Position numbers and translations under genes: made by a program
Shown here: positions 1 to 64,000 of the stretch, piece after piece
Position numbering within the stretch: position 1 is the first letter of the stretch
Layout of the letters: each line of letters begins with the position of its first letter
Source: Bryopsis sp. KO-2023
Lineage: Eukaryota > Chlorophyta > Ulvophyceae > Bryopsidales > Bryopsidaceae
Direction: 5' to 3'
Assembly: GCA_030272585.1 (NCBI GenBank)
Contig: BSYQ01000002.1
Span: 1,054,001 to 1,118,000, forward strand
Length of the DNA: 64,000 nucleotides
The notes under the pieces: model-generated
The model's input: only the letters and a program-made list of their open reading frames with translations
Database searches by the model: none
Told to the model about the DNA's origin: nothing

Positions 1-1024
1 CTGGCGACGAACCCAGTTTACTTTTTTCGGACAGAAAGAAAAACATAAATTGAATTGTAGTCAAAGCCAGTGCCGTCCATAAAAAGTTGTACGCACCCAG
101 AAAGCGGCGGCTCGGGAGCTGGTGGACCCGTCTTTCTTCCTCGCGAGAAAGGGAAACAAAAACATGATCGTAACATACTTCGTCACGTTTTCAATCCTGC
201 CCGTTTTTTTCCTGCACCCAGAAAAAAGAGAGGAGTAAACATGAAAATGCACGCACATTGTTTCAGCCCTGTTCGTTTTGAACGCGCCTACATCGACGAC
301 AAAACCCTTCTCCGATCGAACAAACGTTCAACTCCTGTTCTGAAGTTGAAGACAAACATCTTACTTGCCCGGGTTGAAAAGGTCGTATTCACTTTAAAAA
401 ATCCGCCCAGCCAGCGCGCGTAATGAAACAAGAAACCTAACACGCAGCAGCACCGCGCCAAAACAATTCTAGAAAAAAGAAAACAGAAACGACGGAGATC
501 AGCGCTCGGGATCGATCTCGAACAAGCGTCAGCCATCCAAGGTTTGGTTGCACAGGTCAGACGGGACGTCAGCATTGCGTGACGCAGGGGAGTCAGTCAG
601 TCTGTCAGGGTGGGCATCACCTGTGACAGACTGAGCGGAGTGCTTTCTGCTCCAAAATCCATTCTTTTGATGAATGAAAACAGCAACGCACACTCCTCCC
701 GTCCTTGAGCTCTCGCAGGCGAAACAGGATCGACCGTTGGTCAGCGGAACGATGGTGATCGTGGGGGTGATTCAGAAGCTGCCAGAAATTCCGGTACTTG
801 ATGACAGACTCGCACTCCTGAGCGGTCGTTCCGGGGGTCGCGTTGGTAGCCCAACCAGCATGTGGCTCCAGCCCGCGGCCCCCCCGGTTCGATCCTTCGC
901 TCGAACTGGCACACAGCGTCGCGTCGACCATCTCCCTACATATTGCGCCCTGGAAGCGTCGTGTTCAGAAACGTTTGCGATCGTGTTCCCTCTTCGAAAG
1001 CAACAACTGCTGGACTCGTCAAGC
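1..1024. other. Intergenic / upstream region of the Gly-rich peptide gene
   Basis: No convincing gene is seen. Overlapping short open frames run in several directions without splice support. Positions about 90-560 are one copy of a diverged direct repeat described separately. A weak TATA-like stretch (ctacatattg, near 935) lies about 90 bp before the ATG at 1025. Confidence 0.5.
90..560 (+). repeat. Upstream repeat module, copy 1
   Basis: This stretch aligns by eye over roughly 450 bp with 10320-10770 on the same strand. Shared blocks include gggaaacaaaaacatgatcg, a run reading cgacgacaaaacc and tcgaacaag.gtcag.catccaagg. The first lies 0.5 kb before the Gly-rich peptide gene and the second 0.3 kb before the LysM-like gene, so the module may be a duplicated upstream control region or an old transposon. 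A shorter related stretch occurs near 58330-58410 (gtgcgccttgaacgtatgtctgct, shared with 10820-10850). Confidence 0.7.
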
Positions 1025-1580
1025 ATGGTCAAAACCGTGGCTGCTCTGCTCCTGCTCGGCCTCGTGGTCGCTGCCGCGCAGGCTTCCTTCGCAGGTGAGC
1101 CAGGCGTGACACTTCGTTCGTCGCTGTGGTTTTGCCCTTGCCCTTGGCTATTTCTGTTTCAAATGTGTACAAAAAACGCGTGTGTGCGTGTGTTCCAGAC
1201 GAGCGTCGTCTCCTCGCAGCAGGTGAAGATGGAGGAAGAAACGGAGGTGGGGGTGGAGGAGGAGGATGATTCGGGAGTGGGGGTGGAGGCGCTTTTCCGG
1301 CGGCGGAGGAGGCGGAGAAGGCGGAGGAGGAGGAGGAGGAAAACGACGGAAAAGTGGCGACAGAAAAAGTGGGTGCCTGAAAAGTGACGTACACCACGCC
1401 TTCCGCACCAGACCGACAACTTTTTTTCGTGACTGGTTTTGTTTTCGCTTTGCAGTGAGCCGCATGCTCCTGGCAAGATTTGGAGGAGGCGGTGGCGGTG
1501 GTGGAGGCGGGGGTGGAGGTGGAAGTGGAGGTGGAGGAGGAGGAGGAGGAGGACACCATGGCGGCGGCGGCTGTTGCTGA
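1025..1580 (+). CDS. Secreted glycine-rich peptide (3 exons)
   Basis: Proposed exons are 1025-1094, 1199-1222 and 1456-1580, giving 72 residues. Exon 1 encodes a clear signal peptide (Lys near the start, then Leu/Val/Ala-rich core, ending Ala-Ser-Phe-Ala). The donors (G|GTGAGC, G|GTGAAG) and acceptors (TTCCAG, TTTGCAG) all keep phase 1. The mature part reads Asp-Glu-Arg-Arg-Leu-Leu-Ala-Ala, then Ser-Arg-Met-Leu-Leu-Ala-Arg-Phe, then a long Gly run broken once by Ser and closed by His-His-Gly4-Cys-Cys. If exon 2 is not spliced at 1222 the frame instead stops at 1267 after seven Gly codons, so a shorter isoform is possible. It resembles Gly-rich wall or defence peptides in composition only; no domain is recognised. 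Pro-rich frames on the other strand are shadows of the GGN repeats. Confidence 0.55.
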
Positions 1581-3109
1581 TCGGATGGGTCCATCGACCC
1601 GATTGCTGTTTATTGGGTGCGCTTCCTCACACAATAGTGTGCGAGCGCCTGAAGTTTATTCCCTGTTTCCCTGTTGGGCCGGCCAGAACGGTGACCCAAC
1701 CAAAGCCCCTGCGATGAATACATTTGTTTTAGGGTGGTAGTAGTGAGCACTGCACTGCACTAAATTGTTCTTTGCGACTTGGATCGCCAGGTGTTGTTTT
1801 GGTGCTTCTCTCGAACACACATTCGTTTGACGAACGTGAGGCTGAAACTCGATTCTCTGCGGATCACTTCGGGCGATCCAGGGATCATTGAAACGATCAA
1901 GGAGACAATCAACCAAGCACCCCCAGAATTCCAACCAGCCAGTTTCACAGAATCGACCTTTGCATCCCACGACTGACTGAACTCGAATTCCACCAAACCA
2001 AACTCCCATCGAATCGACAATCATCGAACGTCACATGCACCGGCCCCCAACCCAATCGGTTTTGCGAAATCGGCACATCACCACCGTGCATGCTTTTTCT
2101 GTTTTCTTCTTTTCGAAGTTGCTTCCTTTTTTTTTCCCCTTCTGCATGCCCTGGCCATGCATCCAAAGCCTTCCCCAAGCCTGGTTTTGCGCACTGGAAA
2201 AAGAAGCTTCTTTCTTTTGCTCAACTCAGGTGGACGGACCCTCTGTGACCACCACCATTTCCACACACCACACTTTGGGACCTTGAAAGGTGGCTTGCTG
2301 TTTCACAGGTCGGACATGGCTGCTCGTGTTAGCAGGTCCGATCTGTGTGGCATCGCCAGCTCGCCCCGTTGACTGGCGGTTGTTGACGTCAGGGCTCCTT
2401 GGGTTGTGGTGAGAAAGCAAAGTTGGAGACAGTGGATTGAGATCGAACAAATATAATATCTGACAAGGAAAACTGGATCCATTTATCCTTCCTGAAATCG
2501 TGCTGGACAACTAGCTAAAAGGATCACCGATGCCCATGCATCTGAAGGTACTGCAGCAAATCAGACTTGACCACCTGACTGACAGAGAGTCACCACACCG
2601 AGATCCAGTCACAAGCAGAACACCTATCCCACTTCAACTCCTATCTATTTTTCCTCTCAGAACTTTAATTCTTTCCTTTGTCTGCCAACGACGACTCCAC
2701 ACACAAACATCAAATTACATTGTACATAGATCCACAGCTTGGTGACATCGACAGCAAATTCCACAACATCAGTGGCGAAAACCAAAATAAGAAAACAATA
2801 TCACTTAATCTAAACCGATAGATCCTAGATCCATTTTCGACATCCCAATGAAAACCAACACAAGATAATTGTACAAAAATCAAAAAAGTATCTTTGGAAA
2901 AAACAAACAAACAATATAAGACAAGACACTCATCAAAAATTCATGCACCACCTCTCGATACAATCAAAAATCTATTGATCGACACTAATATGTGCCATAG
3001 ATAATCCCAAAAGCCCAAGAATGAGAGTTCCAAACACCTCCAAATAGTTGGTATGCTCGATAGAGCACCACCTCCTCGAACCTCATCTCATTTTAAACCT
3101 GTTGAAGCC
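1581..3109. other. Intergenic, nothing recognised
   Basis: AT-rich in its second half, with no spliced or long open frame that looks coding. It ends at the 3' end of the minus-strand F-box/WD40 gene. Confidence 0.5.
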
Positions 3110-5381
3110 TCAAATATCAAAGTTCCAAATGTAGACGTGCCTGCCACTGACCACCACCAATCTCTCCATTGAACACCAAACGCCCACCATTGAAGAATCA
3201 TATCTCCGTGGAAAATTGATCTTGCCAACACATCCCCTAGTCTCAACATCCCAAACGCAAACCTCCCCATCTTTATCCACGCTAATCACTCGATTTTTGA
3301 AAATGAACAGGGAGTAAATCCCTATCTCAAATGAAAAATTGCTTTGAAATCTCCCCTCGGACTTTGAACCAGGTTCCTGAAACTTCCAAAGGAACAGCTC
3401 CGAATCAAAGGAGCCACTGACTAACAAGCCATCATAAATCGCCAAGGATTCCACGGAGGAAAGATGACCTTTCAATGAATGCTCACACGTTCTGGTTTGC
3501 GTGTTCCAAACTCGGATGGTAGTGTCTAAAGCTCCACTTATCAAGTATCGATCGTTTTGGGTTGCGGTTAAACAATTGATTGGACCTACATGACCCTTCA
3601 AACATAAAAACACTAAAATAACGTATCGAGTCAACAACAAAATCAACAGTCAAATAAGCTATCAATCATATACATTCAATAAACATCTTGAATGCTTGAT
3701 AATGAGGGGAAGAGTTGGGGTTCAGACTATGCGATCAATGTGCACTAATTAACGAGAAGATTGGTCTCAAAAACTAACTATAAATTGAGCCGTTCGACAT
3801 GGACCTCCAAATCTTATACAATTCATTGAAGTTTAAAAAATCAGAATTCTAATCACACCTCAAGCACAGCTTCACATGGCAACGGAATTTCCTCATTTGG
3901 ATCACCGATATTTGATAAATCAAGCTTCCACAATGCAATACTACCATCACACCCTGCTGAAGCAATCAAACTTTCTCCCACCCCCACGATTGCCGTCAGT
4001 TGGCATCGGTGCGCTTGAAACGAAAAGGATTTGAAGACCGTATCACCTTTCCATCCCATGATGTAACCGCCATGATCTTGGTTTAAACCTCTAACCAACC
4101 ATCCATCTCCCGTAAAAGCTAGACAAGGGCTAGAACCAAAAGGTACCCCTAGGGCATCGAAAAAACAAATTCATTATTGATCAACGTAAGTGAGCGAGCC
4201 CCTTGATCAAAACTGTTTTGGCAACCTATCACAAAACCATTCTTGAAAAAAAATTATAAACTTAAGCGTTGTTAAGAACCGACCAACCAAACAAAGCGAC
4301 CAAAAAACTAGTCAAATAATAGTAAAGTGACTCGATGACGAATGTGAGAACTCAAATAAACCAGGAAAACCTTAGCCTTGGTGCCAAAGTAAATCACCTT
4401 TAAGTTGTGTATTGGGAGTCCTGATTGGGAATTGTGTTGTGTTTTTCATATTTGTCTACAGTTAGGGCTGATCAATTCCTTCAAAACTTCTTTTTTTTCT
4501 CCTCCAAAAATACAACAAATAGATACGTATACGATATTTGGCTATACTTCGCACTCTCGAGTTTGAAAAAACTCTAACACACCTAGGAACGACGTCACCT
4601 CTTTTGCTTCGATCAAATCCCAAACTTTGAGCCAACCTCCACCCCCGAAAGCAACACGATCGTTTTTTATAGCTGTCGCACAGATCTCGGGACATTTGAG
4701 GTCAAATTTCAAAGGGTTGATGCTTCCCAAGGAGTGCCAATTCCTCTCAATGCGTAATTTTGGCCTTGAGAACAAAAAAGAAAGAAAGAAAGAAAAACTC
4801 ACATTACATCAGATTCTATTTTTACAAAATAACTTGAAATCCGGGTCGAAGTAGAGAACAACAAAAAGCATCCAGAAAGAGAGAACAAAAAAGGAAAACT
4901 GAAATACTGGTTCTCTTTTTTTGGATAGGGGAAAAATTCAGGAGATTCAAGCCATTAAGACAAAACCTAAGACAATGGGGGGAGGGGGGGGGGGGGAGAA
5001 TAGGCAAAAACAAAAAACAGAGGTTGTCTTACTGTGGGAAGTTTCCTTAAAGTTGGGAAGGTAAACAATAAAAAAAAACAAAACACAATGGGGTATTTGT
5101 TTTATTGTGGGCAGTTTGCCCAAATTCATGCAGGGAAACGGTGAAAAACAAAACAAAACAAGTTTTTTTTTGTTGTTGGCAGGTTGCTCCGATTCGGGAA
5201 GGTAAACAGTTTTTAACCCAAAAAAAGGGTTTTTTCACCTCAGTTGAGGGTTTTTGGAAGCTTCCAACCACGTGGAAGCAACGAGACTGCATCTAGCTAT
5301 GCTTCTGCCTTGGAGCTTTGCTAGGGTTTCAGCAATAACGTTCACTGGCAGGTGCCACTCTTGGAATTTAGAACTTGACAT
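3110..5381 (-). CDS. F-box / WD40-repeat protein A (4 exons)
   Basis: Exons on the minus strand are 5239-5381, 4583-4764, 3859-4148 and 3110-3595, giving 366 residues. Exon 1 is an F-box-like helix set (Leu-Pro-Val-Asn-Val-Ile...Leu-Ala-Lys-Leu...Cys-Ser-Leu-Val-Ala-Ser-Thr-Trp). The rest is WD40 beta-propeller: blades end in VWDL, LWKL, VWNT, LWKF, VWDV and IWNF, and two carry the GH dipeptide (LKGHVG, LKGHLS). Junction phases are 2, 1 and 0, with donors GTGAAA, GTGTGT and GTGTGA. F-box/WD40 proteins normally bind Skp1 through the F-box and recruit substrates to an SCF ubiquitin ligase through the propeller; that role is inferred from the family. Gene C at 45.7-48.3 kb has the same four exons, the same phases and an exon 2 of identical length (182 nt). 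Confidence 0.88.
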
Positions 5382-7689
5382 TTTTTTTGTATTTTTTTTT
5401 CTGTGGGTACTTCTTCCTCTGTCGTAGTCTTCTGACTTGAAAAAAAAAAAAAAAACGTCAAGCAAAAGGCAAATAACATCAAAATTTGTTAGAGAAAAAG
5501 GCTGACTAAAAATATTATTGCACTTACTGATTGTTTTTTTTTTTCTGGGTTTTCTGGGTTTTTTTTGGGGGGGGGGGACTGGAAGGCCACTTCCTATTTT
5601 TATTAATTTACTGATTTATCGTCCATGGATTTTTTTCCTCAAGCATTCAGTAAGCGTATCTGATCAGACTGTCAAAAAGAAACCGGCCAAACCGAAAAAA
5701 AAAAGTGACTTCTTCTCTTTTTATTTTTTAAGGGGGGGTTCTGGCTACTTTTTGAAAAAATTGCCAGGGGCTCAAAGTTTTCTTCTCGAAAAGAAAAACA
5801 ACAAAACAGAAAATGACGTTCAAATTTTCACCATGAATTTGTCAAAATCAGCTGATCGTCATACTTTTTCCTACAAAAAGAAAAAAAGGGGAAAAACAAA
5901 ACCTGAAGGAGGGAATAGGGAGGAAACCCCACCTCAGGAAAAGATTGATAAATCAAACTGCTGTTTGTGTGTGTGGTTTAAAAAAATAACAATCAATTTT
6001 CCCATGAACAGTCGGCTGGTGCCCTCCAGCCTCTCATATTTTCAATTAAAAATAAAAAATAAGACCTTACTCTTTCACTTTATGGGGCAGAAATCTTTTT
6101 TTTTTGTTCGTTCTAAACCGTCGGGGAAAAAAACAAACGGAGTAATATTGCTCCTAACAGGTTTTCTTTTTAGGTTTTCTTCCGAAGGAAAAATGAACCC
6201 CCAAAAAATCGAGGTCCCTTTTTTTTATGTACCGTAGTGCTCTCCGATTCCGCCAGGAAAAAGCGGCTTTTCTCGAAAAAGGTGCTGAAAACACGACGAC
6301 ACTCCAGGTTCTCGCGGAAACAAGTTTTTTTTTTTCCACCGGAGCCAGAAATTCCGCGTCCGACTTTTTTCTCAGCAAAAAGGGAAAAAAAACAATCTAG
6401 GTATATATATTTTGAAGAAATCCGCAACCCCCATGGGGCTTTTCCCCCCCCCATGCGCACCGGAAATAGAAGTCTGACGAGCCTCGGATTTTGAATGGAG
6501 TGTTTTCTGAATCACGCAATGTGTACGAAAGAACTCCTCACTAAATCGGGTCGATTAATGCCACCGATTTGGGGGGGGGGGAGCTTTGGGGTACATATTT
6601 TCGATTGAAAAAATAAAAAAATATATCTTTCAAGCACTGATTGATTGATTATTTCGCGTGTGTGTGTTTAAGGGTTTTTTTCCCTTGTTTGTATCTATAG
6701 ATACAAACAAGGGAAAAAACCTTAAACATGATGCTAGAATATTGTTTCTATGTTTGTGTGTAATACCACCAAGCATCTTAATTGAAGGAGCTTTCAGAAC
6801 ACCCTCCTGACTACTCTTACTCTTGTTTACATTCTGATCAACTGTCAGATCCAGGAACGAGGTTGAGTCCGTCATGGCGACCAGAGCATACCTTGAGATT
6901 GTCCGCCGCCGGCTGTGAGTTTTAAGATCTGTTGCGAGCCTGTTTTCTGCCTAGGTTTTTGTTTGGAGAGTTTCCAGCGTGAAAAAGAGTGACCTTACCT
7001 TCAGGTCACTCTTTTCTCACCTTCCCCCCCCCCCCCGAGATTGGAATTGGGTGTCACTAGCAGTGGGTTTTAGTTAGAAGGAGAGTGGGTTTGAGATTTT
7101 CTTTAGCATGCACAAAATCCTCATGACAACTACGTAGTAACAATCAACAATGTTTTACACCAAAAGTTCCCAGTCGTGTTCACTGCTGGTCGTCCTAAAG
7201 AGTTTCCAGTTGCACTGAATGGCATCACAAAAGACCAAAAAAATAATTGTGTTTTAAAAATAGAGGTGGGGACCCGACCCAGCAAAGAAAAAATATCGTT
7301 TAAAACGATATTTTCTCGGGAAAAGAAACAAACGACCTATTTTTCTTGGGGAAAAAAAACGGAACAACAACTTCGCAGGACAATTTCCGTCCCAGCAAAT
7401 GAGACCTCTTTCTGTCCTCCTTCAACAAACCCCATCAGTGGTTGCTTGTTTGAGTTTTGTTTGGTTGGAAGCCTTGGTTGAAAAAAGGTGTCTGCTCCAC
7501 TTGAATAGGTCTTCTCCTGTACATTCGTGTATATTCTAGTGGTTGGCGAGCGACAGGCGGTCACGCATGAGCTCTAACTCCTGTTGTTATTGCAGTCGTC
7601 TCTCCTGCATCAAAAAAAGTTGAAAGAAAAAGAGCACAGCAACCCATCGCCCTATGAGAACTCAGAAGGTGGTCGATTCAATCCAGACC
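5382..7689. other. Low-complexity intergenic stretch
   Basis: Rich in poly-T, poly-A and poly-G runs. The 239-codon open frame at 5518-6237 is composed of homopolymer codons (Phe, Lys, Gly) and has no domain, so it is not called. A near-perfect palindrome lies at 6665-6728. No gene is seen. Confidence 0.5.
6665..6728. repeat. Near-perfect 64-nt palindrome
   Basis: The left arm (33 nt, tgtttaaggg... ending gtatcta) is the reverse complement of the right arm (31 nt) except for two single-base length differences in the G and T runs. There is no loop. It could form a cruciform, or be the compact remnant of a fold-back element. Confidence 0.85.
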
Positions 7690-8240
7690 ACCCCACTAGG
7701 ATCAAACGAACGACTATCAAAAGAAACGGACGCTCATCTTGTTTCAGACGGACCAGGGCAGAAACGAACGCCCAGGAAAACTCATCGCTTGGCTTCTCCC
7801 TCCCGTCTACTTTTCTACGTCTGCGTCCGAATCTCCAAGACTCCTGGATTTCCCAAACCTGAGCGACATAGGCTGGTTTTCTTCTTCTGGGTTGATCGAG
7901 ACGTCAACAGAGCCACGGGTCGTCATGGGAACACAAAGGATCCGCAAAGGGGCCTCATTCGAATCCACAGATTCTCTCTTTTCCACGATCTCGATCCCAG
8001 TTACGATCGTCAGTATCCCTCTCAGGAGCACCATCTTGCCTCGTAGAGGCGTTTGCATTCTGCAACTTGGAACGATCTCTACACAGTTTCGGAGGCTTTG
8101 TAGCGGGACACCTTGCCAGAGGCCCTCTTCACGGAACCAAGAGCTGACACTGATCTCTCCTAAAATCGTTATCGTTTTGCAATTTTCTACTCTCGTAGCG
8201 CAGTTTATCCAACGATCAACTTGGATGCTATCACACATCC
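7690..8240 (-). pseudogene. Decayed relative of the 606-aa protein
   Basis: A minus-strand open frame at 7807-8238 (143 codons) and the bases downstream match the 3' end of the single-exon gene at 50112-51932. At DNA level, 7750-7890 and 50155-50285 share blocks such as gcagaaacgaacgcc and gacactaggctg-like text around cgaca.aggctg. At protein level both have Gln-Pro-(Met/Val)-Ser followed by a Gly/Arg/Ser-rich stretch and then Phe-Val-Ser-Ala-Leu-Val, but here the last part is in a different frame after a stop. The N-terminal two thirds is missing. It is therefore probably a truncated pseudogene; it could be a short functional paralog if the frame break is a sequence error. Confidence 0.45.
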
Positions 8241-9026
8241 AAAGTGAGGAAGGGCCCTATTTTAGAAAACTCAGTCTTCTTACGTTCTTGAAAAATGAGG
8301 CTGAGTAAATGAGTTTCAGGTGGTGACTCTCTTTTGCCCTGTCAGTTGCACAGAAAATAGAAACCGCTTCTGAAGGGCGAAATTTAAACTTGAAAGTACA
8401 AACTGGACATGTAACGATAAATGTAGGGAAAAACAACATAATGTGTAAGAGGCGAATTGGCTGCCCACCAAAAAAAAAAAATGGAAACTCATGCACTTCA
8501 AACCGATTTGTTGTCTGGAGGAACAAAATCAGATGAGATCCATGTCCACTCGTTTCTTCTTATCAAAACGCGTTGGTCAATTTTCTCTTGGCGAGTCGAG
8601 AGTCTCGACTCAAGAGTGGCTGATGTCTTTTTTCTCTGAGTCACCAAAAACAAAGTTCAACCCTTTCTTCATTGCTTGCTTAGGATTTTGTGAAACATAC
8701 TCTCAAAATGCAATCCAAAGGTGTGTGTGGGTTTCACAATTCAACCCATTTCTCAGCATCTGTCATCATTATTCGTTGCAATGAGTGACTTGAAACTTGA
8801 CCTTGTGAACACGACTGAGGAGCTCTTCTTTCTTAAGAAATATACACCACCGACCTGCGGACACTACAACGTCGGAGTTTGGGGTACTGATTTAAAAGTA
8901 AAAGAATTTGATCTTAAATATTTTCCAAATCTATTCCATCGTATCAACTCCTTAAAATCAAGAAGCACAAGCAATCAACCTTGAAGATTTTATAGCACTC
9001 CCTCTGCCAATTCAATCCATTCTTGA
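8241..9026. other. Intergenic, nothing recognised
   Basis: No open frame with coding character. A short palindrome (gagtcgagagtctcgactc) lies near 8594-8612. Confidence 0.4.
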
Positions 9027-10052
9027 TCAACGGGGCAAGAAATCCCAAATTCTTATCTTCCCCTTTTGGTCGGCTACCACAAGCTCACTATGTTGTAACC
9101 ACAAGCCAAGAGGTTCACTCTGAATATGAAAACATCTTATAAGCTTGTTCTGAACCCTGTCCCAAACATCTACCGTTCCACCACTCCACCCCAATGCTAT
9201 TCGATCGCCGTCAAGATGAGCACACCTAACATACTTGTTAGTTGAACTTGGGTATGCTTGCTTGCACTCTCCATCCTTAAGACTCCAAAGTCTTGCAGTT
9301 CCATCAATCAAGCAGCTTAACACCAACTCTTCGTAAACAGAAAGAGATGTCGCAATGGACGAGTAGCATTGAAGAATTTGAGCACATTTCCCCGTCAAGA
9401 TCTCCACCATTGATACATCTTGGTGAAATCCGACCACCAAGATTTTATCATTGCCAATTGATGCCAAGGCCGGAGTGTACAAACATCGTTGGTATATTAG
9501 AGCGTCATAACTCTCCCAAGTCCCTCGATTCCAAAGTTTGAGGTACCCACCTTTTCCTACACTTGCCATCATGTCTCCGACCCCAACAATCTCAGTCACC
9601 ATTCCGTTGTGTGGCTTATATCGACATGACAAAATGTTTCTCTCCATGTTCCACACACTTATGAAACCTTGTCGGTCACCACTCAAGACCTCGTCTTCGA
9701 GCAAGGAAAGGGAAGAACAAGCGTTTCCGGTTTCAAAAACTTTTGAAATTTCTCTTTTGTTCATGTCCCATATTTTGAACCCGTTCTCATACCCCACCGC
9801 AATCATATTATTTCTTCTTGCGACACAAAGTGATTCTGAATTGCCTAATTCAAGTATGATGGGTTTCACATCCCCACATCTCCAGGACATTTCCAAATCT
9901 ACCTTTTTTGTCAAGGTGGGGTCCTCGACTGCAACCATCCATGCTGAAGCAACACATGCACACTTTGCAACCTGTGCTGCAGGAAGAGGTGCCAGAATGT
10001 GAGCGATGATATCCGAAGGTAAATCCCATTCAGTTTCGTTTGTGGATCCCAT
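9027..10052 (-). CDS. F-box / WD40-repeat protein B (intronless)
   Basis: A single uninterrupted frame of 341 residues. The start at 10050-10052 is chosen because it opens directly on an F-box like those of genes A and C (Trp-Asp-Leu-Pro-Ser-Asp-Ile-Ile...Val-Ala-Lys-Cys-Ala-Cys-Val-Ala-Ser-Ala-Trp); codons upstream of it look unrelated. WD40 blades follow, ending in IWDM, VWNM, LWNR, LWSL, VWDR and IWDF at the C-terminus. The predicted role is substrate recognition in an SCF-type ubiquitin ligase, inferred from the family. Its lack of introns, against three in both A and C, suggests either a retrocopy or loss of introns; no poly-A tract or target duplication was found that would prove retroposition. 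Confidence 0.9.
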   Translation of the reverse strand: MGSTNETEWDLPSDIIAHILAPLPAAQVAKCACVASAWMVAVEDPTLTKKVDLEMSWRCGDVKPIILELGNSESLCVARRNNMIAVGYENGFKIWDMNKREISKVFETGNACSSLSLLEDEVLSGDRQGFISVWNMERNILSCRYKPHNGMVTEIVGVGDMMASVGKGGYLKLWNRGTWESYDALIYQRCLYTPALASIGNDKILVVGFHQDVSMVEILTGKCAQILQCYSSIATSLSVYEELVLSCLIDGTARLWSLKDGECKQAYPSSTNKYVRCAHLDGDRIALGWSGGTVDVWDRVQNKLIRCFHIQSEPLGLWLQHSELVVADQKGKIRIWDFLPR

Positions 10053-10319
10053 CGATGCCTCCTTCCTACAAGAAACTGTGAACGCATGTGGAGTAACTCG
10101 GTTTTGCCGTTCCGGACGCTTGAAGATGAATCCTGGTCCCCCAGCGGGCCCTCTGTCGCCGAAATACCTGAGCAACGGACAAGATCTTGTTTGAACCACC
10201 GCCCAGCCCGACGCAATTTGGTTTTAACGAACCCTCACTGGGAAGGTTTAGGGAGTGCGACTCCTCGGACAGGGAATTCCTTCTAATCAGCAAAACCTAC
10301 TGAAAGCAAAAACCAGACG

Positions 10320-10770
10320 CACCTGGAAAACGGCGACTCCGGAGCTGGTGGGTCAGTCTTTTTTTTCCACGAGGAAGGGAAACAAAAACATGATCGGAAC
10401 ATACTTCGTCCGGACTCAACCCTGCCCGTTTTCTTTCCTGCGAGCAGAAGAAACGGAGGAGTGAACATAAAAACTCGCACACTGTCCCAGCCCTGTGCGT
10501 TTGGGGCGCGCTTATGAAAAACCAGTTCCGCGTCGACGACAAAACCTTTATCGGATGAAACCAACGTTAAACTCCTGTTGTTCTGAGGCAAACATCTGAC
10601 TTACTGGAGTTGAAAAGGTCACCAGAAAATCCAAACAGCCAGCGGATTGGGAAGAAAAAGAAACACGCCACAGAATCGTGCCCCGAAAACGTTTTGACGC
10701 AAGGTTCGGGGTCGATTTCGAACAAGAGTCAGTCATCCAAGGTTGAGCCCTCACAGCAGACCAAAGGTAA
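10320..10770 (+). repeat. Upstream repeat module, copy 2
   Basis: Diverged direct repeat of about 90-560 (see that entry). It ends about 270 bp before the proposed start of the LysM-like gene. Confidence 0.7.
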
Positions 10771-10907
10771 CACAAGTGACTGGAACGCTTGGATGTCGTC
10801 TATTTCCAGGATCTGAGCTGAGTGGTGCGCCTTGAACGTATGTCTGCTTGAAGGCTCCCATGCCAGACTGTACAGCCATGATGCTGCTCCGCACTTTGCA
10901 CTGCCCA

Positions 10908-10917
10908 CATATAAAAA
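10908..10917 (+). promoter_or_regulatory. TATA-like box of the LysM-like gene
   Basis: catataaaaa lies about 130 bp before the proposed ATG at 11042. This is close to the 113-127 bp spacing of the TATA-like boxes in the secreted peptide family. Confidence 0.5.
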
Positions 10918-11041
10918 TGCTGCGAGGAGAAGGGGGTTTATTCACTGTGTGCTGCACTATTGGTGGAGTGAGCTCGCGATTCGCTTTTTCGAAGTCGACA
11001 CCGCTTCGAGTAGGATTGAGTCTTTTAACAAGGTAGGACTC

Positions 11042-12605
11042 ATGGAGGTGCTTGAGGAGCATTGTAGACGAGGGTGCTTTGGTGCTCCGCTTGTGCTTTC
11101 GTGTGTTTCAAACTCTGCGTGTCATGCTGTGCGCAAAAGCCCCTCCGTTTTCGTTTAACCCCGATATCAGTCCCCCGAGGTTTTTCTTCGGAAGTGTGTG
11201 GATGTGATGATCGTGTTTTACCTTGCAGATATTGGGGCTCGTTTTTTTGCTGCTGTCTTTCGCCGTGTCGGGGTTTTCCCATCGTCCGTCGACGAAGATG
11301 AGTTCATCACCCAGCTCTTTCAACGAGCGAAGAATTTTGTACGAAAAACACACAAGCGTTCCCGTTGCGCGGCAGACCAAGGCCGTGCCTGGTGGGCGGT
11401 TCGAGGTTTGCAAGGATGTGCATAGGTGTGACGCAATAGGTAAGTGTTTGACCCCTGCTCAAGCACCGTGGAGCCTACCAGCATGGATGGATGGCCTCTT
11501 GTGATGGGGGCACTTACCACCTTCATTTAAGACACTGTTGCACCTGATGAGAAAAACCACCTTCAGAACGGAGGATATTTCACACCTCAGTCAGGGCCTG
11601 GGCATTAGTCGAAGTTGCTGCACAATGTGATGACGTGAGGTTGATTTTGTAGATCCCTGGACCCTGGACGCAGATGCGATCGAGGTGCAGTGCATTAGCC
11701 AGACGAAGGTCAAGAGGGATGTCGACTGCGCAGCACTGTGGGCCAAAAAAAGGCTTTGGGGAGGAACAGCCATCACCGAAGAAAAATTTCTCAAAATGAA
11801 TACTGGATTCCCCTGTGGAGAGAACCTTGTGGGTCGCACAGTCTGCTTGGAAGCCAAGGCTACGATCAGAGGTATTCACGCCTGTTCAAACTGTGATTGG
11901 CTTTCCTGCTACCTGGTGATTTATGACGAATGACAAGAGATTGGCTTTCCACGCAGGGACGGCACAAGTGGTGCCGTGTGCGACCAAGCAGACTTGCTCT
12001 GAGGTACCGGTTCCAAGACCGGTATGCACCGTGAGGCCAGTCCATGTCTGTTTCAAGAACGTTTCCTTCACCCTTCCTCCAGGGACGATCCCACCTTCCG
12101 CTCGTGGTCCAACTCCAGCTCAAGGTCATTTTGCCCGTACTCCTCGTCGGTCTCCAACCCTTCCTCGTGTTGAAGCACTTGGGCCCACGTGTGTGACAAG
12201 AGCGTTCCCTTCCTCCCGGACTCCTGGTTGCTTCTCAACCTTTTCCCACTCCGCAGCCCCTACGCCGACTGCGCCTCTGGCGATTGCGGCAACAGAACTC
12301 CACACAGGTCTGGTATTTTGTAGTGATGTCGCTTGTCAATCACGTCCCTCCCGCCATATATATATGCATAAAAAAGCTGGAAGTAAAATGTTTATGTGTT
12401 TGGTACAGACGAATTGGGTGCCAGTTCCGGAGCTGACGTCGAGAGCAACTCCACTGCGATGTCCGCTAAGAGGGGGAACCATGAGCGAACTAGAATCGGC
12501 GAAACACCTGCTGCGTCCCGCTCCTCTATCAGCAAGACAGGTGACCAGCTCCCAGTTTGCACAACGATCGAAGAGTATTTATGCTGCTGGGTTGGTCCGG
12601 GGTAA
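11042..12605 (+). CDS. Secreted protein with a LysM-like domain (5 exons)
   Basis: Proposed exons are 11042-11047, 11229-11439, 11653-11871, 11957-12307 and 12409-12605, giving 327 residues. Exon 1 is only ATG GAG before a GTGCTT donor and is the least certain part. Exon 2 opens with a hydrophobic signal sequence (Ile-Leu-Gly-Leu-Val-Phe-Leu-Leu-Leu-Ser-Phe-Ala). All later introns are phase 1 with good donors (GTAAGT, GTATTC, GTCTGG) and acceptors. Exon 3 has the order expected of a LysM module: a Cys, then Asp-Cys-Ala-Ala-Leu-Trp-Ala-Lys, Phe-Leu-Lys-Met-Asn, Cys-Gly-Glu-Asn-Leu and Gly-Arg-Thr-Val-Cys-Leu. LysM domains bind chitin or peptidoglycan sugars; binding here is inferred. Exon 4 is Pro/Thr-rich with scattered Cys and its 3' half is open in other frames too. 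Exon 5 is Ser/Thr-rich and ends with a Cys pair. Confidence 0.6.
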
Positions 12606-13062
12606 GCAGGGTTCGATTTAGGTCTCAGTGTTTTCTTTATCCTACCAGGGACACAATATCAAAAGGCCTTTTTGTATTGGCGATAAACCGTGTCTCTTTG
12701 TTTGTGTGACGAACAGCTGCGCAAGGAATCCACTCCGACATTCCCTCAATCCTGATCAGAAGCTGCTGATACCTCTCTTCCGCTTTCCAGTGCCAAAATG
12801 CTTCTTGTACTAGGGCGTTTATCTACTCTGAGTTGGAGCGTGGTCAAATTCAAAACTCAACACCAACCAGAAACTGTTCCTATTTCGAGAATACACAAGT
12901 ATCGTTCATCTCTGCTGTTGATAGGTGAACACTGTGATAGAATCCACTTGGAATATGGTGGATTTTCTATTTTTTTTAATATTATGGGCCACATCTGTGG
13001 GTGGCAAAAGAGCACCTTGCTATTTTTTTTTACCATGGTGAGGTATATTTTCTGCTCGTGAT
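12606..13062. other. Intergenic, nothing recognised
   Basis: No gene is seen. It ends at the target duplication of the first hAT-type miniature element. Confidence 0.4.
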
Positions 13063-13527
13063 CAGAGATAGGACTTGGGCCAAATTTTTGGTCCGACTCC
13101 GGTCCGGTCCGGTTACGGTCGGGTTACGGTCACCGTACTACGGCCGTAACTCCGTACCGTAACCGGAGTAATATGTTGTTTTTACGGTACGGAACAGGTA
13201 CGGTATAACTACGGTAGGCCCTAAATCACCGTGAAGTAGCGTGGTTCAGTGCTAAAGCGTTAGGCTGCAGTCAGTAGGGTCGCGGGTTCGAATCCCCCTG
13301 GGTTCCTTTGGAATCGTGGGACCCTGCGGGGGTCACTTTCTACGGTTTACGGTTGTTACGGCCGTTACGGTCGTTACGGTCCGGTACGGAGCGGTACGGA
13401 GTGGTACGGTGCTACGGTTACGGCCGTAAAAGTACGATTTTCTGACGAAAATTGTACTCCGGTTACGGTCCGGTTACGGTGGTTACGGTCCGGTTACGGT
13501 GACCGTAACCGTAAAGTCCTATCTCTG
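13063..13527 (+). mobile_element. hAT-type miniature element with tRNA-Cys-like core, copy 1
   Basis: 465 bp, ending in the inverted repeat CAGAGATAGGACTT / AAGTCCTATCTCTG and flanked by the exact 8-bp duplication ctcgtgat (13055-13062 and 13528-13535). An 8-bp duplication plus a CAG...CTG end is the hallmark of hAT elements. No transposase is present, so it is non-autonomous. The interior is full of ttacggt/accgtaa units. A tRNA-like core lies at about 13235-13310: an A-box-like tggttcagtg (13242-13251), the sequence ctgcagt where an anticodon loop with GCA (Cys) would fall, and a consensus B box ggttcgaatcc (13285-13295). A-to-B spacing is 43 nt, as in real tRNA genes. The anticodon and acceptor stems do not pair well, so it is tRNA-derived rather than a functional tRNA. 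Confidence 0.93.
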
Positions 13528-13866
13528 CTCGTGATTGAGTGTTCGTTCGAAAAGAGGTTTGGTCGTAGTGAAGTTTTTTGGAGATCTGAATGTGTTTCTG
13601 TTGACTTTATCCATTGTCTGCACATTACAAGCTGGGTCCTTATCGGATATCCTTTTTTTTAGGACAAAGAGGTAAATTCAAAGCATTCATCAGTTAATAT
13701 CTTAGACGCTTGAGTAAGAAACTGGGGGTTGGGGATTTTTTATTTTGTGTCTCTCACCTCTTCACCTGGGGGAAAGAAAGCTTGTGTCAAAACACTATTA
13801 AGGTTCCACAGCAAAAAGTGCCCATTGGTCCAAATGCAATCCTCTTTCACCACCTTGACCAATATG

Positions 13867-14098
13867 CAGAGTTGTGCCGAAGTCGTTTTTGCGACAACGA
13901 CAACGGCCGTTAACGGCGTTAACGGTTAACGGCCGTTGTCGTTGTCGCAAAAACGACGTCGGCACGACTCTGATACATTTTCCAATAATTTATAATTTTT
14001 TCAAAATCTCAAACGCACGATTGTCGACGAGCTGATTGGCGGTTGGGAGCGTCCCTTGGAGCCGGAGTTGTGTGCCGTTGCAACGGCGCACAACTCTG
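13867..14098 (+). mobile_element. Second hAT-type miniature element
   Basis: 232 bp with ends CAGAGTTGTGCCG and the inverse CGGCGCACAACTCTG, flanked by the exact 8-bp duplication ccaatatg (13859-13866 and 14099-14106). Its left half (13867-13973) is itself a strong inverted repeat with arms of about 33-50 bp around gttaacggcgttaac. Different in sequence from the 465-bp family except for the CAGAG start. No coding capacity. Confidence 0.88.
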
Positions 14099-14407
14099 CC
14101 AATATGTCATCCAAATTATAGACGAAACAGCAACAGCGAATCCGCATGGAACACTCCATGCACTGTGACATCAATTGGCATTAGAGATGTCATTCTTTCA
14201 CTGCGAAGGCGCACCGCCGGACTGGCTTCGACAGCCGCTCAATTCACCGCCATCTAAGTGCTGAATAACAAACAAATCCAAAAATATCCCCGCTTCGCCA
14301 CCCTGGTGGTGGTTGGCAGCTTCATGATGGCCCGACCGTTGTCCAACTAGGACTTTTCGACTTTTTTGCATGAGTCGGCTGGTCGGAAGTCGAGTCGATT
14401 CCGTCCG

Positions 14408-14495
14408 TACGTCAGACACTCGGACACTATTACGAAAAAAGGACGTTGGCTAGATCCCCCGTACGGCGATCTTTCGACACCTTTGGCTATATATA
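14408..14495 (+). promoter_or_regulatory. Conserved promoter of the secreted peptide gene at 14.6 kb
   Basis: TACGTCAG (14408-14415) lies 207 bp before the ATG, a 23-bp block atcccccgtacggcgatctttcg lies at 14454-14476, and a TATA box (TATATATA, 14488-14495) lies about 120 bp before the ATG. The same three elements in the same order occur at 32702-32788 before the paralog at 32.9 kb. TACGTCA is the core bound by many bZIP factors; the factor here is unknown. Confidence 0.75.
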
Positions 14496-14614
14496 CGCCC
14501 CAGTCCTCCCATAGTGTACACAGCATTTTCACAGCACAACCTTGTTGGGGCAGTTTTTTTCCCAGTACTTTACGGACTTTGCTCGTAGCAGATCAACCTG
14601 TGTTTTCGCCAACA

Positions 14615-14917
14615 ATGTCGAAACTTCTCGCGTCCACTCTATTGGTCCTCGTGCTGTCGACAGTGGGGGTTGATTCCAGGCCAGTTGGTTTCGGAAACCA
14701 TTTTGCGCTCGCGCCCGAGGAACTGGTTGCACCGCTTCTCAACGGAGGTGTGCGTTTCACTACATCCAGCACGTTTTCGTTTTTCGTTTTTCGTTTTGAG
14801 TGAGTGTGGGTCTCGTTCTTACCTGTACGATGCTTCGCAGAGCCATCGTCTTGGTGCGGTGACGGACACGGATTTCAGGAATTCATTTGGCTCTCCCAAC
14901 AGTTATTGATTGATTGA
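14615..14917 (+). pseudogene. Secreted peptide family member 1, 3' end truncated
   Basis: Exons 14615-14747 and 14841-14917 give 69 residues. Exon 1 (44 codons plus 1 nt) is nearly identical to that at 32901: a signal peptide (Met-Ser-Lys-Leu, Leu/Val core, Ser-Thr-Val-Gly-Val) then Ser-Arg-Pro-Val-Gly-Phe-Gly. The donor is G|GTGTGCG and the acceptor CTTCGCAG, phase 1. Exon 2 begins like its paralogs with Trp-Cys...Gly-His-Gly-Phe-Gln-Glu-Phe but then runs into (attg)n and a copy of the dispersed 55-bp repeat, and stops. The second Cys and the terminal Cys pair are lost. The promoter and exon 1 are intact, so it may still be transcribed. It is called a pseudogene by inference; a short active form is possible. 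Confidence 0.7.
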
Positions 14918-14923
14918 TTGATT

Positions 14924-14966
14924 TGGGCTTTGGCCTGGCATGTTTTGTATTATTTTTCGTTGGTTG
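14924..14966 (+). repeat. Dispersed 55-bp repeat, representative copy
   Basis: Consensus by eye: cccgatgctataggctctgg then cctggcatgtcttgtgatat then ttttggttggttgg. Other copies: 15847-15892, 18352-18402, 32452-32501, 53856-53914 and 62163-62220 (plus); 24562-24618, 24709-24764, 31341-31388, 41936-41991, 46514-46552 and 60230-60282 (minus). Twelve copies in 64 kb, in both strands, in introns and between genes. This copy has (attg)n on its left and ends the coding part of peptide member 1. Confidence 0.85.
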
Positions 14967-15187
14967 ACCTCAGCTAATCGTAGTCGGCGATCCACGGATC
15001 CTTCGCCAAGGATCTCGCGACCCAAAAGCCGTGATACGAATCTCCAAAAAAGCAACCTCTCGCCAATTCTACTTACGATATCAAAGCTAAGACTGGGGTC
15101 ATATTCACAGCGCACTTATAGCAAAGAGTCGTAGACTGGCGATCAATTCAAGTCGAAAAAAACACTGGTGGTCTCTCTAGCGCCGCC

Positions 15188-15589
15188 ATGTCGAAATCGT
15201 TTGCGATCGTTGTCTTGGTCCTCATGGCTTTCACAGTGGGGGTGCTTTCCAGGTCAGTAGCTGTTCCAAATGGTACGGCCAGAGAGAGGACGCTCTTTTT
15301 CACAACGCTTCTTATCGAAGCAAACACTCCAGCTGCGATTGCTCGGCGTTGTGCCACCCACTATCGCTGGGCGTGTGGGCGTTTTTCAGCAGAGTATTGG
15401 ATGTTTACGATTTTTTTTTAATCCACAGGGAAGGATTGGTGCAAGCCTTGCTTATCTTTCGATCGCTGCATCGACCTCCTTGATTCGTGCCACAAGGAAG
15501 GCGCGGAGGGAGCGCTGTTTGGCCTCGGGATGCCGTTTAGGATGGAGTGTTGTTGCTATTATTATCGACCTCTTTTCTCGGGAAAATGA
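15188..15589 (+). CDS. Secreted peptide family member 2
   Basis: Exons 15188-15272 and 15429-15589 give 81 residues. The signal peptide resembles members 1, 3 and 4 (Met-Ser-Lys-Ser-Phe-Ala, Thr-Val-Gly-Val-Leu-Ser-Arg). Intron phase is 1, as in the others. The exon 1 donor (G|GTACGG at 15273) is the best candidate; exon 1 could extend further. The mature part is Cys-rich: Trp-Cys-Lys-Pro-Cys, Phe-Asp-Arg-Cys, Ser-Cys-His-Lys, Glu-Cys-Cys-Cys. It keeps the WC...C...CC frame of the family but has extra Cys and lacks the Gly-His-Gly motif. It starts 270 bp after member 1 but does not share that promoter. Function unknown; small, secreted and disulphide-rich is all that can be said. Confidence 0.65.
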
Positions 15590-16385
15590 AACGGGACAAC
15601 GACTTCGCCGGCCACGGTCTTCTTCTCGGAAATGAGCAGCACCTCTTGCTGCGCTGCTATAACGTAGCTAGTAGAACCCATCCATCAGTGCCTTCTTTTT
15701 TTGTCGAGTTTTGACATGTGCTGGGGTGGCTTCCTCACCTGTCACACATTTTGGTTGGTTTTTTGTGATGGCATTCAGTCAAAATCGAGACTGCTTAGAG
15801 AGTCCAGTAGTAAATTGGAATGGGAATTTTTGAGGTTTTTCCTGTATCCCCTCGATTGTATAGGCATGTCTTGTAGAAATTTCGGCTGGGACGTTTTGTG
15901 TAAACATTTGGCTGTCCTATGGGTTTCTGGGTGTGGAATTCATGTGAAACTGTGTCATCATAAAGATTTCTTAAATGGTAAAAGACGTTTCAAACCCAAT
16001 CTCTTTTTTAAGCCCACTGTGGTTGGTGGCTCCGACCTCAATCTCCCAACAGAAACTTGAAAAAGAGTAACCTTACCTCGAATAAATTTTTTCTTCGACT
16101 CGTACAAAATTCTTGAATCGGTCCCAAGGTAAATGAAAAAATTTGAAAGTGGTGAAGAAGAAAAAAGAAAAATCTCCGGCGGAATGAAAATTGAGTGGTG
16201 TCTTGTCCACACAACGAGATAAGAGTTCACTCAGCAGTTTAAGAGTTCAAAGTCTTGACAAGTCTTTTTTTAGACATTAAAACGCCTGCATCTCTTCGTT
16301 CACTTTAAGTCCAAGTGATCCTCCTGTGTTTTTCTGGAACTACCCATTTAAGACTATGATCAAAATTTTTAAAAAATTCCCGTCG
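15590..16385. other. Intergenic with one dispersed-repeat copy
   Basis: A copy of the dispersed 55-bp repeat lies at 15847-15892. The 119-codon open frame across it (15701-16060) is therefore not called as a gene. Confidence 0.45.
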
Positions 16386-16470
16386 GCACAAGTGGCCGAG
16401 TGGTCCAAGGCGTCAGACTCAAGACCTGATGAAGCTCGTCTCCGCGTGGGTTCGAACCCCACCTTGTGCA
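16386..16470 (+). tRNA. tRNA-Leu(CAA)
   Basis: 85 nt. The acceptor stem GCACAAG (16386-16392) pairs fully with CTTGTGC (16463-16469), followed by discriminator A. The D arm is GCC...GGC, the anticodon loop CTCAAGA gives CAA, a long variable arm marks a class II tRNA, and the T arm GTGGG-TTCGAAC-CCCAC pairs fully. The anticodon stem has one mismatch (A31-C39). A box TGGCCGAGTGG and B box GGTTCGAACCC are intact. CCA is not encoded, as expected for a eukaryotic nuclear gene, and there is no intron. A clear T-run terminator is not adjacent. Confidence 0.88.
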
Positions 16471-19396
16471 TCAATTCTGTTTCAGCCGCAATTCGTTTTT
16501 CCAGACCTAACGACAAAGAAAGCAGACACAGAGAATGAGCCCGATTTTTCAGGCAGGGTGTTGTGTGAAGCCCGAATTTTTTTTCCCCACGAAGTAAACT
16601 GCAGAAATCTCTTCTTCTGTTGGGGAGACATTGTTTTATTCAACTAATCCAATGACTCGATGGTTTTTTGAACTTCAGTTTCTCATCAACCAGATCGATC
16701 AGCGTGGGGCAGGGTTGGATGTCAGTCTCGCTGGAGTACAGCTGTGGATGCGCTTTCCACTCAACAATACCCCATCTTGCAGATTCACGGCGAAAGGTCC
16801 AGATCGTATCAAGAAAGGCGCCGAATTGGGCATTGTGGACCCTTTTTGGATGTGGCGCCACCCTACATAAACATTGGCGGCTTATTTTCCTCCAGCCCAG
16901 CACTCCTCAACCACTCACTGACAACGTTTCTTTTATTGCCCTAGCCTGTTTACCTTGCGAAACGGCCTGGGTTTCCCCATGCCCGACCAGATCGTTATCA
17001 TTGCAGTGGCGTCTGTGGTCCACCAGGTTAGTCGACTGCTTCCCCAACTAATCATGTTCGATCTTTCGTGGTGGCTTGTAAGCTGTTTTTCTTCTTGTTG
17101 CAGGAAAGCACTCAGTTCGTTGGTTGGTTGACCCAAATAGCTCCGCTCCATTGTTAACCATGAAGTGGAGTTGATCCAGCGCAACGTGTTCTTCTGGAAA
17201 AGCTTGATTGTCTGACCCCTGAGGCGCTCAAAAAATCCGCCAGCGTGAGGTTGCACCAGTCAAGGCGCGCGCGTTCATATATATATATTATTTTATTATT
17301 TTTTTTTTTCGTTGAGAGTGTGTTGCTGAATCTAGGTAGGCTACCTGTCAGCGAACTGTATTCTAAGTGCGTTGTTCAGAAATATTAATTTATTTCTTTT
17401 ATTAGTAAAGTTAATTTTTTCATGTTGGTGGTGTTCGCAACCTCTTGCCGAGTTTCTTCTGATGAGAAGCGTTGATGCCTGTTTTTTTCTTTTCTTTCCT
17501 TTTTGTCTTTGTTCCAGCATCATAGAGGGTGATGGCTCTCTTTTGCTGTGGGTTGTAATTATGATTATGGATGCCTGTTTTTTTGTAGTTTTTGTGGTTG
17601 GCGATATGGACGCCAACCATCGTCTGCTCTATAATGTTCCTTTTTTGTCACGACAAGTTTTCTCACGCATTGGCGGAGGGGTGCAGGCCTCTTCCAAGGG
17701 GTGGGCACCTGTTGATCCAGTCCACCCTGGTCAGACTTTTCACCCCATGGCAGTGGGTCTGACGATGCAGATACTTTCGAATCGTGCAGTCCCCGCAAAC
17801 CGGAAAGTAGGCGGGTGTTGATTCGGGGGCAAAATCGCCTGTGCCACCAGACTTCCCTTATTATCTTCTGCACAGCCCCATTTTTTTCTCTTCACACCAG
17901 AAAAAGAGAATTCTGATTGAAACAATTCTTTCTAATTTTTGTTTTCCTATGTTTGTCCACAAAGAGATCGCTCCTGTTTTCTTCAACAAGGGGCGGTTTG
18001 GTTTTTTGTTCGATCGAGCCATCAGCGGAGGTCACTTCATCAAGCTGTGGTGCCCTTGTGAATCTCGATATCTATCGGCTTCTCCGTCCAAATAATTCCG
18101 TTGGGTGCACACGTGTGGCGGCTGATTTTTTTGACGGCGCCGCATTTGGTTTGTCATTAGTCCCGAGAGCTGGACAGTCAGTCGCTAATTGGTTCTGCCT
18201 TTCAAAAATCTACCCGGAACTGGCCTGGGGCAGTGTATCGAGGACGTGGAGGGGAAAGGTTGAAAACTGTGTGTTTTGTTGTATTCCCCTGATGCTTTAG
18301 GCATCCTTCAGGTGTGGGCGTCTTTGATCCAGCCCATTCTGGTCAGACGTTGAGGCTCTAGCCTGGCATGTCTTGTAATATTCTTGGCTGGTTGGTAGGC
18401 CAATTGATCATAGATAATCACAAATGCAAAATTTAGGCTATATATATTATTGGAAGATCTCTATTTATCTTTGATTCGTTGTATTGAGCAGTGTCATCAT
18501 GTAATTTCTGTACCAACAGTGGCTTCAGGTTTCAATTGAATTGAATTTCGTTGAGTTTTTTCTTGATCGAGTTCCTGCCGCCAGAAGCAATCGTGAGTCA
18601 TCCAGCCGATGATGAAAAATTGATGTTTTTTTTGTTTTGTTTTTTTACCCTTGATCTGATGTTGAGATGATACATCAATTTCTGAGGCTGGGAGATTCTT
18701 GACCGAATTCTGCTTTGAAAAAGCAACTTTCAAGGACCAATTCGTTCAACCGTTCATTCAATAGTACAGCAGCAACAACTCTTGAAAATTTTGGGTTCGA
18801 GAGGGCATGCTGTTTCCTTGCGACTCTGAGATGCATCCACCAATCAATTGATCATCATTACATGTGCAGAAGCAAAAGCCTCTATTCGTTTTTTTTAGAG
18901 ACGCACTTGTGTAATAAAAACAAAGCAAAAAAAAAGGCCTCTTTTGCAACAAAAAATTATCTAGCATTCAAAATCTACCAGCCAAAACATTTATAAGACA
19001 GGCCGGGCCAGAGGTTAGGCAATCGGGGGTATAGAAAAATATATATATATATTTGAAACCTAGAAATATCCAAGAGAAAAGATCTGGAAATCGTAAGGGG
19101 TATACTATAATAATTTTCTGCAATAACACCCACTGAAGATCTTTTACTAACCAACCATCTGCTTTGACAGGTCACTATCCCAACAAAAGCAAGGGGCTGG
19201 CATGAACTGAGGTTATATAATGCTTTTAAGAACAGAAACTCCCCCCTTCCCTGTGTAAAATAAGCCAGAGAGGAAAGATCATCTTCCGAATAATATTTTC
19301 TTTTCACCCCCTCTATCTGCAACCTCACCTGAGCTCTCGATCTCGTCGGAATATTTTCTGGAAAGTATCCACAATTCCTCTCACCACGGGCACACC
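16471..19396. other. Long intergenic region
   Basis: No gene could be assembled. An open stretch at about 16678-16870 (ending in a stop at 16868-16870, preceded by a plausible acceptor gaacttcag) has coding-like composition but no partner exon was found. Two related fragments, near 17697-17740 and 18312-18350, share gatccag.cca..ctggtcagac. A copy of the dispersed repeat lies at 18352-18402. TA microsatellite runs occur near 17278 and 19040. Confidence 0.4.
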
Positions 19397-19593
19397 CATA
19401 GGCGCAACCGGGGGGGGCCTGGGGGGGCCTGGCCCCCCTAAAAAATTCTCTGGCCCCCCCAAAAAAGCTAGCAAAAAAAAAAATAAAAAAAATCTTGTTT
19501 AGTAGATTTTCTACTACACGGTACAAAAACAAGAGTGGCCCCCCAAAAAAATATTTCGGCCCCCTCTCCCCCGAAATCCTGGTTGCGCCTATG
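19397..19593 (+). mobile_element. Third hAT-type miniature element (CATAGGCGCAACC ends)
   Basis: 197 bp with inverted ends CATAGGCGCAACC and GGTTGCGCCTATG, flanked by the exact 8-bp duplication ggcacacc (19389-19396 and 19594-19601). G-rich then C-rich subterminal runs flank an A-rich centre, a design common in hAT-related miniature elements. The 248-codon minus-strand open frame at 18975-19721 runs straight through it and is not a gene. Confidence 0.85.
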
Positions 19594-20225
19594 GGCACAC
19601 CACCGGTTTTCCCCAAGTGAAAGGGTATCGGGGGGTAGAATCCACGACGCTTCGTGGTGCGTGCTCTCTCTCTCTCTGTTCGACGACGTCTCCTCGAGGA
19701 GCGAGGTGCACGCTCTTTCACGGCGTGGCTGTGTTTGTCGACGGTATCATGATACCCAGGCGCAGGTTACCTCGGGGATACGTACTCAATTTTACAGCGT
19801 AAGTTACGCTGCGTAACACGATTTCCCGTAATTGATTGTGCAAAGCACGGGAACTCCCTGAACAGCTCTACTGGCCAGTCAGACGCCCCGCGGCGGCCCG
19901 TGCGAGCCCCCTCGATCGTTGACCTCCTGGGAGTAATATCCTGTGGAGCGGAACGGCCGTACCATTGCATTTGGATTTTCCCTGGCCGCTCGCTGCTTCA
20001 TGATCGGCGCGTGACTAACGAGCTCCTAGAGTATGTACGTACATTGAAGTGCATAGTCGTTGCAAAAACGAAAAGTTGACAGCTTCGGGCAAGCACGACC
20101 TTGTCTTTCTTCGTGCAGAAAAAGCAACAGGCGTTGGTTGCAAGGAAACCACGGGCAGCAAAGGGTGGAGCGTGCTCGTGATCTACACTCGTTTCCGGGC
20201 GCTTCGGATTTAAGCAAGAGGGGAG

Positions 20226-21347
20226 ATGGGAGCCAACCAGTCCGCGCTGTGGCTTGCGCTTGCGGTGCTGCTCGCCGCTAACTCAGGTAACGCGGTTGAG
20301 TTGACGTGCATGGAAACTTCCTTGACGGGTGGTGGTAAGATGAGGACCCGATCAGCGTCAGTGCGCCTTCGTACCAACCGGCCTACCCCCGTTTTTTCCC
20401 CTCAGGGAAAAGCCTGTTTTCTCAGGAGAAAAACGCAGGAAGGTCATGCGGAACGGCAGAAAAGCGCCGGAGAACGCTGTCGTAGAAAGACGTCCTAAGA
20501 ACGTCTCCTGCGCGATTTTCAGCGCCATAAATCTCCCGTTCCACGATTTGCACGGACACAAATGTACGACACTGCTTCCTGAATGTGAACACCCCCCCAT
20601 TCTGGGGAAGGGGTCTTCTCCTCTGATCCTGAGGGTCAATTTGCTCTGCGGGGGTAACAACAGGCGAGGCATGGAAGTCACTGACAAGCCCTCAAGTCAC
20701 TGAACCAAACCAAGAATTACATGTGCAGAATCCCGGGCCTCCATTGCAAGTCACTGAAGCCCCCAAGAATGATCTGCTGGATGGTCGCCGTGATGGTCCG
20801 CGGCGGGGTGTAGCGACCCAACAGGGCAATGGTGTACGCAATCAAGGAAATGGACTAGGCAATCGAGGTCGGGGCATTGGACAAGGCAACGGCCAGGTCG
20901 ATAATCAGAACAATGGGATAAGGCAGCGCTTGGATCAGGTTGCTGGGACGCAGGGCAATCTTGGCCAACTGGCCAGTGCCTTGCAACGGTCTACAAAAAG
21001 ACGAAACAACCCGAGTAAGTTACAGTGTTGCCCACATTGTAGATACATGTGCCAGAACTTGAAATGTTTTAATGTTCGAAAGGCCCAACTGCTCGCTGGT
21101 CATTGCAGGTAGGTGGCAGTTTGAAGATCAGTCTTTTGGGGGTCCAAAAGAGGGGAAGCTTACACTGTTTTTTTGTCTTTCCTCCAATTGGGATTTTGTT
21201 GTGGGGTTACCGTTTCTGATGATTTCCATACACAAGGGTGTATGTGTTGTTCCTTGCTGATTTCCCTTCTGCCCTGTTTCAGACAACCAGGGCTCGTCGT
21301 CGGCAGTTCTGCAGAGAATCAAAGGTGAACATGGGCTTGGATTTCTC

Positions 21348-21397
<50 letters not shown>

Positions 21398-24157
21398 ACT
21401 CATGCCTCAACCTCCCCTGAGCTTGCACCTGTCAAATCTTATTTTCTTCCGTTACCCAACCCCCCCCCCCCCCCCTCCTGATTTTTCTCCTACAGCGCAG
21501 CTAACTCTATGCTCATGGTGATAACAGGCATTTCCCGAGGTAGTGGTGGCGATGGTGGCACTGGTGGTAAGCAAACAGATTGAGTTGAAACAAACCCAAG
21601 CTCCACCAGGATTTCTGGGCCTGAGATGTTAGAAGAACCACAGTCAAACTTAGGTTATGTGCAGCTGATTGCGTGTGTGTTTTTCTTGGCCTAAGATGTT
21701 CAAGTTCTACGAGCTGCGGTGGAGGCTTCTGTGACACAAGCTTCAGGTTGGTTAAGAATTTCAACAGCCTAAATTCTATTGTTGAGCAACTGAACAATTT
21801 TTACCCGCAGAGGAGCATCTCTTCCAAAGATTCCTCAATATTTATAACATTAATTCTCGTAGCACACCTGGTACATTTCCCAAGCTTATTTGAAGGTCTG
21901 ACGGTCTGTTGTCTTCTTTTCATGGATGCTAATGTACAGAATCCAGTACCCTTCTTGAGACTTTAAGAGACTCTCCCCCACCATCCACCCCTGCTCCTCC
22001 ACCATCCACGGCCACACCACCACCATCCACTCCTGCTCCACCACCAGCAACTCCTGCCCCTCCACCAGCTACCCCTGCTCCGCCACCCTCAACCCCAGCT
22101 CCACCCCCAGCGACCCCAGCGCCACCGCCATCTACTCCAGCGCCACCGCCATCAACTCCAACGCCACCGCCATCAACTCCAACGCCACCGCCATCAACTC
22201 CAACGCCACCGCCATTTACCCCTGCCCCACCTCCATCATCTCCAGCGCCACCGCCATCAACCCCTGCTCCCCCACCAGCTACCGTTGCTCCTCCACCATC
22301 AACACCTGCTCCGACACCATCTACTCCAACGCAACTGCCATCTACCCCTACCCCACCGCCATCTACCCCTGCCCCACCTCCATCAACCCCAATGCCGCCG
22401 CCATCCACTCCTGCCCCACCTCCATCAACTCCAGCGCCACCGCCATCAACCCCGGTCCCACCACCATCAACCCCAGAGCCACCTCCATCTACTCCGACGC
22501 CACCTCCATCAACCCCAGAGCCACCTCCATCTACTCCGACATCAACTCCAGCGCCACCGCCATCTACTCCAACGCCACCACCTTCTACCCCTGCTCCCCC
22601 ACCAGCTACCCCTGCTCCTCCACCATCCACGGCCACACCACCACCATCCACTCCTGCTCCCCCACCATCTTCTCCTGCTCCTCCACCATCAACCCCTGCT
22701 CCGCCACCATCTACTCCTGCTCCGCCACCATCTACTCCTGCTCCACCACCAGCTACTCCTGCTCCACCACCCGCTACCCCTGCTCCCCCACCATCTACTC
22801 CTGCTCCATCTACCTCTGCTCCACCACCATCTACTCCTGCTCCTCCACCAGCTACTCCTGCTCCTCCTCCAGCTACCCCAGCTCCACAGCCTGCTACCCC
22901 TGCTCCACCACCTGCTACCCCAGCTCCTCCTCCAGCTACCCCTGCTCCACCACCTGCTACCCCAGCTCCTCCTCCAGCTACCCCTGCTCCCCCACCAGCT
23001 ACCCCTGCTCCTCCACCTGCTACCCCTGCTCCACCGCCATCTACCCCAGCTCCACCACCAGCTACTCCTGCTCCACCGCCATCTACCCCTGCTCCTCCAC
23101 CATCAACCCCGGCTCCACCCCCAGCGACCCCTGCTCCACCGCCATCTACCCCAGCTCCGCCACCATCTACTCCTGCTCCCCCACCAGCTACCCCTGCTCC
23201 TCCACCTGCTACCCCTGCTCCACCGCCATCTACCCCAGCTCCCCCACCAGCTACTCCTGCTCCACCGCCATCTACCCCTGCTCCTCCACCATCAACCCCG
23301 GCTCCACCCCCAGCGACCCCTGCTCCACCGCCATCTACCCCAGCTCCACCACCATCTACTCCTGCTCCCCCACCAGCTACCCCTGTTCCTCCACCTGCTA
23401 CCCCTGCTCCACCGCCATCTACCCCAGCTCCACCACCAGCTACTCCTGCTCCACCGCCATCTACCCCTGCTCCTCCACCATCAACCCCGGCTCCACCCCC
23501 AGCGACCCCTGCTCCACCGCCATCTACCCCAGCTCCACCACCATCTACTCCTGCTCCCCCACCAGCTACCCCTGTTCCTCCACCTGCTACCCCTGCTCCA
23601 CCGCCATCTACTCCTGCTCCTCCTCCAGCTACCCCTGCTCCACCACCACCACCCGTAAACACCATTTGCCTGAATGCCTGCAGTTTCCGTTGTTCATCCA
23701 GTTCCTCTCTAAGGGATTATTGCACCATGGCGTGCAGTGCGGTAAGTTTACCAAATCAAGGAAGTTTCTTGCGACAGTTTCGCACACTGGGGTTGGGGAT
23801 ATGTTTTTTATAGGGACCACTTCTAAGGGGACCTTGACAAGTCACAGCGGTTCAGCATTATGCAATATGAATCGTGACCTCTGAGCCAAATCAACTGGGA
23901 TTATTCGAAGAAAATTCGTTCCAGACAATCCAGTTTGCTTGTGAAAGGAAAAATCAGCAAACCAAAAAATTTCTGTTGTGTTTCTTAATTTTGTGCAATC
24001 GAATCGGCCAGTCGTGAAAGTGTTTAATGCTTAAGACGTGCCATTTTTGCTTCGATTTTCAGTTTTTTTATTAATTTGGGTTTTTCTCCACTTCCAGGAC
24101 GCCACAGCCTCGAGTGGTACCGGACCTGCAGATATATTTGCAAATGATTTCTGTTAG
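20226..24157 (+). CDS. Secreted proline-rich (HRGP-like) protein G (8 exons)
   Basis: Exons 20226-20286, 20751-21014, 21283-21324, 21528-21566, 21696-21746, 21811-21870, 21940-23741 and 24098-24157 give 792 residues. The first seven exons all join in phase 1 and the last in phase 0; every junction stays open. Exon 1 is a signal peptide (Ala-Leu-Trp-Leu-Ala-Leu-Ala-Val-Leu-Leu). Exon 2 is rich in Gln-Gly-Asn-Gly repeats. Exon 7 encodes about 570 residues of Pro-Pro-Pro-(Ser/Ala)-Thr-Pro-Ala repeats, then a Cys tail (Cys-x3-Ala-Cys-x3-Cys-x9-Cys-x3-Cys). The composition and layout fit a hydroxyproline-rich, O-glycosylated wall or matrix protein; this is inferred from composition. The exon 2 acceptor is the weakest link: the site used by its paralog (ggcag) is mutated to ggcat here. 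Gly-rich frames on the opposite strand are shadows. Confidence 0.75.
23034..23600 (+). repeat. 189-bp higher-order repeat in the Pro-rich exon
   Basis: The block starting ccgccatctaccccagctcc recurs at 23034, 23223 and 23412, exactly 189 bp (63 codons) apart, with very few differences. It is a higher-order repeat made of 21-bp PPP(S/A)TPA units and points to recent unequal exchange or slippage. Confidence 0.9.
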
Positions 24158-24899
24158 TGATTTTGTCTCCTTGAAGTGAAAGTTGAAGGATGGGTGAGGT
24201 ACTACCAAAAAATTTCATTATGTTCTTGCTGATATTCTGATACATGCGGTTGCATGACCCCTATTACCCCCTCCAATTTACCCAAGGGATGCTTAGATTG
24301 GATGTTTCGTTCAGCTTCTATCACACATGCTTTTTAAAGTTGTGTAATTTTTTTTTGTGGTAAATGAATGATGGAAAGGAAAATCCAACGTGCCAAAGTC
24401 GTAGATGATAGTAATTGTTTTTTGAAGTGTTTTTAGATAGCCACGCTGGACGAGAAAGAGGGAAATTCTCCGGTTGTTTGTGTAAAAAACGATTTAAAAG
24501 AAACACGTTTTTCATCAATTTTTGTGTGGAAGGTTGCATCTATTGAACTGGACATGGTGGTACCAACTAACCAAAAGATCACAAGACATGCCAGGCCAGA
24601 GCCTATAGCATCAGGGGAAAGACACAAAGAAATGCCATGGTGGTTGCGTTCAATGTTTGAGCGTAACCTCGATTAAAGTGGTTTTCTCTTCATTCTCATT
24701 TGGTGGTGTCCAACCAAAATTATTACAATACATGTCAGGTCAGAGCCTATAGCCTATAACACCATTTCAAAACCTCTTTGCCCTTGAGTAATAATATAAT
24801 CACTACGAGAACAGCCCGGCTGTACGATACGTTTTTTGTATCGTATACGGTACACAACCGTACCGCATGCAATGGGTCAATCGCACGTTTTTACGATAC

Positions 24900-25060
24900 G
24901 TTTTTTGTATGGTATGACACCTGGAACGCACCGTACGATGTTTCGAGAGAAACGACGCATGTCGGCCGGAATGTAGCGTACGATGTTTTGAGAGAAATAT
25001 CGCACATTGGTTGGAATGTAGCGTACGCGATTTTGAGGGAAACGTTGATATCGCGATATC
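24900..25060 (+). repeat. Degenerate 45-bp tandem repeat
   Basis: Units begin aacgcaccgtacgatgtttc, aatgtagcgtacgatgtttt and aatgtagcgtacgcgatttt, each 45 bp after the last, with gagagaaa or gagggaaa in the middle. In one frame they give a 15-residue repeat (Asn-Val-Ala-Tyr-Asp-Val-Leu-Arg-Glu...). Related TACGATACGTTTTTTGTAT text lies just upstream. It is unclear whether this is coding. Confidence 0.75.
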
Positions 25061-25135
25061 ACTGTGCGATATCGCAGTAGGTGGAGTCGTGTCGTACACT
25101 GTTCACATAGAAACATGTGATTATATCAAGATTCA

Positions 25136-25183
25136 ATGATATCCAGGACTCGAACCTGGTTGGACTGCCACCTGGCATATCAT
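25136..25183 (-). other. 48-nt tRNA-like structure lacking an anticodon arm
   Basis: Read on the minus strand: a 7-bp stem ATGATAT/ATATCAT closes the structure, then a small hairpin (tgccaggtggca) in the D-arm position, then a perfect T arm CCAGG-TTCGAGT-CCTGG with a consensus B box (GGTTCGAGTCC). There is no anticodon arm. It could be a decayed tRNA, a tRNA-like small RNA or chance; see findings. Confidence 0.5.
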
Positions 25184-26363
25184 CTATACATTCTGCATTT
25201 TTTTACATGAAAAAAAAATACTCTATGGAACTCACACAATAAAAGATGCACTGCCCCCTAAGAGTTCACATGCATTTACCTAAACCTAGTCGAGAAGTGC
25301 GGCCTTGTCTTGTGCCTCCTGTTCAATTTTGATGGTTAGCTTTTTACATGAAGCCTGCATTGCCTCCCCGTGCTCCTTGGAAGTTGTCATGGCACAGAGA
25401 GCGTTGTTGCTCTCCTCCAGTCCACTTCCTTAAAAGGGACTAGGGCAGGATCTAGCACGAGGAGGAAAACCCTTTATATATATATATATATATATTTTCA
25501 CCTCATCGAAATTGATGGAGGGCATCCAAGAGACACGGCCTTCAAGAGGTGGTTTCCATTCACATCGCTCGGGTCTTGGTCCCTTCGCCGCTGGGTGTGC
25601 ATGTTGAGCGGCATGCTGCACCGCTTGTGAGTTGCACACATCCCAGGCTGCTTTCAACAGCGTCTTGAACGTAAAAAACACAAACTTACAACGTGCGAAA
25701 GTTAAGGTCAATTCTTTCACACTCTTCTAGGATTTCGGAGAAACAGAAGGTACATACAAAACCTAGTCAAAAGCATCCCTCCAATCATGGTGTGGAAACC
25801 CACACTCTTCTTCGCAAAAAAGAAGTCTGCCGATGGCTGGCTGTGTTGTACCACTAAATATCTGTGGATGTTGGGGCTGCCTCATAGAATCTAAGACTCG
25901 TGGCCGTAGCTCTATAAATTCCCGCTCAACCACGTTGCGACCCAAGATCTCCTTGCAACAGAATGTTTCCCACGGATTGGAGGAAAGTTCTCATTCACGA
26001 CGCCCGTTCTTCACAACGAGACCCGACTCTGGATAGGGCACGCACCTGGAAAAATAGCTAGAGATATGAAGAACAGGAATGTCAAGTCACTGAGATCTTC
26101 CCCAGTTGGGAAGATCCCCAGTGCAACCTCGTCTGACTTTGACCCAATCTGTCATTCCTAAACCTCCATAGCGAAACCAATTGGCCTCCCAGGGGCTTTT
26201 TTTTTGCTACACGACGAAGTAACCAGAACTTTTCCGATAACGCACCACTTGCGTGAATGACAGCCATAGCAATCGCAGCGCCACAAGCCATGGCCAAGTC
26301 CATATCTCTGACGAGAGGAGTCACTGACGGAATGAAACACAAAAAACTTGCTTTGCAGAAGGG

Positions 26364-26720
26364 ATGGGAGGTGCTGGGAACCAAACAAGGCAAGTCGGTA
26401 CACCCCTCGAAAAGCAAAACGGTACGTCGATTGAGGTAGCGACGAGTTCAAAGAGTGTAGCTAGGGAAGTGGTTGGTCGGATGGAGACTACTCTAAATCC
26501 AAAGTGGCGCTTGACTCCTGCCGAACCCATGACCCTCTGTCGTTGTGATTTTTATGTCGCAACGTTCATTGGTAAGGTGGTCAGTAGAGAGGGTTCGGGA
26601 TATTTTGCAAAAGTAGATCTTGTTCTGGCAGGAGACTACAAACTTCTGAATGGAATGAAAACACCTCATGCCCGTAAAATAAAAGTACTATCAACAAATA
26701 ACGTGCCCTACAACCTTTAA
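26364..26720 (+). CDS. Hypothetical 118-aa open frame
   Basis: An isolated open frame with mixed, non-repetitive composition (for example Cys-Arg-Cys-Asp-Phe-Tyr-Val-Ala-Thr-Phe-Ile-Gly-Lys). No signal peptide, domain or partner exon is recognised. Its length is only modestly above chance for this base composition. Confidence 0.25.
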   Translation: MGGAGNQTRQVGTPLEKQNGTSIEVATSSKSVAREVVGRMETTLNPKWRLTPAEPMTLCRCDFYVATFIGKVVSREGSGYFAKVDLVLAGDYKLLNGMKTPHARKIKVLSTNNVPYNL

Positions 26721-27257
26721 TCTTCTATTTTGAAATAAAACAGAAAATGGGAACTCTGAAAGTAATAACAATCCTGGTCTTTACTGAAAAATAAAGAAAG
26801 CAAGAATCGTTTCTTTAACCAGTTGTGTTTGTTGGACACACTAAGAAAAACAAGAGATCTTAAAACAAGGGAGGCAGAATTTTTCCAGTGAATTTCAAAA
26901 AACAAGCTGCCCATGTTTGTTTTTTTTCACCACGACCCCAAAACAATAAGAAATCTCTTGAAACAGAACTAAACAACAAATTATGATGGGGAACTGAAAA
27001 ATAGGACAAAAAAATTTCCTTCTCTTGAACAGAAATAAATGTCACAAAAATGAAATCAGAAGGCAACAAAAAAATAATCACAAATAGTGTGTGTACCTTG
27101 TTCTCGGCCAATTGAAATTGAAAAATTTTGAGCAAAACAAACAAAGAAAAGTATGGCCATTCACAAATTCGTATACTCAAGTGTCTACCGGTGGTCCACT
27201 ATATTGCTTCACCTCCTTTATGCCATGCACATATGATATGGCGTTCCCCCAATTCGT

Positions 27258-30200
27258 TGGGGTAGTGGGGGTCATGCAACGGTATGTATCAGCATGTTAG
27301 CAAGAACTTGAAGGAATTTTTTGATATTACCTCACCCATCCTTCGCCTTTCATTCCAACAAACAAAAATTATCTTCAAATGCTTGCGCGCAAGAATTTGT
27401 GCAATTCCCAAATTTGTCCGGGCTTCGCTGAACTGCAAGTGGAAAAAAAACCCAAATCAATAAAAAATGAAAATCGAAGCTACACTGGCCCGTTTTCCCG
27501 ATTGACAACTTTCATCATGACCAGCAAATTTGATAACGCAGAATTGGGAACAGAACAAAAGTTTTTTCGGTTGCTGATTTTTTTGTCCACAAGCAACGTG
27601 GATTGTCTCAAAACGAGTTTTTCTTCGAATAGTCCATTTTATTTAGCTTAGAGATCATGTTGATAACTTGTGAAACGCCTGAGTCTCTAGCCACACATAG
27701 CGCATAATGTCGAGCCGTTGTGACTTGTCGAAGTCCCCAGATATATGTGCCAATAAAAACAAATCCCCAACCCCACTGTGCTAAGCTTTCGCAAAAGCTT
27801 CCTTGATTTTGGAAACGTACCTTATTGCACTCCTCAAAGCAGGAAAAAAGTGGATTAGAAAGACAGCGTCCCATGCAGGCTGTCGTGCAAAAGTTGACTG
27901 GGGGGGGGGGGTGCCGGAGTAGCAGGTGGAGGAGCAGGGGTAGAGGGTGGTGGTGGTGGAGCTGGGGTAGAGGGTGGTGGCGCCGGAGTGCTTGGGGGTG
28001 GAGGAGGAGGGGTGCTTGGGGGTGGAGGAGGTGGAGTGCTTGGAGGTGGAGGTGCAGGAGTGCTGGGTGGGGGAGGAGCAGGAGTGCTTGGAGGTGGAGG
28101 AGCAGGAGCGGTTGGCGGGGGAGGTGCAGGAGTGCAGGAGTGCTGGGTGGGGGAGGTGCCGGAGTGCTTGGAGGTGGAGGAGCAGGCGTGCTTGGAGGCG
28201 GAGGCGCTGGCGTCCTTGGAGGGGGAGGAGGTGGAGTGACTGGAGGGGGAGGAGCTGGAGTGGTTGGAGGTGGAGGAGCTGGCGTTGATGGAGGTGGAGG
28301 AGCAGGGGTGGTTGGAGGTGGAGAAGCCGGAGTGGCTGGGGGTGGAGAAGCCGGAGTTGCTGATGGGGGAGGAGCCGGAGTGGTTGGAGGTGGAGGAGCA
28401 GGGGTGGTTGGCGGGGGCGGTGCAGGGGTGGTTGGGGGGGGAGGAGCTGGCGTTGATGGAGGGGGAGCAGGGGTGGCTGGAGGCGGAGGAGCTGGCGTGC
28501 TTGGAGGGGGAGGAGCAGGGGTGGCTGGAGGCGGAGGAGCTGGTGTGCTTGGAGGGGGAGGTGCTGGCGTTGATGGGGGTGGAGGTGCTGGCGTCCTTGG
28601 AGGGGGAGGAGGGGGAGTTCTGGGTGGGGGAGGAGCCGGAGTGGTTGGAGGTGGAGGAGCTCGCGTTGGTGGAGGTGGAGGTGCCGGAGTGGCTGGGGGT
28701 GGAGCAGCCGGAGTTGCTGATGGGGAAGGAGCTGGAGTGACTGGTGGGGGAGGAGCAGGGGTGGTTGGAGGTGGAGAAGCAGCGGTGGTTGGAGGTGGAG
28801 GAGCCGGAGTTGCTGGTGGGGGAGGAGCTGGAGTGGCTGGGGGTGGGGGAGCCGGAGTGACTGGGGGTGGTGGTGCAGGGGTAGAGGGTGGTGGTGCCAG
28901 GGTAGCAGGTGGAGGAGCAGGAGTAGAGGGTGGTGGTGCCGGAGTGGATGGTGGAGGTCCTCTTAAAGTCTCAATAAGGGCACTTGATGCGGTACCTAAA
29001 CAGGAAAATCAGCAACAACACAGAAAGCCTTCTGTATGGAATGCATATAACTCGTTCACCTCACAACATAATGCCAATTGATTAGGAGAAGAACCTTGTT
29101 GGAACCCCCCCTTCTTTTGGCCCCATCAGTAGACTGATTTTTAAACTGCCACGTGCACTGGCCTGCTAGCAGTTGGAGTCCTTCTAATCCATAAATCATA
29201 TAAAGCTGGTACCAAAACATGCATCTGTCAATGATGCTAAGTCTGACTTACTTGGGTCCTTCAGTCTGTCATCAGACTGCAGCAAGGCACCGTTCAGCTT
29301 GTCAAGCTTGCTGTCACCCTGAGTACCAAACCTCTGGTTCAAACGCTGCCTTATGCCATTGTTCTGATTATCGACCTGGCCATTTCCTTGACTAACACCT
29401 CGAAAAATGCCTCGACCAGTGCCCATACCATTGCCTTGAATGCCTAGACGTCCATTGGCTTGAATTCCTAGACGTTCATTGCCCAGACCATTTTCTTGAT
29501 TGCCTATACCATTGCCCTGTTGGGTCCCTAGACCCTGCCGCGGACCATCCCGGCGACCATCCAGCAGGTCCTTCCTGAGGGCTTCAGTCGGCGATTTCCC
29601 TGCCTCGCCTATTGTTTACCCCCACAGAACAAAGTGGTCAGAATCAGAGCAGAAGACCCCCTCCCCAGAATGGGGGCCGTCACATTCAGGAAGCAGTGTC
29701 GTACATTTATGCCTGTCCCCACTGAATCGTGGAATGGGGGGTGTGGGTGTTGAGAATCGCGCAGGATACGTTTTTTTTGGACGCCTTCCTACGACAGCGT
29801 TCTCCGACACTTGTCTGCCCCTCGCGACGACCTTCCTGCGTTTTCCTCCAAAGGAATCAGCCCTTCACCCTGCGTTAACGGGGGTAGGTCGGCTTGTTCG
29901 AAGGCACTGCTGCTTCTCAGGTTCCATCATTTCACAGCAAGACGCGTTAGGCACTGCCGGAGCGAACAGCGTGGGGAGGAGGGGGATCGTGCACGGAGAA
30001 TTCCGAACGACAATACATCGAAAGTGGTGCGTGAGTGCTTCCGTGGCGCCACGAAAGTAACGGGGAGCGAAAAAAAACGTAACCCGTCAAGAAAGTTTCC
30101 ATGCCTGTCGAAACAGCTGCGTTACCTGAGTGAGCGGCGAGCAACACAGAAAACGCTACCCACAGCGCGGACTGGTTGGAACCCATCTTCCCTTTCGCTT

Positions 30201-30508
30201 TTTTTTTTCCGAGGCGCCCGGAAACACGTGTATATAACAAGCACCCTTCACTCCTTGCTCCCCGTGGTTTCCTTGCAACCAGTGCCTGTTGCTGTTTCGT
30301 GGTAAAAGACCACGCGTTCTTCCAACGACTACGCAGTTCGCACTGTACATAAGCCCCCAGGCCTTAGTCATGGAGAAGCTGTGGCGAGGGAAAATTCAAA
30401 TGCTATGGTTCGGCCGTTCCGCTCCACAGCATATTACTCTCAGCAGGTCAACGATCGAGGCGGCTCGCATGGGCAGCCGTGGCTCGCTGACTTTCCAGTT
30501 GATTTCAC
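27258..30508 (-). repeat. Inverted duplication, right arm
   Basis: The partner of 19868-24265 in opposite orientation, so the two genes converge tail to tail. Compared with the left arm it lacks the segment holding exons 3-6 (only about 255 bp separate its exon 2 from its Pro-rich exon, against 925 bp). Confidence 0.85.
27289..30186 (-). CDS. Secreted proline-rich (HRGP-like) protein H (4 exons)
   Basis: Exons on the minus strand are 30126-30186, 29252-29599, 27821-28995 and 27289-27432, giving 575 residues. Exon 1 is a signal peptide almost identical to that of gene G. Exon 2 (Gln-Gly-Asn-Gly repeats, Lys-Asp-Leu-Leu-Asp-Gly-Arg-Arg-Asp-Gly) uses an intact ggcag acceptor. Exon 3 starts with the shared Leu-(I)-Glu-Thr-Leu-Arg, then Pro4-(S/A/T)-Thr-Pro-Ala repeats, then the Cys tail (Cys-x3-Ala-Cys-x3-Cys-x8-Cys-x3-Cys). 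An 8-bp tandem duplication (28128-28143) throws the repeat out of the Pro frame, and a C12 run (27900-27911) returns it to frame just before the Cys tail; about 75 codons between read His/Leu-rich. No stop is created. The last exon no longer matches the C-terminus of G. A wall or matrix role is inferred. Confidence 0.6.
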
Positions 30509-32700
30509 GTGCGACAATTCAACAGCTCAGCGTTGATAGTTAGGTTTTTCTTTGGAACGGTGGGATTTTCATTGTCCAGGGAGCTTTCTTTTGGGTGGGT
30601 TTTCTTTTTGTTGTTCTTATTTTCTATTACTCTGGCATTATGGGGGGTGATGGCCTCTTGTTGCCATAATTGATTTATTGATTGATAGTTAGGTTGGAGG
30701 TGTGGTGACCAGCGTATTTTTTTTTCAATGTATTGGGCCCAAAGTCGCCCTGAATTTGGCAATTTCAAATCATTGTGGCCCCAATTCGTCCAAAACAAAT
30801 TTGATTGTGGCCGCAACTTCAAAAACACAAATTGCAAGCTTGTTTTTAATATGGTGTTGGGCTGAAGATTCTGCGAGACTAAGGGAGACAGTCAGTTCGT
30901 TGGATGTGGTGTGAGGAGTCATAGTTGTAACTGATAGTCATAGCTTAGTAAAGGGGATCGGGAAGGATAAGGAGGTGTCTGTGAGAGGAGGAACTGACTC
31001 TTGTGAAAGTTTGGAAGCAACTTTGTGTCTCGAGAGTCTTACGGTGGCATTTATTTAATGCAGTTGGTTTTTATTCCTATGAAATCTCGATTCATTTCTT
31101 GGATGTAGCCCTTGGCATTGCACACTTTGGGTGGATGTGGCCCTTTTTTGGCCCCAAAGTTAATTTGTATTGTCTTATACAACTGTCACTCCGAACCCTA
31201 CAACTCCGAGAAATTCTAGAGTCTTAAAGTTGATTTGTTCGGAAAAGTTAAGATAGAGCTCGGAGCCTGCTCCTTCTCATATTTGGCTGCAAATAATTCA
31301 CTTTGCCATGAAGAGCCAAGGCCTTGACCAATAATTAACACCAAAAATTTCACGAGACATGCCAGGTCAGAGCCTATAGCATCGGGGGAATACAAAGAGG
31401 AAACCCCCTGGAGCTCAGGCGCCACCAATCCACGAATGTTGTTGTGTTGTGTTGTTTTGTTTTGTTTTGTTTTGTTTTGTTTTGTTTTGTTTTGTTTTGT
31501 TTTGTTTTGTTTTGTTTTGTTTTGTTTTGTTTTGTTTTGTTTTGTTTTGTTTTGTTTTGTTTTGTTTTATAGCGAATTTTGCAATGGCAATCATATATCG
31601 CCAGCGATCGGTTTTCGTCGCGAACCTGTGATTCCAATCATCGACGATTGGCACTGTCCCGACTGAAGCACAGAATAACGACCTTTTGTGGCGCTAATTT
31701 TCAAAAGAAAAATGTTCAAAAGCCACTCAAAGAAGCGTGGAAAAAGAGCGATCAAATTTAGGTCAGGGGACGTAAATTTAGCGGTATCTAGGAACTCTTG
31801 TCTCAGTTGCCCCCCGTGCGCTGCTAGGCAGAAAACAAAAATGGCGGAAATAAGAAACCTCGAATATCATAGTGCAAGACAAGGATCCACGCGCGTTTGT
31901 TCGATTTTCCGACCACCATTTTCTCGCGGATAAACACCAAGCGCTCACCACCGTTTTTGACAAAAGCGCCTGTCTTGTGGTAAAAGTTTTGGTTGTTGGC
32001 TTGGTTGGTTGCATAAAGGACGCCTTTGAGCTGGGGAAAGTGGAACTCAGATGGCGGCTGTTGAAATCAGCGTTGATGCTTGGCTCACTAATCTGCTGCG
32101 AGTGGTGCGTGTGGAAAAAAAGAGTGAAATTTTTGGAAAGGTAGAGTTAGGGGATTGAATCTAAGATCTTAGAGAGTCGATGTATATATGCTTTGATTCT
32201 GGTTTGGAGGAATTGACGGTTAAAAATAAAGGAGAGGAGGTTCAAGGTCATTTGGGTTGAATTGTATTGATTCCAGTTTGGGTTACGGTTGGGGAGTTGG
32301 GACCAAATGTTGATTGGGAAAAGTCACGAATGTTGTGACGACAATGGGGATACAAAAGGGATATTATTGTGTGGTGTTGTTATCTGGCCAGCCGGCCTTT
32401 GGTGTTCTGTATACCCTCTTATACCACTAGTTTTTATAGTGCGCGCGCAAGATGCTGCCGGCTCCCGCCTGGTAGGTCTTGTGATATTTTTGGTTGTTGG
32501 GCGATTTTGGGGAAACCTAAAATCAATGTGTCAGACCAGGGGTACTGACGCACTCGGAGACACCGCTGCCGCAATATTGCTTAGTCACTACCAGCAGTGC
32601 CATGGATGTCAGACTCCATTGAATGTCTGTCAAACACCAAGGGCAGCCAAACCATGAGTCAACACGTCTCGACCAATCGTAACGTGGGACTGTCATGGCG
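30509..32700. other. Intergenic with dispersed repeats and TTTTG microsatellite
   Basis: No gene is seen. Copies of the dispersed 55-bp repeat lie at 31341-31388 (minus) and 32452-32501 (plus). A (TTTTG)n run of about 115 bp lies at 31454-31568; the Lys-Gln-Asn-Lys-Thr and Phe-Val-Leu-Phe-Cys open frames over it are artefacts. Confidence 0.5.
31454..31568 (+). repeat. (TTTTG)n microsatellite
   Basis: About 23 perfect pentanucleotide units, opening from shorter ttg/ttgtg text. Confidence 0.97.
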
Positions 32701-32701
32701 T

Positions 32702-32788
32702 TACGTCAGCACATAGATCTCATGACAAAAAAGGCCGTTGGCCTAATCCCCCGTACGGCGATCTTTCGTCGCCTTCTGTTATACATAC
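32702..32788 (+). promoter_or_regulatory. Conserved promoter of the secreted peptide gene at 32.9 kb
   Basis: TACGTCAG (32702-32709) lies 199 bp before the ATG, atcccccgtacggcgatctttcg lies at 32746-32768 and a TATA-like TTATACATAC at 32779-32788 lies about 120 bp before the ATG. Further matches to the promoter at 14.4 kb run to the ATG (agcatttccacagcacaacg, tttgctcgtagc). Confidence 0.8.
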
Positions 32789-32900
32789 GTGCCACTCCAC
32801 AGCATTTCCACAGCACAACGTTGTTAGGGCAGGTCTTTTCACAGTACTTTACCGACTTTGCTCGTAGCTTATCCAACCTGTGTTTGTGTTTGCGTCAACA

Positions 32901-33274
32901 ATGTCGAAACTTTTCGCCTCCGCTCTATTGCTCCTCGTGCTGTCGACAGTGGGGGTGACCTCCAGGCCAGTTGGTTTCGGAACTCATTTTGCGCTCGCGA
33001 CAGAGGAGTTGGTTGAACCGCTTCTCAACACAGGTGTGCGTTTTTTTTACCACATCCAGCACGTTTTCGTTTCGTTGTTTTGAGTGAGTGTCAGTCCTTT
33101 TTTTAAACCTGTACGATTCTGGAATCGTGGTTGGCAGAGAATCTGTGGTGCCTCCCTGGACATGGATGGAAAGAATTTCTGCACCTCCAGATTGAGTGCT
33201 TGAACGCGGGCAGCCGCGCAACGTTCACGGGTAACCCATACATCGATTTCACGGTGTGCTGCCCCTCTACTTGA
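32901..33274 (+). CDS. Secreted peptide family member 3
   Basis: Exons 32901-33033 and 33138-33274 give 89 residues. The start is the ATG in gtcaacaATGTCG, the position conserved in members 1 and 4. Residues 1-21 are a signal peptide. The mature N-terminal part (Arg-Pro-Val-Gly-Phe-Gly-Thr-His-Phe-Ala) is followed by a phase-1 intron (G|GTGTGCG ... TTGGCAG). Exon 2 carries the family core: Trp-Cys-x3-Gly-His-Gly-Trp-Lys-Glu-Phe, Ile-Glu-Cys, Phe-Thr-Val-Cys-Cys. The four Cys could make two disulphides. No known family is recognised. Secretion is well supported; function (defence, signalling, mating, wall) is not known. Confidence 0.8.
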
Positions 33275-35737
33275 CTTCGTTGGAGCAGCGTTAAAGAAGC
33301 CCCGTAAACTTTCGGGGAGTGTGTGTGGGGGGGGTTTCTTTCTTTCCTCCCTTGGCATTCTATTTAACGGCGTATTTTGGGTGTTTTCTGGTTGGGTGTG
33401 GTGGTTCGACCAAGATCAGGTCGCAACAGAGTGGCTTTTTTTTGACTCGTTTTTCTATTTTTGGTCGATGTACGACAAGAACTGCATTTGTTATTTTGCT
33501 GTGTGAAGAAGGCGCTTTCTGTTTTTTTTTGGTGCGATGTTGGTAAGAAAAGATACAATCATCAACAAATTTGGCTGGTTTTTTTTTGTAAGACTGTGTT
33601 TTATTTCAAATCGATTGGATTGGTGTTGTACTTCACACTTGTTTTTTTTTGCTGTGTGAAAAATTAGGGCTCTTTTTTTCTTTCAACCTGTTTTGAGACG
33701 TATATAAAAACGAAACGTTTCGTGTTGATAATGGAACAGCAAGAATCAACAAATATAGAAAATAGAGAGATATACATATATATATATATATATATTTATT
33801 TATTTATATATATATTTATATATATAAAAGAGGCCATCAACCCAGCCAACCAACCTATTTTCTTTATTTATTTTTTACAAGCTATGACATCAACCCCACA
33901 ACACCAGAAAAGCGTTCTGTGTGCGTGTGTGTGTGTGTTTCGCCGTCGGTATTTTTCGGGAGAGGGGGGGTGGGGTTCTATTTTTTTGTATTTGGTATTT
34001 TATAATCGGAGACAGCGTTCGCGGAAATCGCGCTGACGTTTATTCGTATTCAGGTCGGTCTACTGACACACGATATGCAAGCGACCAGCATTGATTTGAT
34101 ACAACAGGCGAACCTCCTTCGAATTGAGACAAAATTTGTTCGCCAAGCAATCGCAGGGCCCCGCCGCAGGCTTCTCTCAAACACAACGGGCTTCCTTGCG
34201 GCGCTACTACAGCAATACCCACACGGTGGTTCCATGTCCGACGGATGTGCCCTGTGTCGGTCGCTTGCGCAACCCTACAACCCTAAACCAACCCTCCTTA
34301 TGTCGCACGTAGGAACCGTCCCTGGCGACTTTTAACGGGATGTCTTGGTGGGTCGACACGGACATCATCTTCTGGGAACTAGTTTTTCAAAAAAAAAAAA
34401 ACAAAAAAAACATCTAAAAAATCGTTTGACCATTTATCGTGATTGGCGGAAGTCAACGTGCCAGCACCACCCAGGGTTGCAAGAAACAAATTTTAGTAAA
34501 ATACGTTGCCTATATTATACGAGTTTTCTATACGGTTGAGTATCTTTCATACGAGAAAAATACGTCCGACTAAGCCAAAACCAAACCAAACCAAAAAAAC
34601 TACAATAAGCCAAAAACCTCAACTCTTTGGCCCCCATCGTTGCTGTTAGTTTCGTTTTTGTAGTTTGTTTTTTCGTCACTTGATACAATTCGCGTATTTA
34701 TTGCGTATAATACGTTGGCTAAAAAAAATACGCGTATGAACGTATGAAACGCGAGTTTTATACGCGTATCTGACAACCCCGGCACCACCGACGATTTTTC
34801 TGCATATATTTGTTTTCGGTTGGTGTGAATTTCAGGCGATCACTCGAACCAACCTCTCTCTGTTCGAGATTTTCAAAAAAAAATTGTTCTGTTCTTTTTC
34901 TTTCTGTTTTTTCTTTCTGTTTTTTGTTTTTTGTTGTTTTTTTTTTCTGTTTTTTTTTTCTGTTTTTCTTTTTGCAGATATCGAAAATGACTTTTCAAGT
35001 CAAGTGATCAAAATATTGATTTTTTTATGGCCGACTTTCGTGAAAGAACGATGGACCTGGGCAAAAAAAAAAAACAAGATTCGCCGTTGGAATGCAAACA
35101 GATCGCTGTTTTTTTTTTTCCTCAGTTCTATTCTTCAGCTCTTGTTCTGCTTCTCGACAGGTTCCACTCTTTTTTTTTTTCTTTTTTTTTTAAATAGCAC
35201 CGGTCGATTTCATATCCCAACACCTCCGTTATTCAAGGAAAATATTTTAGCAACAACAACAACAACAAGTACATATTACCTGAGGGGCCAATATTTTTAG
35301 CAACCAGGTCTGGTTTTCGGGGAAAGATTCTCTTCCTTGCTGGGAGAAAATACGAGCCACTCTCCCAAAAAGGGAACTACCAGTGGTTTTGCATGTCCAT
35401 TTTTTGGGGGGCGCCACAGTGGGTTAAAAAAAAAGAAAAAAAAAAAAAAAACACTGCTGAAAACATGAGAATAAACGTCGGTGCGATTTTCGCGAACAAG
35501 ACTTCCGATTATTATCGTTTTCAGAAAAAAAAAGCAATGGAGACGCACCCACAGAACCCTTTTCTTAAATAAATATTTTTATTTTACTTTATATTTTTGG
35601 TTGGTTGGTTGGTTGGTTGGCCAGGTTGATAGCTTCCTTTCTCTCGATATGTATTTTTCTTTATATTTTTCTTTATTAATTTTATATATTTTTATTATGT
35701 CTTTTTTCTCTCTCTTTATATTGGTCGATGCTCGCTG
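33275..35737. other. Intergenic region, low complexity and repeats
   Basis: 33465-33660 matches the reverse complement of 41640-41830 (shared atacaatcatcaacaaattt and tggctggtttttttttgtaa), so the peptide gene and its 3' flank were duplicated as one unit with member 4. TA repeats lie at 33771-33825. A 70-bp block at about 34270-34337 (aaccctccttatgtcgcac, ggaaccgtccctggcgactt) recurs at 58545-58615. Poly-T tracts fill 34870-35200. No gene is seen. Confidence 0.5.
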
Positions 35738-35833
35738 TTCCTTCGACTGCTACGTTTTCTTCCACACCCAGAGATCGAAAAAAACCTTTACAGAATGTAA
35801 CCCTCGTTTAACCCTTCAAACAAATAGTGCCAA
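35738..35833 (-). repeat. Split direct repeat B2
   Basis: Same 96 bp as 36641-36736 (begins ttccttcgactgctacgttt on the plus strand). Outer end of the retrotransposon. Confidence 0.92.
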
Positions 35834-35887
35834 TTTCTGCCAAATTGTGCATCCCAAGCCAATTTCTGCCAAATTGTGCATCCCAAG

Positions 35888-36352
35888 CAGAGATAGGACT
35901 TGGGCCAAATTTTTGGTCCGACTCCGGTCCGGTCCGGTTACGGTCGGGTTACGGTCACCGTACTACGGCCGTAACTCCGTACCGTAACCGGAGTAATATG
36001 TTGTTTTTACGGTACGGAACAGGTACGGTATAACTACGGTAGGCCCTAAATCATCGTGAAGTAGCGTGGTTCAGTACTAAAGCGTTAGGCTGCAGTCAGT
36101 AGGGTCGCGGGTTCGAATCCCCCTGGGTTCCTTTGGAATCGCGAGACCCTGCGGGGGTCACTTTCTACGGTTTACGGTTGTTACGGCCGTTACGGTCGTT
36201 ACGGTCCGGTACGGAGCGGTACGGAGTGGTACGGTGCTACGGTTACGGCCGTAAAAGTACGATTTTCTGACGAAAATTGTACTCCGGTTACGGTCCGGTT
36301 ACGGTGGTTACGGTCCGGTTACGGTGACCGTAACCGTAAAGTCCTATCTCTG
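35888..36352 (+). mobile_element. hAT-type miniature element with tRNA-Cys-like core, copy 2
   Basis: 465 bp, same ends as copy 1 and nearly identical throughout. Flanked by the exact 8-bp duplication atcccaag (35880-35887 and 36353-36360). Inserted inside the retrotransposon between repeats A2 and B2, next to a 30-bp sequence (ccaatttctgccaaattgtg...) that is itself repeated twice. Confidence 0.93.
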
Positions 36353-36474
36353 ATCCCAAGCACCACAAAAGTCAACCAAAAATGTCCCTAATAGCTCTAT
36401 ATATAAAACTCCCAAATCCCACCAAAAAATAATCTCCAAAAAAAGGGAGGGAAGAACACAGTTTCGGGATGGGT

Positions 36475-36644
36475 GAAAAACCGAGTAAAGAAAGACCAAC
36501 TGAGTGAGCTTAAGAACCCAAACTACTGAGATCCAAAACTCCAAAAGATACCCCTACAGACCACCTCAGCAATCAGTCCTTTCAATCGTCCCACCCTAAA
36601 ACTCCGCAAAAGGAACCGCGCTTCCTGCGGAACCGTAAATTTCC
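36475..36644 (-). repeat. Split direct repeat A2
   Basis: Same 170 bp as 41287-41456 (gaaaaaccgagtaaagaaag ... gtaaatttcc). It overlaps B1 by the shared ttcc. Confidence 0.92.
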
Positions 36645-36736
36645 TTCGACTGCTACGTTTTCTTCCACACCCAGAGATCGAAAAAAACCTTTACAGAATG
36701 TAACCCTCGTTTAACCCTTCAAACAAATAGTGCCAA
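36641..36736 (-). repeat. Split direct repeat B1
   Basis: Same 96 bp as 35738-35833. Confidence 0.92.
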
Positions 36737-36800
36737 AAAACAAAGCACCAAAAAAATAGAACGCACGTTCATTTAAACCGGCGAAAACACCGCCCCCAAC

Positions 36801-38350
36801 TCACGCCGAAGCTGTTCCGCGGGGAGCACCATCCAGCCAAAAACACGAAAATCCCAAGGCGAAGGCTGTCGCTGACGATTGATATACTGAAAAATCGCCT
36901 GGGGAAGGCGACCAACCGCCCCAATCGCATAACTTCGGTAATGGCACGAGCAAATTAAACGCACTGGAAACCCCCGTGCGACGAACCGCATGATGCGTAT
37001 GGTCGGAACCATGATCCTTCATCACCCGTGTGCGAACCAACGTGCTACACTCCCTGCTGTCGGCACACTTGGATCACCAGGCAAAAACCAGAACTGCTCT
37101 GTCGTATCGCCATGGCCTTCCCAATCGCGCACCCGAAAATCCTCATAACGATCCAAAACCGCGGCCAACTCAGGAAACCCACGGCAGTCGAATCTCCTGA
37201 CTCGCAAACAATCCGAGGTTTGGCCCTTCGCCTTGAAACGCCGTTCTGTAAAAGTCACCGACGAAGAATCCCACTTATAGTCACCGACCCGAGTATCAAA
37301 ACTCGAATCGGCGCGCGAAAAGAATATCACATCCAAAATACAAATCAAATAGGGACGAATGCTTTCCGCATCGTTCCCAACCAAACCCTTCTTGGCCCAC
37401 GACCACAACCAGTCCATGGGAAAGTCTCTGGGCTGTGGTCAGAGATAGGACTTGGGCCAAATTTTTGGTCCGACTCCGGTCCGGTCCGGTTACGGTCGGG
37501 TTACGGTCACCGTACTACGGCCGTAACTCCGTACCGTAACCGGAGTAATATGTTGTTTTTACGGTACGGAACAGGTACGGTATAACTACGGTAGGCCCTA
37601 AATCATCGTGAAGTAGCGTGGTTCAGTGCTAAAGCGTTAGGCTGCAGTCAGTAGGGTCGCGGGTTCGAATCCCCCTGGGTTCCTTTGGAATCGCGGGACC
37701 CTGCGGGGGTCACTTTCTACGGTTTACGGTTGTTACGGCCGTTACGGTCGTTACGGTCCGGTACGGAGCGGTACGGAGTGGTACGGTGCTACGGTTACGG
37801 CCGTAAAAGTACGATTTTCTGACGAAAATTGTACTCCGGTTACGGTCCGGTTACGGTGGTTACGGTCCGGTTACGGTGACCGTAACCGTAAAGTCCTATC
37901 TCTGGCTGTGGTTCCTTAGCTTCTGAAGGAACCTTAATGAGCCAAGCTTGTTTCAGCCGAGCCGTCAAGGAGTCATGCGCAGAGAATGCGGATCCGAGCC
38001 AGCGGTGAACCGTACTGATTGCGGAAAGATAGTTGCTCATGGACTTCGGCGCCACTCTCCCTTCATTTCGAAGAAACAGGATATAAGCATAAATGCGAAC
38101 AGAGCGCGCCGGCACACAGCACCAACCTCTCGACCTAGCAAAACCCAGCAATTTTCGGAAGCGCATCCAAATAGATCTCCGACCTCCTGGGCTGTTCGAT
38201 AATGCTAAGTCGCCAAACAGCTCTCTGCGTTCGATATCCGACAATTCTCCAAACTGAGGTAGCGTCTCGTCGGTCCAATCGACGCATCCCTCCAATTCAC
38301 CCCATAGCTCCTGAAGCCACACCTCGTCTTGCGAATCACGCCCACCATGA
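36801..38350 (-). pseudogene. Tyrosine recombinase of the Ngaro-like element, interrupted
   Basis: Before the insertion (38350 down to 37913) the frame encodes a SAM-like core-binding domain (Leu-Leu-Gly-Phe-Ala-Arg-Ser-Arg-Gly-Trp; Tyr-Leu-Ser-Ala-Ile-Ser-Thr-Val-His). A 465-bp hAT-type element sits at 37440-37904. Skipping it and one copy of its 8-bp duplication leaves the reading frame continuous into 37417-37022, which has the first catalytic-Arg region (Phe-Phe-Ser-Arg) and the Lys strand. Near 37030 the frame shifts; the next frame holds the second box (His-Ala-Val-Arg-Arg) and a candidate nucleophile (Phe-Ser-Val-Tyr), ending at 36801. The N-terminus is undefined because no in-frame ATG is seen. 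Tyrosine recombinases integrate the circular cDNA of these elements without target duplication. Confidence 0.75.
37440..37904 (+). mobile_element. hAT-type miniature element with tRNA-Cys-like core, copy 3
   Basis: 465 bp, same ends as copies 1 and 2, flanked by the exact 8-bp duplication gctgtggt (37432-37439 and 37905-37912). Inserted in the tyrosine recombinase coding region of the retrotransposon. Confidence 0.93.
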
Positions 38351-40394
38351 CATTCCAACGGCCCTGGGGAAATGGTTCGTCCTCTCGGCCCAATGGGGGC
38401 AGTAACGGGTTGGCCCACGCTGGAATCACTGCATACTCCTGAAACAATTCGAACATCGGCCGAAACCAAGGGGCTGACGGCCACAAGGGCATCAACACAG
38501 TGGCGGTTACCTGAGGGAATGAGCGCAGCAGGTCCCCCAACTGCGAAAGCAGACGAATCGGTGGATGACACCACGCGTGGCCCTGGTCCCAATCCAAGGC
38601 ACTGAACGCCTCGTTCTCCGCCATCGGATCGCCCCATTCCGCATTGTAACGAAACACCACCTTGCTCCATTGCGACGCAAATCTGTCCAGATCGAACGGT
38701 CCCCACCATCGGTTGAACTGATTCAACCACTTCCGATTGATTAAATAATCCTCCTCCGAAATATTCGTTCTCGACAATTTGTCCGCCCACACATTCTCCT
38801 TCGAGGGAATCCACTCCGGCTGCAGAGCAATCTTTCGAGACTCCAAAATTCGATACAACACCTGAGTGGTCCCATCAGCCTTGGGCTCCGCGTCGTCATC
38901 TTCAACAAGATCGATAACACCACCTGTGAATCGGTTACCAGGCGAACTGTTCGATTTTCCAAGGAACCATGGAACGCGCGAATCGCTGCCTCCACTGCTC
39001 TCAACTCGAGCACATTTATATGCTCGCTCTTTTCGTCGTGCGACCAAATGCCCCGTGCCAGGACAGGAACGCTTCCCTTGGCCAATGGATCCACCAGGTG
39101 GGACCCCCAACCACTCATCGACGCATCGGTATAAAGACTGATCGTCGCTGGGACCTTCCAATAAACCGATGATGTGTGACGCTCGTTCATCACACTCCAC
39201 ACCGCCAGATTCTCCTTCGTCTCCGACGATAACTCGATTAAGGATGCCCAAGTCGCTCCCAGGGTCATATCCCAAAATAGGCTCCTGAGGTGGTATCTCG
39301 CCAATGGAATCGCCAGGCCCAAACTCTGACACCAACCCGCAAATCTCGCTAACCTTCTCTTGGGGACTTTCCTCATCTCTTTCAACAACCGCGCCTCCTT
39401 GTGGATCCGAGCAATCTTTTCCGGCGGTGCGATCACCAGACCCTGCGCTGTATCGATTATTAGGCCCAAATGACGAAAGTACTGCACCGCTATCCACTGG
39501 CACTTCTTTTCCTTCCACCGCAACTGCAAATCCATCAGGATCCCTCTGATCAATTCCCCCAACTTGGTCGCTGCCAGTTCGCTGCTCATTGCTCCAGCAA
39601 AGTCGTCCAAGTAGGGAGCTATCGTTGGCGCTGGGTTGCTCATCCAATACCTCCTCAATCCTGGGGACGTCGGACATTTCCACCTCGATATTCTGGGCGC
39701 TCGTAGGAAAGATACAACCGCTCGCATCACCTTCGTGAAAATCGCTGGGGCATTCACGAACCCGAACATCAGAGCTGGGAACTCGTAAGTCACTCCCTCG
39801 ATGGTCGCACAAAAGAAGCGGACCTCTGACTCCCGAAACCTGATGTTGAAGTAAGCGTCCTCCAAATCCCAGGCCACGATCCAATCCTGCGGTTGCAGAC
39901 GAGGGAGAAAAGAACGGAGGGTCTCGTATTTTACCGATAATTTGCGGCAAAAGGAGTTCACAAACCGAAGGTCGACGCACAACCTGTGGCCGACCACGAC
40001 GTCGTCTACCTTCTTTTCGACCAAGAAAGCGCGGGACACGTAATCCTTGCAACGCGCTTCCCTCATCGCCCCGCACCGTAAATACCGCTCCTTCAACTCG
40101 TTCCAAGCGCCTTTCAATGCTGTTGGAATGCGCGAGTTGCCATGGTGAAACTTCGGCGGCTCGGACGAAATCCAGTTCGGAACTACCCCCTGATCGAGCC
40201 ACGAGAGAACCGTCGGATTGGCCCCTATCTCGCGCCACGCCTTGAGGGCTCCCCGAATTCTGTTGAACCGAAAATTCCGGGAATGAATCTGCACTCCGTC
40301 CACCAACATCACTTGAACTCCGTTCCTGAACTCGCAGCTCCTTCAACGCTTCCGCAATTTCCAACGCTGCCTTAGAAGCCTTGGTTCTGCCCAT
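38205..40394 (-). pseudogene. Reverse transcriptase-RNase H of the Ngaro-like element, frameshifted
   Basis: The coding path starts at ATG 40394 (Met-Gly-Arg-Thr-Lys-Ala), overlapping the end of the Gag-like ORF. It changes frame near 40280, runs in the frame open at 38741-40312 and changes frame again near 38870 to end at 38205. The middle frame has RT motifs in order: Phe-Leu-Val-Glu-Lys-Lys, Cys-Val-Asp-Leu-Arg-Phe-Val-Asn, Trp-Asp-Leu-Glu-Asp-Ala-Tyr, Phe-Gly-Phe-Val-Asn-Ala-Pro and the catalytic Tyr-Leu-Asp-Asp. RNase H follows (Leu-Tyr-Thr-Asp-Ala-Ser; His-Ile-Asn-Val-Leu-Glu-Leu; Val-Thr-Asp-Ser-Gln). The last frame has the DIRS-type C-terminal signature (Trp-Ile-Pro-Ser-Lys-Glu-Asn, Asp-Arg-Phe-Ala-Ser, Leu-Trp-Pro-Ser-Ala-Pro-Trp). 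RT and RNase H residues are intact; the frameshifts are what break it. Confidence 0.9.
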
Positions 40395-41184
40395 GAGCTC
40401 CACCTCTATTACCCAAAGGCTGAAGGTTGGGGTTCGCTCGACCTCTGCCTCGCTGCGAAAACTGACGACCACCAAAACGACCGCCAGAAAAACCTCCTGA
40501 GGAATCTCCTCTGAACCCGCCGCTCCGCGACGAGCCCTCTGCTTGCCTTTTAAAAACTGCCTTCTGCTGTTGGTCCCTCAGGGACTTCAACGTAGCCTGC
40601 GCAGTGTCTCCGACAAAACGCCCTGACGACGCTGCTAATTTCACCGACGTGGACACCGCCCGAAAAGCCTCCGACAAAGGCGTGTTCACGTGTGCTGCGT
40701 GCAAACGGTGTACTTCCAACGTATTGGCTGCCAACTCCAAAATTGGCGCAAACGAAGAAACAAAAGGTTCCAAAGCCTTCTTCACTGCAGTCCCTTGATC
40801 CGAGTGCGCCGCAAATTGAGCAAAAAGGACAAACCAATCAAAAGCAAACGCCACGACAGGCGCCCACGAACTAAACTCAGCAAAGAACCCAGAACGCACA
40901 CCAAGAGCAGCACCCACGCGAGCACCCGCTGCTGTGTCCAACACGTCGAAATAATGGCCAAAAATGGCCGCTGCTGGTACCTCTACTGGATTTAGCGCCG
41001 CCCGTGGCGGGTCACTGCCTGGAGCAAGACACAGCTCCTCCAAACTCTCAGCGATCTCCGCCGACCCAGCAAATTTCTTCAGAATCCCGTCCAAACGAGA
41101 CTGTGGGGAACTCTGCTCTCCTGACGCTCTCAACAAATCCAGCTGTGCTTGTAACGCAGCAATCTTTTCCTCGACAGTCGGCAT
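40372..41184 (-). CDS. Gag-like ORF of the Ngaro-like element
   Basis: A 270-codon open frame from ATG at 41184, chosen over an in-frame start 12 codons upstream because the coiled-coil begins directly after it (Glu-Glu-Lys-Ile-Ala-Ala-Leu-Gln-Ala-Gln-Leu-Asp-Leu-Leu). The middle is helical and Ala-rich. The C-terminus is Gly/Arg/Ser/Gln-rich with RGG-like and GGRFGGR-type motifs and no zinc knuckle, which suggests RNA binding by an RGG tail. Position before the RT ORF supports a Gag role. Confidence 0.75.
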   Translation of the reverse strand: MPTVEEKIAALQAQLDLLRASGEQSSPQSRLDGILKKFAGSAEIAESLEELCLAPGSDPPRAALNPVEVPAAAIFGHYFDVLDTAAGARVGAALGVRSGFFAEFSSWAPVVAFAFDWFVLFAQFAAHSDQGTAVKKALEPFVSSFAPILELAANTLEVHRLHAAHVNTPLSEAFRAVSTSVKLAASSGRFVGDTAQATLKSLRDQQQKAVFKRQAEGSSRSGGFRGDSSGGFSGGRFGGRQFSQRGRGRANPNLQPLGNRGGAHGQNQGF

Positions 41185-41286
41185 CAAAAAAAGGACTAAC
41201 GATACAGGGACAAGCCCCACGCTGGCTGAGCCAGGGATGGTTCGAAACGGTGCACTTCAGGTGCCCGTGAGGGTAAAGATAAAGCA

Positions 41287-41456
41287 GAAAAACCGAGTAA
41301 AGAAAGACCAACTGAGTGAGCTTAAGAACCCAAACTACTGAGATCCAAAACTCCAAAAGATACCCCTACAGACCACCTCAGCAATCAGTCCTTTCAATCG
41401 TCCCACCCTAAAACTCCGCAAAAGGAACCGCGCTTCCTGCGGAACCGTAAATTTCC
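41287..41456 (-). repeat. Split direct repeat A1
   Basis: Same 170 bp as 36475-36644. This is the 5' terminus of the retrotransposon in its own orientation. Confidence 0.92.
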
Positions 41457-42073
41457 ATTACCCAAAAAAAACGTTTCATAAAACAGGCTGGGAAAAAAAC
41501 AAAAAAAAACACTCTACACAGCTCACGAAAAAAAAAAAGAGTAAGAAAGAAAAACACAAAAAGTGAGTCCAACAAAGAAAAACAAAAACAGTCTTTACAA
41601 AAAAAAAAACATATTCGTTCATGACTGTATCTTCCTCTAACCAAAATCACACTAAAAAAGTGTAAGAAAAGTGTGAGACGAAAAAAAATATATAAAAAAA
41701 CCCACCAGTCTTACAAAAAAAAACCAGCCAAATTTGTTGATGATTGTATCCTCCCCTTACTGGCACCACCACACCGCAAAAAAAAAAAAGCGCCTCTTTC
41801 ACACAGCAAAAACAAAAATACAGTTCTTCGTCGCACACCGACCTAAAACAAAAAAAAACACCCAGGGCATATCCATCGCTGAACAGATCGCCCAGGGAGG
41901 AGAAAGAACGCAGTCCGAAGAAAATCAACCCCCCACCAACCAAAAATATTATGACTCGAAACGCGCCAGGCCACAGCCTGCTGCATCCCCCCAAAACCGC
42001 CACGCTCCCCCGAAAGGTCACAGCGGATCTTTCTGTTTCTGTCTTTTGTTCTTTTCAACGCATCTCAGATATC

Positions 42074-42436
42074 TCAAGGCCTGATATGGCAGCAGAGGCG
42101 GAACTCGCCGTTAATATCGCCGGTTTCGGTTGAAATGCCCCTGTCGTAAACGCACTCCCAAAAGATGTTCATATTTTCCTTGTATCCGTGTCCGCTACGG
42201 CACCAAGGGAGAGCTGCAAACCAAGATCCCCCGAAAAAGGCCCAGGTCAGAAACAACGAGAAACTTCACACACTCGCTCGAAACGACGACGAAAAGAGAG
42301 AAAACGCACTATAGAACTCAATCGATGCATCCCGATCTGCCGCGATCGCAGCCGTTCCGAAACCAAGTGGCCTGGAGGTCACCCCCACTGTCGACAGCAC
42401 GAGGATCAATAGAGCGGACGCGAAAAGTTTCGACAT
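42074..42436 (-). CDS. Secreted peptide family member 4
   Basis: Exons on the minus strand are 42310-42436 and 42074-42213, giving 88 residues. The signal peptide differs from member 3 at only a couple of positions. The mature N-terminal part diverges after Arg-Pro-Leu-Gly-Phe-Gly-Thr. The donor is A|GTGCGT and the acceptor GTTTGCAG, phase 1. Exon 2 has the family core: Pro-Trp-Cys-x2-Gly-His-Gly-Tyr-Lys-Glu, Trp-Glu-Cys, Phe-Arg-Leu-Cys-Cys-His. This exon matches member 3 in Cys spacing and in the Gly-His-Gly motif. Its 5' and 3' flanks also match member 3, in inverted orientation, with the retrotransposon between the two copies. Function unknown. Confidence 0.8.
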
Positions 42437-42543
42437 TGTTGCACACAAACACAGGTTGGATAAGCTACGAGCTGTCCGCCAGTACTTTGCCGTGGAAAAA
42501 ACCCTGCCCTGAAAACGTTGCGCTGTGGAGAATGCTGTGTAGA

Positions 42544-42633
42544 CTTTTATACCATGGGAGGCGTTGAAAGATTGCTCAACGGGCGAATTGCTCAACGGAC
42601 CTTTTTCGCTATGAGGTTCATGTGTCTGACATA
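42544..42633 (-). promoter_or_regulatory. Conserved promoter of the secreted peptide gene at 42.4 kb
   Basis: On the minus strand TATGTCAG (42626-42633) lies 197 bp before the ATG and TATAAAAG (42544-42551) lies about 113 bp before it. Flanking text atggcgtta.gtcag.cacat and agcaatctttca matches the promoter at 32.7 kb. Confidence 0.7.
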
Positions 42634-43687
42634 ACGCCATGGCAGCGCGCGCGTTACGTCTGGTCAAGTCAGACTTTGGCGATGTAATACCGTAATCGAC
42701 TTTGGCTGGCTGACAAGCGTTTGGGAGAGTCTGACTTCGACGGCAGTGATTTACTAGCGGCTCCCCGCTACTTCGACTGGCAATCAGTCCGACATCCGGT
42801 ACTGATTCGGTAATGTGTACCAAGAGGCCGTATGGTGTTTTCGAAGTTGGTGTAAAAGATTATTCGTCCGACCGACCGACCAACCGTCCAGCAAAGAGTG
42901 ATAGTAACCAAGAGTCTTCGAACAGAGTTCGAAACGAACAACAGCGAACCTTAGAGTGACACCAGACGAGACCAAACGACACCAAACCAACCGAACTTTA
43001 CCAAGCCAAAGAATGTTTACAGCCCCAGAATAATCCCTATATCCTTCCTGTACTGCCACACATCCAGAGAACTCCCACCCCAGTAATTTCCCAACAAATG
43101 TCTCCCATTAAACCCCAATTTACATTGATAGACCACTCTTCTTTTGCATTGGTATGGAACATTTCGACCCGGCCGGTACACCCGCAGTGCACATGACTGA
43201 CTGAGTCAGCACCCTTTGGTTTGGTGTACTTCCCAGTATTTTACAAGATCGCCTTCTCAACTGTGTTGTGAGATTGAGTCAATTTTGTGTAGATTGTGTG
43301 GCGTAACATCACTGACGTTACAATGGGTATGAGTAATGGTAGGACCTGCTGACCTACCGGGTTTTTTTCTTTCAGATTTTAGAAAGAATGGGCAAAAAAA
43401 ACTAGTCACATGACATTTCAGGAAAAACAATCGAGCATACCATACGCACCGACTTCAATGTGCCAGCGATTTCAGTGTAACAATGTTTGATGATGTGCCA
43501 AGTTTGTTGTAATGCGTAACATGTGTGTCAATGTGCCAGGCGCACCACAAAACAATCAAAATAACAAAATCAAACCCACAATCGAAAATTACCACCCAAC
43601 ACCAGATTTAGTCTTTTTGGACCAGAAGAGCACTCTGCTCCTCCAGTATTTTGTCCTTCTCTTGGAAATCCCCAGCAAGAAAACATA
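42634..43687. other. Intergenic, nothing recognised
   Basis: No coding stretch is seen. It ends at the inverted-repeat element that starts at 43688. Confidence 0.4.
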
Positions 43688-44265
43688 CCGTAAATGGGGT
43701 AATGTTTGCGTTGGACTAATTTTTGCGAGCAGGAAAAATCGCAAAAATTAGTGTCGCAAGAATTGAAGCACCGCAATGAATAAGCGCGCGCAGACATCCC
43801 ACCAACGCAAACAAAGACCAACGCAAACAAAGGCCAAAGCAAACAGAGTGAAGCTACCGGCACCTCCCCACAATAATCCATCACTTTAATTTCACACCCT
43901 TGGATAAGTGACAGCCATCCAGGCATCCTGAACAACGGCTATGTACATGCTGTGCGAAGGCGTCGCGAACATGGCTCAGGAGCTAAGAAAGGTTGCGAAG
44001 GGCAGCGACTGGTTGGGGAGGGGTCGATTGGAGCCGCATGGGCTACGCAAAGGGTGTTGACTCGTATCGTTCAGGGGGAAATGAGCTAGGAAGAGACATG
44101 CACTTGGTTCGTGTGTTGCGCAGCTTTTCTTTTGCGGAGCTTTTTTTTCCGCAACCTAATGTTTGCGTTGCACTAATTTTTGCAACCTGATTAAATCGCA
44201 AAAATTAGTGTCGCAAAAATAAAACACGCGAAAGTTCATGCGTGCAAACATTACCCCATTTACGG
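43688..44265 (+). mobile_element. TA-flanked inverted-repeat element (Tc1/mariner-like MITE)
   Basis: 578 bp with perfect 22-bp inverted ends CCGTAAATGGGGTAATGTTTGC ... GCAAACATTACCCCATTTACGG, shown here only by their ends (CCGTAAATGGGG at 43688 and CCCCATTTACGG at 44254-44265). Flanked by TA on both sides. Each end also holds a smaller hairpin (ctaatttttgcg / cgcaaaaattag). No transposase is recognised. TA duplication is typical of Tc1/mariner and related groups; assignment beyond that is not possible. Confidence 0.8.
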
Positions 44266-45710
44266 TAATTGGAATTTCCTTGTACACCACATTCAGATGA
44301 CGAACACGAGGCCTATCCACAACTATCCCCTAAACTATCTGTTTTGGGAGTATGTGTATGTTATTGTTTATTTTTGGACACTTCTGGACTAGGCTGGGTT
44401 CAGATCTGTTAGGGTTATTTGGACATAAGAGTCATTGATTCAAAGACAATTCTGATCTAGGCTGGGATTACTTCCGGTTTGGGGACAGTACACTGTTCTG
44501 ATGATGGTTTCGTCAGACTTGCGACATGTAAGCCTCTTAGGCGTAAGTGTTTTGGTTGGAGTGTTGGAGTGAACGAGAATATTAGCCTAGAATAGATGTT
44601 TTTGTTTTCATTGAGTTTCAGATGTAATTCAGAGAATGAAATATATTATATATGTTAAAGCTTGACAGTGGGATTTGATTTTTGAGCAAAGTTTAAAAAA
44701 TCAGGTCAGCAGGGTTTTTTAAATTCTTTCCCCAGAAAAACTGAACACATGAAAAGAAAATCTTGACAATAAATTCAGATGGGGTGTAGTGAAAAGGGTG
44801 TCATTTGTTTGAAAAAAAAATTCAGGCCTGCCTTCTCTTCCAGAAACAAAATTTAAAAATTACAAGTAAATGACTAATCAAAATCCAGGATGTATTTTAA
44901 AAAAGATTTCAAGAAGAAAAAAAACAACATTTGTATGTAAATGTACATATATATATATTTCCTTGGGAGAAAACAACCTTACCTCAATTCTCCACAACCA
45001 GTGAGAGCGTTACGACCTTGAATATATTTTTTCAGGAAATATATTCAAAAAAAATATATATATATATAAAAGTGCAGCAAAAAAAAAAAAAAGGAAAGAA
45101 AAAGACAAAAGCCTAGTGGCCGTTTTGTTCGTTTTGTGGGTTTTCTGCTTTGTGTTTTTTTTTTTCAAAGTCTCCTAGCAGCATTTTCGCTCGCCCAGAT
45201 CTTGAGCAAATTCATTTTTTTTTTTGTCAGCCTTCCAATCATACACGTTACGTAAGCCAACACATCGCTTCTGAACATCCAGTCTTGGCAGGTTCTCGTT
45301 GTTATCGGATGGAAAGAAAGAATATGGGTTGGGGTTCTTCCCTTGTTGATTCTCGGTATATTTTTAGGCTGAGGCATGGTGGTTAGAAACTTTATGGAAA
45401 CCACTACTTTTTTAAATTTTGTCTCACCTGCCATGGTTGTAAGAGGTCTATCAGTAGTTTAAGTTCTCCTTCTTTTTTGGAAAAAGAAAGCATGGGACAG
45501 CTCCTTTGCGAGATTTGTTTTTTCGTTTTTTAACGAGAAAAAGAGTCGACTTCAAAGCATTTTATCTAGCCATGATGGCTTCCGACTTTTTCTCGTAAAC
45601 AAACACGGAACGAACATCACTCTTTTCCGTATAAAAATAGAAAACTATGTTATTCTTCCTCATATTCAATTCAAAACCCCACTCCTCTTTCCTATCTAAA
45701 AAAAGGAACC
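44266..45710. other. AT-rich intergenic, nothing recognised
   Basis: TA microsatellite near 45051-45070 and poly-A runs. No gene is seen. Confidence 0.4.
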
Positions 45711-48286
45711 TCAAACATAATCAAAATTCCACACACACATCCACGACCGTCCAACCACCACCATTCTCTCCGACGAACACCAAACACTAAAATCAAAACC
45801 CTCCCGTGGAAATTGTACCCCTCCAACACGCCCCCCACTCTCAACATCCCAGACACAAAGCCTCCCGTCCTCAACATCTAAAGTCACCACTCGATCTTGA
45901 TCAAACCAAAGAATGCTGATACCTCCCTCCAGGCCTTCGAATGTTTGGACGCACTTCGAGCTCGGTTCCAGAAACTTCCAAAGGCGCACCTTCAAATTGT
46001 AGCAACTAGCCAACTGATCTCCGTAGGCGGCGACAGAGAGAACAAACGAACTGGAGTAGCCTTGCAAAATGTTTTCACACGTTTTGGTGTGGATGTTCCA
46101 AACTCTGATGGTGCCGTCTAAAGCTTTGCTCAACAAGTATCGCCCATCGTGTGTTGCGGTCAGACAATGGACAGGCTTGAAATGACCCTTCACACATAAA
46201 TCGGTGAAAGGATGAGAAAATTGATTCATTCGTTGAGATGAAATTTCACTGATTCAGGTTTATGTAGCCCCTCGAGAAGGTGTCGAGCAGGTTGTGAACC
46301 GCAAGTTGAACGACATATTTTTTTACCCTCAAGCTGACGGCTCAGCCCAATATATTTAAGAAGGAAAATTCTATTTTTAGGTGTGTATGATTGATAGTTA
46401 GCTCAACACGAGGATATTCAAACAAAGAAATCAGCACAATTGCCTAAACAAACAAAACAATTTCAACGTGATCATTGATCATATGCAATAAAGCATCAAA
46501 GGCCTTTAACGCCAACTCAAAATATCACAAGAAACGCCAGGCCAAAGCATTGAAATCCTTTAATGCTACTCAATCAATCCTTCTTCTCGTGACTTCACGA
46601 TGTCAAAGAAGCTTCTCAAATATGTGGGTGTTATTCCATACCTCGAATACGGCTTCGCATGGCAACGCCACGTTCTCCTCAGCCCCCACCATCGGATCGA
46701 CGTTCGTCAAATGGTCAAGCTTCCACAATATTACATCCTCGCCGTACCCTCCGCTGGCGATCATATTCTCTCCAACTCCCACGATTGCTTGCAAGGGCTT
46801 AGGATGCGCTCGGAAATAGAAAGACCTGAAGGCCTCGTCTGCTTTCCATCCCGTGATGTAACTGCCATGATCTTGGTTCGAAACTCTGACCAACCAACCC
46901 CCTTCCGTGAAGGCCAAACAAGGGCAAATGCCATCACTTACACCTATAAAGATTCAATCCAAAAAATCAATATCTTGGTCGACCGATTTTACTGTCGATC
47001 AAACCGTTCATTGGTGAATTCGCAACTAAATTATATTTATTATGATGATTTTACGGGATTAATATTATAGTGAAACAATTAAGAAATTGCCATATCGATC
47101 AATTGTTCGACCCACTCATGCTAAACTAAGCAATCACCTTGACTGAAACGGAGAAGAATAAATCAATAATAAGGGAAAAACTCTTGATAACAACCGAATA
47201 ATTTTGGACTACGGCTTCATCACGTTTCGCTCAAAACCTCGATGATTTGAGCTTTTCTATTAAAAAGAACAAAAAATTTTTTATCCTCTTATTTCTTAAA
47301 CCGAAAAAAAAACCTTAGTTGATTTCACGGATGGGTACATCTAAACTCTCCATTAAGTTCTACTTCGATTTTCCTTTTGACAGCGAAACGGTTAGGGATA
47401 GGGCCGAGGATGAACCGACGGAGAACTACCTATTGCTTTCTGCACCTTCTCATAGATAGTAGCATTATGTTGCATTTCCTCATTTTTAACTTGAAAAAAG
47501 AGAAATAAAAAAGAATCAAAGCTTTCCACACCTTGACAAGACACACGCCATTCCCCTGCCTCTAAATCCCAAACTTTCAACCAATTATCGCCCCCAACAG
47601 CAACTCGATCTTTTGCTAAGGCAGTCGAAGTGATTGGACGGCAATGGAAGTTGATTTTCAGAGGGGGTGTCGTTTTGATAGAGTGCCAATTTCTCTCGAT
47701 ACGTAATTTTCGACTTGAAGAAAAAACAACAAAAAATGTATTAGATGTTAGATGCTTTATTCATATAAAAAAAAGAAAAACTGGAAGTGTTAGATTCAAT
47801 AAAAAATTCGAAGAAATAAAAAAAGGGATCTCGAGAAAGGAATTATTCAATCAATCGATTGTTACACCCTAGAGTCTAGGGCCGAGAAGTTTTTTTTCTT
47901 TCGGAGATCATACTTCAAGGTTTTGAGGGGCAGCTACCCATGTGGACGAAACGAGGCTGCATCTAGCAATAATTTTCCTATTAAAAAGTTTTTACTAGGG
48001 GTAAAAGTGTTACGGTGTAAAAAGATATCGCTGACAAACAGACACCACTTCGAGCAAAGGAAATCACCAGAATTTTCAACACTCTTTAAATTGATACGGA
48101 TAATCAAGAAAGGATCTGGAAAAGCATATTGTTCTTAAACCTCAGCTGGGGGTCTTGAGAGGCAGCTAGCCATGTGGAGGACACAGGGCTGCATCTAGCG
48201 ATGGATTTCCCTCGGAGTTTTGCCAGAGTTGAAACGATGACGTTTATGGGCAGCCGCCACTCTTGTTGGAGTTCGGAATCGGACAT
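45711..48286 (-). CDS. F-box / WD40-repeat protein C (4 exons)
   Basis: Exons on the minus strand are 48141-48286, 47532-47713, 46642-46943 and 45711-46187, giving 368 residues. Exon 1 is the F-box (Leu-Pro-Ile-Asn-Val-Ile...Leu-Ala-Lys-Leu-Arg-Gly-Lys-Ser-Ile-Ala-Arg-Cys-Ser). WD40 blades end in VWDL, LWKL, VWNI, LWKF, VWDV and VWNF. Exon phases (2, 1, 0) and the exon 2 length match gene A exactly, so the two are duplicates about 43 kb apart with conserved structure. Introns are diverged; intron 3 carries a copy of the dispersed repeat (46514-46552) and intron 1 carries a relic of exon 1 (47918-47978). Role as for gene A. Confidence 0.87.
47918..47978 (-). pseudogene. Relic of an F-box exon inside intron 1 of gene C
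   Basis: ggcagctacccatgtggacg and gaggctgcatctagca match the real exon 1 of gene C (ggcagctagccatgtggagg, gggctgcatctagcg at about 48160-48200) and that of gene A. The rest of the exon is eroded. It is probably a tandem duplication of exon 1, or of an older gene's first exon. Confidence 0.7.
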
Positions 48287-50111
48287 GCTGTCTCCAAGTC
48301 AGACCTAGTAACTTTTTCCCTTGTTGTATTGGTCGGGTTTTCTTAACACATGACCAAACGAAAGTCAGAAATTAAACTGATTAATTCAGAAAGAAGAGTA
48401 GATTACACTTTGACTACATTAAAAAAAATGAAAGTAGTTTTGTGTTTTGTTTAAGAGGAGGGGGGGGGTATGCTAAGAATAACCTTGACATAAAAAACCC
48501 GAAGCAATACATAGGATTAGGAAAGAAAGAAAAAACGATCGGATCAATATTTTTTATATATATTTTTTTCCGAATAAAAAAAAACAAAACAAAAAACAGG
48601 AACCTATATCGACCTGACTTCTTTTTTTTCCAGAGGTGAAAAAAAAAATGTATAGAAGAGCGGTCAGAATTTTTTCTACTGATATTCGGAAAGAAATATA
48701 TACTTTTTTTGAAAAATAGCCTGCCCTACTGACCATGAAAATTCTTTTTTGAATTTGAGAGGGAGAAAAAAAAAATCAGATTTGTTTCCCCTTGGACACC
48801 AAAAGGAAAAATGCTTGTTTTGAAATGAACAGGTCTAAAAGTAGAAATCTGGCCATGTATATATGGGACAAAAAAGAAAAGAAAAAAGAAAAGCAAAGCA
48901 AAGGTTTCTGTTCAAAAAATTAGGGAAAAGTCACTCCACACTGTTTTCTTTTTTTTTTCTCCCTCTAGGATTATGAAATAAAAAAATAAAATGTCGAAAA
49001 GAAAAATTCAACAGTGAATGGCATGTTTTTCTGGTGAGAAAAAAGGAAAAAGGAATCTCAGACCTGTTTTCCCTTGGACACCAACAGGAAAAATGATTGA
49101 AGGGGGAAAAAGGGAGTAGAAAAAAGATTGAGAAAAACAAAAAAAGAAGCAAATGAACCTGATACTGAGGGAAAAAACAGAATGGCAGCAAAAATACATT
49201 TAAGAAAAAAACGCACTCTTTGACTCTCTGGTTGAAGGTCGTCCTATTACGTAATGACCGCCTTATTACGTAATATATATCCCACAGGAAACGTCAGCGT
49301 TCCTGCGGAAAAAAACACAAAACCAGTCTTTTTTCTCGACGTCTTCTTTATTATTATTTTGGGAAAAACCGTAACGACAGAGGAATCTCGAAGTCGTTAT
49401 TTTCTTACTCCACCCCACAAAAACATTTTCCTCTGACCCAGAAAAGTTTTGACTGAGTTTAAAAACCTAGGGGGAAGACTCACCCAAGAACTGGGTCGGC
49501 TCCGCGAAAAGAAAGAAAAGAAAAACAACCGTTGAACCACGCACCCCTTTTTTTAACCGTACACGCCGACCAAAAAATTGCCGAATTCGATTAGTCGACC
49601 CTGGGTTTTGCTATGGTTGTGAAAACAATTTCCGAGTTTCGCTGCGATGCACCGAATTTTGCTTACGTAACGTGTACGACAGAACCCCCCCCCTTCCTCT
49701 TTTTCTGAATGTATGTTGGCTTCAAAGGATTGAGAAAACATGCACGTTTGTTTGCGGATGTAATTTTTGGTTTGGTTTGGGTTTGTTTGCAGATGCATTA
49801 AATAAAAGAGCAGAGAATCGAGCTGCCTCTTTTTTGTTTTCCTTTCCTAAGATATATCAGCACCTCACGAAAAAAAAAACACTGAACGACAAGATTCCTC
49901 ACAAGAGCGCAATACCAATTGATGCCGCCAAAACACGATTCTTCAAAATCAGTTAAAAAAACCCGTTTGAATCTATGGTGGTATGCATTGTCTTTCCCAG
50001 CAACAACTTTCATTCAACAAAGCAACCCCCCCCTCCCCCCTAACCCCAACACACAGTGATTTTTGGAAACTCACAGCAATCCCAGCCCACACCGCCCCAC
50101 TATTCCAAAAT
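48287..50111. other. Low-complexity intergenic region
   Basis: Poly-A and poly-T tracts. Two related blocks, near 48760-48800 and 49055-49095, share cagatttgttttcccttgga-type text and caccaa.aggaaaaatg. No gene is seen. Confidence 0.45.
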
Positions 50112-51932
50112 TCAAAAGAAGCGGACCATGGTTTCACAGGGAGTGCTGACCAGCGCAGAAACGAACGCCGAGTGAGACTCACCCCTTGGGTGCTCGCTTT
50201 CCCTTTCCTGCTCCCCCCAGCGTCCCAGCCCCAGAAATCCCCACACTCTCGACCAGAACGACACCGGCTGTTTCCCTTTCTCGAGCTCTCTGGCTCCTTG
50301 TGTGACGTCAGCCCGCCCAAAAGTCGTCTTCCTGTCGAAGGAGCTCCCCAAGCCGCCGCCAGCCGACCAGCCGCATTCCCCTTGTTTCATTATCTCGAGT
50401 CCTGTACGCGCAGCATCTTTGTTTGGGTTTGAAACACCATCTTTCTTATTCCTCTTAACAGGACGGACTCCGATCGTGAAGGCGTTTCCATTCCGTGGCG
50501 TCGTGGGATCCTGAAACGTTTTTTTAAGAGGAAGCTTTGGAGCTGGGCACTTCACCCGCCCCAGCTCAGAACCGATTCTCCGCTCACGGAGCCAACAACT
50601 GATATTGCCCTCCTCCAGGTTTCCCCCAGGGGTTTTCCTTGTAGAGATCGCCATACCACAGTCTGACTGGGGTCCGCTTGTGCGGTCGCACACAGCAGCT
50701 TTTGCGTTTTTTCCATCTCGATCGCTGAAGCACCTATGTTTTTCTTCTGCGATTCGAAAACTGTTCTGTCCCGGCTTTGGAGGATTCAATCGTGGCTTCT
50801 TCTGTCTCCTCCCCTCCTGGATTCCTTTTCGATTGTGGTTTAGGCCAACGCCAGGCGTGCCAGGTCTGTCTCTAGGTGGTGGGGATTCTTGCCCGTCGCC
50901 TACCCCACCCTTTCCTGCTTCCTCCTTTCCGATACATTCTTGATCGTGCTTTAGGAAATATTCCTCGCTTGCTCCGTCAAGGTGCACCACAGCTTGTTTT
51001 AAGGCGTTGTCCTCAATTGTTTCTCTGTCGTTGCTGCATGACGACCCCAGGCGCGGAAATGATGCTCCGCGTTCCTGAATCAACTCACCCATGGAGTGAA
51101 ATTCTCCATCGACCCGCCATTCGTCCGCCTCCTGGCCGATCGGTTTCAAGTTACAGGTATCGTCCTGAAAAACGCCCATGTCTGCAGCCCCTCCCGAGTC
51201 TGCAGCAAGTTGAGGAGTGCATTGATCTTCGTTACGTCCAGGAATTTGCCCCCCTTCCTCCTCGGAGATCTCATCCACCAAAGGATTGTGCCTCCAAAAC
51301 GCAATAGGAATCTCGAAGCTCATGCTGCCGTCGCTGTGGAGGAAATCCTGCATAGGGAGCAGCCTCGACGGTATGTCCATTCCAATCAGTGTTTCAGGAC
51401 GGTTTACTGGCGCCGGGATGAACTCGGAGCCAACCTGCTCGCAATCGTGCTTGTGTTGCTGAGGGTAGCGGGGCAGCTCGGGGAAGTCAAAGGCATATCT
51501 TCTGTCGGCAGGTGGCGGCGCAGGAGGACGATGGACCGCCTTGATCAGGTGTCCATTGGATGACAGACATGGCGGGAGCTCCTGCATCACGTGTTTCTCA
51601 CGCTTGGGCAGTGGCGGTTTGCTGAACGTTCCGTTGACTTGCTCGGCGTGTTGGTTGGGAAGCCGACACGGCTTGATGAACTCCTCCACCTCCAAATCCC
51701 CCCAGGTCACGTGCGCCTCCTCAGAGCACACGCTCAGTGAGTCGTCAGCCTCCATGATTGCGTGCCGCCAGTCCCCCCACTTCCTCCTCGACGCAACCAA
51801 GCCCGCGTTTCTGTCAGACGAACTCCGGTCGCCCCCGTTTGCGTCCATCGCACCACGGCAAGGCTGCTCAGACTCTCCTGGAATGGGTGGTGCATCGACC
51901 AAGGGCCCGAAAAAGCGTGTGGCGTGTTCCAT
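50112..51932 (-). CDS. Unidentified 606-aa protein (single exon)
   Basis: An open frame of 607 codons, far longer than chance at this composition and more GC-rich than its flanks. It starts at ATG 51932, which directly precedes Glu-His-Ala-Thr-Arg-Phe-Phe-Gly-Pro-Leu. No domain is recognised. Visible features are an early Trp/Arg motif (Ser-Arg-Arg-Lys-Trp-Gly-Asp-Trp-Arg, about residue 50), an acidic stretch (Val-Asp-Glu-Ile-Ser-Glu-Glu-Glu), a central basic and disordered region rich in Gly, Arg, Pro and Asn, and a C-terminal Trp-rich segment (Ser-Phe-Trp-Ser-Arg-Val-Trp-Gly-Phe-Leu). No signal peptide or membrane span, so it is probably nuclear or cytosolic. A decayed relative lies at 7690-8240. 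Confidence 0.7.
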   Translation of the reverse strand: MEHATRFFGPLVDAPPIPGESEQPCRGAMDANGGDRSSSDRNAGLVASRRKWGDWRHAIMEADDSLSVCSEEAHVTWGDLEVEEFIKPCRLPNQHAEQVNGTFSKPPLPKREKHVMQELPPCLSSNGHLIKAVHRPPAPPPADRRYAFDFPELPRYPQQHKHDCEQVGSEFIPAPVNRPETLIGMDIPSRLLPMQDFLHSDGSMSFEIPIAFWRHNPLVDEISEEEGGQIPGRNEDQCTPQLAADSGGAADMGVFQDDTCNLKPIGQEADEWRVDGEFHSMGELIQERGASFPRLGSSCSNDRETIEDNALKQAVVHLDGASEEYFLKHDQECIGKEEAGKGGVGDGQESPPPRDRPGTPGVGLNHNRKGIQEGRRQKKPRLNPPKPGQNSFRIAEEKHRCFSDRDGKNAKAAVCDRTSGPQSDCGMAISTRKTPGGNLEEGNISCWLRERRIGSELGRVKCPAPKLPLKKTFQDPTTPRNGNAFTIGVRPVKRNKKDGVSNPNKDAARTGLEIMKQGECGWSAGGGLGSSFDRKTTFGRADVTQGARELEKGKQPVSFWSRVWGFLGLGRWGEQERESEHPRGESHSAFVSALVSTPCETMVRFF

Positions 51933-52729
51933 TTGACTCAGTGACGGTTGTTCGCAGACCGATAATTCCTTTGAAACCGTTGCAGTCGATGTTATGCTGA
52001 TAGTTGACTCAACTATCTGTGTCGGATACAGCCACTTGGAGCGCTGATCACCCCTTCACTCAATCCAGGCGGTCTGTGGGTTGTGTTGTGGCAGTTTGGT
52101 TTTATTCGAGGTGTTTATCCAGCCACACTTAATAGACCTGTGATGTTACAGAATATTTTTCCTCTTTGCATTCAAATTCTTGGAGAAGTTTTTTTTCTTT
52201 TTTTTTTTAAGGATCCATCACATTTTTTTAATATTCCTCATACTGGTTTGAGTTCTCTTTCCCCCCCAAGTTTTCACGGAGGTGATTTTCAGCCTCCTTT
52301 TTTTGAAAAAATTAGAAAAATTTCCATTCTTTTTTGGGGGAGACATTGCTCCCCCAAGCCTGCAGCAAAACACCATTACAAAAAAAGCTGACCATTTTTA
52401 CCTCAGAGAATTAATGGCAGAAGACACTTTTTTTTTGCCACCCGTTTAATTAAGGGTGATCGATTCAAAAGAGATAAGACCTCAGCATTTTCGTGGACCA
52501 GTAGTAGTAGGAAATAATAATATATATATATATAAGAGTAGTGTTTCCTTTCTGCTTTTATTTTTAAATGATTTTCTTTCTTTTCTGTTTGCTTCTGCGA
52601 AAACTACTTTTTGTTCCAATGCAAAGAGAAGCCTCAAATATCCCATTCTTTGCATCAATAAACACCAAAACGCTCCTCCTCCAAAAAATGTAGAACCCTC
52701 CTCTTCCCCCCCCCTTCCTCAGGTAATAA

Positions 52730-52910
52730 TCCTTCCTCAAACATCAAAATTCCAACCAGTGATTCAATCATGGCTGACCAACACAAGTCCCTCCAAAGCG
52801 CAGAGCACCAAACGCTCAACACATGCGAAAAGTCGTTTTTCAAAAATGCCTACTTCAGATACCTCATTCGCCCAACACACCATCTACTCTGGACACCCCA
52901 AACGGTTTAG
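52730..52910 (-). pseudogene. Fragment of an F-box/WD40 last exon
   Basis: On the plus strand cctcaaacatcaaaattcca, caaagcgcagagcaccaaac and cacaccatctactctggaca align with the last exons of genes A (3107-3260) and C (45712-45860): the same order of blocks, including gaacaccaaacg and caacatccca. The translated frame has several stops. Only the 3' exon is left. Confidence 0.7.
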
Positions 52911-53175
52911 ATCTCCTTAATCAATCTATCCAATCAACTGGAAGCAAACCATCCAAACAAGAAAGCTGAAGAACTGCCTGCACGCTTTTCTTCGGTTTTC
53001 GTCTTTATATTTGCAAAAGTATCGGCGCAGCGTTTTATTAACAGAGGTCAATATGATTCGTTCGATCAGCAACATCCCACTTCCCTCCTCGCCTTGCCTT
53101 GGAGAGTGACTTGGTTGCAACCAAGTCACTAAGTGTCTGGTGTTGAAGATCTGGACGTTCACGTGGCGACCAACC

Positions 53176-53445
53176 ATGGGCCACTGGACTGTTTTGGTCT
53201 CTGTTGGACCTTCTTTTTCGTCCAAGATGCACGCTCCATTCCATATTAGGAATGGAGCAGCCGCCGATATGAATTTCGAAGTCCTGGAGTCTTTCCGATC
53301 AGAAATCGCTACCGCTGGAAACGACGATTTTCGTGATCTCGTACGTGACGGCCACGTTCATTTGCTAGCACAGGTTCCTCTCCCTATTCGTGCGAATCGT
53401 CCACTGTCTGCTCTGGTGGGCACCGTGAACGCGATTGAAAGCTGA
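53176..53445 (+). CDS. Hypothetical 89-aa protein
   Basis: Starts at an ATG in good context (accATGGgc) and encodes a mixed, globular-looking sequence (Met-Asn-Phe-Glu-Val-Leu-Glu-Ser-Phe-Arg; Leu-Val-Arg-Asp-Gly-His-Val-His-Leu-Leu). No signal peptide or domain is recognised. A perfect 26-bp palindrome lies 45 bp upstream of it and a 10-bp inverted repeat inside it. It could instead belong to a decayed transposon. Confidence 0.35.
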   Translation: MGHWTVLVSVGPSFSSKMHAPFHIRNGAAADMNFEVLESFRSEIATAGNDDFRDLVRDGHVHLLAQVPLPIRANRPLSALVGTVNAIES

Positions 53446-54141
53446 AACACCATTCTCCCCTTGCTCAACACCTTTTCCAGTGCTATACAAGAGGAGCACA
53501 CGTGTGCACACCGCCGTTTTGGTCAGAAAGTTGCGGTCTGGGAGTAACCTGGCACCTTGGTACTCGTGTTGTGAGTCTTGCTGCTCTGGCCGTAATATTG
53601 CCAGAGTATTAATACTCTGGGACATTGCTGTCAGGAGCAAAAATGCTCTCCCAGCCGAACGCCTAAATCTTGAACGCTCAAGGGAGCGTAGCAAGGGAAG
53701 AGCATTCCTGGTAACGTCCTGGCTTTGCATGAGGTCGTAGCTGGTCTTGGGACCAGACTCAACCAGATCGTCAAGAAGCGCGTTGTGTGTCTGCGGGCAA
53801 GCACATTATTCACTTGGAAAGTTTTTTATCGTCTCGTCTTGGTTTTTCTTTGCATTCCCCGGATGCTACAGGCTCTGGCCTGGCATGTCTTGTGAAAACG
53901 TTTTGGTTGGTTGGCGCCATTGGGTGGCGATCGGCAGGCTTCCCTTGGTGCCCAAATTGTGTTGATATCGTGTCACGTTTCCTTCCGCACGACTTACCCC
54001 CCCCCCCCCCAAAAAAAAAGAGGAAAAAATATCAGTCATAAGGGGGTGCCCTCCGTCTGATCAAAAGGCGCTCTTCTTAAAAAAGAAACGCGCGCTGTCC
54101 GCTATCCACTCAAGAACCGCGACCTGGCGGGCGCAAGAGAG

Positions 54142-56422
54142 ATGAAGCTCTGCGAAATTTTCGTGCTCGCGACCTTGTTGGGGGTGTTGAGTGTGGAAGC
54201 TTCTGTCGCGGAACGAGGTAAGATCTTTTGTGGCAAAAGAACTGCCAAGGAAAGAGATTCGCTACGGCGACAAGAGCTTGTCTGAATAGATATCAGGGCT
54301 TAACGGAACACCTGCTCAACGACGCGCAGTGACTGGAAGAGAGTCGCTGCGACCAAGTTCCCCTTTCCAAACTCAAATTGTTTTTGTACGGAAAAGAATC
54401 CAGGAAAATACACCCGCGAAAGCCTCGCCTCACTCGCTGTCGCTCCAGGGTGTTTGTGTTTACCCAAGCGCTCCCAGCTCGCCAGAGTCGCACCTCTCGC
54501 TTGATTTCCTTTCGGGAAATGTTTCGTGGGGTCGCGCGGTGGGCTGCAGCGTTGCCTGCAGTGAATTTTTTGTCGTACAGAAAGCTTCATACCCTGTTTT
54601 TACGCGGCTTGGGTTTTGTTCTAGATACCATCAGCAAAATCGTCCATGAGAGGAAGCTTCTCCAAGACGTGGTCGGGCTGATTCAGGTGGGCTTGTCACC
54701 ATCCACTTTCCGGCATTTCTTTCAATTTGTTTCTCAGTGGCGTTCTAGATCGAAGGTGTTGAGTTTTTTTGTCTTCATAGGGAGGTTTCATAGCCGTGAA
54801 AGGACGATTTCCGTACATGGTTTCCTTGCGAGCGCAAGATAATTCACATGCATGCGGAGGGGTGTTGATCGATAAGAGTTGGGTATTATCTGCCGCTCAT
54901 TGCTTGGACGTGAATGCTCTTGTGGATGGGGAGCCCCTGGGATTGAATCCACAAGTGGTTATAGGAGCGCTCGGAATCACGGATGGCCCCAGTTTTGAAG
55001 ACGTCGAGGTTGATAGTGCAGTTAAAACAGAACGGCCATTTTTCGAAATATGATATGCTTCGTCCCGAAATATGTTTTTCACCAAGGCACTCGCGGTCAA
55101 TACATCTAGTTCTCAACATCGCTTCAATTAACATATTTGGGCTTCAAAATCCGCCCCATCGTTACTGTGGCTAGAGAACCACTGTACAAAACAACAAGAT
55201 AAGAATTCAAAAGGGAAGAATAAGAACATTATGTTAACATTACCCACTCACTTATGTCCGCTCCTCATTCATATGTTGCTCTGGCAAAGGTTTTTCTAGG
55301 AGAGGCTACTCTCCATCCTCGGTGGGACGGTAACCTGAAGAATGGTTTTGACATTGCACTCATCAAGCTTGCAACCCCCTCAAAACTCGAGCCTGTACAT
55401 CTAGCTGCAAAGGGTTCTTCTCTTAGAACGGGCAAGGTGTTGTCGGCACTTGGATGGGGATCCGAAGGAGGCGAAAGAAGATTGTCAATGAACCTGAAGT
55501 GGGCTAATGTAATTTTTCGGAGGAATGATCAATGCAATCTCGAGGAGGTTTGGAACAACATTATTAACCCTGAAATGATGTGTGCTGGAGGAACGCTAGC
55601 GGATACATCCGATGTGTGCGCAGGTGAAGCTCTCAAGGCCAATTTTGTTCTTTATTTATGGAAATACATAAATAAGTAGCACCTTTCAATTACTCGAACA
55701 TATGGCACCCATCTTTAAACAGAATAGAGACAATTAGAAAAATAAGACTAACCCCATGTGACACCACACATTCCCGATGGACGTAACGCCCCGGCCTCCA
55801 TGCAATCCCAATTTGTATCAACAACCGTAACAATCTCTTCCACTTTGTCTTTCTTTGGAAAATGAAACGTGGAGCATACATTCCTAAACGAGTTTTTATT
55901 TCTCGTCCAGGTGATTCAGGTGGGCCGCTGATCAGTCCACATTCACCCGGTGGAAAGGTCGAAAACGGAGACCCTTCTCTTGACTTCTTAGTGGGCCTTA
56001 CATCATTCAAATCAGTGCAAGGTTGCGGTAGCAACGAACCAATCACCTCCCAAAAACCAGCGGTATACACACGAGTATCAGAATTTCGTGATTGGATTGA
56101 AAGCGTAACGAGTGGAAGTAGGGAGGAGGGGGAGGAAACTACTACTGTGCCTCCAGCAATCACGCCAATTCTCGAAGGCGTGACGAGTGAAAGTAGGGAG
56201 GAGGGGGAGGAAACTACTACTGTGCCTCCAGCAATCACGCCAATTGTCACAACCGTCGACCCAATTGTGGCACCAAATGAAACAGTGGTGGAGACGACGT
56301 GTAGCGGATGTAAGCCCATAACATCAACGTTTTGTTTTTTTAACCCGACTAATCCACTTTGTCCCTTTAACCGGGATGGACTCTCTAGAGTTAACTCCCC
56401 CACGATAGGTCAGCAGGGTTGA
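54142..56422 (+). CDS. Secreted trypsin-like serine protease, family S1 (5 exons)
   Basis: Exons 54142-54217, 54625-54686, 54781-55008, 55290-55623 and 55911-56422 give 403 residues. Exon 1 is a signal peptide (Met-Lys-Leu-Cys-Glu-Ile-Phe-Val-Leu). Exon 2 is a short propeptide. Exon 3 starts Gly-Gly-Phe-Ile-Ala-Val-Lys-Gly-Arg-Phe-Pro-Tyr-Met-Val-Ser-Leu, the usual mature N-terminus, though preceded by Leu-Ile-Gln rather than Arg-Ile-Val. The catalytic triad is complete: Ser-Ala-Ala-His-Cys, Phe-Asp-Ile-Ala-Leu and Gly-Asp-Ser-Gly-Gly-Pro. The Asp six residues before the active Ser predicts cleavage after Lys/Arg. After the final helix (Val-Tyr-Thr-Arg-Val...Trp-Ile) comes an extra tail of about 85 residues with two copies of a Glu/Thr/Pro repeat (Glu-Glu-Gly-Glu-Glu-Thr-Thr-Thr-Val-Pro-Pro) and a Cys-rich end. 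Confidence 0.87.
56101..56254 (+). repeat. Tandem duplication in the protease tail
   Basis: agtagggaggagggggagga through cctccagcaatcacgccaat occurs twice in a row, about 75 bp apart, almost unchanged. It duplicates a 25-residue Glu/Thr/Pro unit, a likely O-glycosylated linker. Confidence 0.9.
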
Positions 56423-56732
56423 CTTTGTACGAGGTATGATGAGGGGACAGTGAGTCAGGTGCAGAGGGTGATAGGAGGGTTCACGATGTTAGTTGGCATG
56501 TGAGAATTAATGGAGTCGAATCGGACTTAGCGGCTGTTCGGGGATCGAGGTAGTAAGTGGGTTAGTCAGTTGCTGGAATCGCGGGAGTGTCGGCTGGTTG
56601 TTGTTTCGTTGTTCTTGTCGTTGAAAGAAGTTTTGACGTTTGGTTCTAGTGGAAAAGAGTGCGACAGTGAACGAAAATACAACACTATCATTATTCAGCA
56701 ATTTCATACGATTCATTTTTGTTTGTTAAAAT

Positions 56733-57222
56733 CAGAGATAGGACTTGGGCCAAATTTTTGGTCCGACTCCGGTCCGGTCCGGTTACGGTCGGGTTACGGT
56801 CACCGTACTACGGCCGTAACTCCGTACCGTAAGCGGAGTAATATGTTGTTTTTACGGTACGGAACAGGTACGGTATACCTACGACAGGCCCTAAATCACC
56901 GTGGTGTTAGAGTGTATGGTTATAGTCTGTAGGGTCGCGGGTTCGAATCCTTTTGGGTTCCTTTGGAATCGCGAGACCTTGCGAGGTGACTTTTTACGGT
57001 TTACGGTTGTTACGGTTGTTACGGTTGTTACGGTTGTTACGGTTGTTACGGTTGTTACGGTTGTTACGGCCGTTACGGTTCGGTACGGGGCGGTACGGAG
57101 AGGTACGAAGCTATGGTCACGGCCATAAAAGTACGATTTTCTGACCGAAAGTACTCCGGTTACGGTCCGGTTAAGGTGGTTACGATCCAGTTACGGTGAC
57201 CGTAACCGTAAAGTCATCTCTG
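56733..57222 (+). mobile_element. hAT-type miniature element with tRNA-Cys-like core, copy 4 (diverged)
   Basis: 490 bp, flanked by gttaaaat (56725-56732) and gttaaatt (57223-57230), one mismatch. The left end is intact; the right end has lost two bases (aagtcatctctg). Extra gttacggtt units make it longer. The B box region gggttcgaatcc is kept, but the A box and anticodon-loop region are degraded, so this is an older copy. Confidence 0.9.
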
Positions 57223-57230
57223 GTTAAATT

Positions 57231-58387
57231 ATCAGGATCGGGAGGGAAGAATCCGGCAGATTTACAAGGTGCTGAGACCACTGAAGATTTGAATGCCCGC
57301 TTTGAGGAACGTAAGTGGCTGACATGACGACTCTTTGGCGTTTGACGTCCTGAGACGTCAACAGGTGTCTTCGAAATTTCATGAAGACTTTTTCTTCTTC
57401 TTCTTCCTAAGACATCATCCAATGGCTTTATTGTAAAGCCCTACCCCCATGAAAATAAACTGGATATAAAACTCAAGCCTGTCCATGTGTTACAGTGTAT
57501 CATTGTTTGAAGCAAAAAGAAGTCGCCTTTAGGAGCGCCGTTGCACCATTTAAAGGTACGCACCTTCTAGTAGGAAGGAAAGAGAGTGATAACCAAAACT
57601 CAACGGACCCAATCTCAAACTCCCAGTGATGGGGAAAAGAGAGTGACCTATTTTCCATTTTCCCAAACCCATTCTCACAGGAGAGAAACAGAGTTGGCTG
57701 CCCATCATGGGTGGTAACATCCGAGTTGACTCTTGCATCAAGTGCGCCACCAAATTTGGTTTTAAAACCATCCCCTCGACCCGCAAACTCTGCTTCTGTG
57801 GAGAACAAAAGGGTTGACCAAACAACGTTATTGAGTCGACATTTAGCACAAAATTGCGGACCTTGATGATGGTGCCATCGTCTGGAACAACCGTCACTTG
57901 GTCAAACACTTCGTTAACTGAATTGGAGTTCACAAGGAGCACGTACGATTATGTGGTGGGTGCAACAGTGCTTCCAGCAGATCCGAAGCAGCCTTGTTTC
58001 GATGGAGGTGGACGGGGGCGTAAGCAATTCGTCAGTCAGGAAAATGGGTCTTATTCCTTCTTGGGACGTCCAGATATCCTACGTGGCTCGCTCCAAATTT
58101 CTCGCGCGATTGAGCTGCGGGGGTATGGCAATCGGAGAACGATCCAGTCATCGCCAGTCCAGTCACCTAGCCTCCAACTCTTCCCCTCAAGTCTCTCGAG
58201 ACCTGGTCCGCTAATGCGTTCAAACTACGTCACAAGGCGAGCAACCCAGCCTCATTTTCGCTCCGACGTTTCGCCATTCAATGCGGAGGAACTCAGTTCA
58301 TTCAACTGGACCAAATCTCAAGTACAAAGTTTGAATGTCGTCGCTTTCCAGCATCTGAGCTGTGCAGTGTTTCGTGGTGCGCCTTGA
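57231..58387 (+). other. Possible exons of an unidentified gene, or extra 3' exons of the protease gene
   Basis: An exon-like stretch at about 57233-57309 is bounded by attatcag and a strong donor (c|GTAAGT) and encodes Ser-Gly-Gly-Lys-Asn-Pro-Ala-Asp-Leu...Asn-Ala-Arg-Phe-Glu-Glu in phase 1. The protease gene has a phase-1 donor just before its stop (ATAG|GTCAGC, about 56407), so splicing to this exon would skip the stop, with the miniature element inside the intron. Further open stretches follow (57673-57860 and 57854-58387 plus; 57550-57942 minus), but no unique model can be drawn. The end of 58387 lies in the upstream repeat module, so coding there is doubtful. Confidence 0.3.
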
Positions 58388-59219
58388 ACGTATGTCTGCT
58401 GGCAAACTCCCAAATTTCGTTCGTAAGTCATGCTGCCGACGAAAAAACAGAAACCCACGATATACTTTCACCCACGAAAAAACCAACGGCGGAAACGCAC
58501 AACCCCCAATCGAAACCCCAACGCTCACCTTGTCACCTTGCCGCATCGATACCCTAAACCCTACACCAACCCTCCCCATGTCGCACATAGGAACCGTCCC
58601 TGGCGACTTTTAACGGCTTTTCGCACCGATGGGCGGTCAACCAAACAACAGGTGTCACTTTTTTTTCGTTGCGGATGGGGTTTTCGAAACCAAAACAACC
58701 GCAGCGGCACTACGACACTATCGACAAAAACGCACTCACAACTTCTCAGAAAACCCTTGAGCGGCTTCGTCTCGATCAGCACCTTCAACGACTGCGTTTA
58801 CAGAGTGCCTCGTGACGCGTCCGCACCATCAACACCTCTCGCCGGTGTGATTCTGGGTCTCCATGCGAACAGCAGCACCTGTGTGTGGTGAGTTTACGCT
58901 CCTGAAAGATCCAGCCTGCGAAAAAAAACAGGGAAGCGATCAGCTGTCGTCGGAAAAGCGACGCCCCAACAACCGCAGCGGCACTGTGAGAAAAAGCTCA
59001 GTGCCCACTTACCAGAGTTTACCCCCACGTAACGATCCCAACAAGAATGATGGCTGGGAAGTACGGACGTTTAAGATCTATCTGCACAGCACACACACAA
59101 AGACGGGTGTTTGGGATCGATAACAGGCGCAAAACGAGAAACGTCTCGACAGATCGAGTAAGCAATGCAACGTACCGACGAGTGGGTGGGTTACGGTAGC
59201 GCTCCTGCTGGAGCGCTAC

Positions 59220-59293
59220 CTCCACGGAGACAGACTGGCGGTGCAAAACAGCGCCGCCACGAAAACAGCCTCCAGCGCCGACCAAGAAGTCAT
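59220..59293 (-). CDS. Possible signal-peptide exon of a secreted protein
   Basis: From ATG at 59293 the frame encodes Met-Thr-Ser-Trp-Ser-Ala-Leu-Glu-Ala-Val-Phe-Val-Ala-Ala-Leu-Phe-Cys, a good signal sequence, and meets a donor (AG|GTAGCG) in phase 2 at 59219. A phase-2 acceptor (tttctcacag, about 59000) leads into an open frame with three adjacent Cys, but this splice is speculative. The donor lies in a perfect hairpin (59195-59220). Confidence 0.35.
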
Positions 59294-60408
59294 GATGCAA
59301 ACACCTAACAGTAAAAAAAAAGGAGGGCAAGGAATATCAACAACGATCTGAGTTACGACACCTTGCTTTATCCCGGAAAACGCTGCCGCGAGTTGTACAG
59401 CATAAGCGCTGCGTCAACCCTTGGTGTTGTATTTGTTATGTGCTGGCGCCACGATCGAGATATCTCTGACTGACTGTCAATGGAGCGCGCGTGAGGTCTT
59501 ACTCAGCTTTACTATGAAGGGGGGTAAGACTCCATCATATCGCCGCCTTTGATTTTTTCGTCAGGTAAGATCGCGATCGGTGGAGGCGTTGTGTGTTTCT
59601 AAGAACTCGATTCGATAGGCGGCGGTAAAAAAACCGCCAAAGCCAACTACCAGAGGTCAAAAGTAGTTTGCTGTGGAGTGAAACTGGCCGAGGGGTTGGG
59701 TTTTGTTCTACACACAGCCCCATACCAAAACTGCTCGAGCATACAACAGGTGTGCGTTTCGGAAAAAACGCTTTTTCGCGCCAGATATCGTCGTTTTACA
59801 AAAAAAAGAAGGGATACAAAATCAAAGAAGCGTTAAGAAAAAACGAAACGCCAGCGTTTCCCATAACGCACAGTTCATGTATGCCCCCCAACCAACCGAA
59901 CAAAAATATGACAAAAGACTCGACAGGCCTGAACCTATCGGTTCAACGGGGGAGTGTATCTCCTCCGTCGACTGGAAAAACAAAAAAGTGTAAAAACAAC
60001 GCTGAACAAGAATCAAAAAGTGTAAAAACAATGCTGAACAAAAATCAAAAAGTGGTCAAAACAGTGATGAACGACAAAAAAAGTTGTCAAAAAAAAGTGT
60101 TTTTCGCCCGCCGACAGCACGCTTCTTTTCCAAATATGACTTGACGCTTGGCGCACGCGACGAGCGGGTCGGTCCTCCTCTAGTTATAACTGCACACCAA
60201 AAAAAAATCGATAAGTCCACAGCCAAGTTGATCAACCAAAAATAGTACAAGATATGCCAGGCCAGACCCTACAGCATCGGGGTGAGTACAAAAGGAAAAT
60301 TCACGGGGGGGGAACAAATCGTGCAACAACCCCCCCAAAAAAAACAAACATAAATAAAAAAATAAAGAAAGAAATCGTGCACACACACACTCCGACACTG
60401 TCGACCAC
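59294..60408. other. Intergenic, nothing firm
   Basis: A 158-codon open frame at 59668-60144 is Lys/Asn-rich with short internal repeats (aaaaagtg, gctgaacaa) and is not supported. A copy of the dispersed repeat lies at 60230-60282. Confidence 0.4.
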
Positions 60409-61025
60409 TCACAACTTGCCAAACTTTCTGGCGCTCGAGACGTTTTCCACCAACAGCTGCTCCTCCGACAACGCCTCCCCATTCACTCCTGCAACTTCGC
60501 GGAACCTCTCGACGCGCCCGCATCCACAACCCCATTTGCCCTTATGTTTCCAGTCCTCGATCCAGGGCGAGGTCAAGTAGCACTCGCGTTTCTCAGTGAT
60601 ATACGACCAGCGGTTGCAATCTGCGGAACAAAAGGTGTCACCTAGCGTCGCCCGTTAAAAAAAACAACCACGAAACACAAAGACGAAACTCCCAGGTGTG
60701 GATTCTTACCCGAGCGTTGTTTGCAGTAATTGCAGCACTCCCCGCGGCTGGAGACATTCTCTATCGTCCTGCGGAACGAAAACGACAGATCTTGGTGAAA
60801 TAACAACAGGTTTGGACAGACTGACAGGGAAAACACACTGAAGCGGAAAAACAAACGTCTGCCCCCTCCGCAGACAGCCCTTGGGCGTTTTGCAACTTAC
60901 TCGAATCTTGGATCTTTGTCCCAGTAACAGTCGTTGTCATAGGTGCATTGAGTGTAGGAGGCCGCGACGCTGAAGAGCGCCAACACGACGACGGCGGAAA
61001 GAACGAACGAAGAAGAAGAAACCAT
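60409..61025 (-). CDS. Secreted Cys-rich PAN/apple-like protein (3 exons)
   Basis: Exons on the minus strand are 60901-61025, 60710-60768 and 60409-60620, giving 131 residues. The start (ATG 61025) opens a strong signal peptide (Ser-rich then Val-Leu-Ser-Ala-Val-Val-Val-Leu-Ala-Leu-Phe). Donors are GA|GTAAGT and G|GTAAGA, with Cgcag acceptors, phases 2 and 1. The mature part has the spacing of a PAN/apple-type module: Cys-Thr-Tyr...Asp-Cys-Tyr-Trp, Ile-Glu-Asn-Val-Ser-Ser, Glu-Cys-Cys-Asn-Tyr-Cys, Asp-Cys-Asn-Arg-Trp-Ser-Tyr, Glu-Cys-Tyr-Leu, then Trp-Gly-Cys-Gly-Cys-Gly. PAN domains bind proteins or carbohydrates; this assignment is by pattern only. The C-terminal 45 residues are charged and Cys-free. 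Confidence 0.75.
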
Positions 61026-63851
61026 GTTTGAGGGAGGTAGCTGGGGGACTATAACCAAAACAGGGCCAAGAGGGCGTTTTTGTAGCGAGATACAACTGCG
61101 AACACTACAGCGTGTGCGCTGAGTCGAGCTTCCATGTCGGACTCGCTGTGCGCTGAGATATCTTTTTGAGATCTCCGTGGCTGCGCCCATGTTGTGGTGG
61201 GAGTAAACCACTGCTCCGACACCATTAGAGCATCCCCACCGCGGAACTCATCCTCATCTCAACTCGCCCACGTGCGAGCGAATCGCGACTATCGTTACAA
61301 GTTCGCAGCGAAGTTACGTGATTTTCGAGCTGAGAAATTGAGGCCGACCTCATTTCGGTAACTTACGCCGATTTTTTTCGCTTCACATTTGACATGGGAT
61401 GCGTGATAGTCTGACATATGGCAGCGGGGCTGTCTGTCTGACTCAGTCGCTCGGCGCGGTTTTCCTTCCTTTGCTGTGAAGCGGGGGGCAGGTATCGTTC
61501 TGTCACACTAGAAAGGGGGAAGATATCTTTTACTCATTGCCATTCCTGCACAAAAATCAAAAAAGGATTCTATGATTCCTGCACTAGCGATTGCATGAAC
61601 ACAGCCCAGGCGGTCTACCACAGGCAGGCCTCTTGATTTGAAGTGCACAACCTGTCCTGATTTCACAAAGCTGAATCCAGTCTGCAGACTGCAGTAAAAA
61701 CTGCAACAAAACTTTTACACCGTGGGTGATACACGAACACCCAAAAAGGAAAGACAAGCTCTTTCTGCCCATATCGCGCGTTGTAAGAACTCAGTCCGAC
61801 TCGTTTGCGTTTCTACGTCCCTGACGTTCAAACCCGAACGTAAAAAAAAACAACAATCGTGTTGTGATTATGATAAAGTGGTTGTACTTTCGGAGCTCGA
61901 GCTCGTTTGGCTGCTGGGGAGACCCAGTCAAAAGTTGTTAGAGGGAGCCGCCCAGGTGACAAACTTGCGTGCGCATCAGAAATAACTTTTTTTTTCGTTG
62001 GAAAGGGGGGGGTAATGTGGTTCAGCAACGATCCCATGGATTTGGTGGAGTGCCACTCAGCACTCAGCACTCAGCAGTGCTGTTTTTTTTTTTTTAGACC
62101 CAAATCTGTCCGCGACTCTTCAGCAGTGCTGTTGGTTGGGCTTAATTTTTTTCTTTTTCTTTCCCCCGATTCTATGGGCTCCTACCTGGCATGTCTTGTA
62201 AAAACGTTTTGGTCGGTTGGCGCCATTGGTGGCGGCGATCGGCAGGCGTTACGTTTCACAATTCTTTCCGCGCGACTGCTGCGCCGCTTGGACCACTTGC
62301 ACAGAGCACACGCGCAAAGGAGTTCGTTGGACGAGCCAGGCACTTGCAAGATTGTTTGTTGAGGTACGATTTACAGTGTGGATTCCACACACTTTCTGCG
62401 CAAACGCACGTTGGGTTGCGGAGCACGACCCCCCTTGCCAGGTCGAAGGAAGAAATGTTGGCAAGGCTGATTCATTGCCAAAGCACCTGGATATGAAACA
62501 CCTGGATATGAAACAATACACAGATATTGTATCCTGCTGTGCAGACTATTTTCCTCACTGTAATAACCCAGTTTTGTCGAAGAGGTTCTGCTCCTGCTGT
62601 TATTTTTGTTGATTAATTGGAGAGGTGGTACCACCTCTTCAATCAATCAACAAAAATTACCACTGGTGAGAATCCAGTTTTTGTCAAACCAGCATAAGCA
62701 GGGGTCGCTCATGCTGTGTTGGTTGAAGAGATGGTGGTAATTTGGTTTTGTCGAAGCAGTTTTGCAGATTCTGCTCCTTCCCATTTTGATTGATTGATTG
62801 ATTCGAGAGTTTTTGTTACAGGTACAACACCCCAGGTGGTGGTTGAAAAAGCAAACAAACATTTTTCTGTACATGGTTGATGACTACCCCCCCCCCCACA
62901 AACATGGATTTTTTCCATGCATGCATTTTTTCTGTACATGGTTGATCATAACCCCCCCCTCAAACATGGATTTTTTCCATGCATGCATGGAGCATACCAC
63001 AATGTTCCATAAACGCTGATTATCTCACAACAATTTACATGCACAGTCTGACACCCCATCAGTTTATCCAACCACCAAACCCTGGGAGCTGATCGAAAAA
63101 AAAAAACACGCCATTTTTACGCAGAATTTTTCATGTTCTTTTTCTGCAAAAGATCTTTTCATGCCAAAAAGAAAGATTTATCATGCTGGCCCCTTCAGCA
63201 TCCTTTCAAAAGTTTCCCCATATAATTGCCCAAACAAGCAATACGCCTTATTCAGGAGGCTTCGTTCCTTCCCTTTCCTTGTGTTTGGTTTTCAACCATT
63301 CAAAGAAAGGTCAGGGTGGGGTTTTTATAACCCAGGAGGGAAAAATTCCCATACCCTCCCCCCCCCCAAAAAAAAGGTGATAAAACCCCCACACCCTTCA
63401 TATGACTGGAAACTAACACCCCCCCCCCTCTTTTACAAAAAAAATGATCACCTGCCACCCCCTCTTATATTTAAAACTGCAACTGGGGTCATTATTACCC
63501 CATTGCCAGCACGACACCTTTTCCCCCAAGTGAAAAATTACCAAGCAAAGCTTTTCAATCCAGCAGCTTGCTGGTATATATATTGCTCCCAATCATATAC
63601 CTCCAGCCCCTGACCTCAGCAAAACCACCATACATTCATATCATATATATATACATATATATATCATATATTCCCCCAACCCCCCCACCACCACCATATG
63701 TTGCTCTGTACTCCTGACCTGCTCAAAAACCCAATCATACAGCCCCCCACCCCATGACCTCAACAAAACCCCACACTCTCTCCCCCATCCCATGCATGCA
63801 TGCGCTAACAAATCCCCAATAAGTATAATGATCTTCCTGATCAGTGAAACC
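61026..63851. other. Intergenic: hairpin, tandem repeat, C-rich low complexity
   Basis: A copy of the dispersed repeat lies at 62163-62220, a large inverted repeat at 62603-62656, and a tandem pair of about 68 bp at 62870-62995 (ctgtacatggttgat, aacatggattttttccatgc). From 63350 the sequence is rich in C runs and TA repeats. No gene is seen. Confidence 0.45.
62603..62656. repeat. Inverted repeat (hairpin)
   Basis: tttttgttgattaattggagaggtgg and its near-exact complement ccacctcttcaatcaatcaacaaaaa flank a central ta. The central 18 bp are a perfect palindrome. Confidence 0.9.
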
Positions 63852-63998
63852 TTAGTTTGCAGTGCAGGTGTCAATGTAAGCCGCCAAAGCAGGAGACAAA
63901 ATATCCAACTGCATGGAGCTCGTGTCGACGTTCAGCTCGTCCGCCTGGATGTTCAACTCAGTAGCATTCCCCTGGATACCCTTAATGGTGTCCGTCCC
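63852..63998 (-). CDS. 3' exon of an unidentified gene, cut by the window end
   Basis: The last 48 codons of a minus-strand frame end in TAA at 63852-63854. The other two frames are closed and codon use is typical of the spliced genes here. The peptide is helical and polar (Ile-Gln-Gly-Asn-Ala-Thr-Glu-Leu-Asn-Ile-Gln-Ala-Asp-Glu-Leu) and ends Ile-Asp-Thr-Cys-Thr-Ala-Asn. No family is recognised. The rest lies beyond position 64000. Confidence 0.65.
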   Translation of the reverse strand, partial: GTDTIKGIQGNATELNIQADELNVDTSSMQLDILSPALAAYIDTCTAN

Positions 63999-64000
63999 CA

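Follow-up and report, generated by a model that had tools for sequence, protein, structure and literature searches.

A Bryopsis gene family that appears to re-pair conserved 5' cassettes with divergent cysteine-rich payloads

We have identified here a family of two-exon genes in the siphonous green alga Bryopsis sp. KO-2023, the body of which is a giant single cell. In this family similar signal exons are joined through a phase-1 intron to strongly divergent payload exons with a common cysteine core. The gene structure, the family itself, the cysteine core, the predicted beta-alpha-beta-beta order and the mosaic genes, whose halves have different closest relatives, can all be read from the sequence. 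The interpretation that we find most plausible, though we would give it slightly less than an even chance, is that 5' cassettes deliver disulfide-locked payloads which are re-paired and diversified against changing targets, and that the products are secreted mini-proteins serving in recognition or inhibition.

The window, meaning the whole 64,000-nucleotide stretch of Bryopsis DNA that was analysed, was originally predicted to hold four two-exon genes of this type (Table 1). Three of them can indeed be spliced. Those at 32901 (plus strand) and 42436 (minus strand) give proteins of 89 and 88 residues, both through a phase-1 intron, and that at 15188 (plus strand) gives an 81-residue protein with Trp-Cys, two extra cysteines and a terminal CCC. 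The fourth, at 14615 (plus strand), does not stand as an intact gene: its second exon encodes ...WCGDGHGFQEFIWLSQQLLID followed by a stop, the 3' half of the exon having been lost, and its likeness to the intact paralogue D540 ends about 63 bp into exon 2.

Table 1. Positions of the family's features in the window
Feature	Position	Strand	Remark
Gene 1 signal exon (MSKLLASTLLVLVLSTVGVDSRPVGFG...)	14615..14747	+	start of annotated BSKO_02507
Gene 1 own payload exon, truncated (WCGDGHGFQEF... then stop)	14841..14917	+	no central Cys, no CC; D540 similarity ends inside
Gene 2 signal exon (MSKSFAIVVLVLMAFTVGVLSRSVAVPN)	15188..15272	+	
Gene 2 payload exon (WCKPC...C...C...CCC)	15429..15589	+	joined in annotated BSKO_02507 to the gene 1 signal exon
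Gene 3 upstream-to-signal block	32668..32983	+	78% match to gene 4
Gene 3 (BSKO_02510) signal exon	32901..33033	+	
Gene 3 phase-1 intron	33034..33137	+	donor CAG/GTGTGCGT, acceptor GGTTGGCAG
Gene 3 payload exon (NLWCLPGHGWKEF...C...CCPST)	33138..33274	+	
Gene 3 3' flank block	33450..33596	+	common to gene 4 at 83%
Gene 4 payload exon (LPWCRSGHGYKEN...C...CCHIRP)	42074..42213	-	AlphaFold beta-alpha-beta-beta domain
Gene 4 phase-1 intron	42214..42309	-	donor ATA/GTGCGTTT, acceptor GGTTTGCAG
Gene 4 (BSKO_02511) signal exon	42310..42436	-	

The family extends well beyond these genes. Signal exons were counted at 39 places, 35 of them on one contig, and 27 could be modelled as two-exon genes, every one with a signal exon and a phase-1 intron. 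The other 12 places are broken, lack a recognised or reliably modelled payload in the DNA read, or lie outside that DNA (C2:2502442, 3531408 and 3641637); L051 and L054, found by pattern alone, lie outside the count. Each fitting gene allowed between two and six models, and the choice between them was made on the donor (GTGTGCGT, GTGCG or GTACG) before the annotation was seen. The acceptor ends in CAG in 25 of the 27 models, and five models are letter for letter the same as annotated NCBI hypothetical proteins, among them those of 32901 and 42436 (P0004 and P0003, respectively). Given this independent agreement on the splicing of two window genes, together with the 13 DNA matches (itself included) that the 32901 signal exon gives at E < 1e-13, the family signal is not a chance one. 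Inspected by eye, the 27 models begin with a hydrophobic N-terminus starting MSK or MSN, mostly followed by S-R-P near residues 21-23. The proteins are small, cysteine-rich and probably secreted, and the family is seemingly for the most part unannotated.

The payload core has the form C-x15/16-C-x17-21-CC in 24 of the 27 models; 13 models add an extra cysteine pair. The terminal CC is present in 26 of the 27 models, the exception being Q568, which ends in CxC, and the cysteines ahead of this CC are most often spaced x2, x5/x6, x6 or by a single x15. The shared motifs originally proposed for the payload therefore hold in part: Gly-His-Gly marks one subfamily only, being absent from 15188, and the wider family is described by the core with its optional second pair. 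Structure prediction, suggested at the outset as a check, gave a confident beta-alpha-beta-beta mini-domain for gene 4 (40 of 88 residues at pLDDT >=90), in which all three strands, like the main helix, fall within the exon-2 domain. AlphaFold predicts the same order for a second member at lower confidence. Payload charge (K+R minus D+E, His omitted) is negative in 20 of 25 distinct payloads, positive in 3 and zero in 2. Since mostly acidic payloads are a poor fit to membrane killing, the products are probably not cationic antimicrobial peptides.

In plant and other CS-alpha-beta defensins a CxxxC in the helix is bonded to a CxC in the last strand; the Bryopsis family differs from this cysteine pattern, its models ending in CC with the one exception of Q568. 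Profiles searched against 5.8 billion proteins brought up nothing related from beyond this alga, and Pfam scans of 13 and 11 members found no family above chance. At E<=10, where HMMER's filters drop most weak matches, these scans listed only three unrelated weak families, the APP copper-binding domain not being among them, and no lectin or wall-domain model was matched by the members scanned. PDB sequence searches returned no conotoxin, one giving nothing at E<=10 and the other nothing beyond three RNA polymerase L chains, with E about 2. For the family, not recognised when first described, no relative from outside this alga was thus found in any of these three resources. Among the closest known systems are the APP copper-binding domain (PDB 2fjz, 2fkl), whose sequence profile was not among the matches listed in these scans, and EHEE-type mini-proteins (7rjf MOPD-1, 5jg9 gEHEE_06), which at 0% aligned identity are unrelated in sequence and show only that the arrangement is simple and stable.

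The two exons differ markedly in their conservation. Exon 1 of 32901 has 87% DNA identity to that of 14615 and 81-83% to that of 42436, as against 54% and 51-53% for exon 2, in agreement with the initial observation that the signal exons are alike and the mature domains are not; 100 shuffled exon-2 pairs, aligned in a somewhat different mode, averaged 43.5% with a 95th percentile of 52.1%. Between 32901 and D540 the likeness flanks exon 2 on both sides and is absent inside it. P942 and Q568 are joined by two abutting alignments of 93.3% (-1433 to -496) and 91.7% (-501 to 394), with identities of 95% in exon 1, 97% in the intron, 68-69% in exon 2 and 44% (unrelated) in the 3' flank, while Q568 shares 85% of exon 2 and 93% of the 3' flank with Q15188. 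The neighbours R877 and V879 match at 98% in exon 1, 82% in the intron and 32-43%, depending on alignment, in exon 2; they fall outside a separate set of six pairs because their 125-bp signal block, at 88.8%, is under the 90% cut used there. The converse pattern, with the payload more alike than the 5' cassette, is also seen, and R877 and R6865 match at 91% in the payload block and 76% in the 5' block. These mosaic patterns suggest that, besides evolving fast, payloads become coupled anew to delivery cassettes. Exon 2 of P and Q is still recognisably homologous, and so divergence contributes as well as exchange. The original description of a conserved promoter and signal exon with a diverging payload therefore holds as a pattern, but not as divergence alone, since some of the strongest cases are also mosaic genes.

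The pooled exon-2 dN/dS is 0.70, and this overall value below 1 does not demonstrate positive selection. The ratio is below 1 in 15 of the 21 pairs with a defined value (for example, I373/J 0.27, U1021/U747 0.38, R877/R6865 0.52 and B530/C756 0.16), and no more than three lineages (D540, 42436/H705 and P/Q) account for the six pairs in which it exceeds 1. Between 32901 and B530, dS is 0.15 in exon 1 and about 1.5, near saturation, in exon 2, and the two halves of the gene thus seem to be of different ages.

Peptide families with conserved delivery and variable payload are known mainly from venoms and from animal or plant defence. Conotoxin superfamilies are described in PMC3862624 as having a conserved signal sequence, introns conserved within the superfamily and a far more changed mature exon; the first intron is phase 1 in all superfamilies studied there except I2, and rare recombination or alternative splicing is proposed. 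The Bryopsis family has the same architecture of conserved signal exon, phase-1 intron and divergent cysteine-framework mature exon. However, the sequences are unrelated and come from an alga rather than an animal, the payload of about 45 residues with its predicted beta-alpha-beta-beta order is unlike conotoxins, and the re-pairing of 5' cassette and payload is visible between paralogues on genomic DNA. The Bryopsis genes have one intron, as is the case among conotoxins for the A superfamily only.

In the mechanism that we favor, a cassette of promoter, signal-peptide exon and phase-1 intron would send a small disulfide-locked payload into the secretory path, and duplication and recombination would re-pair cassettes with payloads. 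The residues between the fixed cysteines may form a variable binding surface, with changing targets driving the diversity of the repertoire. The products would probably act in extracellular interactions, most likely with microbes at the wall or at protoplasm laid bare by wounding, although the data do not favor microbes over gametes or the cell wall. Bryopsis protoplasm is described as surviving in seawater without a membrane, and the host as seemingly retaining endophytes selectively (PMC3252328). A role as an effector of a pathogen is unlikely because the alga is free-living and photosynthetic.

The pattern could also arise with no arms race, if gene conversion keeps the 5' parts (promoter, signal exon and intron) uniform and relaxed constraint lets the payloads drift. 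The dS contrast between 32901 and B530, the pooled dN/dS and several signal exons (14615, 1027977, 374371 and 407916) whose payload is broken, or for which no payload was recognised close by, are in keeping with this. Nevertheless, we consider it rather doubtful, since the cysteine core is retained while the residues between change, and in several pairs exon 2 (48-55%) is less alike than the genes' own intron (81-83%). Fertilisation commonly involves small, secreted, cysteine-rich and rapidly diverging families, and gamete or strain recognition, whether during mating or when protoplasm is sorted into self and non-self, would suit such proteins; at least 27 modelled copies in one genome are, however, many for a two-sex ligand, making this role unlikely even though plants of both sexes have been collected for this strain (PMC12509668).

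A structural or wound-plug role in the extracellular matrix, with no recognition function, would account for a signal peptide ahead of cysteine-rich domains, and PMC3252328 describes a multistep wound response with lectin-aggregated protoplasts, as well as the wounding-linked protein bryohealin with its antibiotic domain. Unlike bryohealin and other Bryopsis lectins, however, the members of the payload family that were scanned against Pfam showed neither a lectin nor a wall domain. Structural proteins also rarely need such a variety of payloads, and we regard this role as very improbable. It is decidedly unlikely, too, that one signal exon spliced to several payload exons sets the repertoire alongside gene copies. 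In the NCBI annotation a single 97-residue protein (BSKO_02507, P0005) does start in the signal exon of 14615, pass over that of 15188 and continue in the 15188 payload exon, but this is one case, 15188 has an open signal exon of its own, and a gene finder may merge neighbors. A broader view, which we consider rather unlikely, combines such splicing at 14615-15589 with re-pairing by recombination of new disulfide-bonded beta-alpha-beta-beta payloads, as a modular secreted-peptide repertoire undergoing immune- or venom-like diversification in one giant cell.

If the re-pairing of cassettes in a siphonous alga is borne out, it would offer a handle on how a giant cell able to survive without a membrane faces microbes or mates, and the family would supply a new small cysteine-rich scaffold.

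Genes of this Bryopsis family carry a signal-type exon, an intron and a second exon with a cysteine core, and they include mosaics in which the delivery and payload halves resemble different relatives. The window (G000:C2:1054001-1118000) belongs to the 91-Mb, 28-contig genome of Bryopsis sp. KO-2023, a siphonous ulvophyte. Profile searching of 5.8 billion proteins returned six proteins at E<=10, each a 'hypothetical protein' of the same alga; one of them, P0006, was the only return of a second profile search, whose alignment consisted mostly of six-cysteine members. P0003 and P0004 correspond to window genes 42436 and 32901, respectively, and P0005 covers the region 14615-15589.

A splice-model script that imposed no phase gave 2 to 6 models per fitting gene and phase-1 splicing in every member fitting the cysteine pattern. 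Models were chosen by donor (GTGTGCGT, GTGCG or GTACG), and the choices were fixed before the annotated proteins were viewed. Five of the six returned proteins (P0001, P0002, P0003, P0004 and P0006) are identical to the chosen models. The remaining one, P0005, joins the signal exon of 14615 to the payload exon of 15188. The original prediction had taken 14615 for an intact family member, a reading that did not hold: exon 2 of this gene terminates after WCGDGHGFQEFIWLSQQLLID, and the similarity to the paralogue D540 ends ~63 bp into that exon. Across the 27 modelled genes the donors are GTGCG (13), GTGTG (5), GTACG (5), GTATG (2) and GTACA (2), and 25 acceptors end in CAG, that of V879 being uncertain; donor offsets and exon-2 start peptides were set by eye in this set, so its phase depends on that choice.

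With two signal peptides as queries, genome searching yielded 21 and 37 matches at E<=10, of which many are weak when taken singly, reaching E 0.67. Merging the two sets and adding 15188 makes 39 places, 27 of which were modelled; 35 lie on contig C2, the first 1.2 Mb of which holds 25, and binomial p-values for this clustering assume independent copies and are descriptive only. Because the two protein searches yielded only six entries, standing for eight member sequences, the majority of copies seem to be unannotated. Two pairs of loci far apart on one contig reflect either recent segmental duplication or an assembly artefact: L079/L080 (C2:2711618, 3072770), identical in the coding sequence compared, and L022/L023 (C2:6468417, 8415401), with one substitution between them. 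In the convergent pair L018/L021 (C2:373185+, 374371-) an intact gene faces a signal exon near which no payload was recognised, and a second such pair, L017/L020 (C2:406610+, 407916-), lies ~33 kb away. The locus L054 (C6:372167), which may be a further branch of the family, has the same signal-peptide type (MSKAVAFALLLLMVSTVGAF); a putative exon close to it shows a different cysteine pattern, which is denser and ends CCSKKG.

In 24 of the 27 models the core is kept: a first Cys, another at a distance of 15 or 16 residues, and a terminal CC or CCC after a further 17-21. V879 departs from it with a spacing of 19 residues to the next core Cys, U747 has lost the Cys expected at 15 or 16 residues, and Q568 ends in CxC. 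Trp precedes the first Cys in all models except D540, which has Ser (26/27). Two extra cysteines, at C1+3 and C1+9/10, are both present in 13 models and both absent in 13, among the latter K6468 and K8415, where a single additional Cys stands at C1+4; in V879 the first of the two occurs alone. Their occurrence as a pair suggests an optional disulfide between them, a reading weakened by the kinship of the copies.

Identity was measured per segment and by local alignment of 3-kb loci. The members P697, P741 and P942 share their 5' half with Q568 (upstream 81-96%, signal exon 95-96%, intron 93-97%), with exon 2 at 68-69% and unrelated DNA after it (44-45%). Q568 in turn resembles window gene 15188 in exon 2 (85%) and 3' flank (93%); identity between these two is 74% upstream, 92% in the signal exon and 89% in the intron, in each case lower than between P942 and Q568. 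The neighbours R877 and V879 have similar signal exons (98%) and introns (82%) and share neither payload (43%; 32-35% in other alignments) nor 3' flank (46%). R877 has a payload block in common with R6865 (91% over 254 bp); the 5' parts of these two match at 76%, and further downstream only short repeats do. Window gene 32901 matches D540 from -198 to +220 and +393 to +673, with no match over exon 2 (238-374). Signal blocks are at least 90% alike in 20 of all 351 pairs, and in six of these 20 the likeness of exon 2 does not exceed 70%. In the other direction, exon 2 is at least 85% alike in 15 pairs, of which three have signal blocks no more than 88% alike; among the three, I373/J is almost balanced (88 and 87). 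These identities and pair counts indicate that the delivery and payload halves probably have, in part, separate histories.

By Nei and Gojobori counting, exon-2 dN/dS exceeds 1 in 6 of the 21 pairs for which it is defined (B530/D540, 2.05; C756/D540, 1.32; D540/F243, 1.75; G42436/H705, 1.59; P697/Q15188, 1.74; P697/Q568, 2.10), which overlap in lineage and represent three independent cases. In two further pairs (K, S) no synonymous change occurs. Exon-1 values exceed 1 in two pairs (32901/42436, 1.10; R877/R6865, 1.58). Pooled over nine non-overlapping pairs, exon 2 has a dN/dS of 0.70, against 0.44 in exon 1. By these counts the payload diversifies faster than the signal, and in some branches the values are suggestive of positive selection, short of proof; relaxed constraint is a possible alternative.

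Other features of the window are listed below; the three WD40-repeat genes or fragments hint at a local expansion.

Other features in the window
Feature	Position	Strand	Remarks
WD40-repeat gene/fragment	3110-3646	-	domain match
WD40-repeat gene/fragment with F-box-like domain	9027-10199	-	domain match
Long repeat stretch	22392-23813	+	TPAPPP-type, hydroxyproline-rich-like; Cys-rich tail at end
Long repeat stretch	27825-29081	+	Gly-rich in this frame; opposite strand should read Pro-rich
Retroelement adjoining gene 4	37840-41220	-	reverse transcriptase and RNase H; Pfam RVT_1 E 1.1e-10 for 38741-40312; downstream ORF tyrosine-recombinase-like by eye, putative DIRS-like
WD40-repeat gene/fragment	45711-46229	-	domain match
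Trypsin-like protease gene, 3' part	55862-56422	+	Pfam Trypsin E 9.6e-8, profile 177-220 of 220; repeated Thr-rich tail

The gene plan, a conserved signal with a variable mature exon, is that of conotoxin genes, to which no homology was found. Conotoxin genes are described as having a conserved signal, an intron conserved within a superfamily and a variable mature exon, with occasional recombination and alternative splicing, although one passage of the same source instead describes the introns of a superfamily as poorly conserved (PMC3862624).

The Bryopsis proteins would be secreted, C1 and C4 would form disulfides with the CC pair, and the payload would serve as a variable extracellular binding domain. 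Its net charge argues against simple cationic antimicrobial action; roles in mating or as a wound plug are also possible. Passages of one source describe Bryopsis protoplasts as surviving some minutes in seawater without a membrane, their formation as involving a lectin described with an antibiotic domain, and the host as seemingly keeping a selected bacterial flora (PMC3252328). Secreted proteins forming a recognition repertoire would suit such a life style.
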